Shown: in pieces, positions 1-64,000 of the stretch | How positions within the stretch are numbered: the first letter of the stretch is position 1 | How the letters are laid out: each line of letters opens with the position of its first letter | DNA from: Incurvaria masculella | Lineage: Eukaryota; Arthropoda; Insecta; Lepidoptera; Incurvariidae | Assembly (NCBI GenBank): GCA_946894095.1 | Contig: OX335657.1 | Coordinates: 14,756,001-14,820,000, forward strand | Direction of reading: 5' to 3' | DNA length: 64,000 nucleotides | Notes under the pieces: generated by a model | What the model was told of the DNA's origin: nothing | What the model saw: the letters and a program-made list of their open reading frames with translations, nothing else | The model's database searches: none | Translations under genes and position numbers: made by a program

Positions 1-421
1 AAGTAGATAGCTACAATATACAATTGGTCGCATCGGCAAATAATAAGTTGCCTCTGTAACAGAAAAAAGTTATAGCAAACAGTTAAAAAATACGAGTACA
101 TTAACGTTTACGGTCAATATGTATAAACAAGAGTAACGTTGCAAGACGGCTGTTATTATCGGAATTACAGTGAGATTCAGTGTGTGATTTCTCACATATA
201 TAGTTGATATGAGCCATTGACTTATATAAGCATATAAATAAATTAAAACAAAATTTAAGACAAGAAAACGAACGTGAGATATTTACCATTATACGTTTCA
301 AATACTTGTACCTAGACCATTAATGTACATTTCATCTTTTTGAATTGAATTGTTTTTACAAATAATCAAATCGAGTTTCGCTTACAAAAGTGAGGGCAAT
401 CAGCAGTCACCCTTTGATGAA

Positions 422-683
422 AAACCGGCCAAGTACGAGTCGGACTCGTACACGAAGAGTTCCGTACTATCGTACAACATTTACACAAAGAAATCGCGTA
501 TTTTTAATTTTACCTATTTGTTGTCATACCGACAAAATAAATACAAAATATGTGAAAATTGCAGCTGCCTACCTCTTACGGTTCATGAGATACAGCCCTG
601 TGACAGACGGACGGACTGACGGACAGCGGAGGTTTAGTATTAGGCTCCCGTTGACACCCTTTGGGCACGGAACCCTAAAAAGG
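422..683 (+). repeat. Lepidopteran ~285 bp dispersed repeat
   Basis: ACCGGCCAAGTACGAGTCGG opening, a GACGGACGGAC tract, and a closing GGCACGGAACCCTAAAAA. In the family, the GTGCGAGTCGGACTCGCAC hairpin and inverted AGGGTTCCGTACC / GGTACGGAACCCT blocks are diagnostic. Confidence 0.85.
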
Positions 684-1150
684 AAAGTTTCCCTTTCATC
701 TACAAAAATTATCACCCCTATACTAATCTACGGTTGTCACGCCTAGCGTAACAACACAGATGCAGACACAAACAAAATTCGTGGCGCGCGCAATGTTATA
801 GGGTTGCCATTGACGGCAACAGTTGCCACGGTAACACAAAGGCTTTTTTTAACATTTCAGCTGCCTACCTCTTACGGTTCATGAGATACAGCCCTCTGAC
901 AGAAAGACAGACGGACGGACGGACGGACGGATGGACAGCTGAGGTTTAGTTATAGGCTCTCGTTGGCACCCTTTGGGCACGGAACCCTAAAAAGGAAAGG
1001 TTCCTTTTTCATCTACAAAAGTTATCACCCCTATACTAGTCTATGATTGTCACGCCTACCGTAATAACAAAGATGCAGACACAAATAAAATTCGTGGCGC
1101 GCGCAATGTTATAGGGTTGCCATTGACGGCCACAGTTGCCACGGTAACGC
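562..1150. repeat. ~296 bp direct tandem duplication
   Basis: The block starting CAGCTGCCTACCTCTTACGG at 562 recurs at 858 with its downstream neighbours (GTGGCGCGCGCAATGTTATA, TTGCCACGGTAAC) in the same order. The unit contains the 3' half of the lepidopteran dispersed repeat plus ~150 bp of flank. Confidence 0.85.
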
Positions 1151-1640
1151 AAAATCATACAAAATAGTTGAGGAAATCGCGCCTCCATCATCTAAATACG
1201 CGGCTAGCGAAGTAGCGTTGACCTGCGAGCTTCGAGATAAGCTTGAGGGAGGTATTAACCCCGGGCAGGAATTTGTAGAAATGCGAAATCAAAGAGCGAC
1301 GGCGGCGTCTGAGATAAAGTGATTAGCCGTTAGCGAAATCTCGAATTGCCCGAAAACTTAATTACAGCAGAACGCGAGTGTCGACCAGGTGTCAAAGTGA
1401 CGGCTGCCGTTCTCGGAGTGGAATCGGCTGAAGTTTTCAAAGAAACGACCTGGTTTATCGAGGAAGGTGATTATCGTGTCGAAATGTCGATGAAAATGTT
1501 TCGTTATTCATGAGTTAGCAGTCGTAAAATGTGCGTGAGTAAACGTCGAGCTGCGCGCTTTTTCGTGACGGTGACAAAGTGGCAAAAGGGGTTATTCCAT
1601 CGAAATATCTAAAACTGCAGTAAATTCAAAGCCTACCTAT
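1151..1640. other. Apparently unique sequence upstream of the CFAP210-like gene
   Basis: Balanced base composition with no repeat recognised and no long frame. It could hold regulatory sequence or the end of another gene; nothing decisive is visible. Confidence 0.3.
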
Positions 1641-1784
1641 TTTATAAAAAATGACAGATAAATCAGTGATTATTTCAATGGGAGACTCGTTTCTATATAG
1701 AACTAGCTGCGGTACTAGGCTCCGCTTGCAAAAAATTTTTTTGGGATACAAAGTAATCTGTCTTTCAAACGGGAACAAACCATA

Positions 1785-1912
1785 CACGTAGACCCGAATG
1801 GTATGTTTTGCTGGTTCTGTTCCAACCGGGCAGTATATTCGTAAAGTAGTTCTTTTTACTGGGCTCTTTTTTTAATTAATGTATCCTTGGTTCACGACCG
1901 ATTAAACACACA
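1785..1912 (+). mobile_element. tRNA-derived SINE fragment
   Basis: GAATGGTATGTTTTGCTGGT is followed by a box-B-like block and GCAGTATATTCGTAAAGTAG, matching the complement of 58,740-58,850. The box-A half is missing. Confidence 0.65.
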
Positions 1913-1921
1913 TACATATCA

Positions 1922-2012
1922 CATTACCTAACTTAACCTAACATAACCTAACCTAACTTAACCTAAGCTAACCTAACCTAAATAACATAACATAACCTTA
2001 CTTAACCCAACC
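1922..2012. repeat. Degenerate interstitial CCTAA (telomere-type) tract
   Basis: Runs of ACCTAACTTAACCTAACATA-like sequence, i.e. imperfect copies of the insect telomere unit TTAGG on the other strand, ~260 bp upstream of the CFAP210-like start codon. Confidence 0.7.
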
Positions 2013-2039
2013 TAATTTGCATATAACCATACCCGCTAT

Positions 2040-2200
2040 GGCGACTCATCTGCGCCTCCAGTTTTTGGCGACGCATATGCGTCTCCGGTTGTTGGCGACG
2101 GATCTGCGGTCTGGCCTCAGCTCCGTCGCTGGCGTTGGAGATATTGGCGATGCATATGTTGGCGATGCAGATATTGGCGAGGCAGATGGTGGCGATGTAC
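2040..2200. repeat. Minisatellite with GGCGATGCA units
   Basis: GGCGATGCATATGTT, GGCGATGCAGATATT, GGCGAGGCAGATGGT form a 15 bp tandem at 2,146-2,195, preceded by diverged GGCGACG units of ~24 bp. It lies 70 bp upstream of the exon 1 ATG, so it may be in the promoter or 5' UTR. Confidence 0.7.
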
Positions 2201-2270
2201 ATATGGAATACCCAATATATCGAGGCTCTTCGCAGATTGATCCGTTAGGATATTCTATATTCTATGGCAG

Positions 2271-2429
2271 ATGGCGCTGCCGCTGCTGCTGCCGCGGCAC
2301 GAGTGGGACCGGCTGCGCGGCGCCGTGGACTCGAGCGAGGAGGCGCGGAGGGCGCAGAGAGCGCTCTACAGGGAGTATCTGGACCGAGCCAGCCACGTCA
2401 TGACCAGCTCCTGGCCTAACTCGATCGAG
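2271..2429 (+). CDS. CFAP210: CFAP210-like gene, exon 1 (residues 1-53)
   Basis: Starts at the ATG at 2271; an ATG 7 bp upstream is in another frame. Encodes LPRHEWDRLR followed by SWPNSIE, and ends at phase 0 before GTACGT. The same exon recurs in decayed form at 55,648-55,814, which supports both boundaries. Confidence 0.8.
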
Positions 2430-5400
2430 GTACGTGCTTTTATTGCTCCTAGGGCTGATTTTTCAATAGTCAGATTCTATTCGTCGAATTTATTTACGCT
2501 TCTGCTTATCCATCCGATATAGTAAGTCCAAATGTTTGTTATTAAAATTATAGTCAGATAATTGTGATAGAAGAAATAATTCTCCGGCAATGACTATCCG
2601 TCTTTTGACAAACGTGAAATAGTACTATCAGCCCGCTAAGCACTATCTGAGGATTGAAAAATCGGCCCTTAGTGCTGATTTTTCAATAGACTGATAAACA
2701 GCCAGATAACTATTCGACGGATTTATTTACGCTTCTGCTTATCCATCCGATAAAGTGAGTCCATTAGTTTATTAGTAAAATTATAGTCAGATAATTGTAA
2801 GAGAAGATATAATTCTGCAGCAATGACTATCCGTCTTTTGACAAACGTGAAATTGTACCATCAGTCCGATAAGAACTATCTGAGGATTGAAAAATCGGCC
2901 CTTAGTGCAGATTTTTAAATAGACTGATAAACAGCCAGATAACTATTCTACGGATTTATTTACGCGTCTGCTTATCCACCCGATAAAGTGAGTCCATACG
3001 TTTATTAGTAAAATAGAAGATATAATTCTGCAGCAAAGACTTGTCTTTTGACAAACGTAAATTCGCAGTCCTATCTGAGGAATAAAAAATCGACCCTTTA
3101 TGAATGCGTGTACCACCGCTAAGCGTGTATCGTATTACTACAGTCTGTGGTAATTCTGCGTTGCTTTTGCAAACAAATAGTGGTCGATTATTTCTTACAC
3201 TCTTTACGAATGACGCCGCTCCTTCATACGTAGTTCTTGAATCATCAAATGCTAAAGGAAAAGTTAGTTTTAAGGCGCCATGAATGCACTTCATACTTTT
3301 GTTCTTTCCGGTAAATCCTCATATTCTAAATTTTCACCCGACTGCGCAAGGAGGAGGGTTATTTTTTCGAGCGTATGTATGTATGTATATATGTATATTT
3401 CTTTGGCACGCTCTGCAGCTTAGACGGCTTGATTGATTTTAGCTTGAGAGGTGTCGTTAGATTCGTCTTAATCCTCTCAGAAAATTAAAAATGTCTAATT
3501 GTGAATGCGGACAATATAATCACCAATTACAAACAGTCTCATCATAAATTACCGCGAGTGTCGTCGCCAATTACAGTCTATATTGATCATAAATACCCGA
3601 TAGTTTTATCACAAATTACAGTCGCAATTTACGGAAAGTCTCATCACAAATTACAAATATCTCATTATCTCAAATAACAAACCAAATGTTCTTTAATTAC
3701 ATATAGTTTAAGCATACATTATATATAACATACATATAGTTTACAGTCGCAATTTACGGATATTCTCATCACAAATCACCGAGAGTGTCGTCGCCAATTA
3801 CAGAATATTCTGATCATAAATTACCGGCAGTTTCATCACAAATTAGAGTCGCAATTTACGGATATTCTCATCACAAATCACCGAGAGTGTCGTCGCCAAT
3901 TACAGAATATTCTGATCATAAATTACCGGCAGTTTCATCACAAATTAGAGTCGCCATTTACGGATAGTCTCATCACAAATTACAAATATGTCATTATCTC
4001 AAATACAAACCTAATGTTTTGAAAACTTACGGTTTTCCGGTGTGCAATGCCGCGCTTGGCCGACATGTTTCGCCTCCCACGACGGAAGCATCGTCAGGGC
4101 CACTTCGTTGCCCCGGAGATACGTCTGACCAGGCATCCGTCACTCCTTAATACCTACTCAGATCTTCCCCCGCCGCTGTCGGGAACCCGAGGTTCCAAGT
4201 TGAGTCAGGGCCGCGCGCACACGCTCGCACGTCCAGTCAAACAGTCGTTTCGAAAACCGCACTTTCGACGTATTTATTCGTAATAATGTCTTATCATCAG
4301 ATAATGTACTTTTGCGTGAAGGTATGTTACAGTATACAGAAAAAATTGAAGTTATTTTTCTTTGCGCTACCGAAATATTCTGAAAGTTGAGTTTGTTTTT
4401 GGAGTTTAGGTTTATTGACATTTTGTATTGACGTTTTGCCTTATCAGTAGGTACATGTGTTATGAGGGACATGTTGACACTTAATTAACCGGTATCAGCA
4501 CAGCAATTTTTTAATAAATTAGGTATTACTTATCCATAAGGAAAAAAGGATATTATTTGGTTTTTTCTAGTGAAAGACAGATGACAGGAAAAGACACGTA
4601 CTGACAAGTACCTATGTAAGTCACTTTATTTTATGCGACCTGACATGGATGGTTAATACCAGACAACTACCGATATGATATTAGCCCAATACACCACATT
4701 CCCGAAGGAATTAGGTGCCATGCCAGGACCTTCCCTTTATGAGCACGGCTACATTGAAGTGGATGGAAAACAAAACAAAACAATTTTTCATTGCCGCTTC
4801 GACCATCTTTTAATCCAATGCGATTTAATCAGATGCACCTAGTAGGGGAAGGGGACTACAGTTTTACATGGATTCCGAAACATGGAGCAGCTCACATTCG
4901 TGACGAAATGCACTTATCGAACTCGGAAAGAGAAAGAAAGTGGTGCATTGAACCCAGACCTCTGGTACGCTAGGCCAGTCCCCGCGCCACTAGGCTACGA
5001 GCCGCTCATACGAGTCATACATAATTTTGTGCGGTCGGTCGATTCTACATTATATAATATTCGTTGAGACATGGCTTTCTTAGAGAGTCTTGATGAACAC
5101 ATCAAACGTTGTTATAAGTGCAAACACGGACATACATATGATACTAGCCGAATAATCACCACTTTTCAATAGGAGTTAGATAATTGTAGATACATTATAA
5201 ATAAATAGTTTTGAAAGTTGTGTTTTATTCGACTTTTAAAACGATAGGCGGCGGCGCGGCAGCGCGTGACAACCCTAGCGCAAGCCACATTCGAGCGACA
5301 AAAGTGGTGTGGTGAGGCGGGGGGGCGAGGACGCGTTTCATCTCGCCGCCGTGCCGACAGTGAACGAAGTAATAGATACTTTAGCTTAGCGTCAATTAAG

Positions 5401-8400
5401 ATCAAAATTGATTACTTACTGTCAGGGAGTGCAACTTCTGTGCGTAGCACTATTACTTATTCTGTGGTCTGACAGCCCGGCTCGTCAAACGGTAACTGGC
5501 GGGCGTCGGCTGCGAAGATTGTAGGTAACACCGGAAAACCGTAAGTTTTCAAAACATTATGTACAGCGACGGTGTAAATCTAAGAACATAAACAAACCTA
5601 ATGTTTATAAAGTATGTATAGTTTTAGCATTATATGTAACATACATAGTATATTTATATACTAATTACAAACATTGACGTCATCAATTACAGACAGTACA
5701 AATTTCAGATAGATTCGTGGAAAATTATATCACAAATTACTGATTTTTATCATTCTCCACTTATATAACGAATTTCTTTTCATAAATTAGACTCTCTTAA
5801 TTTTTAATAGGTCATCTAAACTAAAATTTCGGACAGTTTAATTAAAGATAACAGATTTCTCCCAAGACAATTGGTTTTATGTGACTGGACATGGATGGCT
5901 ATGCCACACCTACTGTCATGATTTTAGCCCAACACCTCAAAAGTAAGTGCCGTGTCGGAACCTTTCTTTTATTGCACAGCTACATTAGAACTGGATGGAA
6001 ATCGTTCATTCAATACGATGGTACCAACCTGGGCGGGATTAACCCTACCACCTAGTAAGTAAGGAAGGCACCTACATTTTAACGTGGAATTATTTTTACG
6101 TTCCGGAACCCACAGTCAGTCAGTCAGTCGGCGTATTTGCATCCACTGATGGACATACGCCCATCCAATTTTCTCCCAGTCCTCCCGACCCTCAGAGGTA
6201 CGGAACCACTGTTTTCCACCGACGCAACCCACAGCACACAGCAAATCACATTCGTGTGAGTCTTACAGCTTACACAAACAAATTACTAAGGCTTTACAAT
6301 GTCAAGCAAAGCTTCAAAGTTGCTTGTTTTAAAAATTCGCTTGCGACGAGCACGTCCCGAGACTAAAACTTTCATGAAACGACAAAGCCCATAAGCTTAG
6401 TAAAAATCGGGCAGTCAGTTTCGATACGTCTCCGCACAAAATGCCTTTGTTGCCAGGGTCTGGCTTATTTATTGTGCTTAAAAACTTAGGGTATGTGAAT
6501 ATTATTTATAAAGTGCGTGGATAGCGAAAACTTTTGTAGTAAAATTGGTAAGGCGATCTGTCCGCGGAGCCTCCTCGTATATATTTTGTGCATCGTATAA
6601 TAAGCTATTATTATTTTTTACCCGAAATTACAAAAACTCGAATTTATAAGTTTCAGGTAGAAATCGAAAAGAGCAGGCAGAGTCGCAACCACGGAATAGT
6701 TCTGGGGTCGCAACCATAGTACTTACTTAGCGTTCAACTCTTTTCCGCATATATTACCACGAATAAAACTGATTCTAGAGAATAAAGTAATAAGCGCCGA
6801 TGTGTCGGAGTATTATTTCTGTTTAAGTATATACAATTTTAAATGCTCTTCAATTCTCCATACATTTAAAAACGCTAGGGTTAAACGCCACTCAAGGTGA
6901 CAAAGGCATCACCCGTCGCTGCAACTGTCAATTTAATACAATTCCTTTAATTTCATTATACTTTGATAACTTCATGTCTTTAAATATCAGCCAAGTATGT
7001 AATTGAATGGATCCAATGACACATATCATGTTGCTGTCATATCAGGTTGAATTGATTGAGGGATAAATGTTGTCTGTATACACATAATCGCAGTTCAGAA
7101 AAATTTAATAAAACATTTCGTTAAATTGATGGAGGTTTTCCGCTTAATTCTCGGGCTTTAAAACTCTACCAATTTTCCCGGCGTTCCTACAAAACATCCG
7201 CTGTGTCTTGACGCGCCAAACGGGACTACTCGGTGCGAGGGCTTCTCTTTTTTTGCAGGTTTCTTTTTTACCCGACTACGGTGAAGCAACTGATATGTAT
7301 TTACTGTACGATTAACTGATTACTGATATGATTAACTGTATATGTATTTATGTATGTTTATATGTACCCTCATATCTTCTTAACAACTTATTAAAATTTG
7401 ACAAATGAGATATCGTTGGAAGCGTCTTGCTGCAGCGGGAGCACAAACAAAAGATACAGCTATACCGTCCGATAAACGTCTATCTTACTCGCACGAAAAG
7501 TGAAACAAAAACACAGTTATCAACTGATGCAGCCGTATCGTTGCGTTTGTGCTCCCGCTACTGGTTACTGGTTTGGGCTCGATATGCCACTTTCCCCTAA
7601 AGCTTATATGATCGCTTACTACTGTTAGAATGTATTGTTTTGTTAAGGTACGTGACATACAACCACGGCCATCATCTGAAAATCACTATGTATATGTATT
7701 AAATATATTAAAACATATTATATTGATTTTATTCTATTCAAAGTCACAGTATTAAAACTAAATAGTAACAACATTTTAAAGATAGCTTTGACCAGCAAAG
7801 TTTCCATTAACATAGTAATACATAAATAAATAGGCACAGAAAAGGAAAAATACATATGCTCAAATAGCAGATATTTAAAAAATAAACAAAAATATAAAGA
7901 AGCAGTTTCTCTATAAAATTATAAGGCTAAAATACTAACAAAAATTAAGTGATAATGAACAAAATAATGTATACTAAACGATAGTAAAAAATAAAAAGAT
8001 GCAACCCTGTGATAATTAGATCTTCCTAATAGCGTCAAAAAAGAAATAAAAATCTTGAAATTTTGCCTCATACGTGGCACAACTGGTACGTGGTAGAACA
8101 TATTGTTTCACGTAGCTAGTTTGTTTTGCTGACAGGTAAATTAATAGGTAAAAATAAGGACAGGAAGGGAAAAATGGAGCAAAACCGTAATAGATTGGTG
8201 TCCTTAACACAACAAAAGGAAAAGAGGGAGACAATATAAAAGATGGGAAGATGAGATAAGAGCCGAGGTAGGAATCATATGGACGAGAACAACGAGGGAT
8301 AGAACAGCATGGAAGAGCTTGGAGGAGGCCTTTGCCAACAAAGGGCAAACAGACAACGCTATCGATGTCGACTATGTCAACTAAATTTTGTGTTTAATAA

Positions 8401-11400
8401 TAATGTAAAATTTTCTGAAATAAAGGCTTATTTTATTATTATTATCAAATTAAACAGACTATCAGAACGTGTGGCACGGGCTTTAAATCTGAAAGGTATT
8501 ATGTTCAGATGTAAAGTGTAAGTTGTATACTCACGATAAATATTAAATAGTTCGTAATAAAAGCGTTATTTTTCGGTAGTCGGGTTTTTAAACTTCGTCA
8601 TTAAAATCTGTATTGACTAGCCGTGTATATACATTGTTTCTGTATTGCCCGAGAATCTCCTGAAGCTGGTCGTTTTGCGAGGCCATCTCGACGTTAGATT
8701 AAAACTAGAAGCACTTAGATCCTTTCTACTTTATCAATCGCAATGTTATTGGTATCTTTAATGACTTAAAAATTTAAAATTTTCCAAAAAAACTTGATCG
8801 CAATGAATTCAAAATGATAATTACAAATGTATTTCAACGGCAAGTTTTTTCAAATCTAATGAGCTTGTACAAGTGATTATCGTCTTAATAATTGGAGAAC
8901 GTTTGTGACGCTATTATGGTATATTTATGTATATTATATATGGTCGGTATATTTTGTTTAACATTTACCTCATTTAAATCTTCACCATTGATGTTTAACC
9001 CGGCGCAGGAGAGGTTGGTTCCGACCAAGTTCGCACAGACCCATCGCTCGTTGGATGGGGCCGATCAAATCAATAAATGAATAAAAAATACAAATGTAAT
9101 GATGAAAATAATATGCGTTAATGTAGACTGACGAGATCCGAGAATACTAATTTGATGTGTCTTTATGACATGCGAGTGGAATGCTCGGTGGAATGCGAGA
9201 TCACGGTGATCCAATTATTCAATTTTACGTGACCTGATATGGATAGCTTACATAATAATAAGGAGAAAGCGGTTCTACTCTCGAAAATGAGAGTTCGGAG
9301 GTCTCTAGCTCAGAGACGGCCTTATAGGGTTTTTCCCAGGTAGAATATCCGTAAGGCTCTGTCTTGTATTTGTTTCTTTTTTAAATTTAATTGTTTTATT
9401 TAGGCCTGCAACCGTGGAACCAAATAAATATAGATGGTAATAATAAATGTATTCATTTCATACATTTGTTAAAAAATATATATGTACAGAATATGTTTTT
9501 TTTTTATGTGACTAGACATGGATGGCTAATACCACACCTTCTGTCATGGTATTAGCCTAACACACCACATGGGAACTAGGTGCCATGCCAGGACCTTCCT
9601 TATATTGCACGGCTACATTGAACTGGATGGAAAACACGGACAATTTTCATTGCCGCTTCGACCATCGTTCATCCAATGCGATGGTACCAACCCGGGCGGG
9701 ATTAACCCTACCACCTAGTAAGTAAGGAAGGGGACCTACAGTTTAACGTGGAATCCGAACCACGGCCAGCCTCTCTCAACGGTCACCCATCCAAGACCAG
9801 ACCGGACCCAGCGTTGCTTAACTTCGGAGAGCGATCACCGAAGTGTCGCGCCACTGGGCCACTGAGGCTGACAAACTATTTATAGGTTATTATAAAAGAT
9901 ACACTCAAACTCTCAAACCAAACCTACCGCCACTATACTTACGAATATATTCCCATTGAACATCACAAACACCCAAAGGTCGGCTGGAAGAAATCTCTTC
10001 CAGGGATAAGCCCGCCTTTGCACCCCTGTTATAGCACTGTACTTGTTTTTGTAAATTGTTTTTTGTGGCGTATTAAAGAACATTAAGAAACATTTCCAAA
10101 ATGATTACATAAGGTTGGCCTTATGCTCAAGGGCATCCTCTACCTAATAATATGTGAAGAGACAGAAATAATGTATTATTTAAATTTTTAAATAAAACCG
10201 ACTTGATAAATTGGAATAAACTTTGCAGTATAATATGTAAACTTACGTTCAAATATCTACACATTATATAAGAAAGGACAATGACCAAACTAAAAGCAGA
10301 AGCTAAGCTGTGAGTTGGACGTAATAAGAAAGTGGAACCGTGGTTTGAATTTGAAATGATTAAAAAATCTTTTTCCTGTTAATAGTTAGTTCTCGAAGAT
10401 CCGGGTTGTAAGAATAAGAATAAGACCTTTTGTTTGCCACAACACATAAGTACAAAAGAGTAATGAACATGAAAAAACTAAACTAAATTAAAAATACTTA
10501 AACATTGCATTCTCTTGGGTGGAACAAGAAAACGGTTGCATTTTGACTGCCAATTGTGCCAAGCGCACATCACATCACCGTACATACACGTGATCCTTCT
10601 TTATTTCGCAGCACGCTGTTGCATGAGTTTATCTAATAAATAAATAATGCAGAGATGGAAGTTGAATGGTCGAGTTTTCTGTCCATCTATGAATGAATGT
10701 GACTAACATTTTTTTTTATTTTGGCCTGGCAATTATGTACAGACTGCTGGCTTGATATAAATTATGCGATAAAAAAAGAGCTGACATTTATTGATACAAA
10801 TTTGTCGAAATACAAAAAACAGAACTGCGTTTTTATACTGAATTATATAGTGGCATGTCACCTAATTCCTTCGGGAATGTGGTATGTTGGGCTAATATCA
10901 TGACAATAGTTGTGTGCTATTAGCCACCCTTCTTCTTAGCGGCGGTAGTATATGCATTCATAAGAGTAATTAATTGTATTGTATTGTATTTCATTCCGTT
11001 AAAATCTTTCGTAACGGGCGGCGGCGCAAACACTGACCTAACCCCTATTGTCTCTCTCACAGAAGTCAGCCCCTCACCCCCCTCCCCCAGGCCAAATTAA
11101 GCGCCGCGAGTAAACTTCTAAAATCTGTGGTCTCTTACTATCTCTTTCTCTACGTGTCGGAGAGAACGTTTCACGCAGATTGGGATACATGAATAGGCCC
11201 GCATTCGCAGCGTGAAGCACATTTCAAACTCAGATAACGAATATAAAGGCGCATACCCTAGCTAGACTTATCCATGGTTTTCAACACCCCTTAGTAATAA
11301 AAGCCGCACCTACCTCGCCGTTCTCAGAACGTGAACAAGCGCAACGAGGAGGCGCGCCGCACGCTCGCGCGGGAGGCGAAGCAGGCGGACGAGCGCTTCT

Positions 11401-14400
11401 ACGCCGAGTACGTGCGCCGGCAGGGCGACGAGCGAGCGCGACTGATGGCGCGCGCGCGGGACCAACTCTTCCTTGACAAGGACGCGCCAAAGACGTTGCT
11501 CAGGTTCGCTGTATTATAGTATGTTCGCCGTCCCCAGAACGTGAACAAGCGCAACGCAACGCTGAGAAACGGAGCTGGCAGACGAGTGCTTCTACGCAGA
11601 CTACAGAGAGGCGGGAGAACACGAGCAAGAGCGCCTAATGGCATGCACGTGGGACCAATCATTTCTCAAAAAGAACACGTCGAAGTCTTTACTTAGGTTA
11701 GCTTTGGTTTAGTCAGTCTTGTAGTACGTTCAACTTTCCGAGAACGTGAACAAGCGCAACGGTGCGGCGTTGCACGCTCGCGCGGGAAGTGGAACAGGCG
11801 GACGAGCGCTTCTACGCAGAGTACGTGCGTCGGCAGGGCACGAGCGAGTGCGGCTGATGGCGCGCGCGTGGGATCGACTCTCTTGTTTCCAGAACGTGAA
11901 CAAGCGCCATTAACCCCCTTTTTTCGACGAAGACGTGTCAAAAACGCTGTTCAATTCAGAGTAGCGTCGCGCAGAACATGGAATCGTTGGCTAACATCAT
12001 ACCTGCATCGTAATATATTTGTAAGTGTCTACAGTTGTGCATGGGCTTTCCATTCCCAGTGCAGGTTTTCATTAAAATCAGTGACTTTGCATCTTCCTGG
12101 ATTAATTTTCATCTCAAACCTGAATTAATAACAGAATTATTGAACTCAAAATAATTTAAGAAGAATTAGTAACTTTATTAGTTGTAAGTAACTTAAACTG
12201 AGGGTTGCTGTTTCTATTGTTCTTTGTTCTTTGCCTTAATCTGTTCTGCCAAGGAATCGTTTGGCAGTAGCATTTAGATCTAAGTATGTATTTCATAATT
12301 GTGGACGGAAAAATATGTTATGTAAACCCGTGAAGTTTCTTTGCGGGTTCTTCTTTACTGGGTTGATCGAATCCGCGGATCTTTGTGACGTAACTTGGTG
12401 TAGTTTGACTACCAAAAAGTTTAAATAAATGAAATGATATGTTGTTCATGGACTTTTTTGTCGGCAGCGCTGTGATAGAGTGCACTACGCTGAAGGAAAG
12501 AGAGCTACAGCTTGACTTTCAGAACCAGTTGAAGAAGCAGGAGAATGAATGCAAGCGGAGGAACGACCAACACGTCTTAGGTAAGATATCTTGGCTTTGT
12601 TTACTATGACCGCTAATACATTAACTTACGAAATAAAATCAACTTATTTTTCGACTCACGAGACTTATTTTTAATTCCAAAATCTCGATGCAATTATTGT
12701 AGAAACGCATTTTTAAAACGTAGTTGTAAAATTTATAATGATAAATATGCAGATATAGATATTTTACTATGTTCTTTTTATCAACTTAAAAAACTAAGTT
12801 TAAAGATGTTGTGAAATACATATATTAAGCACTAAGGATTTTTTTTTCTTCTTTGTTTATCTATATATATATTTTTCATATTTGATGCATAATTTAGGGT
12901 TTTGTTTCTATTTAACTAGGTTTAGCTTTGAATATGTATAAACTTCTGTTATGATTATAATGTTTTTGTTTCCTAACTGTGTAATCTGTTTTGAAAATTG
13001 TTTTATTTTGAACTTTTGTTAATTTCGATTATTATTATTTTTAATGTTTGTCTTATGTTGAACGCCATCTTTATATGATATTATTTTTATGTGGAAATTT
13101 CATTGGTTCTATGTCATTTTCTTTATGCTCTTTTCTATGTTTATTTGTAAAACTGTATATTTCCCGAATAAAATAAAATGAATAAAAATAAATAAAATGA
13201 AATAAAATCGTAGAGAAGTCAAAAAAAATATTCGGGACGCGCAATTTCGAATATTCCTTGCACTAAATAGCGTCATGTAAAGTTCTCACGTAAGCAAACT
13301 CACTCGCCGGCGCTGGCGATTTTGTATGTTAAAGTGGCTACTCCTGTTTTCCGAAATACGCGTATCTAGAAATCAGCATTACGTATATGAGTGAGTATGA
13401 GTATTATTGAGTGAAAGGTTCCCCAGGCCCTGTATGCAGGCCGGAATTAACCACAGATAAACATACGTTTCTAAAAATATTTTTTGTAAAAAGATCTAAT
13501 ATTAATTATTTCTCACTCTCCTAATTATGCTTAAGGCGTCAGCAAAAAATATCAAATTTGTTACGCCGGATATTGCTTACATTGCATATTCTTACTAATG
13601 GTACGCCAGTATTTATTAGATATTCTTTGCTAATGGTGAGTAGGTACCAACATTCGTACGGAGGTTTGAACTCTACTGCCCACTCGAGGAACACTTATAT
13701 TTTATGAACAGTTTTAAAAACAAATTGGATCAATATAAAAAAACGAGAAACAATAAATAAAAACTAAACTTAAAAATAAAACTTTACTTGCAAAAATATG
13801 AATACAGTGCAAATAATAAAAATACACGCATCAGCTTGTAGTTGCTAGTGTATATAACATACAATAATAATAATAATTCATTTGTAACAGTAATTCAGCA
13901 CAGTCAATGCTGCCATTCAAAATGTTTTGCATAAATGTGAGCAGAGCAAGTGTCTTCTTTTGAAATAACTTAGATGGACAAGTATTATAAACGAAGTTTT
14001 TGCACAAATTCCAGTATTTCTCCGTGAATTAGGTACTCGGGACACCAAAATATACAACAATGTTTTTTTACTGATATCGGCATAATTATTTCATGGATGT
14101 TATTTGAGTTCCCTATACAAACTTTCATCCCCTATTACTCCTCTTCGAGTTTATTTTTCGCTACAAAAGTTAGCCGTTATGTCCTTCTCCAACGTCCAGT
14201 CTATCTCTATACCGAAATTCATCAAAAATTGTTTCAGCGATTTAGGCGTGAAAACCCAACAGCCAGATAGACAGTGTTACTTTCTAATTTATAATATTAA
14301 GGTGGGCCATCCCGCTCAACTCCCCATACAAACAGGGAAACAAGATCACGCCCATATTTCTTATCTGAGATCCCAAATTTAGCTCAAAATTACTTTATTT

Positions 14401-17400
14401 GATCGAACTAGATGTCTGATGACCGTTGGCATTGTAAAATTGTGTTTGGTTCCTAAGTTATAAGGTCCGAAAGGTCGTATTTTTCACGCGTTTTATACAA
14501 TAACTTTGGAGGTGGATTATGCAATGATAAAGTATTAACATCATAAAAAGATTAGTCATCAGACGTAGCGTATTTAATCAAGATTTATTATCTATTTGGT
14601 AGTTTACTTTTAGCTATAAGTCGTTTTGTAATTAAGAATTTCGTAAATCTTACCAAATCATACACTATGCACATTGTATTATTTGTGAACATGTTGCATC
14701 TTCCTCAACACGGAGCCTGTCTTTTTCTTTAAAACAGAGAAGGTTCGAGAAGAAGAGCGCATCGCACGGTTTTGTACCGTGCCCGCGAACGAGTTAGTCC
14801 CACCGGGTTGGGCCACCTTAAGTATGCATTATTAGGGATTACTGGATTACTATTATGAACTACAAATGTATTATTACTGTCTAGATGAAGCTAAACGATG
14901 GCTTGATGAGAAAAATAAAAAAGCCCGCGCTCGCTTCATCACGAACATGGAACACAAACTATTGGTCGCCGATCAGTAAGTTAACATAATTGATTTATTT
15001 ATTTATTAGAGAAACTTAATAGCTATTTTTGGTTACAAAATTCCAGGTATTTATCAAATAGTTGAGCCAATTAGAAAGTTTCACAGTTTAAAAATGTTAT
15101 TTACGAGTACGTTAGGTACCTATGTTTTATAAGTATAAATTCTAAAATATCCTAAATGTTAATGGCACCGCACTATTATGGGATTTCGTTGTGATGACAA
15201 GGACGAGGGTGAGGGGGTGTCGGATTCCGCGTAAGATCCGTGTTCTTTAAATATTATGTTTTCTTTCTTTGCCCATTTGTCCCGTGTGATATAAAGCGCA
15301 GTCCACTGTGCCTTACATTACAAAAGACTTGTACCCACTATTATTATATTTTGCGAAATCTCTTGTCCGCAGGTTCACAGATTAGAGACCAACCCTCTGA
15401 TGCTAAATATGTCGGTCTGCCTGCGCCAAGTCGTTGCGTTAGATAGATTGACTATACAAAATATTTGGTGGTCCGGTATCTTCTGATTAATATACTGATT
15501 GTTTGAAAATATTTATACCTGTTAATTATGCAACAATACAAGTCGTTTTATTAATTAAATACTTAAATATTGTAAGGAAAGAAACCTTAGATGAAAAAGA
15601 AAATGAAACTGGAATTTTGAGCATAATCGATTGTATTATATCTTTTTTCACACTTCTAACAACCGTTGCTAAGTGAAGCTCTTTTCAAATAGCACTTTTT
15701 AAAATGTGTAAAGGCATACAGCCTGTTACACTATACCTAAAAGTTATATCAGTAACCTAAATCGCCTATAAATTCGATAATAATATTTGAAATATGATTA
15801 ATGTTAATTTTTTTTTATATTTGTTCATTTTTGGGTATCACTAGGCCAGTATGTACTGATGATTTCATTCTTCGTTATTTGCAGATATTTCATTTAATTT
15901 CATTTATTTAAACTTTTTGGTAATCAAACTTTTTTCGATGGTTGCTTCAACCACGCGACGAAATGTATGGTGTTTTCCATCCAGTTCAATGTAGCCGAGC
16001 AATATAAGAAAGGTTCTGGCATAGCACCTAGTTCCCACATAGTGTGTTAGGGTAATATCGGACGGTCGGTTCGGTATTAGCCATCCATGTCCAGTTACAT
16101 AGAAAAGGCGCTTTATCTAGGGGATGCAACCACTTGGCGCAGGCAGACCGACACAATTAGCTTCAGAGGGTTGGTATTTATCCTGTGAACGCAATTTCAA
16201 ACATTTAAAATATCGTTACCATTTTGGTCACGACCTCCTAGTCTAGACGGAAATAGCAACTGAAACTCACGTGCATGATGGCGGAACTCTCGGCATGTGC
16301 AACGCCACTGCCGTTGGGACTCACTCGCTGGAATAGAACGACTTGTGATAATAAGAGAAATTAATAAAAAATTGTCCAGAGGTTTTGGCATGAAAACGCA
16401 ACAGACAGACAGACTTAGGGCCGAGTGCACGAAAGGACAAAAAATCAAAATCAACGTCAAAGTATGATCAAACACGTCACTTTGTGTGGACAGTATGGAA
16501 GGAACTCTATGCGGAACACTAAAAGTGACGTGTTTGAACATTGATTAACTCAGCCGTCTCTTCGTGCAACCGGGGCTTACTGTCACATATACAACATTAC
16601 CTAGTATTGATAACATTTTGGCTTATTTCATCTTTTCCAAACTAGTATTTTGGACGGTATCGCGAGAGCGAATTTACGCTCTGCAAATCATCGGTCCCAC
16701 AAATTAATTTACTGTAGTTGCTATAAGGGCGAGTCGGGGTGTATGAGGGTGCGTGTAAGTCGGTACTTAACCCCACCGCCTTTGAAAAACGTATCTTGCT
16801 TGCTTATTCACAGGATCAAAGAGCGCTCGGAGCGCATTCGACAGGAGAGAGATGAGGAAATCCGGTTGGAACAGAACGATAACGATAAAGCTAAAAAGCA
16901 AATTGCAGAAATACAAGATTTCGAACAGAGATTCGTGAGTTTCTCGGAATTTTAACTTTACATTTACTCAACATTTTCAACGAAGGTTCAACTCCATTTG
17001 ACGACAAATTTACAAAGTTATCTATTCTTGCCATTCGGAGGTTAAATTACCCCGAAAGCGCGCTAAAATAACACGAGAAAATCATTTTTCCTGTTTATAC
17101 CCACATTTTATTTATAATATACATTAATTGTATTTTGTATTTTGTATTTTGTTAATTCTAAATACTGCTAGCACATGCTGTGCTTACTACTTGTGGGATG
17201 TTTCATAAGATGTTGTTACTATACGTGTTGTTGTTGTTTTTTATGTGATTCAATCCTGTATGTAAGCCAATAAATAAATAAAAAATAAATAATAATAAAT
17301 AAATATCAAATTTTTTTAAATTTTATCTACTGAGCACTGCTAAGTTCTACTGCTTGCACACCAAAATAAATACATACTTATGTAATTTTATGCATTTAAT

Positions 17401-20400
17401 GGATACGATATTACTGCTATATCATAAATTTGAGTTTCAGCGACATCTACTTTTGAAGCATTGTCATCAGATTCGTCGGAAGCAGGATTCGAGCCTGCGG
17501 TATTTGGATTACATACCCACTGCTAAATCAACTGAGCTACCCTGACAATTACGTCAGCCAACGAATTTCTGGATTACAATTCGAATCGACACAATGCTTC
17601 CAAAAACGACTAAAAACTTTTTCAGATTATTTTCGAAATCTGATTGCAATGCTTCAAATGTAGATCTCGCTAAAAATCAAATTAATGAAATAACATTTGA
17701 TTTAAATAGGGTTATCATTTAAAATTTATTAAAAACCGGTTTGGGTGGCTGTACCGAAAAACCAAAAATGCTCAAAGCCAAATTCACCTCACTTTGCGAA
17801 ACAAGCCGAGTTCGACATTAATATAATCATATTAATTAAATATATAAATAATTACTCGAAACCCATCGATGTAACAAAGTAGCGCGCGACGATGTGACAA
17901 TAGAATATAGAATACCCCCCCCCCCCATCCGGGGCGCCGCCGCGCCGTCTATTGGCCGTTTGACACCCGTTATAATTAAATGTGTTTGAATGCATACGTT
18001 TTATTCAGCCCAAAATTACTAACGAACTGCGTACATAAGTACGCACACATATTTTTTCCTCGCCGCAAAGCAAAAAGTCTACTCATTCATTCAGAAACGG
18101 TCGGAGCGCGCGCGCATCAACGCGGACATCGAGCAGGCCGCGGCGGAGGTGGCGCGGCGCCAGCGCGAGGACGCCGAGCGGGAGGCCATGGACGAGAAGC
18201 TTCGCGGCGTGTACACGCGGTTCAGGGAGCGCGTCGACTGCCGGCGCAGGCGCACCGAGCACGAGGTACGCCGTCGTGGCCAGCGAGCGTGGAAGTACGG
18301 CAGTAGCGAGATTTTCTGACCGAACGACCCGGAAATTGAACGGGTCACTTCGTTGGCGTGGTCTATGCGACCCGGGGGCTACACTTAGAAGAAGAAAATA
18401 AGGTACGATCCGTTTCCTTTGACCTGTTCGTTCACGAACCGACCCGAGAACCGAGCCCACCGGTCGTGTGTCGATCCAGAGGTCTCATTCAGTCGGCCCG
18501 GCAGGGTCGGTGGAAAGTACGGGTCGCGAAGACAAGGAACTTTGCGAACGAGGGAGCCGTTCGGTCGTTCAGTACGGACGACCCGGGTCTTCTGACCCGT
18601 TCGTTCGCGAACGACCCATCGCTAGATCGTAACTCATTCGTCTCGCTGCAGCGCAGCCACTTCTTAGTGCAAAACATCTTACTTAAATTAATTCGCTTAC
18701 GATTTCGGGCTTGGCAACATCGAATGTCCGGTGCGCTAAATAATGATGAGGAAAAAGTAAGAAATATGATCGACGAAGAATCAGTCAATCACCTATCATT
18801 TACCAGAAATAAATGGTATTTGTCCGGTGTTTTAGGCCCGTTTACTTAACAATCTATAAATGTACAGGTCACCATCCTTTCTTTAAGGAAAAGTAGAGAA
18901 AACATAAATGTTTCACGGGTACAGATATGTTCCACCTCTCTCTAACTCGCGGTGGTGGTACTTGAATTCGACGTCTCACTCCCACACTCTGTTCGTCTTG
19001 TAAGCACAGCGCGCTGTGCTAGGTCTATGGTTGCAACTCGAGAAAATCAGGAGTTACCTAATTGGTAAGTGCACTGACTCATACAGACGAGTTTTGTTGA
19101 TACTACCGTCCTTCCATGCTCGCTGGTGGTCAATGCTGCGTGGGTTCCGGTACCTCAAAAAGAAAAGGGGGCCACTGTATTTCCTCCTACGACAGTAGGA
19201 GGCGATTAAGGGATTCGTTTAATGTTGTATGCGATTACTTTATAAGTTATTAATCAAGCAGTTGTACTTTCATGTAAGTCTTGCGTAGTTAGTGAGCTAG
19301 GTGCCATGCCAGGTCATTTCATATAATTCGCGGTTACAGTGATCTGGATGGAAAAAAGGGAAACATTTTATTGCGATGGCTTCATTTGTTGAAGTCATTA
19401 AATGTGATGGTGCCTACTCGTGCGGGATTAGTCCTACAACAAAATAATTAAGGAGGAGACCTACACTTTTACGAGGAATTCGAAACACGAACGGTAAATT
19501 CTTCGGTCGGGTCTTCCCTACCGGCCTTTTCTCAATCACTGAATTGGAAGAGGGCCCATTTCCTATAACTCAACTGGAAATCGGCCCATTCCCGCATTAG
19601 ACCGCAATGACTTCATTGCGACCACTGAATTTTCAAATGTTAGATATATGAGGATTTTAGAGAAGAGGATAGGCATTTATTACTTTCTTCCTATTTATAT
19701 TTGAATAGGAATGGAAAAAAAAAACATTTTTAATGTCACTATTCAGATACAAGAGGAAAGAATCCGAAATCTGGAAAAGATCGGCAACAAACTGGAGAAG
19801 GGCGCCGCGACGCGCGACGCACAAGAACAGAACATTCTGGATAAGGCTGTTCGCGAGTTACGCGAGAGGTTGGTATTCCATTCGGCCGATATCGACCGTG
19901 TTTAAGGCGCCAAAATACGCCTTATGGCAAAGGGCGATAGTTGGGCAAATCTGGCATGCGGGACCAATACGTACGGAATTCAAAGAACGGATTGGCATGG
20001 CTTTCTGATAACATGCATGGGTTACAATTTGACGATGACATTTGACGAATTTGACAATTTGAAATATGACGAAGCTAAGCCCCGATTGCACGAAGAGACG
20101 GCTGAGTTAATCAATGTTCAAACACGTCACTTTTAGTGAACCGCATAGAGTTCCTTCCATACTGTCCATACAAAGTGACGTGTTTAATCATACGTGGACG
20201 TTGATTTTGATTTTTTGTCGTTTCGTGCACTCGGCCCTAAGTATTCTTGATCATTTCCATATGGCTCTATGTTACATACATTCCAAGATAAAGTATTAAG
20301 ATTAATACGGTCTTCTTTGGTTTTCCAATGGCCTAGCTGAAACAAAACAAACATACAAAATAGATTTTACCACATACAATAGCATCCATTCTCGAAAAAG

Positions 20401-23400
20401 CTGGTTGCCATACGAGGAACATTCCCAAGATTTTAGATTTTCTATGTAACTGGACATGGACGGCTAATACCAACACCCACTGTCATGACGATGATATCGG
20501 GTGCCATGCCAGGGCCACCCATTAGGAGCAGGGCTACATTGAAATGGATGAAAAGCATGGCTATCATATCCAAAATCCTTGCAACATTCCATGAATCCTA
20601 CAATTCTGCATCGAACATGCGGGAAACAGGCCTTTGGACTGATTTTGACCATCTTTCGTTTAGTTTTTATCAACCGAATGTGATCGCGTTTAGTCCTTAA
20701 ACTTTTAGGCCGGTAGGACCTATATTTATAAATGGAGGATCAAAGGGTTTCGCATTCAAAATTTAATAGACATTTTAAAGTCAAAATATATCGGTTTTCA
20801 TGTGACTGGACATGAATGCCTAATACCACACCTACTGTCATGATGTTAGCCTCGTGATGAATTGGTGTCATGCCAGGACGTTCCTTTTATTGCACAGCTA
20901 CATTGAACTGGGTGGCAAACACGGTCAATTTTCATTGGCGCTTCGACCATCGTTCGAATGCGATGGTACCAACAGGCACGTATCCAGGGGGGGGATAGTT
21001 GGGATTTATCCCCCCCCCCCCCGAAATCTGACTGAAAACAAAAACGTAAACGTGACAAAAGATATGTAAAAAAATACTTATATAATCTTTATGTAAAATT
21101 CTTATATATAAATATAAAATACTTATAAGTGTGTGACTTAACTACGGACGGTACTTCTTTAAGTTATTAAAAATTATAGTACAGTAATTACAGCGATTTT
21201 TACACAGTTCACATGGTTGTTTCAATGTTTGTCCCCCCCCCCCCCCGAACCAAAAGTCTGGATACGGGATTAACCTTACTACCTAGTAAGTAAGGAAGGA
21301 AGGGGAACCTACAGTTTAACGTGACGAATGACGAATTCCTTTCTTACGACATGGGCGGGATGAAATTAGTGGACCCAATTGTATTTTTTTACGTGCCGGA
21401 ACCCACACAGAATGTGATGTACAGGGAGGATGCTCGCATGCTGGCGGACCTTCGAAAGGACGAAGCAATATTCAAGGATCGTCAGGAACAGCGACGCAAG
21501 TTCCTCGAGGACGAGAAGCAGAGGCAAGAAGACGAGTCCGCCATGCGATCTTGGAGCATGCTCAATAGGTATTTTTTATGTTATATGGCTACATAGAATA
21601 CAATTAAAAACCGGCCAAGTGAGTGCGAGTGGGACTCGCACACGAAGGGTTCCGTACCATCGTACAAGATTTAACACAAAAAATCACGTTTTTTGTATGG
21701 GATCCCCTTTTAATTTCTTTTTTTTACCTATTTTTTGTTATAGCGGCAAAATAAATACACACTCTGTGAAAATTTCAGCTGCTTACCTATTACGGTTCAT
21801 GAGATACAGCCCTGTGAAAGACGGACGGACGGACAGCGGAGGCTTAGTAATAGGGTTCCCTTTTCACCCTTTGGGTACGGAACCCTAAAAAACGAACAAT
21901 GGAAAGATTTCTGGCCCTGACACAAAAACATGTATTCTTGTTGTTTTTGTGCTTCGGGCTTGTTTCCGCTCTAAGACGGCAATTCTATACCATTTTACGT
22001 GTCAAGAAGCTCTAACAGCTGTCACCTCAGCCAGCAAAGCTCTTCCACGAAGCACAGCTTTTTGGACTCATCCACACAGGTCCGGATCATCCATAAGGCA
22101 GTGTAGGGAGCCCCGTATCAGATATTTACTCCTTCATAGGAAAACATTTTTTCAAAGATTGGATTAAACAATTCGGATAATTGTGGGCCCCGAGAATAAT
22201 TGCATTATCTAGGGACCCCAAAATCCGGCTTTGTCCACACTTCCTGGGCAGTTTCTGTGGTTTGAAGGAACTGGAGCCGTATGTTAGCCACTCCTGGACA
22301 ATCAATAGTTCACGACCTTAAGAGCTCGGTGGAGTTTATGTCGGCGCAATATGATGAAATGAAGCGAGAAATTACCAAGAAGCTATCCGAAGTCGAAGAA
22401 TTACGTCGAGAGAATCTTCAGCTACGGGAATCGGTCCAGGATCTCAGCAGCAGGCTATCCCAGATTGAACAGAAATCTCGAGAATGCAATCTCGAGATCC
22501 AGTGCGTGCCCGAGCACTCGTCAGAAAATCTCCCGAACCTGATTATCCAACTAGGCAATGTAGTATCGTGCCCTCTCGAAGACAAAGATGTCATGTCCTG
22601 CTCCAGAATCTCCAAAGTCAATGTGACGTCGAGCCGGCCGCGCTCCGTCATCTGCACGCTGTCATCGCCGCGCAAGAGAGACAGCATGCTTGCGGCCTGC
22701 ATTAAATTTAATAAGAATAATCAGACGGACAAGCTGAACTCCACACACCTCGGTATAGGCGGTGAAAAGAAACCAGTTTATGTCGCAGAACACTTGTCCC
22801 CGACCAACAGGGCTTTGAACGCTCAGGCAAGAATCCTGAAAAAAGAGTGTCAATTCAAATTCCTGTGGGTCAGAAATGGACGTGTGCTGTTGCGTAAAGA
22901 AGAGTCCTCGCCAGCGATATGGGTAAAAAATACGGATGTTATATCCAAATTGCGTAATTCTAAGTGATTCATTTATTGATGCTGGATGTTTGTATATTGT
23001 ATAAACCATTTAATGTATCCCTTTAGAATATACTATCAGAATGTAAGAAGCATCCGTGGTAAATTAGATAATCTTTTTCTAAACAGTCAAATATCTCATT
23101 ACGATATAATTATATTCACTGAAACGTGGTTGAATGAAGGCATTTTTGATAGCGAAATTTTAAACAGTAGATACCAAATATTTCGTCGGGATCGCTGTTC
23201 TACGGCGAGCGGCAAGCGCGATGGAGGGGGGGTATTAGTAGCAGTGTCGTCTAACTTGCATGCGACGAGACGTAACTCTTTTGAGAGCGATCTTGAAGAT
23301 CTCTGGGTTACTGTTACACTAAAATTAAGCAATGTATCGAAACACTTGCACATCTGCGGTCTATACCTACCCCCGCCGTTAACGCCGCTGCGATTAGAGC

Positions 23401-26400
23401 AACAACTCGACAACATAAGTAATGCTATGAGTTCGCTAGGCACGCAGGATGTACTTGTGATTGGTGATTTTAATCTCCGCCAAATCACGTGGTCACTGAA
23501 CTCACCGTCAGATACCAACTCAACGAGTACAACTCCATCTCATTTCGATTGCAACATGGGCCACACTCTCGTAGATTTTATGTCGTTAAATAATTTTCAA
23601 CAATTTAATTACCTAAAGAATTATGAAGGCAAAATTTTAGACTTGATTCTATACAACAATTCAATTATTAAGTGCATATCGCCTGAAGTAATTTTGAGTA
23701 ACGTAGACAACTTCCATCCTCCAATAGAAATGCATTTACAATTTTCTCTTACAAAATACCTTAAAAATAACTTTTTGAATAAATTTAATTTCCGTAAGGC
23801 TGACTATTCCTCAATTAATAATGAAATTGATAAACTAGAGTGGCAGACGCTTTTACCTGTCGCTTCTACGGTTGACGAAATGTTAAAGATATTTTATTCT
23901 CATCTTGATCATATTATTGAAAAACATGTACCTAAAATAAAATATTCACGTTCCTGTTACCCACCGTGGTACACAAATGGTCTCATAAAATTAATTAAAG
24001 AAAAGAACAAATTTCATAGAAAATACTTAAAATATAAAAATCCACTTGATCAAATTGACTTCGAATATGCTAGATCACGATGCCATTCAGCAATAAAAAA
24101 ATGTTACAGAACTTACCAGATAAACGTTGAAAATTCTCTAACCAATAACAAAAACATAAAAATGTTTTGGTCATATTTAAAATCAAAACGTAATAATAAA
24201 AGTAACATTCCTAGTGAAATGTATCTACTGGACTCTAAAGCAGCCACACCTAGCACTATCTGTGAATTATTTGCAAATCAATTTCAGTCAGTGTACCAAA
24301 ACAACAACCAAATTGTAAAGTCAACCAACTCACAGCCTAGTCACTTGAACTTCACTAATAACTTTACAAATTCTAATAATTTTTCTACTATTGGTACAAT
24401 GTCAATTAGCTTAAAAACTGTCAAAACTACTCTAAAAAAACTAGATAAAAACAAAGGAGCCGGGCCAGATGGTATCCCCTCTCTATTTGTCACTAATTGT
24501 GCTAACAGTCTTGCGGTTCCTATTCATATAATCTTTAACAAATCGTTAGTATGCGGCATTTTTCCCTATCAATGGAAGCAGGCTCACGTTATTCCCATTC
24601 CTAAAAATGGCGATCCATGTAATGTTCAAAACTACAGACCGATTTCGATTTTATCCGTTTTTGCTAAGGCGTTTGAAGCAATCATTTGCCCCATAATAAC
24701 GGATCATTTCAAACATATCTTAATCCCACAGCAGCATGGCTTCCGTACCAAAATGTCAACTCTGTCCAATCTTATGTGCTTTCACAGTGACTTGTGTGAG
24801 GCTTTGGACGATTCTAAACAAGTAGACACAATTTACACTGATATTAGTAAAGCATTTGACAGGGTTGATCATCAAATATTGTTGCGTAAATTAAACGAGT
24901 ATGGGATACACGGAAACTTACTCGAGTGGTTATGTTCTTATTTGAACGGAAGACGTCAAAAGGTTGTTGCCTGCGGCCATGAATCTCGATACTTTTATGC
25001 TACTTCCGGAGTACCGCAAGGCTCTCATTTGGGTCCTATTTTCTTCTCCGTCTTCATTAATGATATCTCTAAAGTAATTTTCAATTGTAAGTTTTTAATG
25101 TTTGCCGATGATCTCAAAATTTATAAAATTATTAATAATATTTCGGACGCACTAATGCTACAAGAGGACATCGAGAGAATTTATAACTGGTGCCTGGAAA
25201 ACAGACTTGATTTAAATTTATCAAAATGTAAACACATTAAATTCACAAGGAAGAGAGTTCCTGTTCAGTCACGCTACTCCATTAAAGATGTTTATTTAGA
25301 CGAAGTTGATCACATCAGGGATCTGGGTGTCATATTTGATACCAAATTGACCTTTCGAATACATTATGATCATATAATCAAAAAGTCTTTTAAAATGCTC
25401 GGTTTTATCTATAGAAATTGTAAAGAATTCAAACATGCAGCTAGTAAAATTACAGTGTATAACTCACTCGTTCGAAGCAATTTAGAGTATTGCTCTAGTG
25501 TTTGGACCCCATATTTCAACAACCACGTCGATAGAATCGAACGAGTGCAGAAACGTTTTCTTTACTTTCAAACGATACATGATAAAAAAATGTATTTGCA
25601 CAGGTCGTATACTGATCGGTTGAGACACTATAAAGTAGATTCCCTCTTTGGCCGGCGTAACTTGGCGGACCAGATGCTCCTTTACAAAATCGTCAACGGC
25701 CAACTAGAATGTCCTGAATTGTTGAACAAGATTTACTTTCAAGTGCCTCGACCAACGACCAGACTAGGGAAATATAATCCATTCTGGCTCCGACGCTACA
25801 AAAGTACACTGGGTTATAACCATAATATAGCTAGGCTATGTAGAAAGTACAATGAGCTGTTTAAACTACACACGCTCGACTTGTTCTCGTGTAATGCAAA
25901 AAAATATAAACTTCTAATCAAAGAAATTATATTCGCACACGAACCTTAACAGACTTGGACACAAATACAATATTTTTGTTTTTGTTTGATTTGATTTCAT
26001 TCCTTTTTATGTTAGTCTTTTAGGCATTCTGTTTTATTTTTTATTTTTATTCATTGTTGTGTTAAAAGCTTCAGCAAATGTGAAGTTTGTGTTTATGTTT
26101 ATCCTTTTAAATTATTTTGTTTTATTACTTACAAAGTTTAACCTGTTTCTCTGTTTTAAATTGTTCTACGTTTAAGTTGGCGGGTTTGCTTTCGAGCGGC
26201 GCGACGCCGACGACGCGTAGTTGTCATCTCCACCACCGGACTGTCCATCCCGCCTCCGCCTTCACCACCCCACCGCGCCGCCGCCTTCATTGCCGCGCGG
26301 AGTCACTTTTTGACTCGTCGCGTTCGTGTTGTCGCCCCGCTCGTCTGCACCCTAGCTAGTGTTGCAATATGTCCGTTCTTTACATGCAGGTTGTGTTTGC

Positions 26401-29400
26401 CTGTTATTGGGTCTGCACACTGTTATATTTAATATGTGATGTATAAACGTAAATGTAAATGTGTCAACCTGTTGGCAAACCTTTATAAATAAATAAATAA
26501 ATCTATGATAACGTGAGCGGCTGTCTGTTCCTCCTTCGTGCAAACTCTACAGAGGGAGCTGTCGGTGACTCCTAGAGTGAACAGATGTTCGTTTAGTGGA
26601 CAATACCCTCTAAAAATACCCCAGTGCGTGGCTTTCTTCTGCTTAAGTGAAGACGTCTTCGCGAGAGACGCGGTTCCTAAACATGTAAAATTAGCAGAAA
26701 AATCGTCATTTCAAGTTTGTTAGATAGTTTTGCAGTAGTTCTAGCTTTCGTAATTCTAGATCATCTTATTCTGTATCATTTTTTAGTGATTACTTTTTAG
26801 ATTAAAAAACACTGAGGTCACGAAAGCGTTTGAGAAGAATCAGCGCGATAACAACTGGCAACGCACGCTCCAGCACAGGCAAGATCTTCTTAAACTAAAG
26901 GTGAGGTTGTTATCAGCTAGAACACCTTTCTTTGGACCTTAGATTGTGTTCTTATACTCAAGAACTTGATACCTAAATGCTTTCACTAAAAAATCATGGA
27001 GTTTGATGATCATTCAATCTTGCGACGTACTTACAAAGCAATGAATATCCTATTTTCGGTGTTCAGACACTGGACCTGTTTTTCTTTTCAAATTCCTTTA
27101 TTATTATATTACTTGCCTCATAAACCTCAGTAGATTTCGAAATAAAGGTAAATAGCATAGTTTTGAGTGTATTAATATTTTGGAATAACGATGCTTAGAA
27201 TTATAATATTTAGTTTGACGGCTTACCGCGCGTGTGAGGAGCAGGACGTGCTGCTCAGTAACGTAACAGTAACCTACCTCCGTCGCGACAGGCACGTTCT
27301 GCTGAAGATGGAGCCCAGGTGAGGCTCCGAAACGTCGGGCAGCACATCCTGCGCGGTAAGCCGTCAAACTTAATATTATTGTTATGTCCCGCGTAAGTTT
27401 TAAAATATTAAGATGCTTAGAACTGTCACTGTGTTGATGTAGAATTCAATATCAAATTAAATTTCCAAACAGAAGGAACGAGATGACCGGGAAGCAAGCG
27501 AGCTGGCAGCTAAACGTTACTTCTATGGGGAGTTAGCAGGTAAGAACCTCAATTTTTTTTTTTTAAAATCGGTGCAGTAGAAAAACAGTTACTGGTAGGA
27601 AAACTAGGGACCAACCTTAACGACCAGGGCCTTCGATAGCTTGGTAGCAGCGCGTGGACAGTGAGACGCCGCCTCGTAGGATCCTCTCGTCGCCAACCAC
27701 TCACGAAACACTCTTCTCGGCTTCCAGCCTTGATGAGGAATAGTTCTATCACTTTGCGGTTACGTAGCGCATAATGGTAAAAAAGGTTTTGTGTGGAGAG
27801 CTCTTCTCGTGCGCGTGCCCGGACACCGTTGCAAAGTCTCTGTTCGTGGACGCGTCGGCGCGCGTCTCCGTGGTCGATGTGCTGCTCTCCTCTCTCTTGA
27901 CGCGGGTGAGCGGGAAGGAACGTGTACTGATGAGTGTGTATATGTTTGCGAGTGCTCGCTGTCCCGCCAAATATAACGGCGGCTAATTTCGAATAGTGGG
28001 TGTCAAAATGGCCCAAACAGTTACTAGTGAAGCTTTATTAGTAATTTGATGAGACGGAACGGAAACTAGGGCATACCATACAATCCTAGGTTTTTTATTA
28101 TGTAATTGGACATGCTTAGATCACACCTACTGTTTTGATATTATTGAAATACACCACCGCACTATTTGCGGGAACTATTTTCAATGCCAGGATCGGAACA
28201 GCTACATCGAAGTGAAAACGCGGATAATCTTAATGGACGTCTTGACCATCCGTTATTCAATTCGATATGGTCCCAATCCGGGCGGGATTGACCCTATAAC
28301 TTGCTAAGCAAGGATGTTTTACATGGAATCCGAACCACGGTCGAACTGTTCCCTATCCGAAAACCGACGGCGTCATGGAAGCTAACCTCGATAATTTAAT
28401 TAATCTTTGTCAAAGCCTTAAGCACGTATGAACAGTGACTTGCTTATTTTGAGAGTGAAACTCTAGCTATCGATTCGCCGCTCTAGGTCAGGTGTGATTT
28501 TTAGGATAATCCAGCCCTATTGAATTATTTTTAAATGTTTAGTTTAAAGGTGTTCCTAGGGTAGGAAACATAATGCATAGCTATTTGACCTTACATTTTA
28601 AACTCTATTCCATTAATATTGGAAAAAAAACATTGAGAAGGTTTCGTGGTTGGGCATAACTTACATAACAGGATTTGTTTCTATTATCGAAATTATTATT
28701 CTATTATCAGTGGAGACGGATTTAAGAGACAGACCCGCTGCTTTCGATCAAAAGTATTCATAAACGTTTTTATTCAGTCGTGTAAAACGTTACCATTAAT
28801 CAGAAATATTTTCTCATCAACCCGTTTCTAATTAATGTTATATTTTTTTATTCTAAACATTAAACACTTAAGAAAACAATTTTTACAACTCAACAATATA
28901 GACTAAGGAAGTCATAACAAAAATGGGAACGATAACTTAAGGTTGAACTTCCCGGCGGGACTAACTCATTCGCGGGCACGGTACAAAACCGTGTTATTGC
29001 TCTCTGGAACCTTCTCTGTTTCAAAGAAAAAGACAGGCTCCGTAATGAGGACGATGAGGACATGCCCACAAAGCATACAATGCGCATAGTGTTTGATTTG
29101 GTAAGATTTACGAAAAATTTAATTACAAAACGACTTTTAGCTAAAAGTAAACAACGACCGCTGCTGTAGTCAAAAATCAAACAACAACCAAATTGATTAT
29201 AAATTTTCATAAAACAAGCTATGTCTGATGACTAATCTTTTTAAGATGTTTTTTATTTTATCGTTGAGTAATCCACCTACAAAGTTATTGTATAAAACGC
29301 GCGAAAAATTCGAAAGTTTCGAACCCTTTAACTTGGAAAGCAAAAACAATTTTAAAATGCCAATAGTTCCCAGACATCTAGTTCGATCAAATAAAGCTAT

Positions 29401-30197
29401 TTTGACTATCATTTTGGATCTTTGACAAGAAATATGGGAATATTATTTTCTCGATTGTATGGGGAGTTGAGCGGGAAGGCCATGTCACCATACGATTGTG
29501 GGATTTGGCCTGTAGCTGTGTAGCCTAAGTGGCCTGAAAGCTCTTATATTTTCGAATATCAGTGAGGATACAGGTTGGCATTGCGCTCTATGGTAATGTG
29601 ATATGTGATGTGTGCAGAGCGTCGCTTGCACGAGGCCGACACCAAGGTTTTGCGGCACGCGCAGGTGTTGAGAGAAGAGGCGCACGCTGCCGGTCAGCCC
29701 ACGCACCCGCTCGACCGGGCCGTGCAGGTACCGTACAGTCCACTATGTGATGTGTGATGTATACAGAGCGCCGCTTGCACGAGGCCGACACCAAGGTGTT
29801 GCGGCACGCGCAGGTGTTGAGAGAGGAGGCGCACGCTGCCGGTCAGCCCACGCACCCGCTCGACCGGGCCGTGCAGGTATTGTACAGTCCACTATGTGAT
29901 GTGTGATGTATACAGAGCGCCGCTTGCACGAGGCCGACGTGATGTGCACAGATGCGATAGCATTTCAACACATGACATGACAATTCTCTTTCCTCTTCTC
30001 TTCTTTGGTCGCGCTTCATGGCACTTCTGGCTTAGTTGATGTTCTCAGGTTGACTCCGTTCTTCCCAGGCGTACGGGCGCAAGTACCGGCTGTATCCGGA
30101 GAGACCGCTGCCCGCTCCGCTGCAGCAACACTACCCGGATTACGCGCCCGCCGACCGCATGACGCTCGGAGCCGAGCCGACAGCCGAGACGCGCTGA
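2271..30197 (+). CDS. CFAP210: CFAP210 (CCDC173)-like coiled-coil axonemal protein, 12 exons, 500 aa
   Basis: Exons: 2271-2429, 11328-11503, 12468-12580, 14885-14975, 16814-16934, 18095-18265, 19747-19868, 21425-21568, 26801-26900, 27473-27539, 29618-29727 (or duplicate 29767-29876), 30069-30197. All introns are GT-AG, phases agree at every junction, and the join is 1,503 nt with one terminal TGA. The product is rich in Arg/Glu/Lys/Ala and almost wholly helical, with no membrane segment or signal peptide. Hallmarks are LPRHEWDRLR near residues 8-17, SWPNSIE at 47-53, LKERE near 120, a long charged helix to about residue 420, and a C-terminal AGQPTHPLDRAVQ segment. These match, as I recall the family, the layout of CFAP210/CCDC173, a TPH-type microtubule inner protein of ciliary doublets; human CFAP210 is about 550 aa. 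In an insect the likely site of action is the sperm tail (inference). Another TPH-family protein (CFAP45, MNS1, CFAP53) is the alternative. The gene model is firmer than the name. Confidence 0.82.
2451..3099. mobile_element. Three head-to-tail MITEs sharing ends
   Basis: Units begin near 2451, 2671 and 2903. The terminal AGGGCTGATTTTTCAATAG is mirrored by GATTGAAAAATCGGCCCT. Successive units share a TTAGTGC junction, so they form a tandem array in intron 1, only 21 bp after the exon 1 donor. Units ~200-230 bp; the third is shortened. Confidence 0.75.
3746..3990. repeat. 102 bp tandem repeat in intron 1
   Basis: GTCGCAATTTACGGATATTC starts at 3746 and 3848, and a variant at 3950, giving a 102 bp period. 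Degenerate related sequence (CATCACAAATTAC motifs) extends back to about 3,530. Confidence 0.85.
4014..5557. mobile_element. 1.54 kb element with perfect 30 bp inverted ends and TA duplication
   Basis: 4014-4043 and 5528-5557 are exact reverse complements (ATGTTTTGAAAACTTACGGT, then TTTCCGGTGT). TA flanks both outer ends, the Tc1/mariner-type target. No transposase frame is seen inside, so it is non-autonomous. It contains a block CCGACATGTTTCGCCTCCCA near 4,060 that recurs in lepidopteran repeats, and a SINE fragment at 4,627-4,860. Confidence 0.75.
4627..4860 (-). mobile_element. SINE body fragment (5S-SINE family)
   Basis: Reads TGACATGGATGGTTAATACC, AGGTGCCATGCCAGGACCTT, CATTGCCGCTTCGACCATC, the tail and body blocks of the full SINE; the 5S head is degenerate. 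Confidence 0.7.
5876..6092 (-). mobile_element. SINE body fragment (5S-SINE family)
   Basis: Blocks TGTGACTGGACATGGATGGC, CGATGGTACCAACCTGGGCG and CACCTAGTAAGTAAGGAAGG; head missing. Confidence 0.7.
6100..8160. other. Intron 1 interior, mostly unassigned
   Basis: AT-rich intronic DNA with no exon-like GC block; only the inverted repeat at 7,430-7,562 stands out. Confidence 0.35.
7430..7562. repeat. Inverted repeat, possible small MITE
   Basis: AGCGGGAGCACAAAC at 7,434 and GTTTGTGCTCCCGCT near 7,546 are exact complements ~110 bp apart. Confidence 0.6.
8165..8455 (+). mobile_element. RTE-like LINE, 3' end fragment
   Basis: The + strand frame reads RWEDEIRAEVGIIWTRTTRD, then RTAWKSLEEAFANKGQ and NAIDVDYVN-stop at about 8,383, the typical C-terminus of insect RTE-type or related LINE polyproteins. 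It is followed by an AATAAAGG-containing tail ending in TTATTATTATT. The rest of the element is missing. Confidence 0.7.
9497..9870 (-). mobile_element. 5S rRNA-derived SINE, full length
   Basis: In SINE sense the head (9,780-9,869) reads AGTTAAGCAACGCTGGGTCC, then TCTTGGATGGGTGACC, matching the internal promoter of animal 5S rRNA. The body continues through GGCGGGATTAACCC-type sequence (complement) to a tail ATGTCTAGTCACAT plus A-run, seen as poly-T at 9,495-9,505. Probably transcribed by RNA polymerase III and mobilised by a LINE (known for 5S SINEs). Confidence 0.85.
9966..10090 (+). mobile_element. LINE 3' UTR fragment
   Basis: Contains GGCTGGAAGAAATCTCTTCC followed by AGGGATAAGCCCGCCTTTGC, a block I recognise as recurrent at the 3' ends of lepidopteran LINEs. 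No coding sequence remains. Confidence 0.45.
10852..10932 (+). mobile_element. SINE tail fragment
   Basis: GGGAATGTGGTATGTTGGGC and TGTGCTATTAGCCACCC correspond to the SINE 3' end. Confidence 0.5.
11328..11503 (+). CDS. CFAP210: CFAP210-like gene, exon 2 (residues 54-111)
   Basis: Follows the acceptor TTCTCAG and begins NVNKRNEEARR; ends AG before a weak donor GTTCGC (phase 2). The very high GC content contrasts with the flanking introns. Degenerate tandem copies of this exon follow at about 11,538 and 11,743. Confidence 0.8.
11538..11696 (+). pseudogene. Decayed tandem copy 1 of exon 2
   Basis: Starts with the same acceptor-like CCCCAG and AACGTGAACAAGCGCAAC as exon 2 and ends CTTAG|GTTA, but is 159 bp instead of 176 with several indels, so the exon 2 frame is lost. 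It lies 210 bp downstream of the real exon, as a tandem duplicate. Confidence 0.75.
11743..11959 (+). pseudogene. Decayed tandem copy 2 of exon 2 with a nested partial copy
   Basis: Begins AACGTGAACAAGCGCAACGG and keeps GCGGACGAGCGCTTCTACGC, but indels break the frame. A further exon start, AACGTGAACAAGCGC with its AG, is inserted at 11,893-11,907. The ending at 11,930-11,959 still resembles the exon 2 tail (compare GACAAGGACGCGCC). Confidence 0.65.
12468..12580 (+). CDS. CFAP210: CFAP210-like gene, exon 3 (residues 112-149)
   Basis: Acceptor TCGGCAG; completes a Ser codon, then AVIECTTLKERELQLDFQNQ. The LKERE segment matches the conserved LKEREAQ-like stretch I associate with CFAP210. Donor GTAAGA. 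The paralogous exon at 59,996-60,108 has exactly the same length (113 bp). Confidence 0.82.
12581..14296. other. Intron 3, mostly unassigned
   Basis: AT-rich. Contains an AATAAAATGAATAAAA-type tail near 13,170-13,210 (possible retroelement end) and TAATAATAATAATA at 13,865. No coding block. Confidence 0.3.
14297..14821. mobile_element. MITE of the TTAAGGTGGGCC family, copy 1
   Basis: Bounded by TTAAGGTGGGCC and its imperfect complement GGGCCACCTTAA, with TTAA at both ends; 525 bp, no coding capacity. Related copies lie at 28,937-29,490 and 48,905-49,317 in the opposite orientation. It ends 63 bp before exon 4, so it supplies sequence immediately upstream of that exon's acceptor region. Confidence 0.75.
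14885..14975 (+). CDS. CFAP210: CFAP210-like gene, exon 4 (residues 150-179)
   Basis: Encodes DEAKRWLDEKNKKARARF and following residues; enters at phase 1 and leaves at phase 2 with a consensus donor GTAAGT. The paralogous exon at 60,219-60,308 aligns along its whole length. Confidence 0.8.
15366..16242. mobile_element. Inverted-end element (AGAGACCAACCCTCTGATGC family)
   Basis: Left AGAGACCAACCCTCTGATGC then TAAATATGTCGGTCTGCC; right GGCAGACCGACACAATTAGC then TTCAGAGGGTTGGT. It holds a SINE fragment, so it is longer than the 53.5 kb copy; the outermost left end is degraded. Confidence 0.65.
15964..16100 (+). mobile_element. SINE tail fragment inside a larger inverted-end element
   Basis: GTTTTCCATCCAGTTCAATG, GGCATAGCACCTAGTTCCCA and AGCCATCCATGTCCAGTTAC match the SINE 3' half. 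It sits within the 15,366-16,242 element. Confidence 0.7.
16415..16580 (+). mobile_element. MITE with TTAGGGCCGAGTGCACGAA ends
   Basis: ~165 bp; the left TTAGGGCCGAGTGCACGAAA mirrors the right CTTCGTGCAACCGGGGCTTA. It contains an inner inverted AAACACGTCACTTT / AAAAGTGACGTGTTT. Inverted copy at 20,075-20,241. Confidence 0.75.
16814..16934 (+). CDS. CFAP210: CFAP210-like gene, exon 5 (residues 180-220)
   Basis: Acceptor TTCACAG; encodes IKERSERIRQERDEEIRLEQ and onward to FEQRF; donor GTGAGT at phase 0. This is the best conserved exon in the downstream pseudogene (60,427-60,547, same 121 bp length, no lesion). Confidence 0.85.
17090..17312 (+). mobile_element. LINE-type 3' tail
   Basis: T-rich 3' UTR-like sequence ending in AATAAATAAATAAAAAATAA and further TAAA units at 17,269-17,308, the mark of a 5'-truncated retrotransposon insertion. 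No coding part is left. Confidence 0.4.
17420..17705. mobile_element. MITE with ~38 bp inverted ends enclosing a tRNA-like segment
   Basis: Left arm AATTTGAGTTTCAGCGACAT then CTACTTTTGAAGCATTG; the right arm at 17,648-17,690 is the imperfect complement. Between them, 17,474-17,546 (- strand) reads GTCAGGGTAGCTCAGTTGAT and GCAGGCTCGAATCCTGCTTC, resembling tRNA boxes A and B. A shorter relative is at 31,200-31,330. Confidence 0.65.
18095..18265 (+). CDS. CFAP210: CFAP210-like gene, exon 6 (residues 221-277)
   Basis: 171 bp, 57 codons, phase 0 at both ends, donor GTACGC. Begins KRSERARINADIEQ and ends RRRRTEHE. Strongly GC-rich third positions set it apart from the AT-rich introns. Confidence 0.82.
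19290..19490 (-). mobile_element. SINE body fragment
   Basis: Diverged copy: AGGTGCCATGCCAGGTCATT, GATCTGGATGGAAAA, GTGCGGGATTAGTCCTAC. Confidence 0.55.
19747..19868 (+). CDS. CFAP210: CFAP210-like gene, exon 7 (residues 278-317)
   Basis: Acceptor TATTCAG, starts IQEERIRNLEKIGNKLEK, ends ELRE plus AG before donor GTTGGT (phase 2). Pure charged helix. Confidence 0.8.
20075..20241 (-). mobile_element. MITE with TTAGGGCCGAGTGCACGAA ends, second copy
   Basis: Reverse complement of the 16.4 kb copy, with CTAAGCCCCGATTGCACGAA at the left and TTTCGTGCACTCGGCCCTAA at the right. Confidence 0.75.
20440..20560 (-). mobile_element. SINE tail fragment
   Basis: TGTAACTGGACATGGACGGC, CCACTGTCATGACGATG and GGTGCCATGCCAGGGCCACC match the SINE 3' third. 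Confidence 0.6.
20797..21325 (-). mobile_element. SINE body interrupted by a nested insertion
   Basis: Runs from CATGTGACTGGACATGAATG, breaks at 20,973, and resumes at 21,267 with GGATTAACCTTACTACCTAG and on to AGTTTAACGTG. The nested piece is described separately. Confidence 0.75.
20974..21266. mobile_element. ~293 bp insertion with CGTATCCAG ends and G/C runs
   Basis: Left end GCACGTATCCAGGGGGGGG, right end CCCCGAACCAAAAGTCTGGA then TACG. The 9 bp CGTATCCAG is inverted at the two ends, each with a homopolymer G/C run. It splits the SINE cleanly, giving its borders. Confidence 0.65.
21425..21568 (+). CDS. CFAP210: CFAP210-like gene, exon 8 (residues 318-365)
   Basis: Uses the acceptor TGTACAG; using the CACAG upstream would give an immediate stop. 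Encodes EDARMLADLRKDEAIF through RSWSMLN; donor GTATTT, phase 2. Intron 8 downstream carries a complete-looking LINE. Confidence 0.8.
   Translation, partial: GGCSHAGGPSKGRSNIQGSSGTATQVPRGREAEARRRVRHAILEHAQ
21608..21892 (+). repeat. Lepidopteran ~285 bp dispersed repeat
   Basis: Full-length copy from ACCGGCCAAGTGAGTGCGAG to GGTACGGAACCCTAAAAAA in intron 8, just 5' of the LINE. Confidence 0.88.
22281..22967 (+). CDS. LINE ORF1 protein with coiled coil and FP-like C-terminus
   Basis: 228 aa, possibly 5'-truncated because the family usually has a longer N-terminus. Residues ~25-75 form a coiled coil rich in Glu/Arg/Leu. The C-terminal part contains VYVAEHLSPTNRAL, FLWVRNGRVLLRKEE and SPAIWVKNTDV, which resemble the FP (few-polyhedra) domain shared by baculoviral FP proteins and ORF1 proteins of insect LINEs. 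Its presumed role is binding the element RNA. The ORF stops 16 bp before the next ORF's start. Confidence 0.75.
   Translation: MLATPGQSIVHDLKSSVEFMSAQYDEMKREITKKLSEVEELRRENLQLRESVQDLSSRLSQIEQKSRECNLEIQCVPEHSSENLPNLIIQLGNVVSCPLEDKDVMSCSRISKVNVTSSRPRSVICTLSSPRKRDSMLAACIKFNKNNQTDKLNSTHLGIGGEKKPVYVAEHLSPTNRALNAQARILKKECQFKFLWVRNGRVLLRKEESSPAIWVKNTDVISKLRNSK
22986..25949 (+). CDS. LINE ORF2: AP-endonuclease and reverse transcriptase
   Basis: 987 aa, intact. The N-terminal endonuclease has YYQNVRSIRGKLDNL, FTETWLN, LVIGDFNL and LDLILYNN (residues ~10-240). Reverse transcriptase motifs include GAGPDGIPS, NYRPISILS, YTDISKAFDRVDH (near residue 617), SGVPQGSHLGPIFF, and the catalytic FADD near residue 705. 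There is no RNase H domain. The usual SDHHP at the endonuclease end is replaced by a VDNFHPPI stretch. The enzyme nicks DNA and primes reverse transcription at the target site. It belongs to the CR1/Jockey superfamily by motif style; the exact clade is unresolved. Confidence 0.92.
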   Translation: MFVYCINHLMYPFRIYYQNVRSIRGKLDNLFLNSQISHYDIIIFTETWLNEGIFDSEILNSRYQIFRRDRCSTASGKRDGGGVLVAVSSNLHATRRNSFESDLEDLWVTVTLKLSNVSKHLHICGLYLPPPLTPLRLEQQLDNISNAMSSLGTQDVLVIGDFNLRQITWSLNSPSDTNSTSTTPSHFDCNMGHTLVDFMSLNNFQQFNYLKNYEGKILDLILYNNSIIKCISPEVILSNVDNFHPPIEMHLQFSLTKYLKNNFLNKFNFRKADYSSINNEIDKLEWQTLLPVASTVDEMLKIFYSHLDHIIEKHVPKIKYSRSCYPPWYTNGLIKLIKEKNKFHRKYLKYKNPLDQIDFEYARSRCHSAIKKCYRTYQINVENSLTNNKNIKMFWSYLKSKRNNKSNIPSEMYLLDSKAATPSTICELFANQFQSVYQNNNQIVKSTNSQPSHLNFTNNFTNSNNFSTIGTMSISLKTVKTTLKKLDKNKGAGPDGIPSLFVTNCANSLAVPIHIIFNKSLVCGIFPYQWKQAHVIPIPKNGDPCNVQNYRPISILSVFAKAFEAIICPIITDHFKHILIPQQHGFRTKMSTLSNLMCFHSDLCEALDDSKQVDTIYTDISKAFDRVDHQILLRKLNEYGIHGNLLEWLCSYLNGRRQKVVACGHESRYFYATSGVPQGSHLGPIFFSVFINDISKVIFNCKFLMFADDLKIYKIINNISDALMLQEDIERIYNWCLENRLDLNLSKCKHIKFTRKRVPVQSRYSIKDVYLDEVDHIRDLGVIFDTKLTFRIHYDHIIKKSFKMLGFIYRNCKEFKHAASKITVYNSLVRSNLEYCSSVWTPYFNNHVDRIERVQKRFLYFQTIHDKKMYLHRSYTDRLRHYKVDSLFGRRNLADQMLLYKIVNGQLECPELLNKIYFQVPRPTTRLGKYNPFWLRRYKSTLGYNHNIARLCRKYNELFKLHTLDLFSCNAKKYKLLIKEIIFAHEP
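26510..26680 (-). mobile_element. LINE ORF2 C-terminal fragment
   Basis: On the - strand it reads KKATHWGIFRGYCPLNEHL, then GVTDSSLCRVCTKEEQTAAH, the cysteine/histidine segment found at the ends of many insect LINE polyproteins. Only this fragment remains; it abuts the 3' tail of the LINE at 22.2-26.5 kb. Confidence 0.7.
26801..26900 (+). CDS. CFAP210: CFAP210-like gene, exon 9 (residues 366-399)
   Basis: Acceptor TACTTTTTAG; completes an Arg codon, then LKNTEVTKAFEKNQRDNNWQ and onward to LLKLK; donor GTGAGG, phase 0. Confidence 0.8.
27199..27383. mobile_element. Foldback element in intron 9
   Basis: GTTTGACGGCTTACCGCGC at 27,213 is exactly mirrored by GCGCGGTAAGCCGTCAAAC ending at 27,369, with AT-rich arms extending further. 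The core GGTGAGGCTCCGAAACGTCG resembles a block in other lepidopteran repeats. Confidence 0.75.
27473..27539 (+). CDS. CFAP210: CFAP210-like gene, exon 10 (residues 400-421)
   Basis: Shortest exon, 67 bp: KERDDREASELAAKRYFYGE then LA; acceptor CCAAACAG, donor GTAAGA. Leaves at phase 1, which fits either copy of exon 11. Confidence 0.78.
28088..28360 (-). mobile_element. SINE body fragment (5S-SINE family)
   Basis: Diverged: TGTAATTGGACATGCTTAGA, CCGGGCGGGATTGACCCTAT and ACATGGAATCCGAACCACGG. Confidence 0.6.
28937..29490. mobile_element. MITE of the TTAAGGTGGGCC family, copy 2
   Basis: Shares with 14,297-14,821 (inverted) the blocks GAACCTTCTCTG, AAAGACAGGCTCCG, TTGTATAAAACGCGCGAAAA and CATCTAGTTCGATCAAATAA. 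It sits in intron 10, upstream of exon 11. Confidence 0.75.
29618..29727 (+). CDS. CFAP210: CFAP210-like gene, exon 11 copy a (residues 422-458)
   Basis: 110 bp, enters at phase 1 and leaves at phase 0: ERRLHEADTKVLRHAQVL and onward to THPLDRAVQ. Acceptor TGTGCAG, donor GTACCG. A second copy 149 bp downstream encodes the same residues. Confidence 0.8.
29767..29876 (+). CDS. CFAP210: CFAP210-like gene, exon 11 copy b (duplicate, same peptide)
   Basis: Same length and phases as copy a and the same 37 residues, with only synonymous differences; acceptor TATACAG, donor GTATTG. Because the exon is 110 bp, using both copies would break the frame, so only one can be included per transcript. It could be an alternative to copy a or an unused duplicate. 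Confidence 0.7.
29916..29938 (+). pseudogene. Truncated third copy of exon 11
   Basis: Starts after the same TATACAG as copy b, again 149 bp further on, but breaks off after GAGGCCGAC. It is the remnant end of the 149 bp tandem duplication. Confidence 0.8.
30069..30197 (+). CDS. CFAP210: CFAP210-like gene, exon 12 (residues 459-500, stop)
   Basis: Acceptor TTCCCAG, starts AYGRKYRLYPERPLPAPLQQ and ends EPTAETR-TGA. Proline-rich, non-helical tail. No canonical AATAAA was found in the next ~250 bp; ATTAAA occurs near 30,418. Confidence 0.8.
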   Translation, partial: AYGRKYRLYPERPLPAPLQQHYPDYAPADRMTLGAEPTAETR

Positions 30198-31200
30198 GCC
30201 TGCGGACGCAGAAATAATATTTTATCAGACAGGCTGATTCTACGCAGGCTCTCGTGGCGAGGTTAATCTGGGGGCACGACAATAGACTCTTGCAAATTTC
30301 ACAAATATAGCGAGTTAGAATTTGTTTCGTGTTTCCACAAAAGAAAGTGAAATAATTTTCGTTTTTGCCAACAGAGTTAAGCACGAGATCCTTTATAGAA
30401 TCGACTGTTACTTTAAATTATTAAATTTATAACACTGTTTTAATATGAGAAGACCGAGACGGAATTTAGGAAATGCGGACCTCTCTGACGTTTCTCAGGA
30501 CCCTAAAAACAATTTGAGCTCTGGTTCAGTGTGTTTAAATACACTGACAGGAAACATATATTTCTAATCCCTATATAAGTAATCTGTGCTTTACATCAAC
30601 GCCTATAATGTCGATTCTAGAACGATGTTAGGACAGAAGAAGAAAATTTACAAACCTGTGACTGCTCTTCAAATGTATGACTGTATGTACTGTCACTGTA
30701 TGTATATTTGACTGCCAAGACAAATATACTTTTGAACCATGTATTTATTATTTACCATGTATATGCACTTATTCTTTAAACATCGTCAACAATATGTATT
30801 TGCGTTTGTGCGTAATCGCATACCCTGAATTCCGTCTGGGTTTTCGCTACTAAAAACCGGGGTATACGCTATATACTTTATTTTTTGTATAATATTTGAG
30901 TAATATTTGTAATAATTGAATAATATTTTATTGTGTTTCCACTAAAGAAAGAAATCTCTTTTCGTATTTGCCCACAGAGTTAAACATGAATCGCATTTTT
31001 CTTTATACAGGCGTTGTAGGCCCTTATAATATAATGAATTTAGAAAATTAAATATTCTAACAACACAGGCCTACACTAGTTTAGTTTTTCATGGTTTGAG
31101 CTGCGTACTTTATTAATTTGGGAGCGCTACTTACGAACATGGACTGAGTTTTTTTTATTTTTACATTGGAATAAAAAAAAGAATTTAATGATAATTTTAT
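30198..31200. other. 3' flank of the CFAP210-like gene
   Basis: Probably contains the 3' UTR. A degenerate direct repeat of GTTTCCACAAAAGAAAG (30,333) and GTTTCCACTAAAGAAAG (30,937) with following TTTTCGT..TTGCCCACAGAGTTAA is the only structure seen. Confidence 0.35.
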
Positions 31201-31330
31201 GTATTTAATGGATACGACATTACCGTTATCTCATTAATTTCCTGCTTGCGACGAATGTCACGACCAATATTATTTTTAAAATATGATTACAATGCTTCAA
31301 ATGTAGATGTCGCTGAAACTCAAATTAACT
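31200..31330. mobile_element. Deletion relative of the 17.4 kb MITE
   Basis: Shares TTTAATGGATACGACATTAC at the left and AATGCTTCAAATGTAGATGT then CGCTGAAACTCAAATTAA at the right with the larger element, but lacks the tRNA-like core. Confidence 0.6.
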
Positions 31331-31684
31331 AACTTATTGTTTGAAAAAATGTTATAGGAAGATGGAAATGGTAGTTCGTTCAAAGTGCCTAGGCCTACAC
31401 ATAGTGAATTTTCACAAATATTTTGTTAAATATACATTGTTAATTATTAATTAATTATTGGAACTATGTTCTTATTTTAATTATCTTTGCATGTATTTCG
31501 CGTAAAAAATGTTTTGCCCTACTTTTTCGGTGAAGACCGCTTGTTTTATTAAAATAATATTTCAGATTCGATTAAGCAGTTCAGCGCAGAAAACTACGAA
31601 ACAAAATCGTAGGGGCTTTTTTATTCAAAGATCCAAAATAATTGTGCATCTACACTTTTGCTGCATCGTGTTAACAAATACGCC

Positions 31685-31923
31685 TCAGGGGGCCTATTCA
31701 GGTAAGAGTGAGTTCGAGTTCGGGAGTGAGTTAACCTAAAAATAGCTGGGAAATATATTATTATTTAAATAACGATACCGTTATTTATACTTCCAACGTA
31801 TTTACGGGACAGACCAGATTTTTACCCAACTGTAATGATGTTCAAGAAGTGTGGAAACATTGACTATTTGAGTTCATATTTAGTGACGAATTCGAACTCA
31901 CTCTTGCCCTGAATGGACCCCCA
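31685..31923. mobile_element. MITE with ~40 bp inverted ends
   Basis: CAGGGGGCCTATTCAGGTAA then GAGTGAGTTCGAGTT at the left; GAACTCACTCTTGCCCTGAA then TGGACCCCCAGG at the right. ~239 bp, intergenic, no coding sequence. Confidence 0.75.
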
Positions 31924-32239
31924 GGAATTTATTGCATAATTGGGATGACGGAGCACCGCTCTACACTGTTTTAAAAAAAGTCAGCCATCAAAAGGCTCAT
32001 GCTAGGTGGTTACCATGGTCAGCGGTAAATCAACTCGCCGGGTGAACATAAAAGAGAGTGTGAAACTTTATATTTATTTGCATTTCGGTAGGAACTCTGC
32101 AATAGAAATTGAGTACAATAGGAGCCAGTCCAAACTATACCCTTATAGCTTGAAGTTACAAACGAAATACCATCCATGTCCAGTTAGATAAATGGAACAC
32201 CATCCTACAAAGTTTTATGTTTTTTTTTATAGATATACA

Positions 32240-32618
32240 TAGCCTATTTCATCTGCTTGTTTTTTAGTTTAATTTTGTTTTTTTTAGTTTAATTTTGTTT
32301 CATTTTATTTCTCTCTTGTTGCTTACATCTATATCATGTCCTATCAGGGATTTTTTTGTTATTTGTTTTTCTCTAAAATGTTACGTTTAAAGTTTCAGAT
32401 ATTTAAAAATGTGTTGATATTTTCTGAATTCGTTGCTTTCGTTTTATAACTCTATTTTAACTTTTGTGATGTATCTATTCTATAATGTACTTGTGTGTCT
32501 TTTGCTGGTTTTATATGAAGTTAATTTTGATCAAACTAATTCAATAAATAATATGTATGTACAACAGTTTTGGCGCCTTATAAATAAAATAAAAAATATA
32601 AATAAAATAAAATAAAAT
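32240..32618 (+). mobile_element. LINE-type 3' tail
   Basis: Contains ACAGTTTTGGCGCCTTATAA followed by repeated AATAAAATA to 32,618, typical of a LINE 3' end. It includes a duplicated TTTTTTTTAGTTTAATTTTG near 32,260-32,300. Confidence 0.4.
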
Positions 32619-32766
32619 CTCTCGGCATTGAACCCACGGACTTCTCTCAAGAGGACAACAGCTGCAACCACTAGTACACAGGCCGCTCCTATACCTACAT
32701 CGAGCCCCGTAACATTGATAATTGAAAGTAAAACGTAATTATTAGTATTATCTTTGGTAAAACTAA

Positions 32767-33053
32767 CAAGTGCGAGTCGGACTCACACACGAAGGGTTCC
32801 GTACCATAATACAAGACTTTACACCAAAAAATCACGTTTTTTGTATGGAGGCCTGCTTTAATTTTTATTATTTTTTAATTTTACCCACTTGTTGTTATAG
32901 CGGCAAAATAAATACACACTCTGTGAACATTTCAGCTGCCTATCTATTACGGTTCGTGAGATACAGCCCTGTGACGGACGGACGGACGGACAGACATCGG
33001 AGGCTTAATAATAGGGTTCCGTTGGCACCCTTTGGGTACGGAACCCTAAAAAA
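32767..33053 (+). repeat. Lepidopteran ~285 bp dispersed repeat
   Basis: Nearly full-length copy, from CAAGTGCGAGTCGGACTCAC to GGTACGGAACCCTAAAAAA; lacks the first ACCGGC. Confidence 0.88.
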
Positions 33054-33269
33054 CGTATTGGTGTCAACATTATTGTCTACAACTTCAAAGGACAAATGGA
33101 TGTCGGTAAAAGCGACCTTGGAATGAATAATACTCGTGTTTCCGCGACCTGGAGGTCTGACAAGTGAAGGACCCGCATCCTCGTCCTATATACATTGCAA
33201 CATGAGACGCTCGTACCCAGGCACTCAGCGGCTCGGCAGTGATTAGTGTACGGCTATCGATCATGACTA

Positions 33270-33671
33270 TATAACAGGTCAGTAATGAGTACTTAGCGCT
33301 GGGAAGAGAAGGACAAGTGACAGTTAGGTATAAGCCCACTCACCTCACTAGGCCGAACTCCAAGACTCCGGACAGACTTCCCGGCTCCTGGATACTTCCC
33401 GTAGACACGGCACAAGAGGTTTTCTTAAAATACAATCGTCTTTTTCGCAGGCCACATCGTATAACACATTCCCAAAAAGGTGTTCTTCCTTTCTTCCGAA
33501 ATGTCGTCCGTTTTTGCTCGCGCGCGTTGACATCTGTCCCCCTTCTTCCGCTCGCCGTTTAGTCAGTCGCGTCGCGGAGATCTCTTTGATCTACCCGCAA
33601 ACTGAGTGGGCGCAGGGTTCCGTGGAGAGGTAGATGGTCGGATTCGGGATCGCGCTAAGTACATCGTTACA
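33270..33671 (-). repeat. 3' LTR of the gypsy element
   Basis: 402 bp; matches the other LTR with no difference seen. Preceded on the + strand by the ACTA target duplication. Confidence 0.93.
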
Positions 33672-33682
33672 ATCCCCCCCAC

Positions 33683-36600
33683 TTAACGTTCCCAATAGGG
33701 TTTCAATAATCCTACATTGGTGGTTGTGACAATCTTGTTCGTGCCCGGCTTCGCTAGCTTAACCCTATTTTCTCGAAGTTCCCTGATTTCCATGGGCCCT
33801 AACCAGCGCGGTGATAATGACTTTGTGATTCCCCGTATTTTGCTACTGATCGGAAAGTTTTTTTGTAATACCAGCTGGCCAACCCTATAGTTATTTTCCC
33901 TTTTTCTTAAATTATAATGTTTTGCACGTCTCTCCCATGCTTCTTGAAGACTTTTGGTTACGTGATCTTTTGTTGGTGGGGTTATCACATTAGTGGATTT
34001 GTCTATGTTCCTCACGGACCAAATGTTTTCCAAGGGCAGCACTAATTCTCGACCTAGAAATAGCTGAGCAGCGGTTGTTCCCGTACTCTCATGAGTCGCC
34101 GAGTTGAGTGCCAGCTGCAGATTGGGTAAGCATGCATCCCAATTATCGCGTTCGCGTTGGTTGTAAATCTTAAGCATAGAACTAATGTTTCTATTTACCC
34201 GTTCGACCATATTCGCTTGCGGGTAATGTGGACTAATATTGATTCTTTTAATTCCCCAAGCTATGCACATTTCTTTGAATGGACTTCCTGTAAAATGTGT
34301 GCCGTTGTCAGAAACGACTGCTTTTGGTGGACCGTAACGTGACCAAATTGCGTTACTCAATACCTTAACTGTATTTGCTGCACTCGCAGCACGTACAGGC
34401 ATTAACTCAACCCACTTTGAATACGCATCTATGAGTACTAGAATATATTGGTGTCCAGATTTTGATCTGGGCAATGGTCCTTTATAATCAATATAAACCG
34501 AGTCCCATACCGACTCCGGATTCTTTGAACTCATGAGCCCAGCTGGTAATTGATTTGTGGGTTTTGAGAGTTGGCAATCTTTACATGATCTAACGTAATT
34601 CCTTATCTCCTGATACATTCCATTCCACCAGTAATATTTTGCGATTCTATTAAAAGTTTTCGTTATACCAAGGTGGCCTGTTATCTCTTGGTCATGGTAA
34701 TAGTGCATCACTGATGGAACTATATTAACCGGAATTACTATCCGCCATTTGTTGCCTTTAGCTATCTTTTTGCACAGGTATTCATTAGCCACTTTAAATC
34801 CTTTTACTTTACTTCCCTTTTCGATTGCGTTGATAAGTTCGTGGAGTTCAGGGTCATTTCTTTGATGAAGTTTTAAGGACTGATTAAATTCGGTGTAATT
34901 GGATAGACTAGAGCACGCGTTACCTTCACCCTCGTACATCCTGCTTAAACAGTCTGCCACGCTGTTCTCAGTACCTCTTATGTGTTTTATTTTAAATTTG
35001 AAACGAGAAAGACTAAATACCCATCTGCCTATTTTTCCCGTTTGCTTTGGATGCGAAAACAACCACGAAAGCGCTGCATTGTCAGTATGTAATTCGAACT
35101 CAGCCAATTCTAAATATTGCTTAAATTTATTTACTCCAAATACTGCGGCCGCACATTCTAATTCGTACGTAGCTCTTCGTCGCTCTGAGTCACTGAGTAG
35201 GCGACTTGCGTAAGCTACAGGTGCTAAATTTCCTTCTACCTCCTGTTGAAGTACCGCTCCAAGTGCAGTACCGCTTGCGTCAACTTGAAGAAAAAATTTC
35301 TTATCGAAATTAGGAAATCTCAGTACTGGTGGTGTAATTAATGATTTTTTTATCGCGTCAAATGCCTTTTGTTGCCACTCGCCCCACACGAATGGCTCAT
35401 TACTTCGTTTAAGTTTATTTAATGGTTCCGAAATTTCGGCGTAGTTTTCGACAAATTTAGCATAAAAACCAGCCATCCCCAAAAACCTCTTTACTTGCTT
35501 TAAGTTCTTTGGGACCGGAAAGTTTGCGAGAACTTCTGTCCTCTCATTATCTACATGTAGACCCTGACCATTAACGACATGCCCCAGGAATTTAACCTCT
35601 GATCTAAAAGTTTGTATTTTTTCTGGATTCACTGTTAGTCCCGCTCCACGAAGTCTCCTCAACACCTCGTCCAAATGATCAAAGTGACTTTTAATATCGG
35701 GTGAGAATATAATGAGGTCATCCACAAAAGGCATTATAAATTTTTGTTTTATTTCTCCAAATATATGATCTATAACCCTGTTTAGAGCTTGCGGACTAAC
35801 ACATAATCCAAATGGCACGTACTTGTACTGAAACAGACCATTTGGAGTTATGAAGGCGGTTTTTTCTTTGTCATTTTCGTTTAGCGGGATTTGGTGGAAT
35901 GCACTATTTAAGTCTATGATTGTAAATACTTTGGCGTTACCTAACACCTGAAAAACCGTTTCTACTGCAGTCATAGGGTACGAATCATAAACAATTTTCT
36001 TATTTAAAGCTCGATAGTCACAACAAAGACGTTTTTTTCCATTTTTTTTATCGATCAAGAAAGCTGGTGCCGCATATGGAGACACGGATTTTTCAATCAC
36101 ACCCTTTTCTAACAATTCATCAATATGTTTTTTCATTTCTTCCGCTTTTGGAGGAGATAATGGATAAAAGCGCAATCGGACCGGCTCGCTATCGGTTAGT
36201 GTTATGCTATACTTTAAGATATTCGTTTTTCCTAACTGTTTCGTTATTACGTCGCTATACGTAGACAATAATTCTTCCAATCTATTTTTATCTTGTGGGC
36301 TTAAATAAATACTGCGTCTTTCTTCTATCGAAAATGCACCGTTTGTTTTGTTATTGAATTCTTCGTTAAGCTTAATTAATTTATCTGGTGCAAATTTAAA
36401 TGAAATACTGTTATTACCTGGGTGTAATTGTAATTGGGTTTTTTTAATAAAATCGTAACCTAAAATAATAGGAGTGATCAGCTCTTGGGCTACAATGAAC
36501 GTGTGTCTCCAAGTGAGTTTATCTAACGAAATCAAAGCAGATATGGTCATAGAGGACCTAAAAGGTCGCACGTCCGCCGTTGTGCACTCTATGCTAACAT

Positions 36601-36853
36601 TATTTATTTGCACTTTTTTTTCGTTTTTAATCTTTGCAAAAATATCTTGTCTACAAAATGATCGGTTTGCCCCGCTGTCTATTAATGCGGTAGTAACTAG
36701 CGCTTTCCCGATACAAACCGACATTGTAGGCAGAGAGACTACTCCCGTTTTACTACGCGTATTAACCCTATTATAATTAGTTCCGTTGCATTTTACGCCC
36801 TTCTTTAGCACGGCATTCTGGCGAATATAATGACGTGCCGTAATTAGTTTCCC
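33683..36853 (-). CDS. pol: Gypsy pol polyprotein (protease, RT, RNase H, integrase)
   Basis: Open from the frameshift site to a TAA 12 bp before the LTR, about 1,055 residues. There is no ATG near the start, so expression by -1 frameshifting is expected. Counting from 36,811, the domains in order are: protease with DSGANRSFC (~45); reverse transcriptase with LIDKKNGKKRLCCDYRALN and catalytic FVDD (~363); RNase H with VDASGTALGAVLQQ (~510) and TDNAALSWL; integrase zinc finger H-H-C-C (HYYHDQ...GHLG...CKDC); and integrase core VYIDYKG, VVSDNGTHF and ERVNR giving a DD35E triad (about 774, 833, 869). No chromodomain is seen at the C-terminus. Clade within Ty3/gypsy not resolved. Confidence 0.93.
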   Translation of the reverse strand, partial: GKLITARHYIRQNAVLKKGVKCNGTNYNRVNTRSKTGVVSLPTMSVCIGKALVTTALIDSGANRSFCRQDIFAKIKNEKKVQINNVSIECTTADVRPFRSSMTISALISLDKLTWRHTFIVAQELITPIILGYDFIKKTQLQLHPGNNSISFKFAPDKLIKLNEEFNNKTNGAFSIEERRSIYLSPQDKNRLEELLSTYSDVITKQLGKTNILKYSITLTDSEPVRLRFYPLSPPKAEEMKKHIDELLEKGVIEKSVSPYAAPAFLIDKKNGKKRLCCDYRALNKKIVYDSYPMTAVETVFQVLGNAKVFTIIDLNSAFHQIPLNENDKEKTAFITPNGLFQYKYVPFGLCVSPQALNRVIDHIFGEIKQKFIMPFVDDLIIFSPDIKSHFDHLDEVLRRLRGAGLTVNPEKIQTFRSEVKFLGHVVNGQGLHVDNERTEVLANFPVPKNLKQVKRFLGMAGFYAKFVENYAEISEPLNKLKRSNEPFVWGEWQQKAFDAIKKSLITPPVLRFPNFDKKFFLQVDASGTALGAVLQQEVEGNLAPVAYASRLLSDSERRRATYELECAAAVFGVNKFKQYLELAEFELHTDNAALSWLFSHPKQTGKIGRWVFSLSRFKFKIKHIRGTENSVADCLSRMYEGEGNACSSLSNYTEFNQSLKLHQRNDPELHELINAIEKGSKVKGFKVANEYLCKKIAKGNKWRIVIPVNIVPSVMHYYHDQEITGHLGITKTFNRIAKYYWWNGMYQEIRNYVRSCKDCQLSKPTNQLPAGLMSSKNPESVWDSVYIDYKGPLPRSKSGHQYILVLIDAYSKWVELMPVRAASAANTVKVLSNAIWSRYGPPKAVVSDNGTHFTGSPFKEMCIAWGIKRINISPHYPQANMVERVNRNISSMLKIYNQRERDNWDACLPNLQLALNSATHESTGTTAAQLFLGRELVLPLENIWSVRNIDKSTNVITPPTKDHVTKSLQEAWERRAKHYNLRKRENNYRVGQLVLQKNFPISSKIRGITKSLSPRWLGPMEIRELRENRVKLAKPGTNKIVTTTNVGLLKPYWER
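36844..36853 (-). promoter_or_regulatory. -1 ribosomal frameshift site (G GGA AAC then TAA)
   Basis: In gag frame the last codons are CAG GGA AAC TAA. GGGAAAC fits the X XXY YYZ slippery pattern, and slipping back one base continues as GGG AAA CTA into the open pol frame. The gag stop follows directly. No downstream pseudoknot was worked out. Confidence 0.8.
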
Positions 36854-37971
36854 TGATTATTACGGTAACTATGCCCGTACTGTCTGCTATACCGCTCTCT
36901 TCTTACTTCGCAGTTTCTTGCTAAGTGACCGAATAAATTACATTCGTAGCACCGTATGGGCTCGCGGTCTACGTTATTGCGATAGCTTGTCGTTTGAGAT
37001 GAGTATTCAGTGCGGTGGCGCTGCGGCGGTGCTGACTGCTCGTTAGCGTGCGCGCTCGCTGCTCGGTGCGCGTGCGGCGGCGGTCTCGTAGGTGGCGATG
37101 GTGGCGGGGGAGCGAAGCGGGTGACGAGCGGGGCGGCCGCCATTTGTGAGTGGGGAGCGCCGGCGGCCGTGTGATACTGCGCCTCTCGCAGCCTAGCTCC
37201 ATCTATCTCGCTTCCGAGTTGAAGTAAATACTCAATCGTGTTTATTGGATGCATCGGTCGTAAATATTGGAACGTGTTTGGCGAAATGTGCGATGTTATA
37301 ATGTTAACTAATTCTCCTTCGCTAAATCCACAATTTAAGGCATTTGCGGCTGATTCGACGTTCTGTACAAACTCCCTCAAAGATTCGTTTTCTTTTTGAA
37401 AGCGAAATATTAATTCCTGCTTAAGTGTTTCCCTGTGAATGGGGCTTAGATAATTTAATAGTTCTGGCTTTAGTTTGACCCAGTCTGTGTGTGTGCCATC
37501 AAATCTCCTGAACCACCATGACACTAAAGGTTCGCGTAACTTTAAAATTATCAGCGGTATAAGACGATCACATCGTATTAATTTTAACTTAAAAATGCGA
37601 TCCAACTGAATGATGAACTGTATAAAATGATTAGCATCATTTCCATCGCAAGTACCTATTCCTTCGATCATTTGTTTCGCAATTTTGAATTGTTCTTTTT
37701 CGTAATAATCCGGTCGTGTTTGCGAGATCCCCGCGCTGGCTCCCTCGCCGGCGGCGGCGGAGGGGGGGGCGTCCGCGGTGGACTTCGCGTCCGCGGCACT
37801 CGACTCGGACTCATTTTTTGTGTCCTGTTTTATTAATCTTTCTTCGACGGTAGCTAGGCGTTGCAAAACCTCCCTGAGTACCTCATTTTGATTATTAAGA
37901 CCCTGTTTTAGCTTCACTACTAATTGGGCTAATTCATCCCGAGTCCCTCCTGGCCCTTCTTTGCTTGCCAT
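36844..37971 (-). CDS. gag: Gypsy gag polyprotein
   Basis: 375 aa, starting at an ATG 51 bp inside the 5' LTR. Residues ~100-240 resemble a retrotransposon capsid core (FIIQLDRIFKLKLI, LVSWWFRRFDG, LIFRFQKENESLREFVQNVE). A proline/alanine/histidine-rich linker follows, then one zinc knuckle CYECNLFGHLARNC (C-x2-C-x4-H-x4-C). The product packages the element RNA. The last codons are read through a -1 slippery heptamer into pol. Confidence 0.9.
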   Translation of the reverse strand: MASKEGPGGTRDELAQLVVKLKQGLNNQNEVLREVLQRLATVEERLIKQDTKNESESSAADAKSTADAPPSAAAGEGASAGISQTRPDYYEKEQFKIAKQMIEGIGTCDGNDANHFIQFIIQLDRIFKLKLIRCDRLIPLIILKLREPLVSWWFRRFDGTHTDWVKLKPELLNYLSPIHRETLKQELIFRFQKENESLREFVQNVESAANALNCGFSEGELVNIITSHISPNTFQYLRPMHPINTIEYLLQLGSEIDGARLREAQYHTAAGAPHSQMAAAPLVTRFAPPPPSPPTRPPPHAHRAASAHANEQSAPPQRHRTEYSSQTTSYRNNVDREPIRCYECNLFGHLARNCEVRRERYSRQYGHSYRNNQGN

Positions 37972-38022
37972 ATTGTTGTTCTGATATTTTTTTTTTTTAA
38001 TAAAATGGGCGCCTCCACCAAT

Positions 38023-38424
38023 TATAACAGGTCAGTAATGAGTACTTAGCGCTGGGAAGAGAAGGACAAGTGACAGTTAGGTATAAGCCCACTCACCTCA
38101 CTAGGCCGAACTCCAAGACTCCGGACAGACTTCCCGGCTCCTGGATACTTCCCGTAGACACGGCACAAGAGGTTTTCTTAAAATACAATCGTCTTTTTCG
38201 CAGGCCACATCGTATAACACATTCCCAAAAAGGTGTTCTTCCTTTCTTCCGAAATGTCGTCCGTTTTTGCTCGCGCGCGTTGACATCTGTCCCCCTTCTT
38301 CCGCTCGCCGTTTAGTCAGTCGCGTCGCGGAGATCTCTTTGATCTACCCGCAAACTGAGTGGGCGCAGGGTTCCGTGGAGAGGTAGATGGTCGGATTCGG
38401 GATCGCGCTAAGTACATCGTTACA
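38023..38424 (-). repeat. 5' LTR of the gypsy element
   Basis: 402 bp; should carry the element promoter because transcription runs leftward. Followed on the + strand by the ACTA duplication at 38,425-38,428. Confidence 0.93.
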
Positions 38425-38529
38425 ACTACAACCACATTGTTTTAACTATATTGTTGAGAAGGATATTCATCTTCTGTTAAGGGTGTATCTTATATGAAAA
38501 TTGCTGGTAAATGTCATCACAGCTAAGCA

Positions 38530-38690
38530 AATCATGTCTTTTGCCGGGCTTGCAGTAACCTCTCTATAAAACTACTGATTAAAGGTACGCGATGTCCGTC
38601 CCTGACTAGCAGTTACCTCTTTGTACGCCATGTCTGTCACCTGACTAGCAGTAACCTCTTTGTAAAACTACTAATTAAAATTTTAACAAA
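38530..38690. repeat. Short tandem duplication of a GACTAGCAGTAACCTC block
   Basis: AGTAACCTCT recurs near 38,554, 38,611 and 38,648 with intervening GTACGCGATGTCCGTC / GTACGCCATGTCTGTC; unit about 50-55 bp. Confidence 0.6.
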
Positions 38691-38847
38691 AAAAACAGAC
38701 TTCAAGGAAAAAGTATTCCTAGACCAATTAATATGCAACAAAAAGTAAAAAATAATTGCAATCATTATATGTAGTTACAATCATCGTTATTTCTGGAGGC
38801 GGTGTCTAACTCGGCGCCGTAGCCGCCGTGTCAAGCCAAGTTCAAGA

Positions 38848-38949
38848 AAACCGGCCAAGTGCGAGTTGGATTCGCACACAGAGGGTTCCGTACGATCGTA
38901 CAAGATTTAACACAAAAAAAAACACTTTTTTTGTATGCCCCCCCTTTCT
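38848..38949 (+). repeat. Lepidopteran dispersed repeat, 5' fragment
   Basis: Only the first ~100 bp, from AACCGGCCAAGTGCGAGTTG through the A-rich stretch and TTTTTTGTATG. Confidence 0.8.
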
Positions 38950-41146
38950 AATTTGACTTAAATGCACTATATGAATATTTCTAATCGTTTGTATGCTGAT
39001 AGAGTGTTTCGATATGGTCATGTTGCCGCCGACTCTAATAATTTAAATATTTATATTGGTTGAATAAAAGATAAAAACATATACTATAACTTTGAAAGCC
39101 AACTACATAGATTTCTAAACTTTTTATAGCAGGTTCTAATGTTCATTCCTAATATGGAAAACCATAATTTAGATACTTCAATATTTTATTGTAATTATAA
39201 TGAGCGATTTTTTGTTTTGCTTTGTTCCCAAAACGCAATTTTTCTAAACTTTTTCTTAAGACATGGAAATAAAGTTTTAAGCAATATGCAATCATAAAAT
39301 TTGACTTAAATATTTTATTCAATCTTTTAGATCGAATTATTGAAAATACCTAAATAATTCCAAACGCACCGGTCCGAATTTTCTAATCTTGTGCACCCAA
39401 CCTTCTATGAGGAAACTTCATTGCCTGTAAAAAAAATCAGCGACTTTAGAATTATCATCAACTTATCATGCCAATTTGGTCCGCTTCGACAGGGCTACAC
39501 TGAGAAAAATACTTAGTCCTGCCGAAATGTTAAAACTGTATTCAACGTTATAAGTAAGATATATCCTTAAATACATACGTCACATCATTATTACGTATGA
39601 AATACACGTGCGCTCGACTTTTTGGTTGGACGGAACGTCATTGCGCGTAATGTTATCGGCATAATAGCATTGCACTGGGTACTCTTACATTGTAATGCGG
39701 GAACACCATTAGTAAGGACGGAGGGCCATGCGTACGCTTGTTTTTGCAGGCTACGTACGTTTGGAGGCTGTGCCGTGAAATAGCAGTATAGCAGGACTGC
39801 TCACCATTACAGATGTACGCCAAATTGCACCGGTCAATACCCGTGTTAGGTCCTGCCTTAATGCTGTTACATCATTTCACAAGGTTGCCTAAATATCTAT
39901 GTATTTTAAAAATGTCATCTTAACAAATAAAAGTCTTTGATAAATGATTGAACATTTCTTAAACATACTACAGTATCAAAGTAACGTTTTGCATCAGGTA
40001 TGATGGAATATCCATAGGTGGGATTCATATTACGCTGATAATTCGCACACACAAGCAGGTAGTTACCTACCTACTGTAAATACTCGTAAATATTCTTTCA
40101 GTGTCTGCTAAAAATCTAAAGCTAAAGTTCGTTATTAATTGACGGCGAAACCATTTAACACAAACTTAGAAAAAAAACGTCGCATTATTCTGAGTGGATA
40201 TAAATAACAGCTTGCCGCTTATTTGCACATTCAGTGCATGTTAACTATCTATAGATTCGTTATTAAATGACGGCAAACAAGATAAACAAACAGAAAAAAG
40301 ACGCTTCAACATTATGACTGGATAAAACTGACTGCCTTGCCGCTTGTTTGCACATTCATGCAAATCGAATTATCGAATTGAAATGCGCGCCAAAATGGTA
40401 TTCGCCTTGCCTGCCGCTGCGCCGACACTCAGAAACTAGTGTTGCCAGGTAAAAGGAATGATAGCTGTTTTAGACCTCCAATATCGGACTCGCCCATTTT
40501 TTCTATTAACTTTTTTCTGCAGTATTTTTTTTAATTGGCCAATTCCACTTTGGGATTTCCAATCCAAACACTGTTTTATTCCAGCTAGCGAAACCTAAAT
40601 AGTAGTTTAATGTTTGATTATATTTATACTAGCAGCCCGTCCCGGCTTTGCACGGGCATAATATAATTTAAAAAATATTATTTTGACACAATGATAAACA
40701 AATAAACCCTTCTTACGTAGAGTTCCTACATTGAAATATTTGAAATAAAAATGACAAATTTTGTGAAAAGTTTAGTACTCTCTGAGAAATTATCGAATCA
40801 CTGAGATCGAATAGGCCGCGTTAAAATTTGCGATTAAGGATATGTGCTTCTCTAGCTAACAAAGTTTTATCGCTAATCGAGAAAGTTTTGTTTGGAGCAA
40901 TTATACCTATAAAAGTAGCATTAAATATTCCTGAGACATCTTAATAGTTATAATTTTGTAACAAGCGGCCGGCCGAACGCGACTAGGAGGCGATTTAGTG
41001 GTATCCTGGGGTCTGGCAACACTACACTGACGGCGGCGCCTGCGTTGCGTATTGGTTGTCTGAGTTTGTCATGTCAAGTCTGTTTCCGTTCGTGTGAAGA
41101 AGAGTGCTTGTTTCACGGATATTTCTTATAGTTGTGCTCATTTGCT
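38950..41146. other. Intergenic and presumed promoter region of the SAM gene
   Basis: AT-rich, with the tandem pair at 40,127-40,380 and a GC hairpin CCCGTCCCGGCTTTGCACGG near 40,636. The last ~160 bp before the ATG are less AT-rich (GGCGGCGCCTGCGTTGCG) and may be the 5' UTR/promoter. Confidence 0.35.
40127..40380. repeat. Diverged ~128 bp tandem duplication
   Basis: TTCGTTATTAATTGACGGCG at 40,128 corresponds to TTCGTTATTAAATGACGGCA at 40,256; both units run to CTTGCCGCTT.TTTGCACATT. Confidence 0.7.
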
Positions 41147-42625
41147 ATGGCTGACGACGAAACACGAATATTATTACAAGAATGGCGGCTTCCCGCTCTT
41201 GTGGACCACTTTAAAGGTAAGTACATTTATGGTTGGACCAATAGAGGAGAAATATGTGGACAGCTTTCGAGATAATACATTATTATCCCAATGGGCTTTT
41301 TTACTTATATTTCTATGGGTGTAGACAGGACTTTTCCCATGTCTAAATTATGTATATTTTTACGAAAGCATTTTAAATTTTAGTGCTTTTTTATTTCCCG
41401 GTTTCAAAGGTAATATTTTTTTTATCTAGGGAAAAAGGCATATTTTGGCCTGAAAATCATCAAACTAATCAAATCGGAATACTTACCAATAATCTAAAAA
41501 TACGATTTGTTTTTCTCCCTTTGCTATTATGCATGCTCTGATGCAGATTGGTACCTACCTACCTTCTGTGATTTATGATGTTTGAATCTAAGGTCAGTTA
41601 GACTTGTGCACCATCTCTGGTTACAGTTAATGTTATTATTAGGATATCTATCCAGTTAATTACATAAGATGAAAGAAGACAGATATATCTTATCAATTAC
41701 ATTAACGTTAACTAGATATTATGCACTCCAGCCTTACTCTTTTACTTCCTAGGCCAAATGTGATGATGTAGCGCTTTTATGCGTTACAGTAACGAGTGAT
41801 GATTATCCCAATACGTGTTTCATTTGCTGAATATTAGCATAGAAATGAAGCAAAATAATGAATTAAATGTGACAAGTAATTTTATTAAAAGTCTCCAACA
41901 GCAACTATCTATAAAATATATAACTTTCAGTCGTCAGTCTTTATCAGTGCGACTGACGGAAGACGCACGGCCTAAATCTCTGGACCTAGAGATTTGAAAT
42001 GAAATTACTTGAGAGCCCTTGGTGTGCATTAAGGAGGAATTTAGTTGTCGTATGTACGCCTGCAAAGTTTTCTGATCACCTTTAACAGTATTATAAACAG
42101 GATTGACCCAAGCGAACCTTGGTATATCAGCTATATAGTATATGCAGGTTTTTTAATTAATTAGATTACCTTAGTAACTTTGTTTTTTTTTTTGTTTCAG
42201 TGAACAATATAAATTCGCTGACACTACTTCTCCTAAGTGAGTCTGACATCGAACATCTGGTGATATCAATAGGAGATAGGGCGCTGTTCAGAGAAAAATT
42301 AAAAGAATGGCGCAAAAGCTTGGAAGCTGCCCAACTTCCTAAAGTAAATTATGCACTGTGTATAAATTATTTGTTATAGTCAGTATTTGCAAATTACATA
42401 TGGTCCGAAAGTCATTTGATTAATGTGTAATTGTAATTTAGGGTAAGCTAAGTAAGTTAAGTACATTCAGTATGTTACTTGTATAAGACATATTAACGTA
42501 GTTAAAAGTTTTTGATGACGATTTATTTCCATCTGCATTATTTCTGTTCATTATTGTAGAGTTCTGAGAAAAAAGTTTTAAACCAAAGTTTGACTTTACG
42601 GTCCGATAGCCTTTTGATTGAACGT
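41147..42625 (+). CDS. SAM-like domain protein, 5' exons (partial gene)
   Basis: Exons 41147-41216 (MADDETRILLQEWRLPALVD then HFK, donor GTAAGT), 42201-42343 (acceptor GTTTCAG; VNNINSLTLLLLSESDIEHL, then VISIGDRALF and KLKEWRKSL) and probably 42560-42625 (SSEKKVLNQSLTLRSDSLLI then ER). Phases agree (1, then 0, then 0). The first two exons form a small helical domain of SAM type, with the LP.LVDHF and IGDRALF..KL spacing seen in SAM domains of insect proteins; such domains mediate protein-protein contacts. No further exons are recognisable before the transposon block, so the gene is broken, very spread out, or a domesticated fragment. Without exon 3 the second exon would read through to a TAG about 11 codons later. 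Confidence 0.6.
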
Positions 42626-42875
42626 GTATGTAAGTAATTCATTCATATTCATGAATCACATTCGTAAATTTAATTTAGGATAGGCTACTCGTTTTGTTTT
42701 TAAAAATACATGTAATATAATTTTACTTATAGTACCTAATAAATCGTAATTTGTAATGATAACATATAATATTTTGTACTTACCCGTCAAAAGCTAAAGT
42801 GATAAAATAAACTAAGTTGAAGTGATATTTTATGTCCTACTTCCTGTCAATGCATGCTTATTTTTTACTTTTATA

Positions 42876-43003
42876 GAAGCCTAGCTTTGCATAGTTTACA
42901 ATCTTTTATACTAATAGTATATTAATTAAAAAAATAGAGCTATATTGTATAATATGTTTATATCAAAGTGTAAACAAATCATGCAAAGCTAGGTTTAGAT
43001 ACA
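42876..43003. mobile_element. Short MITE
   Basis: AAGCCTAGCTTTGCATAGTT at the left and CATGCAAAGCTAGGTTTAGA at the right form imperfect inverted ends about 120 bp apart, 3' of the SAM gene's third exon. Confidence 0.6.
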
Positions 43004-43049
43004 AGCTTTTTAAACTGCATGAGATCCACACATTTCTTACGGCATACAA

Positions 43050-43295
43050 AGTGTTTCGGGATAGGTTATAGAAACTTCAGTTTTAGGATTGACTAATTAT
43101 TAGAAGAAATAAATCCTTATTTCATAAATCTAAATTGTGATGTTTTTTCGCTGGCCCATACAAATAAGTCACATGACTTCAATAATGGATGGGGACCAAG
43201 AAAAACATCGTAATTCCGATTTGTGTAATAAGCATTTTCTTCTAATAATCAGTACATCCTATTCCTGAAGTTTCTGTAACCTATCCCGAAGCATC
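43050..43295. mobile_element. Foldback MITE with ~100 bp arms
   Basis: AGTGTTTCGGGATAGGTTAT then AGAAACTTCAG at the left is mirrored by CTGAAGTTTCTGTAACCTAT then CCCGAAGCAT at the right; almost the whole 246 bp folds on itself. Confidence 0.75.
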
Positions 43296-43771
43296 CTGCA
43301 TGCTGCATGGAATGGTAATACAACATGCGATAGGGACCCAACAAGCTTGTAATAATGGTACTCCAAGGGGCTTACGTGGTGATCCAACATTACGATATTG
43401 ACAATACAAGATTACAATAAAGGGCCTCCAAGCGGCTACGAATTGAATTGCATGGTGATACACCATTTCACTAAGGGTCTTGCATACTTTCTATTAATGT
43501 CGTAATAAGCTGCAACGTGTTAAATTCCATTGGTATTACACAGGTATAGTAATGTCAGTCCAAGCGGCCGACATGCAACGAGCTCATAATTTACTCTATG
43601 CTGACAGGATGATCCAACAGTATTGGCCGTGCATTTTAAACGTAACAGCATGGCGTATCATCCTGCTGCAATATCAGCATGAATTCGACGTTTAACATGA
43701 CAGTAATGTACAAACAGCATTATACGTCTTGCATTACAGAGCATGGTGTAACACCGTGCTGTACGTTTGTC

Positions 43772-45440
43772 CTGGGGGTCTACCATGGTAAGTTTATTCG
43801 CTGAGGGAATTACAAGTCAGCGAATAAAGCTGACGACTAGTACCATCCTCGCTGTCAAACGACGTAAGTTCACTCGTCACTCGTTTATGCAGTGTCGGCC
43901 AAACTAATCCAAGTAACATTTTTGTACCATCTTATTTTAGCTGCCGTGCTGCTTGGTCGGAACATATACTATGGAAAAGTTGATAATTCTGTAATAAATA
44001 TATTATGTAGACCATGATAGGTTCCTTGTTATAATTTGTATGTATTGTCTGTGTGTAAATTGGTATAGTTTGAGGTGGTATGGATTTATTCGTTAATGTT
44101 TGATGCTCGTCAGTATTTTTGGTGTTATTTGGTGATCTTTGGGTTCTTTGATGTTCTTGTTGGAGTTGTTTGGAATAATTTATAGTTCTGTAGTGTTTTA
44201 GGTGTTTATTGGTTTTGGGTATTCTTTGAACAAAAAAGACAGCATGTAACACCATAGTATACCAAAAAATATCACTAAACAACGGCCTACCAACACTGTA
44301 TTAGACAGCACCAGCATTGACATTTATGAAAACTAATATAACTTTTCCTGTGGCTAAAGTGAATAAAATCAAAAGAATAGCTAGCGGATTACCGAAAATC
44401 CACTTTTCATAGCGATATTTCTTATTCTGTGGCTCAAGTGAACGAATAGCTCGTAGATCAAACTCGCCAGCCGAGAATCAACTTGTTTCATACAATGTAT
44501 TTGTAAACCCTGTTGTTAGTCTGTGATTGTTAAAATAAAAATGGATTTTTGGCTGTTGTGTTTGTGGGAGAGCTGCGGCGCGAAGAGCGCCGATGGTCTC
44601 CTTGTACTCGATGAAGCCTCCGACTGCGCTGTGAGTAAGATATCGCCGCCAGCAACAGAGACTTTCCGGACCTCTTTGAGGAGCTTTTTTGGGAGATCGC
44701 GCCACTTCTTCCTCAACCAAGGAGATTCGACAGCATTTCCCCAGCCAAAAAAGTAAGAACGTTAATGAATGCAATATCAGCAGCCTTAAAAAATACCTTT
44801 GTCATATGGTAGACAAGAAAAATTTGACGAAATGAAAGTACAATACAATTCATTCATTTGGTAGGGAGCTGAGAGACTCTAACTTGCTTATAAATGCCTT
44901 TGTAGCCTTTATAGATTGCCTTTGTGAGAGATTGCATGAAATGTAAATTGATTGGCGGATAATTTGCCTACCCATTCGTCAAAATATTCTTAGTTAAGTC
45001 AGTAATAAAAAATACTATCAGTAAGTAATTCATAATTTGTAATTACTGACTATGAATCCAGTTTGAAAATGTGAAATGTCTAAATTAAACCTACCTATGC
45101 TTATTTAAAAAAATACCTATTCTTTACTTATTGTTTTTTATGTTTACAGATAATGACTACCCTTGCATGCACACCAATGCATGTGCCATAGCACCGTCGA
45201 TTCCTGCATCGCTCAAAAAATGGTGTCAGTTGTGATGCGTTAAGTGATTGCAGCCCTCAACAACCGAGTCAACAACCTGCACATTCTGGCAAAATTCATC
45301 TGCTTTCCTCAGAACGAGCGCGAAAGAGAAGAAATAAAACGAGGATTTGATTTGAACCATTTTTAATATTTTTATTCGGAGCTTCAATAACTATCAACAT
45401 GAAACAAGAACAAACATCACTTACCTAAATGCTCGCCCAT
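43772..45440 (+). mobile_element. PIF/Harbinger-like DNA transposon, decayed left copy
   Basis: Starts CTGGGGGTCTACCATGG; the first ~145 bp are the inverted complement of 48,690-48,830. A + strand block at 45,244-45,345 encodes VIAALNNRVNNLHILAKFIC then FPQNERERE, matching the region before the first catalytic Asp of Harbinger transposases. On the - strand, 44,516-44,716 encodes KKWRDLPKKLLKEVRK, like the MADF/Myb-type accessory protein of such elements. Stops and indels make it defective. The copy has ~370 bp of extra sequence (43,938-44,310) absent from the right copy. Confidence 0.65.
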
Positions 45441-45654
45441 GCTTAACCTAACGTACAAACTAATGACTTTTTATTTATCATTTTATATTAACTTTAACAG
45501 GAAGAAATACCAGTCCCGAAAAACTATCATAAGTATAGATGGGCTTTCCCGGATGTGTAGGCAGAGATTATAGAACACCATACAGTACGATCACAACATA
45601 CTTTTGCTCCCTCTACAGACATTTTCACAGTTCGTGGTGTAGGGGCTAGAGGAC

Positions 45655-46023
45655 TTAAGGATGTTCCGACCCATACAATCTTTTTTTTACACAGAACGCA
45701 AAAAGTATTGCACTTTAAGGCACGAATTCGTCAAAAATATTAAATATAGCCATAGTAGTTGCAGCGAAAACATATTCACAATTTCAGGTTTAATGGTGTC
45801 GTTGTAATTTTCGATTAGAAGTTTTACACCGTTAGATGGCGCTGTTAAATAAAAATCGTATTTAAATAAATTGTAACAAAATCAATAACCCTGAAATTGT
45901 GAAATTGTTTTCGCGGCAAGTAATATGACTATATTAAACTTTTATTATTAATTCGTGGCTTAACGTGCAATACTTTTTGCGTTATTTGTGCAAACAACTT
46001 TATATGGGTCGGAACAGCCTTAA
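45655..46023. mobile_element. Foldback MITE with TTAA ends
   Basis: 369 bp, beginning TTAAGGATGTTCCGACCCAT and ending TATGGGTCGGAACAGCCTTAA-type complement. The two halves are imperfect inverted repeats of about 140 bp around a short loop. It lies between the two Harbinger copies. No coding potential. Confidence 0.75.
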
Positions 46024-47639
46024 AGTTCAATCGCACCCAAGCATCAACAAATCCTTGAAAACACTTCCTAACAAACCAAGTTGTGGATAATTGGAACAGC
46101 CTTCCTGAGGAAATAATATGTGCATCGTCAGTAAATGTTATCAAAAAATCTTACTTGCTTAAAATCTAATAATTCATGGACAAGAAAATAAAAAAACAAC
46201 CCTCCTTCTTGCGCAGTCGGGTAATAAATCAGTGCAAGTGCTTAAAAACAAAAGTGCAAGTGCATAACAATAATTGCACGCATCAGCATGATGCTGCTAG
46301 TGCATTACTTTATAATAATAATAAATATTCTCCGTGTTTTCCATCCGGCAATATAGCCAAACTTATAAAAGGAAAGCCCTGACATGGCACCTATGAAATT
46401 TCTTCGTGAATGTGGTACATCAACTTTATGTTATGACAATAAGTGTGGTAAAAGCTATGTATATCTAGTTCCATAAAAAACTTCGAACAAGTGCCCAGCC
46501 ACTACGTTTGCCCTACCATCTGCCTCAGGCTGGAGCTGCCGGCTCTGTACCCTGTCACGCTCTACCATCAAGTGCAGCAGCTCTATATCCGCTTTAATCG
46601 TTAGCATGACGGTGCAGGAGATGCTGATGGCCAGCGCGCAGACCTAAAGAACCAAACCGTCAGCATAGCAGAGAACGCAATCCGGTAATGGCGAGCCCCC
46701 GCTATTACGCCCAGACGCCACGCAATGAGCTTCGCACCTATGGAAGAGTGTGGCCGAGCAGTAAAATGCATCGAGAGGGTGCATAAAATCATGGAAAGCG
46801 TTGAGGAAATTATTAGAATTACATTTGTATGCATAGATTTTTTAGCTAATTCTGTAATATAGTAAGCCGTACTATATTTAATCGTAGAGCATGTATGTAT
46901 GAAACTATTTATGTCTGTAGATGAACCGAAAGAAGTGTGCTGTGGTCGTACCGTATGATGCTCTATTATCTCTGCCTACCCCTCGGGAAAGCGGCGTAAA
47001 GGTGTGTATGTATATATGTATATTTAGGCAATCGCCTTTATAAAGATTTTATTAACATTATTAAGTGAACTTTAAAATAAATAACAGCGGAATTTTGTGC
47101 CAGTTATTCTTCTCTATGATTATTGTGGCTAAATGCTAAATGTTAAACTATTTCAAGTCAAGTTCAGTGCACAGAGCGCATCGGCCTCGGCGCCACAGTA
47201 GGCATTGGCATTTACATGGAAAACTTATCTGGGTCAAAGTTTAATGTGTGGCGTTTAGGGTGATGCCGTTTGTACATTCTACGGATGATAAATATAAAAT
47301 ACACACACGTATTAAATACCTATGAACTTATGCTTCTAATCTCCTTGGCTGATTTCATTCCGCCGCCAATATACCTACGGTCACTATTTAGGGTATGATT
47401 ATTTTTTTTTGTTATGGGTATGAATTAATTAAATTTATGGTGATTTTATTAAATCGTCATGACAAAATCATTCATGTTGAGGTTTTTTTATATAAGTAAG
47501 CATGTAAGATTAATCTAAATAATAAAATGGTTTCATGTCAAGGTTTTCCGATAATCATGTTTGCTAATAAATGCCTATTTATAAAACTAAAAATATAAAA
47601 CGATAACTTATTGGATATGGTCATTCTAAGGTCATATGT
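46024..47639. other. Centre of the Harbinger inverted repeat
   Basis: A SINE-like scrap lies at 46,335-46,400 (TTTTCCATCCGGCAATATAG). TCTCTGCCTACCCCTCGGGA at 46,974 is the inverted partner of TCCCGGATGTGTAGGCAGAG at 45,548. The GC-richer 46,490-46,790 has no frame I recognise. Confidence 0.35.
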
Positions 47640-48830
47640 CCCCTTAAGGACCTCAAATGTACATAGTAACCAACCAACTATTTGAACATTTCAGGACAAG
47701 TAGTGTAGTCAATGCAGCCCACAATGACTGGCGTGCCAAATAAAAAAAATCTGAAAGAGTCGGAACAATTACTTTTATTTGTATGGTATGGCTATGCATG
47801 GGTAAGCATTTAGGTGACATTTTTTCTTATTTCAAATTGATATCTATTACAATAAAATGGTTCTAATCTAACCCTAGTTTTATTTCTTTCCTTTTGCACT
47901 CGTTTTTGCTCAGGCAAAAGCAGATGAATTTTGCCAAAATATGCAGGCTGCAATCACTTGATGTATCACAACTTGACACTATTTGCTGAGCGATGCAGGA
48001 GTCGACGGTGCTACCGCATATACGTTGGTAGTCACCGCTCGCAAAAAATGCAAGGGTAGTTATTATCTGAAAGCATAACAAACAATAAGTAAAGCAAAGG
48101 TATTTTTTTAATAAGCGTAGGTAGGTTTAATTGAGACATATTTAAGTAATTACAAATACAACTCTAGGTTATATCAAGAATATTTTGAGGTAAATTATCC
48201 GCCAATCTACGCCCACTTCAGGACGAATATTTTGACGAGTGGGTAGGTAATTATCCACCACGTAATTTATATTGCATGCTATCTCTCACAATAAGGTAGT
48301 AAGAGTCCCTCGGCCCCACCAAATCAGTGATATTGCATTCATGAATGTTCTTACTTTTTGGGCTGGGGAGATGCTGTCGGGTCTCCTTGGTTGAGGAAGA
48401 AGTGGCGCGGTCTCACGGCATAGCTCAAGGATATCCGGAGCGAGGCTTAGATGAAAAAGGAGCGAGGTGGTAGAACTTCCGAAAGTCTGTTGTCGGCGGT
48501 GATGTCGTACTTACACTTTTTGTTTTCCAATTCATGGCTCGGAATAAGTTGATTTTCGGTAGACGAGTTTGATTGATTCAAATATTATCCAAATCACGTT
48601 TGATTACATCCAGTCCAGCCATGGAGGTATACCTCCATGCATTCATCTGTCAAACTATTGAAATGGTACAAAAATGTTAAATTTTTCCTATGGATTTGCT
48701 TGACCGACACTGCATAAACGAGTGACGAGTGAACTTACGTCGTTTGACAGCGAGGATGGTACTAGTCGTCAGCTTTATTCCCTGACTTGTAATTCCCTCG
48801 GCGAATAAACTCACCATGGTAGACCCCCAG
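47640..48830 (-). mobile_element. PIF/Harbinger-like DNA transposon, decayed right copy
   Basis: Inverted relative to the left copy and similar along nearly all of its length. The - strand frame 47,863-48,081 encodes TLAFFASGDYQRICGSTVDS and HILAKFICF; after a putative intron, 47,700-47,752 encodes FGTPVIVGCIDYT, corresponding to the GCID block with the first catalytic Asp. The remaining catalytic region is missing, so the copy is defective. Confidence 0.68.
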
Positions 48831-48904
48831 TTTTGTCATTATTTACGCCAGGAATATCCTTATTTAAGTAGCGTGCGTCATTATTTTTTTCTCAGTGTAC
48901 CATC

Positions 48905-49317
48905 TATGTTTCAAAGAAAAAGACAGGCTCCGCGATGAGGAAGATGTAACATGTCCACAAAAAAGAGAATGTGCATAGTGTATGATTTGGTAAGAAAATA
49001 AAAAGTAAAAAATCCACCAAATAGAGTATAAATCTGGATTAAATAAGTTATGTCTGATGACTAATCTTTTTAAGATGTTCTTACTTTATCATTGCGTAAT
49101 CCACCTTCAAAGTTATTGTATAAAACGCGCGAAAAATTCGAACTTTCGGACCTTATAACTTAGGAACCAAACACAATTTTTCAATGCCAATGGTCATCAG
49201 ACATCTAGTTCGATCAAATAAAGCTACTTTGAGCAAAATTTGGGATCTCTGACAAGAAATATGCGCTTGTTCTTCTTTCCCCGTTTGTATATCGGCCCAG
49301 CGGGATAGCCAACCTTA
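48905..49317. mobile_element. MITE of the TTAAGGTGGGCC family, copy 3 (one end lost)
   Basis: Starts inside the element at TTTCAAAGAAAAAGACAGGC and ends AGCGGGATAGCCAACCTTAA. The outer ~90 bp present in the other copies are missing at the left. It lies directly to the right of the Harbinger copy. Confidence 0.7.
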
Positions 49318-49848
49318 AAGTGGGTTTTATGGCTACTCTTAGATCTTCAACTGTGTAATATCTTTCTAGACTTTATCTTTATCGTAACCCAACAAAAAAT
49401 AATGTTACTAACCGATATGGCAGAACACAACACTTTCGGGATTGCATAAAATGTTATCAAATATGTCCATTATTATAAAAATAACAATACATTATTTTAA
49501 TTTGGACACAAGCCTTTATAGCAACATTTATTCATTACAACCTACATTATCAATTTTCGTAATAAAATTAAATCGGTTAATTTTTTTTTTCAAAATTAAC
49601 GGGTTAGATTCCCGAATTGTACGACTTTTTTTAATACATAAATGCAGTTTTTCATATCCCTAAAATCAACGACGTTATTCCTCTGAACATATTTATCTAT
49701 CTCTTATAGTTTCAGAGTTCCCCATACTGACCAACATCAACGCGCCATCCTGTAAGCATATTGTAGGTAAATAGAAAATCTTTAAGTAAACAAACACCAC
49801 ATCAAAATCAGGCAAGTCGTTTTCAATTTAAAATCTGACAGACATAGA

Positions 49849-50135
49849 AAAACCGGCCCAGCGCGAGTCGGGCTCGCACACGGTTCCGTACCATCGAACA
49901 TGATTTAACACAAAAAAATCACGCTTTTCGTTTGGGGACCCTCTTTACTTCTTATTATTTTTAAATGTTGCCTATTTGTTGTTATAGCGACAAAATAAAT
50001 ACACACTCTGTAAAAATTTCAGCTGCCTATCTATTACGGTTTAGAGATACAGCCCTGTGACAGACGGACGGACGGACAGAGGAGGCTTAGTAATAGGGTT
50101 CCGTTGGCACCCTTTGGGGACGGAACCCTAAAAAG
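49849..50135 (+). repeat. Lepidopteran ~285 bp dispersed repeat
   Basis: Full-length copy, AAACCGGCCCAGCGCGAGTC to GGGGACGGAACCCTAAAAAG. Confidence 0.88.
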
Positions 50136-50139
50136 ACAG

Positions 50140-51500
50140 AATTACAGACACACCGTAAATACACATATGTTTCCGCATGGAAACCTAATTAAGGCGCTAG
50201 GACTGGCCAACTACTCGCGGCATACAAATGCACTTTTTAACAAATGTAATAATATGTAGTGAAACGCTTCAGAAAATCCAAATAGAACTCCAGACTGATA
50301 ATGGATTGTTAATATTTTTTGATTCCATCATTTATTTAAATAATAATAAAAATAAAAAAGTTGATTTTTCTCATTAGAAATTTGAAAGTAATTCGATTAA
50401 TAGATATAAGCAAAAACAGCATATATGCATAAACAAAACATTCCATTTGCTATTAGATTTCTACATTTAGTCAAAAAAGTTCGGAAATGGACACCGTTTC
50501 CGCAATGTATTTTGTATAGAAAAAGGAAACATACAATAACGAAAATAATTCGATTCCTAGACAAGGAATCATATATTGTAAGGATGACACTTATAATCGT
50601 CAGACTTAGTTAGTTAACTTGGGGTGCCTCGTCTAACTTTGCGATTTGGCTAGTACCAGGGCCTTAATAGTGCGAAGTCGTCTTTCACTTGATATCATAT
50701 TTCTTTCAACCTCTCTTTGATAAAATGAAAAATGGTTATCCATCGCAGGCATTGCACGATAGAGCCTTAGGTACTAATTCGCTCGAGTTTTGAACGATAA
50801 GGCGCGTCAAATTGGATGTATCTGCCCAATATATAACGATGCGATAGTTTTTCGGGTTCCTCGAAGAAAATTTATTCACTTTACGTCTGATTTATCTAGC
50901 TCGCGACCTCACGGATTCTGACATCCGTGGAATAAACGGATTTGAGCCTGTTTTCACATGTCTGCTGGTGATTTATCCACCTGAAATTCACAGATTTTCA
51001 TGCGAATGTTTCTAGTACACCGTGAATAATCATGATATCTTAAAACATATTAATTATGTACATAGGCAGATGTAGCAGAATTGATTAAAAGAAAGCTTTT
51101 GATCTAGAAATAAGTAATCTAGATTTATTTTCCATTAGAGGCGATTTCGGCTCCATTAGAGGATCTCAGAGAACTGCTATATGATTTTTTTATTATAATT
51201 TTCGACAGTTCCGTAGCTAAAAAGTAAGTTTCAATCAAAATGTTCCTTACAAGAATCTCCTAAAATCCTAATAAGGTCATAATTACGCCTTATTGTTAGG
51301 GTAGGTACGTCAGCGTCTCCTAATCATAATTTCCTAATAGTTATAGGAAGCTAGCGAGCATGCACATAAGTCATTTGAACATGTTTCACATCGATTGATA
51401 GTGGAGTTCAACATTCGTTACTAAAATAGCCACATGTCTGCCTTTCGATCTATGTATTACATTTGTAACGTATTGCCTCTGAATAATATAAGCAGTAGTG
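50140..51500. other. Unassigned AT-rich spacer
   Basis: No repeat family or coding block recognised between the dispersed repeat and the full-length SINE. Confidence 0.3.
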
Positions 51501-51509
51501 ATACAAAAG

Positions 51510-51890
51510 CCTCAGTGGCCCAGTGGCGCGACACTTCGGCGATCGCTCTCCGAAGTTAAACAACGCTGGGTCCGGTCTGGTCTTGGATGGGTGACCATTC
51601 GACCGTTGAGAGAGGCTGGCCGTGGTTCGGATTCCACGTTAAGCTGTAGGTCCCTTCCTTACTTACTAGGTGGTAGGGTTTATCCCGCCCGGGTTGGTAC
51701 CATCGCATTGGATTAACGATGGTCGAAGCGGCAATGAAAATTGTCCGTATTTTCCATCCAGTTCAATGTAGCCGTGCAATATAAGGAAGGTCCTGGCATG
51801 GCACCTAGTTCCCATGTGGTGTGTTGGGCTAATACCATTACAGAACTTGTTGTATTAGCCATCCATGTCCAGTCACATAAAAAAAAAAAC
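51510..51890 (+). mobile_element. 5S rRNA-derived SINE, full length
   Basis: Begins GCCTCAGTGGCCCAGTGGCG; 5S-like box AAGTTAAACAACGCTGGGTC and CTTGGATGGGTGACC; body with CGGGTTGGTACCATCGCATT; ends CCATGTCCAGTCACATAAAA with an A-run. It closely matches the copy at 9.5-9.9 kb in the opposite orientation. Confidence 0.88.
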
Positions 51891-52179
51891 GTTGTGAAAT
51901 AGTAGCTAACTGTGATGACTGAACGCTTTCAGCATATCTACTCAGGAAAGCGAAAACGAGTTAGTCACAGATGAAAGTGAGACACTTTCACCTGACGTCA
52001 TCAAACATCAAATGTAATGTTGTGTCATTGCACTCTAATTAGAATAATTAGAAAGGGACAACACTGGAGTGACTCGTGGCTGTCTTTTTATGATTACGAA
52101 AGCGTTGTGACTCACCGATGAGTCACCGGTAACACGCACGTGAGAATCTCATAAGTAGATCCCTGAGTTGGATAACGGC

Positions 52180-52385
52180 ATTTCGTTACGAGCTGCTCCA
52201 TGGTTCGGAATCCATGTAAAACTCTATAGGTCCCGTTTCCCACTAGGAGGAAGTGCCCCACCAAAGTGGAAAATTGTTCTTGTTTTCCGTATCCGTTATC
52301 CGTGCTGATAAAGGGACGGTCCTGGCATGACACGAAATTCCTTCGGAAATGTGGTGTATCATGTCGGTTGTATTAGATATTTATA
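52180..52385 (+). mobile_element. SINE body fragment
   Basis: CATGGTTCGGAATCCATGTA, GGTCCTGGCATGACACGAAA and GAAATGTGGTGTATCATGTC follow SINE order; head absent. Confidence 0.6.
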
Positions 52386-52689
52386 AAAAATACCGTATGT
52401 TTCGATTTCACACTGGTAAACATGGTCTAGTGTCATTGTGACTTCAGCCCTTAAATAACCAGATTATTGGTTCCACAGATCGTATTTAGGTATTTTTTCT
52501 AATATACTCATTTTTTTTAATTCTAATGGCTTTGGTATGTATCTAATAGTTAAATTAACCTTTATCCATATTGTTGGCTGTTGTCGTGTTTCACCCACGA
52601 GTAAAGTATTCATCAGTAGGCAGAAAAACAATTATGTTACCTAATGCTTAGATGATAATGTTTATTTGTATAAAAATTTTCAGTGTCAC

Positions 52690-52932
52690 ATCATTAAATC
52701 ATTTTGGTTTAATTATCGTAGTTGCGTATGTGTGTGTATTATTTTCGTTTATAAGTCTTTTTTATATAGTCTCGTTTTTTAATAGTTTTTAAGAAAATTT
52801 ATTTTTTAATGTTTAACTTCTACTACTCTATACACTTTCTTTTTCGGTTAGTTGAAAGATATTGGTTTTTAGTGGTAAGCTCGCCCTTTACATGTATGTA
52901 TCAAAGAGTAAATAAATAAATAAATAAATATA
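52690..52932 (+). mobile_element. LINE-type 3' tail
   Basis: T-rich stretch ending with GTAAATAAATAAATAAATA at about 52,910-52,930. Judged a truncated LINE insertion from the tail alone. Confidence 0.4.
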
Positions 52933-52935
52933 TTT

Positions 52936-53320
52936 GTTCCACGGAGGTGAAGAATAATAATGTTATTTCTTCACCTCCACGGTTTGTTCGTAGGTTATAA
53001 GTTTTTGTTGTTAACTGGCTGTCGTAGTCAATGAATTAGATGCATTTATATATCTGTTTACATATCTAACTGGTTACATCCTATTTCGTACATCCTATTT
53101 CTATGGTTAAGATAGATTTAGATATGGAGGTGACTAATGTATAGAGAAATAACTTCCATACAACGAGCGCGCAAAAATGACGCCACACGACTTACGCCCG
53201 TTGCCACCACCTCCAGCTACAAAAATCCTAAAGTTACTTTTCGGTTACACCATACAAATATGCAATGTAACCGAAAGTTACTTATCGGATTTCAGGTAAC
53301 AGGCGGTGGTGAAAACAGGG
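52936..53320. repeat. Two hairpins next to a LINE tail
   Basis: CCACGGAGGTGAAGAA and TTCTTCACCTCCACGG flank a 12 nt loop at 52,938-52,983. A second foldback spans 53,230-53,300 (AAAGTTACTTTTCGGTTACA against TGTAACCGAAAGTTACTT-type sequence). Confidence 0.55.
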
Positions 53321-53480
53321 GTTAGCCTGGTTTTCACCAAAGTGCTGATTTATTTTAATCGACTTTATTACTAAAGAGCTGATTATCTTGTACTGGTACT
53401 GATTGCATGCAGCTAAGAAAGGCCCTTAAGACGTGGCCATTAAGCTAATCAGCAGTAGGTGAAAAAGGCCCTTATATTCC

Positions 53481-54027
53481 GGGAGGTCACGACATTTTTG
53501 GTCACGATAAGGTAAATGGCTGAATCTGGGTTCACATGTTAGAGACCAACCCTCTGATGCTAAATATGTCGGTCTGCCCGTGCCAAGTGGTTGCGTTATC
53601 TAGATTGGCTATATAAAATATATGCTGGTATGTACCTGCTGATGAATATACTGATTGTCTGGAAACATTGATGCCTATTAATTATGCAACAATAAGCTAT
53701 CGGTTTTTTAATTAAATACCTAAATATACCTTAAGTGATATCTGTATCCTAAGTGGCCTATAACTATGAAATGCAAACAAATGTTTGTTCAGTTTTTGTA
53801 TTGCTAAGCAAGTATGTACTGATACTTTCATATTTCGGTATTTGCATCCATCTACCTGATCATTTATATTTTCTTTTACGATAACTAGTTTTTCAGGCGA
53901 ATTATCTACGTAACGCAACCACTTGGAACAGGCAGACTAACACATTTAGCTTCAGAGGGTTGGTCTTTATCCCGTGATACCCGTTTCAGCCATTTACGTT
54001 ATCGTTACCATTTTTGTCGCGACCTCC
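53481..54027. mobile_element. MITE with ~120 bp inverted ends
   Basis: Starts GGGAGGTCACGACATTTTTG and ends with the complement (TTTTTGTCGCGACCTCC). The arms include AGAGACCAACCCTCTGATGC and are imperfect over ~120 bp. 547 bp in all. Confidence 0.75.
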
Positions 54028-55010
54028 TAGTCTATTACAACAATATATCATTTACAAAATTGTAGCGCAGTGGTGAAAACTGAGAAATATCCAATTTGAA
54101 GTCTCTCAAATTGGTAGGTCAACTGATAAGAATATTTTTTTTGTTCTAATAAAGCACATGGTCTTTAAGTCATTCTTCATTCGTAATTATGTATTCAGCG
54201 AGAGCATTAAATTCGCCAGCGCAATTCTCATGCTTTTTCAAGACAAAAAAGTTATTATTTTATTTCTCTAAAGTGTCTAGTTACCAAAATATTCATTTTT
54301 GAAATTTATTTTTTTGTGCATGAAATAAATATGGGCTTGTAATGAAAAAAGAGAAACCCTCACATCTCGATCGGCTTGACAACCCTCGGAATGGTTTCAT
54401 CTTTTCCGTGTCGCTCAACATGCCTTTATCTAATCCCTGCATTAGCGGATCTACCCTCGGAATGTAATCTTTATTTCAGGGTTGAACTGTGTCCTTTCTT
54501 CAATCCAAGCGGTCCGGTCATTTACGGACCCCTTCACCGATAACAATGCCTTACCTTCACGGCTCTTCAGCTGTCAGCAAATATTACGAATTGTGTTCCT
54601 ACATAGTTTACCGTGATCGCATCGCACCAAAGGGATAGTACGTAATTACTCACAAATCGCTGACTTTCACGGCACCGCATCGCACCTTTTGCTATAATAA
54701 GCATTGTGCCTTTAGGCAAAGCTTTTATGTTCCGTCAAAACTCGTCATAAGGTTAGAGCTATTTTACTCGGAAACTATTTTTGGCAATGACTTTGATTCT
54801 ATATTTGCGTGGATCAAAATATAAGTAAGTAATCTAGGAAAGGGGTATGTAATGTATTATATATACAGGCTGTTGCAAAACGGCCACTACATTAATTCCG
54901 TCAGCGTAATACTCAAGACAAAAAAAATAAAAAAAATCTTTAAAGTGTCTAGTTAATATTAATTTTTGGAATGTATATTTTCGTCTATTGTAATTCGTCG
55001 ATGTTGTGTA

Positions 55011-55110
55011 ACTGGGCATCGTTTCTTGGCATGGAACCTAAATTCCACGTGGCGTGTTAGGCTAATGTCATGACAGTAGGTCTGATAGTTATTAGTTACC
55101 CATGTTACAC
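55011..55110 (+). mobile_element. SINE tail fragment
   Basis: TGGCATGGAACCTAAATTCC, GGCGTGTTAGGCTAATGTCA and AGTTACCCATG match the SINE 3' end. Confidence 0.5.
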
Positions 55111-55254
55111 ATAACGTTCCGACGTTCTTACGTAAAAAATCGATCCTTTTTACATGGGTTCCTGCGCGGGCTCAGACACTCGAGCAAAAAGTGTAGACCA
55201 AGATTACCAGTAGTAAAAAATACCAGGATTAACTTGTGATTTAAATTCCTAGTG

Positions 55255-55620
55255 ATTCCCAAGGACTACCAAAGATTTCCAAAGATTCCTTGAGATTTCC
55301 AAGGTTCCTCGGACTCGCACCAGATTCCCCGGACTCCCACCTATGATTATTAAATAATTGGATACCAGATTCCTAATATTCCCTAAGATTAGTCCAGATT
55401 TCCAGAGATTCCTCGGACTCCCACCTAAGATTACTGAGGTTACTAAACAATTTTACACGAGATCATCCAGAGATTCCCGGACTCCCACCTAAGATTACTA
55501 AAAAAAATTACACTAGATTCCTAAGATTCACAGATTCCCTAAGTTTACTCCAGATTTCCAGAGATTTCTCGGACTCCCACCTGAGATTACTAGAAAAATG
55601 TACAGCAGATTCCCTGAGTG
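55255..55620. repeat. Minisatellite of CGGACTCCCACCT units
   Basis: TCGGACTCCCACCT(A/G)AGATTACT recurs at least four times with AGATTTCC/AGATTCC spacers in ~100 bp higher-order units, ending just before pseudo-exon 1. Confidence 0.75.
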
Positions 55621-56191
55621 ACTGACCTATCGGGGTCCTGCGTGAAGATGCCGCCGAAGCCGCTGCTGCTGGCGCGCGGCGGGTGGGAGCGGCTGCGCTG
55701 TGAGTGCGGCGACGGCGGCGACGCGGCGGTGACGGCGCAGGCGCGCCGCGTGCGCCGTCTGGACGACGCCAGAGCGCCGCCGTCATGACGCGGCTCTGGC
55801 CCAACTCTCTGGAGGTGAGGCCGCCTCCGCCTATGCTTCCTCAACGACGACGGTTGATATGAATTTAGAACGTACACCTGAATGATTTAGATTATTCATA
55901 GATGTCATTATGGTGATCAAGATGTTGCTCTTCACCAATGTATACATAAGGTTCTTTGTGAGCATTAGTAATCAATCAATCACTGTAAACAAGTTTGTAT
56001 GTATCACTGAAAAAAAAATACAATAACAACCTGGCAACGTTTCTTGTCGTCGCCAGAAGTAATCGAACCGACAGAAAAAAAATTACGAATCCAAGTGTGT
56101 AATTACTGGAGGAAATAAAAAACTGAAACTGTAGACAAGCCTAAGGCTCTGCCTATTTTTTTCTTGGTCTTCCCCAGCATTTCTTCCAGCT

Positions 56192-56911
56192 TTAGGGCCG
56201 AGTGCACGACGCCTCGTAAAATATTATCCGTTACTGATTACATTTGACGATGATGTGACAGCTAATCGCCCATCATATGAAATTGAGTTGCACGTAGCAT
56301 ATTTTCGTCAACGGTATCTTGCCAGGCGTCAGACCACAAATAGTCCCTCGAAACAATCGGCAAAAATGTTTGCTGTATGGCAACCCTCAGCACCGCCTGA
56401 GCTGACATAGTACTGTCCTTCTTCCACAGTATATTATCAGAGACAGACACAATTGTAGCACCATCTAGCGACAATCATTCGTACTAACAAACAAAACAGT
56501 TGCTCTTGGAGCCGCGGTGTGGCGCTACTAGCGCCCAATATGTCGGCTTGCTATCAGCTGTTGGTAGCACCATATATTACATAGAATTGGCGCCGAAATT
56601 TTTAATCCGTGAAACCGAGTGACAGGCTAAAAACAAAGCATTGTATTCCATTAATGGCGACGTTTGCCTATTATTTAAGGTCCAATAAGACGGCAAAAAT
56701 GTAAAAATAGGGACTTTTGACACTTTGAATTATTACTTTATCGTGATTTTGACGGTGATCAATGGGTCGGGAGTGATTACGGATCGCGGTTAGCATCAGC
56801 GATCAACGTAATGTTTAAGTTTCGTGCAACGCAAATTTTGACTGATCAGTCTTTAATCATACGTTGACGGTGACGTTGACGTGCACGACGGTACGTGCAA
56901 CCCGGCCTTAG
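56192..56911. mobile_element. Larger relative of the TTAGGGCCGAGTGCACG MITE
   Basis: 720 bp between TTAGGGCCGAGTGCACGACG and GTACGTGCAACCCGGCCTTA; the interior is unrelated and carries no convincing gene. It lies in the pseudogene's first intron. Confidence 0.6.
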
Positions 56912-57426
56912 AGCTTTCTGGTTAGTCACTATATATTAGTCTAGTAATTCACTCGCTTTTTGACACCCCTTACCCCCCAAAGTTTTTAAGTTTCCAACAT
57001 TAATACCAGGTCGACTGATACGATAAGAAGTATCGCAGTTCTCATTTGGCGAGTGGCTTAGCAGCGTAAGTTACATTTTAAAGACGTGTTTTATTTTTTG
57101 TTTTAGTTGTGTATCCATTGCATTTATCCTGCTTTCTGCTCATTGTGTGTGTAATTGAAGTACTCTTTGACAAAACATTATTGGTCAGAGTTTTTTGGTA
57201 TGCGTGTTTACCATTGTTTAGTATGAGACTGTTTGTTTATCCAATAGACATTGCAAAGAAAACGCCAGCCACATCCGTGTCCCTGTTTCTGCATTAAAAC
57301 CAACGATTATTAAAGCCTTGATCGTAATCAGAACGTACCTTCTATTGGAACCTTTAACCAATGGATTGTAGTTTTTCGAGTCTGATTCTTGTGATTAAAA
57401 TGTGGGTTTTCAATGGCATCTGATAT

Positions 57427-57729
57427 TTTTAGGGTTCCGTACCCAAAGGGTGAAAACGGAACCCTATTACTAAGCCTCCGCTGTCCGTCCGTCCGTCCGT
57501 CTGTCCGTCTGTCATAGGGCTGTATCTCAGTAATCGTAACAGATAGACAGCTGAAATTTTCACAGAGTGTGTATTTATTTTGCCGCTATAACAACAAATA
57601 GGTAAGATTAAGAAATAATTAAAATTAAAGGGGGTCCCCATACAAAAAACGTGATTTTTTGTATACATTTTTTTACGATGGTACGGAACCCTTCGTGTGC
57701 GAGTCCGACTCGCACTTGGCCGGTTTTTT
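57427..57729 (-). repeat. Lepidopteran ~285 bp dispersed repeat
   Basis: Full-length copy on the - strand: AGGGTTCCGTACCCAAAGGG at the left, CTCGCACTTGGCCGGTTTTT at the right, with a GTCCGTCCGTCCGTC tract. Confidence 0.88.
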
Positions 57730-57775
57730 GAAAAGCTTCTACCTAAATTAACATTATTAATTGTGTACGTCCGAT

Positions 57776-57885
57776 TATGTACCTGGACATTGATAGCTAT
57801 ACCATGTAATGAGATTAGCCCAACAAACCACTTGGAAACTAGTTGCCATGTCAGGACCATCCTTGTATTGCTCGGCTCGGCGGAT
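57776..57885 (-). mobile_element. SINE tail fragment
   Basis: GTACCTGGACATTGATAGCT, GAGATTAGCCCAACAAACCA and GTTGCCATGTCAGGACCATC; lies next to a dispersed repeat. Confidence 0.5.
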
Positions 57886-58147
57886 AGACATATTGTTTAT
57901 TATCAGAAAGCGTCTATCGAGTTTATAGAAATTAATTCGAAACTATTCTTCGCTTCACCTGTTTCCATCTGTTTCCATTGTAATGTGTAGCTCTTGTGCG
58001 TGTGAATGTTGTCACGTTCGAGAAGGATTTATTAGTCTGCGTAAGGAATGTTTACAATTGCACTGTCTTTGATGTACTGACCTATCAAAAAACGCATTGT
58101 CGAAATGTTATTCACTAAATCTCGATCTTTAGCATTATATTATTGAG

Positions 58148-58407
58148 CGACTGGATGGAAAGCACGGTCAATTTTCATTGCCGATTCTATTATCGTTCTT
58201 TCAATGCGATGGTACCAACCCGGACGGGATTAATCCTGCCACATAGCAAGTAAGGAAGTGAACCAACCATTTTACGTGGAATCCGAACCACGGCCAGCCT
58301 CAACGGTTGAAAATGGTCACCCATCCAGAACCCAACCGCGCTCAGAGATGCTTCACCCAGCTTATCAAATCGGAATGCTTCGCGCCACTGGGCTACCGAG
58401 CCTGACG
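58148..58407 (-). mobile_element. 5S rRNA-derived SINE, head and part of body
   Basis: Retains the head (AGGCTCGGTAGCCCAGTGGC in SINE sense, then GATGGGTGACCATT) and the CCGTGGTTCGGATTCCACGT block; the tail is missing. It lies in the pseudogene's first intron, 104 bp before pseudo-exon 2. Confidence 0.8.
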
Positions 58408-58735
58408 AAATTCCAAATGGAAGATAGCCATCCAAATATAATGTCTGAGCTGTTTAGTCCGATGAAATGTTTTATTGAAAAGGTAAAATAATGATGCGAT
58501 TATCTCCCAGAACATGAACCGACGGCACGAGGAGGCGCGGGCGGCGCCCGCGCAGCTCGCGAAGGCCTCGGACGAGCGCTTCTATGCGGAGTACGTGCGG
58601 GCGCGTCGCACGGAGCGGACGCGCATGCTGTCTCGCGCGCGCGACCGCTTCTTCCGCGCCCAAAACCATCCTTAGGTTCGTTGATTATTGTCTGCTTATT
58701 GAACTTTGAAAATATGGAATGTTACATGTATGTAT

Positions 58736-58886
58736 GTATAATCGACCGTGAAGCAAGGACACATTAATTAAAGAAAGATCCCTGTAAAAATAACTACTTT
58801 ACGGATATACTGCAAGGCTGGACCCGAACCAGCAAAACATACCATTCGCGGTTATTGCATCTAACCAATTTCGCCACCTGCTGTAT
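58736..58886 (-). mobile_element. tRNA-derived SINE, near full length
   Basis: In SINE sense: CAGGTGGCGAAATTGGTTAG (box-A-like), GCTGGTTCGGGTCCAGCC (box-B-like), then CAGTATATCCGTAAAGTAGT and TTAATTAATGTGTCCTTGC to a TACATACAT tail. The acceptor stem does not pair well, so this is not a functional tRNA gene. Confidence 0.7.
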
Positions 58887-59112
58887 TTGGAATTCTTCTA
58901 CAGTCCCTCTTCCCGTAATCAATGCCTCCTGCTAACACAGTATTTAAGAATATACCTACACACATTTATTTAACGCTATACCTGCGTTACGGACCTTGAC
59001 TGCAAAGATAAAACATTCAAACATATTGCCGTCGTCACCAAAATCGTATTCGGCTGACATAAGTAAATATACTTTTTCGTGCTAAGCATATTCTAAGGAT
59101 CAGGAGAATTAC

Positions 59113-59168
59113 ATGGATGTTTCTTTAATTAATGTTTCCTAGCTTCACGGTCTATAATACATACATAC
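59113..59168 (+). mobile_element. tRNA-derived SINE tail fragment
   Basis: TTCTTTAATTAATGTTTCCT and AGCTTCACGGTCTATAATAC match the tail of the SINE at 58,736-58,886. Confidence 0.6.
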
Positions 59169-59551
59169 ATGTCACATTCCTTGGAATAAGCGACGTACAT
59201 GCTTAGTACGAAAAAGTATATTTACATTTGAAAATATGCATATTAGCTAACTCAGGTATGCGGCCAGTTTACAGGTAGCAGATGCTAAAGGTACTGAATA
59301 TGAAGTACGATACATAATTATATTTTATATCATAGATATTGCTTAACATTAATATTAAATATTGCCTGACGTTGTAAGCAGCCAAATATGCCCTAGACAC
59401 AATGCACCAAGCACCCGCGAATCTCGCTCGTGTCATCCTGTCAGTGGGAGACTTTTCAAACACTGGAAAACAATGAACAACAGTGCACAAGAAAACATAG
59501 GAAAATTTATGATAAATTTATTGAAAAGATAACAGTCAAATAGAGATCATT

Positions 59552-59576
59552 ACCTAACCTAACCTAACCTAACATT
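59552..59576. repeat. Short interstitial CCTAA tract
   Basis: Four perfect CCTAA units in a row within the pseudogene's second intron. Confidence 0.8.
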
Positions 59577-60984
59577 ACTTACCCTTTGCTTGTTTTCTTT
59601 ATACTATATTGATATTACATAAAAGGACATTAATAAAAAATTAAAGGCCTAAATTATGAATTTTTCCATGTTTTAAAATACATAGTTCGTGATTCCAGAA
59701 CCAAATTAAATCCAACCGTTCGCCTTGAAAATGTTGCTTTACTTTGGACCCTCTGCTCCTGAAAGTCCAATATGCTTTCACCTTCAATTGAAGTGCTGAC
59801 TCTTCTCTTCCCGCAGCATATTGTCTGACTTCTCGCAACCGGCTGCGTAACGTAATCCGATCGGCGAATTTCCGCAGCTATCGATGATAAAGCGGTCGTA
59901 TTACTTGCTGGCAAACTGGTTGAAGGGGGGAGTTTGTTTCCTTGGGGCAGATCTTTGTTTTCCTTGCGATACTCTTTTGTTTACATTGTCTGCAGAGCGT
60001 TTACAGAGTGCGCGACGTTGAAGGAGCGGGAACAGCAGGTCGTTTTTCAAAAACAACTCAAAAACGAAAAGGAAGAGCTCAAGCGCGAAAATGATAGCTA
60101 AGCTCTAGGTTCGTCCTAAATAGATTCATTTATATTTTCATTTTGGCTATTGAATAGATATTCCTGAAACGTGAATCTGCTTCTCGCTTGGTTTTATTAT
60201 AATTCCGGGAACGGGAAGAAGGTCTAAACTTTTCCACGAAGATAATAAGAAAAGGTCACGAAATCGACTTCTCGCGAATAAGGAGCATCAACAGATCATA
60301 ACGAGCCAGTGAGTATTGTACTTATTTCTGTGACGCTATTCACATCGGTAAAGTGTGTCTGCCGAATTTCGTGTGATTTACCCCTTTACGCGCGACGGTT
60401 GTGAAAATCGCTGAGGTTTTCATTAGAATGCGGGAGAGCTCGGAGCGTGCCCGAATGGAGAGGGATGAGAATCTGTGTCTGGAGCAGATAGACAACGAGA
60501 AATCCCGAAAGCAGGCAGCCGAAATAAAACGTTTTGAGGACAATTTCGTTAGTACTTTTTACCAATAGTCCTAGGAAATATATTTGGAATAAAGCCTCTT
60601 CTTTGTTCGGTAATATTGCCAGAATTTGTTAAGCTGTTTATCATGGAAATAACACTTTACAAAAGGGCAAAACGTTTGAATGCGCACGAAACCGCTGAGG
60701 TGATTGTTTACGCGAAAATAAGCACTACCATTGTTTTGTTCTAAAACCTAAAAAAACTTACATTCTTGTCTCGTGACCTCGATAAAATATATCGGATATG
60801 CAGCAGTGTGCTGCATGTGGTGATATCCAGTGAAGTTTCTTAGCGGTTCCTTCTTCACTGAGTTGATCGAACCAGCGGATCGACCAAGAACCCCGCACAA
60901 ATCGTATGGGAATTGGCTCCCGGTCAAATTGGCTGAAACTGTCAACTGTCTATATCATCTTTTGGCCATCAGTTTTGAACTCAG

Positions 60985-63900
60985 CAACCTCTTCTTCTTC
61001 TTCTTTTTAGGGTCCTACTTTTGGGTCCCTTTTAATGGCTTTCGTGCATCTAACACATTTCGCCAATGTCAAAGTTCATAGCTATATACAAATAGTGTAA
61101 AAGGTTCTGAAATTAGTTGCCAACGAAACATAAAAGAAAATCATAATTTAAGATCATTTGCACTGATAAATGAAGCAAGTAACTTTAGAATTTTAAAGTT
61201 AGATGAAGAGAGCAAGCAATTAATATTGGTAGGAAGAGGAATTTGGAGTAGAGGAAGGTAATCGTATAAAGGAGCAGTTTTATTAATAAGAGGACAACAG
61301 AAAAATATATGTTCCAAATTCCCGTCATCAAGGCCACATTCGCACACTGATGAGTCTTTAATATGAAGTCTAGCCAAATGAACAGGGGAACAGCAGTGGC
61401 CTATTCTAAGGCGGCAAATAATAGAAGTTGAAGATTTATTAATTTTGATACGATGAAACCAAGGCTTAGCAGGGATGTTAGGCTGGATCTTGGCGTAATT
61501 TGAACCCTTAAATCTACTAGAGTTAGCCCACAATTTGGTCCAATTTTCAGTAAGAGATTTTTTTGGGAGAGCAATTAAATCATGTGGGTAGTTTCTATAT
61601 GGGATTTTATCCCCTCGCAGAACAGCTTGTTTAGCAAGATCATCTACCCGGTGATTGGGCAGGATGCCTGAGTGAGACGGAATCCATGCAAAGACTATTT
61701 GTTTGTCCGGGTTATTGTAGAGAATGTCTTTAATGGAAAAAGGAATAGGATTTTGTGTGTTAGAATGAAAGGGGTTCTGAGTGAGAGATTGAAGAGCACT
61801 ACGGGAATCAGAAAATATTATAAATTTATTAGATTTTTTTAATAATAATGAAAACTTGACTGCCTCCAGTAATGCCGTTGATTCACCAGTGAAAACTGAT
61901 GACTCTGGAGGGCATTTAATTAGTTGGTAGATGTTGCTGTTCTTATGAAATACTGCAGCTCCAACACTGCCTTCCTCCGTGAGTTTGGAGGCATCAGTAA
62001 AAATATACTCCCACCCTTCCCAGTTTTCAGATAGGATGGAATGAAAGACTTCATTAGCATTTGGAGACTCTTTTTCAATGCCAAAAAAAGGAATTACTTC
62101 TACATTGCTCGTAACTACTTGAAAAGGGTATGAAAACATTGGTAAGGAGTTAGAACGGAATACTGGAGCCTTGACATTATTGAACTTACGATAACTTTTT
62201 ACAAGTCTGGTGGGAGCCTTTTTTTCCCAATATTTCGCAGTATGAGAAAATCGGGATAGTAAATTTAGTTTCGGAATTATTGGATGATGTAAGAAATAGC
62301 TTGCCCTGAACAAGAAACGATCAGCCAAGAACTGACGGCGAAAATAAAGAGGAGGTTCAACGCATTCTACTTGCAGAGCATTTATAGGACTTGATTTCAT
62401 GGCACCTGTTATAATACGCAGGCATTTGTTTTGGATAATGTTAAGCTTATTAAGAGCAGTTCTATTGCAGGGTTCTAAAATATAGGAACCGTAATCCAAA
62501 TGACTTCGTATTATTGCATTGTACAATAACTTGAGGTAGTATGGATGAGCTCCCCACCAAACCCCAGCTAGAGTGCGTATAATGTTAATATTTTTTTCAC
62601 ATTTTTTTATTACATAATTTAGATGAGAGACACCTGTCATTTTTGAATCCAGGATTATGCCAAGGAATTTAGTTTGAATATGTAATGGAATAATTGTATT
62701 GTTGTATGTGATAGTGATAGGGGGTACAATTCTTTTTCTACTGAATACTACTATAGAGCTCTTTTGGGCTGACAGTTCCAACCCATGTTCAGTTAACCAT
62801 GTGTTCAAAGATCTTAGCGAGTATTCAATTTGTTCAGCTCCTTTAGGAATAGATTTATGGGGTGAGTATATTAGTAAATCATCCGCATATTGCAGGACAC
62901 GTGAAAAGGAGTTTATTGATCTGTCAAGATCATGGGTGTAAATATTATAAAGTAAAGGACTGAGAACAGAGCCTTGTGGTAAACCTTTCCAGATTATTCT
63001 AGAGTCGTTTGATTGTTCCTCTACTCTTAACATTATTGTTCTTTGAGATAATATATTAAAAATATATGCAACAATTTTTTCTGGTATATGTAGATTTAGC
63101 ATTTTTTGTTTGAGCTTTGGTAGGAGGACATTATCGTAAGCTGCAGATATGTCTAGGAATGCAGCCACAACAGACTCGTCCCGAGAAAAAGAAAGTCGAA
63201 TATCGGTAGTGAAAATCCCCAAACTATCCATTGTACTTCTGCTTTTCCTAAATCCATATTGTGTTTTAGCAAGAAGTTCTCTGTGTTCCACGAACCATTC
63301 TAAACGGTTTTTGATTAAATGTTCTGTAATTTTGCATAAGGTAGAAGACAGAGCAATCGGACGGTAAGAGGAACCATCATTGGGGTCTTTACCAGATTTC
63401 AGGATTGGAATGATTATTTGAGTTTTCCAGGAGTCAGGAATTACCCCATAGTCAAAGAAGAAATTAATGATTTGTAAAAAGTATTCAAGGGTTGTATCTC
63501 TCGATTTAACCAGAAAAGAATAAGGAATCCCATCCAGCCCTGGGGAAGAATCCTTAACATGATTCAAAACAATTTTGAGTTCTTTTAATGAAAATGGAAC
63601 CTCCATGGGAGTACAACCTCCAACAAATGAATAAAGGGACGGGAGTTCATCTTCTGTAGGGGCGGATGGGGGGGCTAGCTTATTTAGGAATGAGTCTTTC
63701 CATGAAGCCGATGAAGGTATTGAAGCACTGTCTTCCGTGAAAACAGAACGGTACCTTTTAATATTGCGCCAAACTAATGAAGATGAAGTGTTAGGTGAGA
63801 GAGAAAGGCAAAAATTTTGCCATCCATTACGTTTTTTATTTTTAAGAGTACATTTAGTAACTGCTTGAATTTTGCGTAAATTTAAAAAGTTTTCATCAGT

Positions 63901-64000
63901 CATAAACTCTTCATATAAAGTTTCGGCATAGGAACGGTCACGAACAGATTTGGTACATTCGGAATCCCACCATGGAGGAGAAAGGCGATGATTTTTTGAT
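60985..64000 (-). mobile_element. RNase H-bearing LINE, 3' part, running off the right edge
   Basis: Carries a large - strand ORF plus a short 3' UTR that ends in an AAG-rich tail near 60,990 (CTTCTTCTTCTTC on the + strand). The 5' part lies beyond the window. It separates the CFAP210 pseudogene's exon 5 from any later exons. Confidence 0.85.
61141..64000 (-). CDS. LINE ORF2, reverse transcriptase and RNase H (partial)
   Basis: Stop TAA at 61,141-61,143. The frame stays open to the right edge (over 950 residues here), with RLSPPWWDSEC near 63,960, the linker that follows the endonuclease, so the N-terminus is missing. Reverse transcriptase motifs are GLDGIPYSFL, SYRPIALSSTLCK, AFLDISAAYDNV, KGLPQGSVLSPLLY and catalytic YADD (~62,885). 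RNase H motifs are FTDASKLTEEG (~61,990), SDSRSALQSL and IPSHSGILPNHRVDDLAK. A C-terminal CECG...H...CC motif ends the protein. No internal stop. The RNase H points to the I/Jockey-like assemblage; clade unresolved. Confidence 0.92.
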   Translation of the reverse strand, partial: SKNHRLSPPWWDSECTKSVRDRSYAETLYEEFMTDENFLNLRKIQAVTKCTLKNKKRNGWQNFCLSLSPNTSSSLVWRNIKRYRSVFTEDSASIPSSASWKDSFLNKLAPPSAPTEDELPSLYSFVGGCTPMEVPFSLKELKIVLNHVKDSSPGLDGIPYSFLVKSRDTTLEYFLQIINFFFDYGVIPDSWKTQIIIPILKSGKDPNDGSSYRPIALSSTLCKITEHLIKNRLEWFVEHRELLAKTQYGFRKSRSTMDSLGIFTTDIRLSFSRDESVVAAFLDISAAYDNVLLPKLKQKMLNLHIPEKIVAYIFNILSQRTIMLRVEEQSNDSRIIWKGLPQGSVLSPLLYNIYTHDLDRSINSFSRVLQYADDLLIYSPHKSIPKGAEQIEYSLRSLNTWLTEHGLELSAQKSSIVVFSRKRIVPPITITYNNTIIPLHIQTKFLGIILDSKMTGVSHLNYVIKKCEKNINIIRTLAGVWWGAHPYYLKLLYNAIIRSHLDYGSYILEPCNRTALNKLNIIQNKCLRIITGAMKSSPINALQVECVEPPLYFRRQFLADRFLFRASYFLHHPIIPKLNLLSRFSHTAKYWEKKAPTRLVKSYRKFNNVKAPVFRSNSLPMFSYPFQVVTSNVEVIPFFGIEKESPNANEVFHSILSENWEGWEYIFTDASKLTEEGSVGAAVFHKNSNIYQLIKCPPESSVFTGESTALLEAVKFSLLLKKSNKFIIFSDSRSALQSLTQNPFHSNTQNPIPFSIKDILYNNPDKQIVFAWIPSHSGILPNHRVDDLAKQAVLRGDKIPYRNYPHDLIALPKKSLTENWTKLWANSSRFKGSNYAKIQPNIPAKPWFHRIKINKSSTSIICRLRIGHCCSPVHLARLHIKDSSVCECGLDDGNLEHIFFCCPLINKTAPLYDYLPLLQIPLPTNINCLLSSSNFKILKLLASFISANDLKL

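Follow-up and report, generated by a model that had tools for sequence, protein, structure and literature searches.

CFAP210 (CCDC173/FAP210) has been described as belonging to the filaments that line the B-tubule on its inner wall, and as having a 48-nm period and an N-terminal elbow (PMC10663601); in another account it is counted among the core filamentous inner proteins and contributes to establishing the 48-nm period (PMC7617938). The latter account names CFAP45, CFAP127, and CFAP210 as filamentous and describes the C-terminus of CFAP210 as bound by CFAP106B in trypanosomatids (PMC7617938). Searches of the open-licence literature for insect CFAP210, Drosophila CCDC173, and cryo-EM of lepidopteran sperm doublets returned nothing on insect CFAP210. 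The available main texts on Pieris sperm (PMC13060016), Galleria testis (PMC11288676), and Culex sperm (PMC9934393) contain neither "CFAP" nor "trichohyalin", and the available portions of PMC10973386 and PMC10425847 mention neither CFAP210 nor CCDC173; the Galleria testis text reports Ccdc63 paralogues enriched in one or other sperm type (PMC11288676).

The locus reported here most likely holds a known kind of gene, in a copy that is unusually divergent, has one exon duplicated, and lies beside a broken twin. We analyzed 64,000 nucleotides of the Incurvaria masculella genome (552,006,686 bases in 31 contigs), C17:14756001-14820000, hereafter the window, in which the gene, termed gene A, spans 2271-30197 on the plus strand. 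Exon 1 (2271..2429) contains the start codon and encodes aa 1-53 with the landmarks EWDRLR and SWPNSIE, exon 2 (11328..11503) encodes aa 54-111, and exon 3 (12468..12580) encodes aa 112-149 with LKERE. These are followed by exons 4 (14885..14975), 5 (16814..16934), 6 (18095..18265), 7 (19747..19868), 8 (21425..21568), 9 (26801..26900), and 10 (27473..27539), the first copy of exon 11 (29618..29727; aa 422-458), and exon 12 with the stop codon (30069..30197). All exons were placed by their join, together with alignment to relatives for exons 2 and 12 and repeat analysis for exon 11.

A preliminary description of this DNA had proposed a 12-exon gene with a 500-codon join, short exons, and long introns, and this structure was borne out. 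The exons join into 1503 nt (500 codons plus stop) with GT-AG in all 11 introns, consistent phases, and a single terminal stop; the longest exon measures 176 bp and the introns range from 341 to 8898 bp. The openness of the join is not trivial, since slightly shifted exon borders give an out-of-frame join, and it lies far beyond chance because the product, assembled before any homologue had been seen, matches lepidopteran proteins over nearly its full length. Gene A is a real, intact lepidopteran protein gene. To call it "hidden", as had been done, was an overstatement, its orthologues being gene models in dozens of Lepidoptera.

A protein database search with the gene A product matched at least 13 lepidopteran proteins (E 8.5e-104 to 2.9e-82, identity 38-44%, coverage 91-100%), a lower bound on the number of homologues from the 7995 candidates sharing most words that were scored. 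The same proteins, at least 13, were among the matches listed in a profile search of the database (E up to 1; 7992 candidates scored), and none of the matches listed came from outside Lepidoptera. When the query was restricted to the first 135 residues of the Ostrinia protein, all 48 matches (E up to 10, query included) were lepidopteran, 20 of them labelled trichohyalin or trichohyalin-like, two golgin-like, one vicilin-like, and 25 uncharacterized, hypothetical, or unnamed. Homology to this lepidopteran "trichohyalin-like" family, which includes Ostrinia furnacalis P0001, Bombyx mori P0028, and Plutella xylostella P0039 and has motifs in common with the gene A product, is colinear over the whole protein at 38-45% identity. 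Five relatives used as single tblastn queries recovered 11 of the 12 exons (E up to 0.05), exon 9 being missed. Most simply, gene A would be the one-to-one orthologue of this family, which is found in dozens of moths and butterflies.

The exon junctions were compared with 37 of 49 relatives, the remaining 12 being truncated, duplicate, or repeat-bearing models. At 10 of the 11 junctions none of the 592 alignment cells within 8 residues either side was a gap; at the eleventh, one relative (P0018) has an 8-residue insert that reads like a retained intron. Three of the omitted relatives show breaks at exon borders or close to them: the end of exon 1 is missing from P0012, and inserts precede exon 10 in P0008 and follow exon 11 in P0009. 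In the 38 aligned rows the residues E11, W48, P49, N50, and S51 of the gene A product are invariant or nearly so. The product keeps 53 of the 63 residues that are invariant in the 37 relatives, the lowest share of the 38 rows. It starts two codons earlier than its relatives and lacks the Cys-containing C-terminal tail that many of them have; a motif scan of the window found no such tail in another exon. The two Arctia plantaginis proteins (P0006 and P0032), from contigs that differ in length, group together, which may reflect a lineage-specific duplication or different assemblies.

The preliminary description had also called the gene CFAP210-like. This reading is supported, not proven: homology beyond composition emerged from shuffled controls and a profile comparison, and the E-values against the PDB, between 0.085 and 0.5 for CFAP210-type chains, are not significant. 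Against Pfam TPH (PF13868) the gene A product scored E 2.6e-5 at 23.3 bits, under the 27-bit cut-off, and 10 of 14 family members matched this domain (E up to 0.01). Its PDB search (E up to 1) returned the unrelated NRC3 (E 0.18) and then bovine CFAP210 (7rro_o, E 0.22). A 14-sequence profile (E up to 10) gave human CFAP210 (E 0.19), the unrelated A339 (E 0.28), and bovine CFAP210 (E 0.5), and a 38-sequence profile at the same threshold gave the sea urchin chain 8snb_3N alone (E 0.085); the Plutella protein P0039 as a single query found no match in the PDB. CFAP210-type chains were the only TPH proteins reached in these searches (E up to 1 or 10), and the bovine, human, and sea urchin matches are each colinear over about 450 residues. 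We take the urchin chain to be CFAP210 because a PDB search with its matched stretch (E up to 10) returned, besides itself, six CFAP210/FAP210 chains and one further TPH protein, 9d5n_B.

The weak E-values are due in part to a large bias correction for charged helices (65-95 bits), and CFAP210 was therefore compared with shuffled versions of itself. Scored without bias correction against a profile of the 37 relatives, with the row from the window left out, bovine CFAP210 reached 96.0 bits and urchin CFAP210 97.2 bits, against means of 41-56 bits and a largest single value of 86.0 for shuffled sequences (100 for each species and setting, shuffling being done over the whole length or within windows of 7, 14, or 28 residues; z 5.1-10.7). 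The reversed sequences scored 59.4 (bovine) and 49.3 bits (urchin), so that real CFAP210 exceeded each of the 100 shuffles per setting and both reversals. The gene A product alone gave z 6.1-10.6. In hhalign the lepidopteran profile matched CFAP210 with a probability of 96.4% (E 1.1e-9, 290 columns), covering about residues 6-318 of the gene A product and leaving its C-terminal third outside. These controls and the profile-profile comparison make a chance similarity of charged helices unlikely, and we conclude that the lepidopteran family is homologous to CFAP210.

Near full-length colinear homology was thus found to CFAP210 over other solved TPH proteins, with nonsignificant E-values and with profile support for the first two thirds of the gene A product. 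CFAP210 (bovine 7rro_o, human 7ung_o, sea urchin 8snb_3N) has the EW.R start, the W.N motif, and the KER..Q motif as in the gene A product, as well as a common C-terminal landmark before the final segment; identity between the two is low, and homology emerges from profiles and shuffles without a significant single-sequence E-value. The landmarks EWDRLR and SWPNSIE, pointed out in the preliminary description, are real, being conserved in the 38 rows, in a stretch that has NEWERIR and KHWTNT as its aligned counterparts in bovine CFAP210.

An AlphaFold model of the Ostrinia relative P0001 (12 sequences) is weak (pLDDT 73.7, pTM 0.22). It has short helices at residues 7-17, 24-44, and 51-97 and long helices at 105-291 and 298-444, the latter of 187 and 147 residues, which together (334 residues) would measure about 50 nm at 0.15 nm per residue. 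A Foldseek search of this model against the PDB found no related fold, its one match being unrelated (E 7.9); the model is of low quality, and not much fold signal is to be expected from bare long helices. The gene A product would most likely be a filamentous microtubule inner protein, with short N-terminal helices followed by some 330 residues of near-continuous helix (about 50 nm). The rod would lie in the groove between B-tubule protofilaments of the sperm axoneme, where it would recur at intervals of 48 nm and take part in setting this period. We infer testis expression, a position in the doublet, and this function for the gene A product; the earlier designation as "probably a sperm-tail gene" likewise follows from family membership. 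The comparison suggests a likely functional name for a lepidopteran family that is labelled "trichohyalin-like" or left unnamed in databases and, if correct, would place a conserved inner-microtubule filament in the sperm of moths and butterflies, which come in two types.

The preliminary description had included neither a duplicate of exon 11, nor relics of exon 2, nor a tandem twin of the gene, all of which we identified in the window. Exon 11 lies within a 149-bp tandem array of 2.3 copies. The second copy (29767..29876, plus strand), 110 nt long, encodes the same peptide between its own splice sites after a 39-nt spacer, and a partial third repeat unit follows at 29894..29938 (plus strand). 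Copies 1 and 2 differ at three exonic positions, all synonymous, and at five more in the flanks. Spliced in series by the standard sites they shift the frame; by way of a second AG in the acceptor of copy 2 the join stays open. At 39 nt, however, the spacer is probably below the size needed for an intron. In the available descriptions of tandem duplicated, mutually exclusive exons, adjacent copies are of the same length and their joint use by standard sites shifts the frame, as at exon 11. Unlike such exons, the copies in gene A share one peptide, so that the same protein results whichever is spliced in and the choice gives no new isoform; we therefore rejected the copies as a source of protein diversity at gene A.

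Internal repeats with at least 14 identical residues are present in the predicted proteins of five of the 49 relatives. In three of these five, Mythimna separata (P0009), Cydia strobilella (P0046), and Cydia fagiglandana (P0047), the repeat spans the stretch encoded by exon 11, with a deviation of no more than two residues where it starts; four of the 49 (P0017, P0029, P0040, and P0045) stop short of exon 11, so that such a repeat could not be seen in them. Since these sequences are gene predictions, their repeats attest genomic arrays, not proteins. Other stretches are repeated in Phthorimaea (P0040, residues 238-283, the exon 6 region) and Choristoneura (P0008, residues 399-432, exon 10 and part of 11), and exon duplication may thus extend beyond exon 11. 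One could imagine that in lepidopteran CFAP210 the exon for the C-terminal end of the rod, exon 11, is a recurrent hotspot of tandem duplication whose peptide is kept by selection. The copies could be used as alternatives or added in frame via the second AG; such an addition would make the rod 36 residues longer and change its 48-nm register, perhaps with a difference between the two types of lepidopteran sperm. We regard this scenario as distinctly improbable; if the arrays were used, they would offer a natural experiment on the part that rod length and end docking play in determining the period within doublet microtubules.

Exon 2 is followed on the plus strand by three relics of itself in tandem, all with approximate ends: two degenerate copies at 11538..11694 (relic B; tblastn identity 49% over part) and 11743..11880 (relic C), and a fragmentary copy at 11893..11957 (relic D). 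Searching the gene A product back on the window also revealed a broken second gene, gene B, with relics of exons 1-5 at 55648-60547 (plus strand; tblastn). Its frame is broken inside exon 1 (55648..55814) and near the end of exon 2 (58511..58675), exon 3 (59996..60108) contains an in-frame stop, exon 4 (60222..60309) has an approximate start, and exon 5 (60427..60547) is open. Exons 6-11 of gene B were found neither in the window nor on the plus strand of the next 20 kb, in which there were two weak minus-strand matches (E 0.13 and 3.1). Beyond the window, at L009:5464-5547, lies an exon-12-like piece that is open to its own stop and, as in gene A, lacks the Cys-containing tail. Over the 180 residues compared, genes A and B are 52% identical, each being 34-45% identical to the relatives; the two group as a single clade (support 100/99.6). 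A 952-aa open frame at 61141-63999 (minus strand), which runs off the end of the window just after exon 5 of gene B, is by eye a second LINE reverse transcriptase.

All 18 matches of the gene A product in the genome (E up to 1) fall inside the window, and the nine matches of the Ostrinia protein (E up to 10) are all in genes A and B. These searches miss weak exons, as exon 12 of gene B was found by a separate search only, and the Ostrinia protein misses exons 3, 4, 5, 9, and 12 of gene A, so that a heavily degraded copy might go unnoticed. One conserved to the degree seen in other Lepidoptera should have shown. The idea of such a conserved copy elsewhere in the genome, with gene A a fast paralogue, was unsupported, the Ostrinia protein finding no loci besides genes A and B (E up to 10); the simplest reading is that gene A is the orthologue and not a fast side copy. 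Its relatives are mostly 55-70% identical among themselves (46-52% for Aricia), and gene A forms a long end branch of 2.71, ten times the tree's median of 0.27. Relaxed constraint could contribute to this length. When a tree built with 19 of the 37 relatives was constrained to keep these 19 as one group, the constraint was not rejected (p-AU 0.27), and the branch may reflect either acceleration or a deep-branching lineage.

Taken as a whole, gene A is a real and intact lepidopteran gene, very probably the orthologue of a family that by homology is the lepidopteran CFAP210, and its product is likely a filamentous microtubule inner protein. If it were instead a lepidopteran coiled-coil protein without an axonemal role, as the "trichohyalin-like" label would suggest, it would fit with the exclusively lepidopteran matches of the Ostrinia query and their labels, and with the tendency of composition to inflate coiled-coil similarity. 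CFAP210 nevertheless scores above every shuffled and reversed control and is matched by hhalign at the E-value given above, and we consider such a protein very unlikely. Nor do we favor another filamentous TPH-type doublet protein in place of CFAP210. CFAP45, MNS1/CFAP127, and CFAP53 are also long charged helices, and even the best PDB E-values are weak. Against them, the CFAP210 match is colinear nearly end to end, with EW.R, W.N, and the C-terminal stretch before the last exon, and the PDB searches (E up to 1 or 10) reached none of the three. Their difference from the gene A product is judged by that absence, and likewise no better match to another TPH protein, which would have changed the name given in the preliminary description, arose there, CFAP45 and MNS1 again being judged by absence. 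Identity with one of these proteins is highly unlikely.

With regard to the state of the gene, its very long branch, the exon-2 relics and exon-11 repeats inside it, the lowest count of invariant residues kept among the 38 rows, and the already broken gene B would all be expected if gene A were itself becoming a pseudogene. An incipient pseudogene is, however, difficult to reconcile with 500 open codons, intact splice sites, and the 53 invariant residues that are kept; moreover, no other intact copy was found in the genome, and within the exon the exon-11 copies differ only synonymously. We therefore hold decay of gene A to be extremely unlikely and retain the reading of an intact CFAP210 orthologue.

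The window also contains several mobile or repetitive elements. Intron 8 of gene A harbors a LINE-type element (22266-25949, plus strand) with a 233-aa ORF matching Baculo_FP_2nd and a 989-aa ORF with endonuclease and reverse transcriptase domains. A Gypsy-type LTR element was recognized by eye at about 33275-38386 (minus strand), with a gag-like ORF (36844-38031) and a long pol-like ORF; the former scored 23.3 bits against Pfam gag, just under the cut-off of 24.1, and the element is probably a recent insertion because the 95-aa and 93-aa frames of its flanking repeats are identical. A dispersed repeat, "...ccggccaagt...gacggacggac...ggaaccctaaaa", was seen by eye on both strands at about 405-700, 855-1000, 21600-21890, 32767-33126, and 57429-57720. 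In intron 5, an Rfam tRNA match of 33.3 bits at 17474-17546 (minus strand), where ARAGORN called no tRNA, is possibly a tRNA relic or a tRNA-derived repeat.
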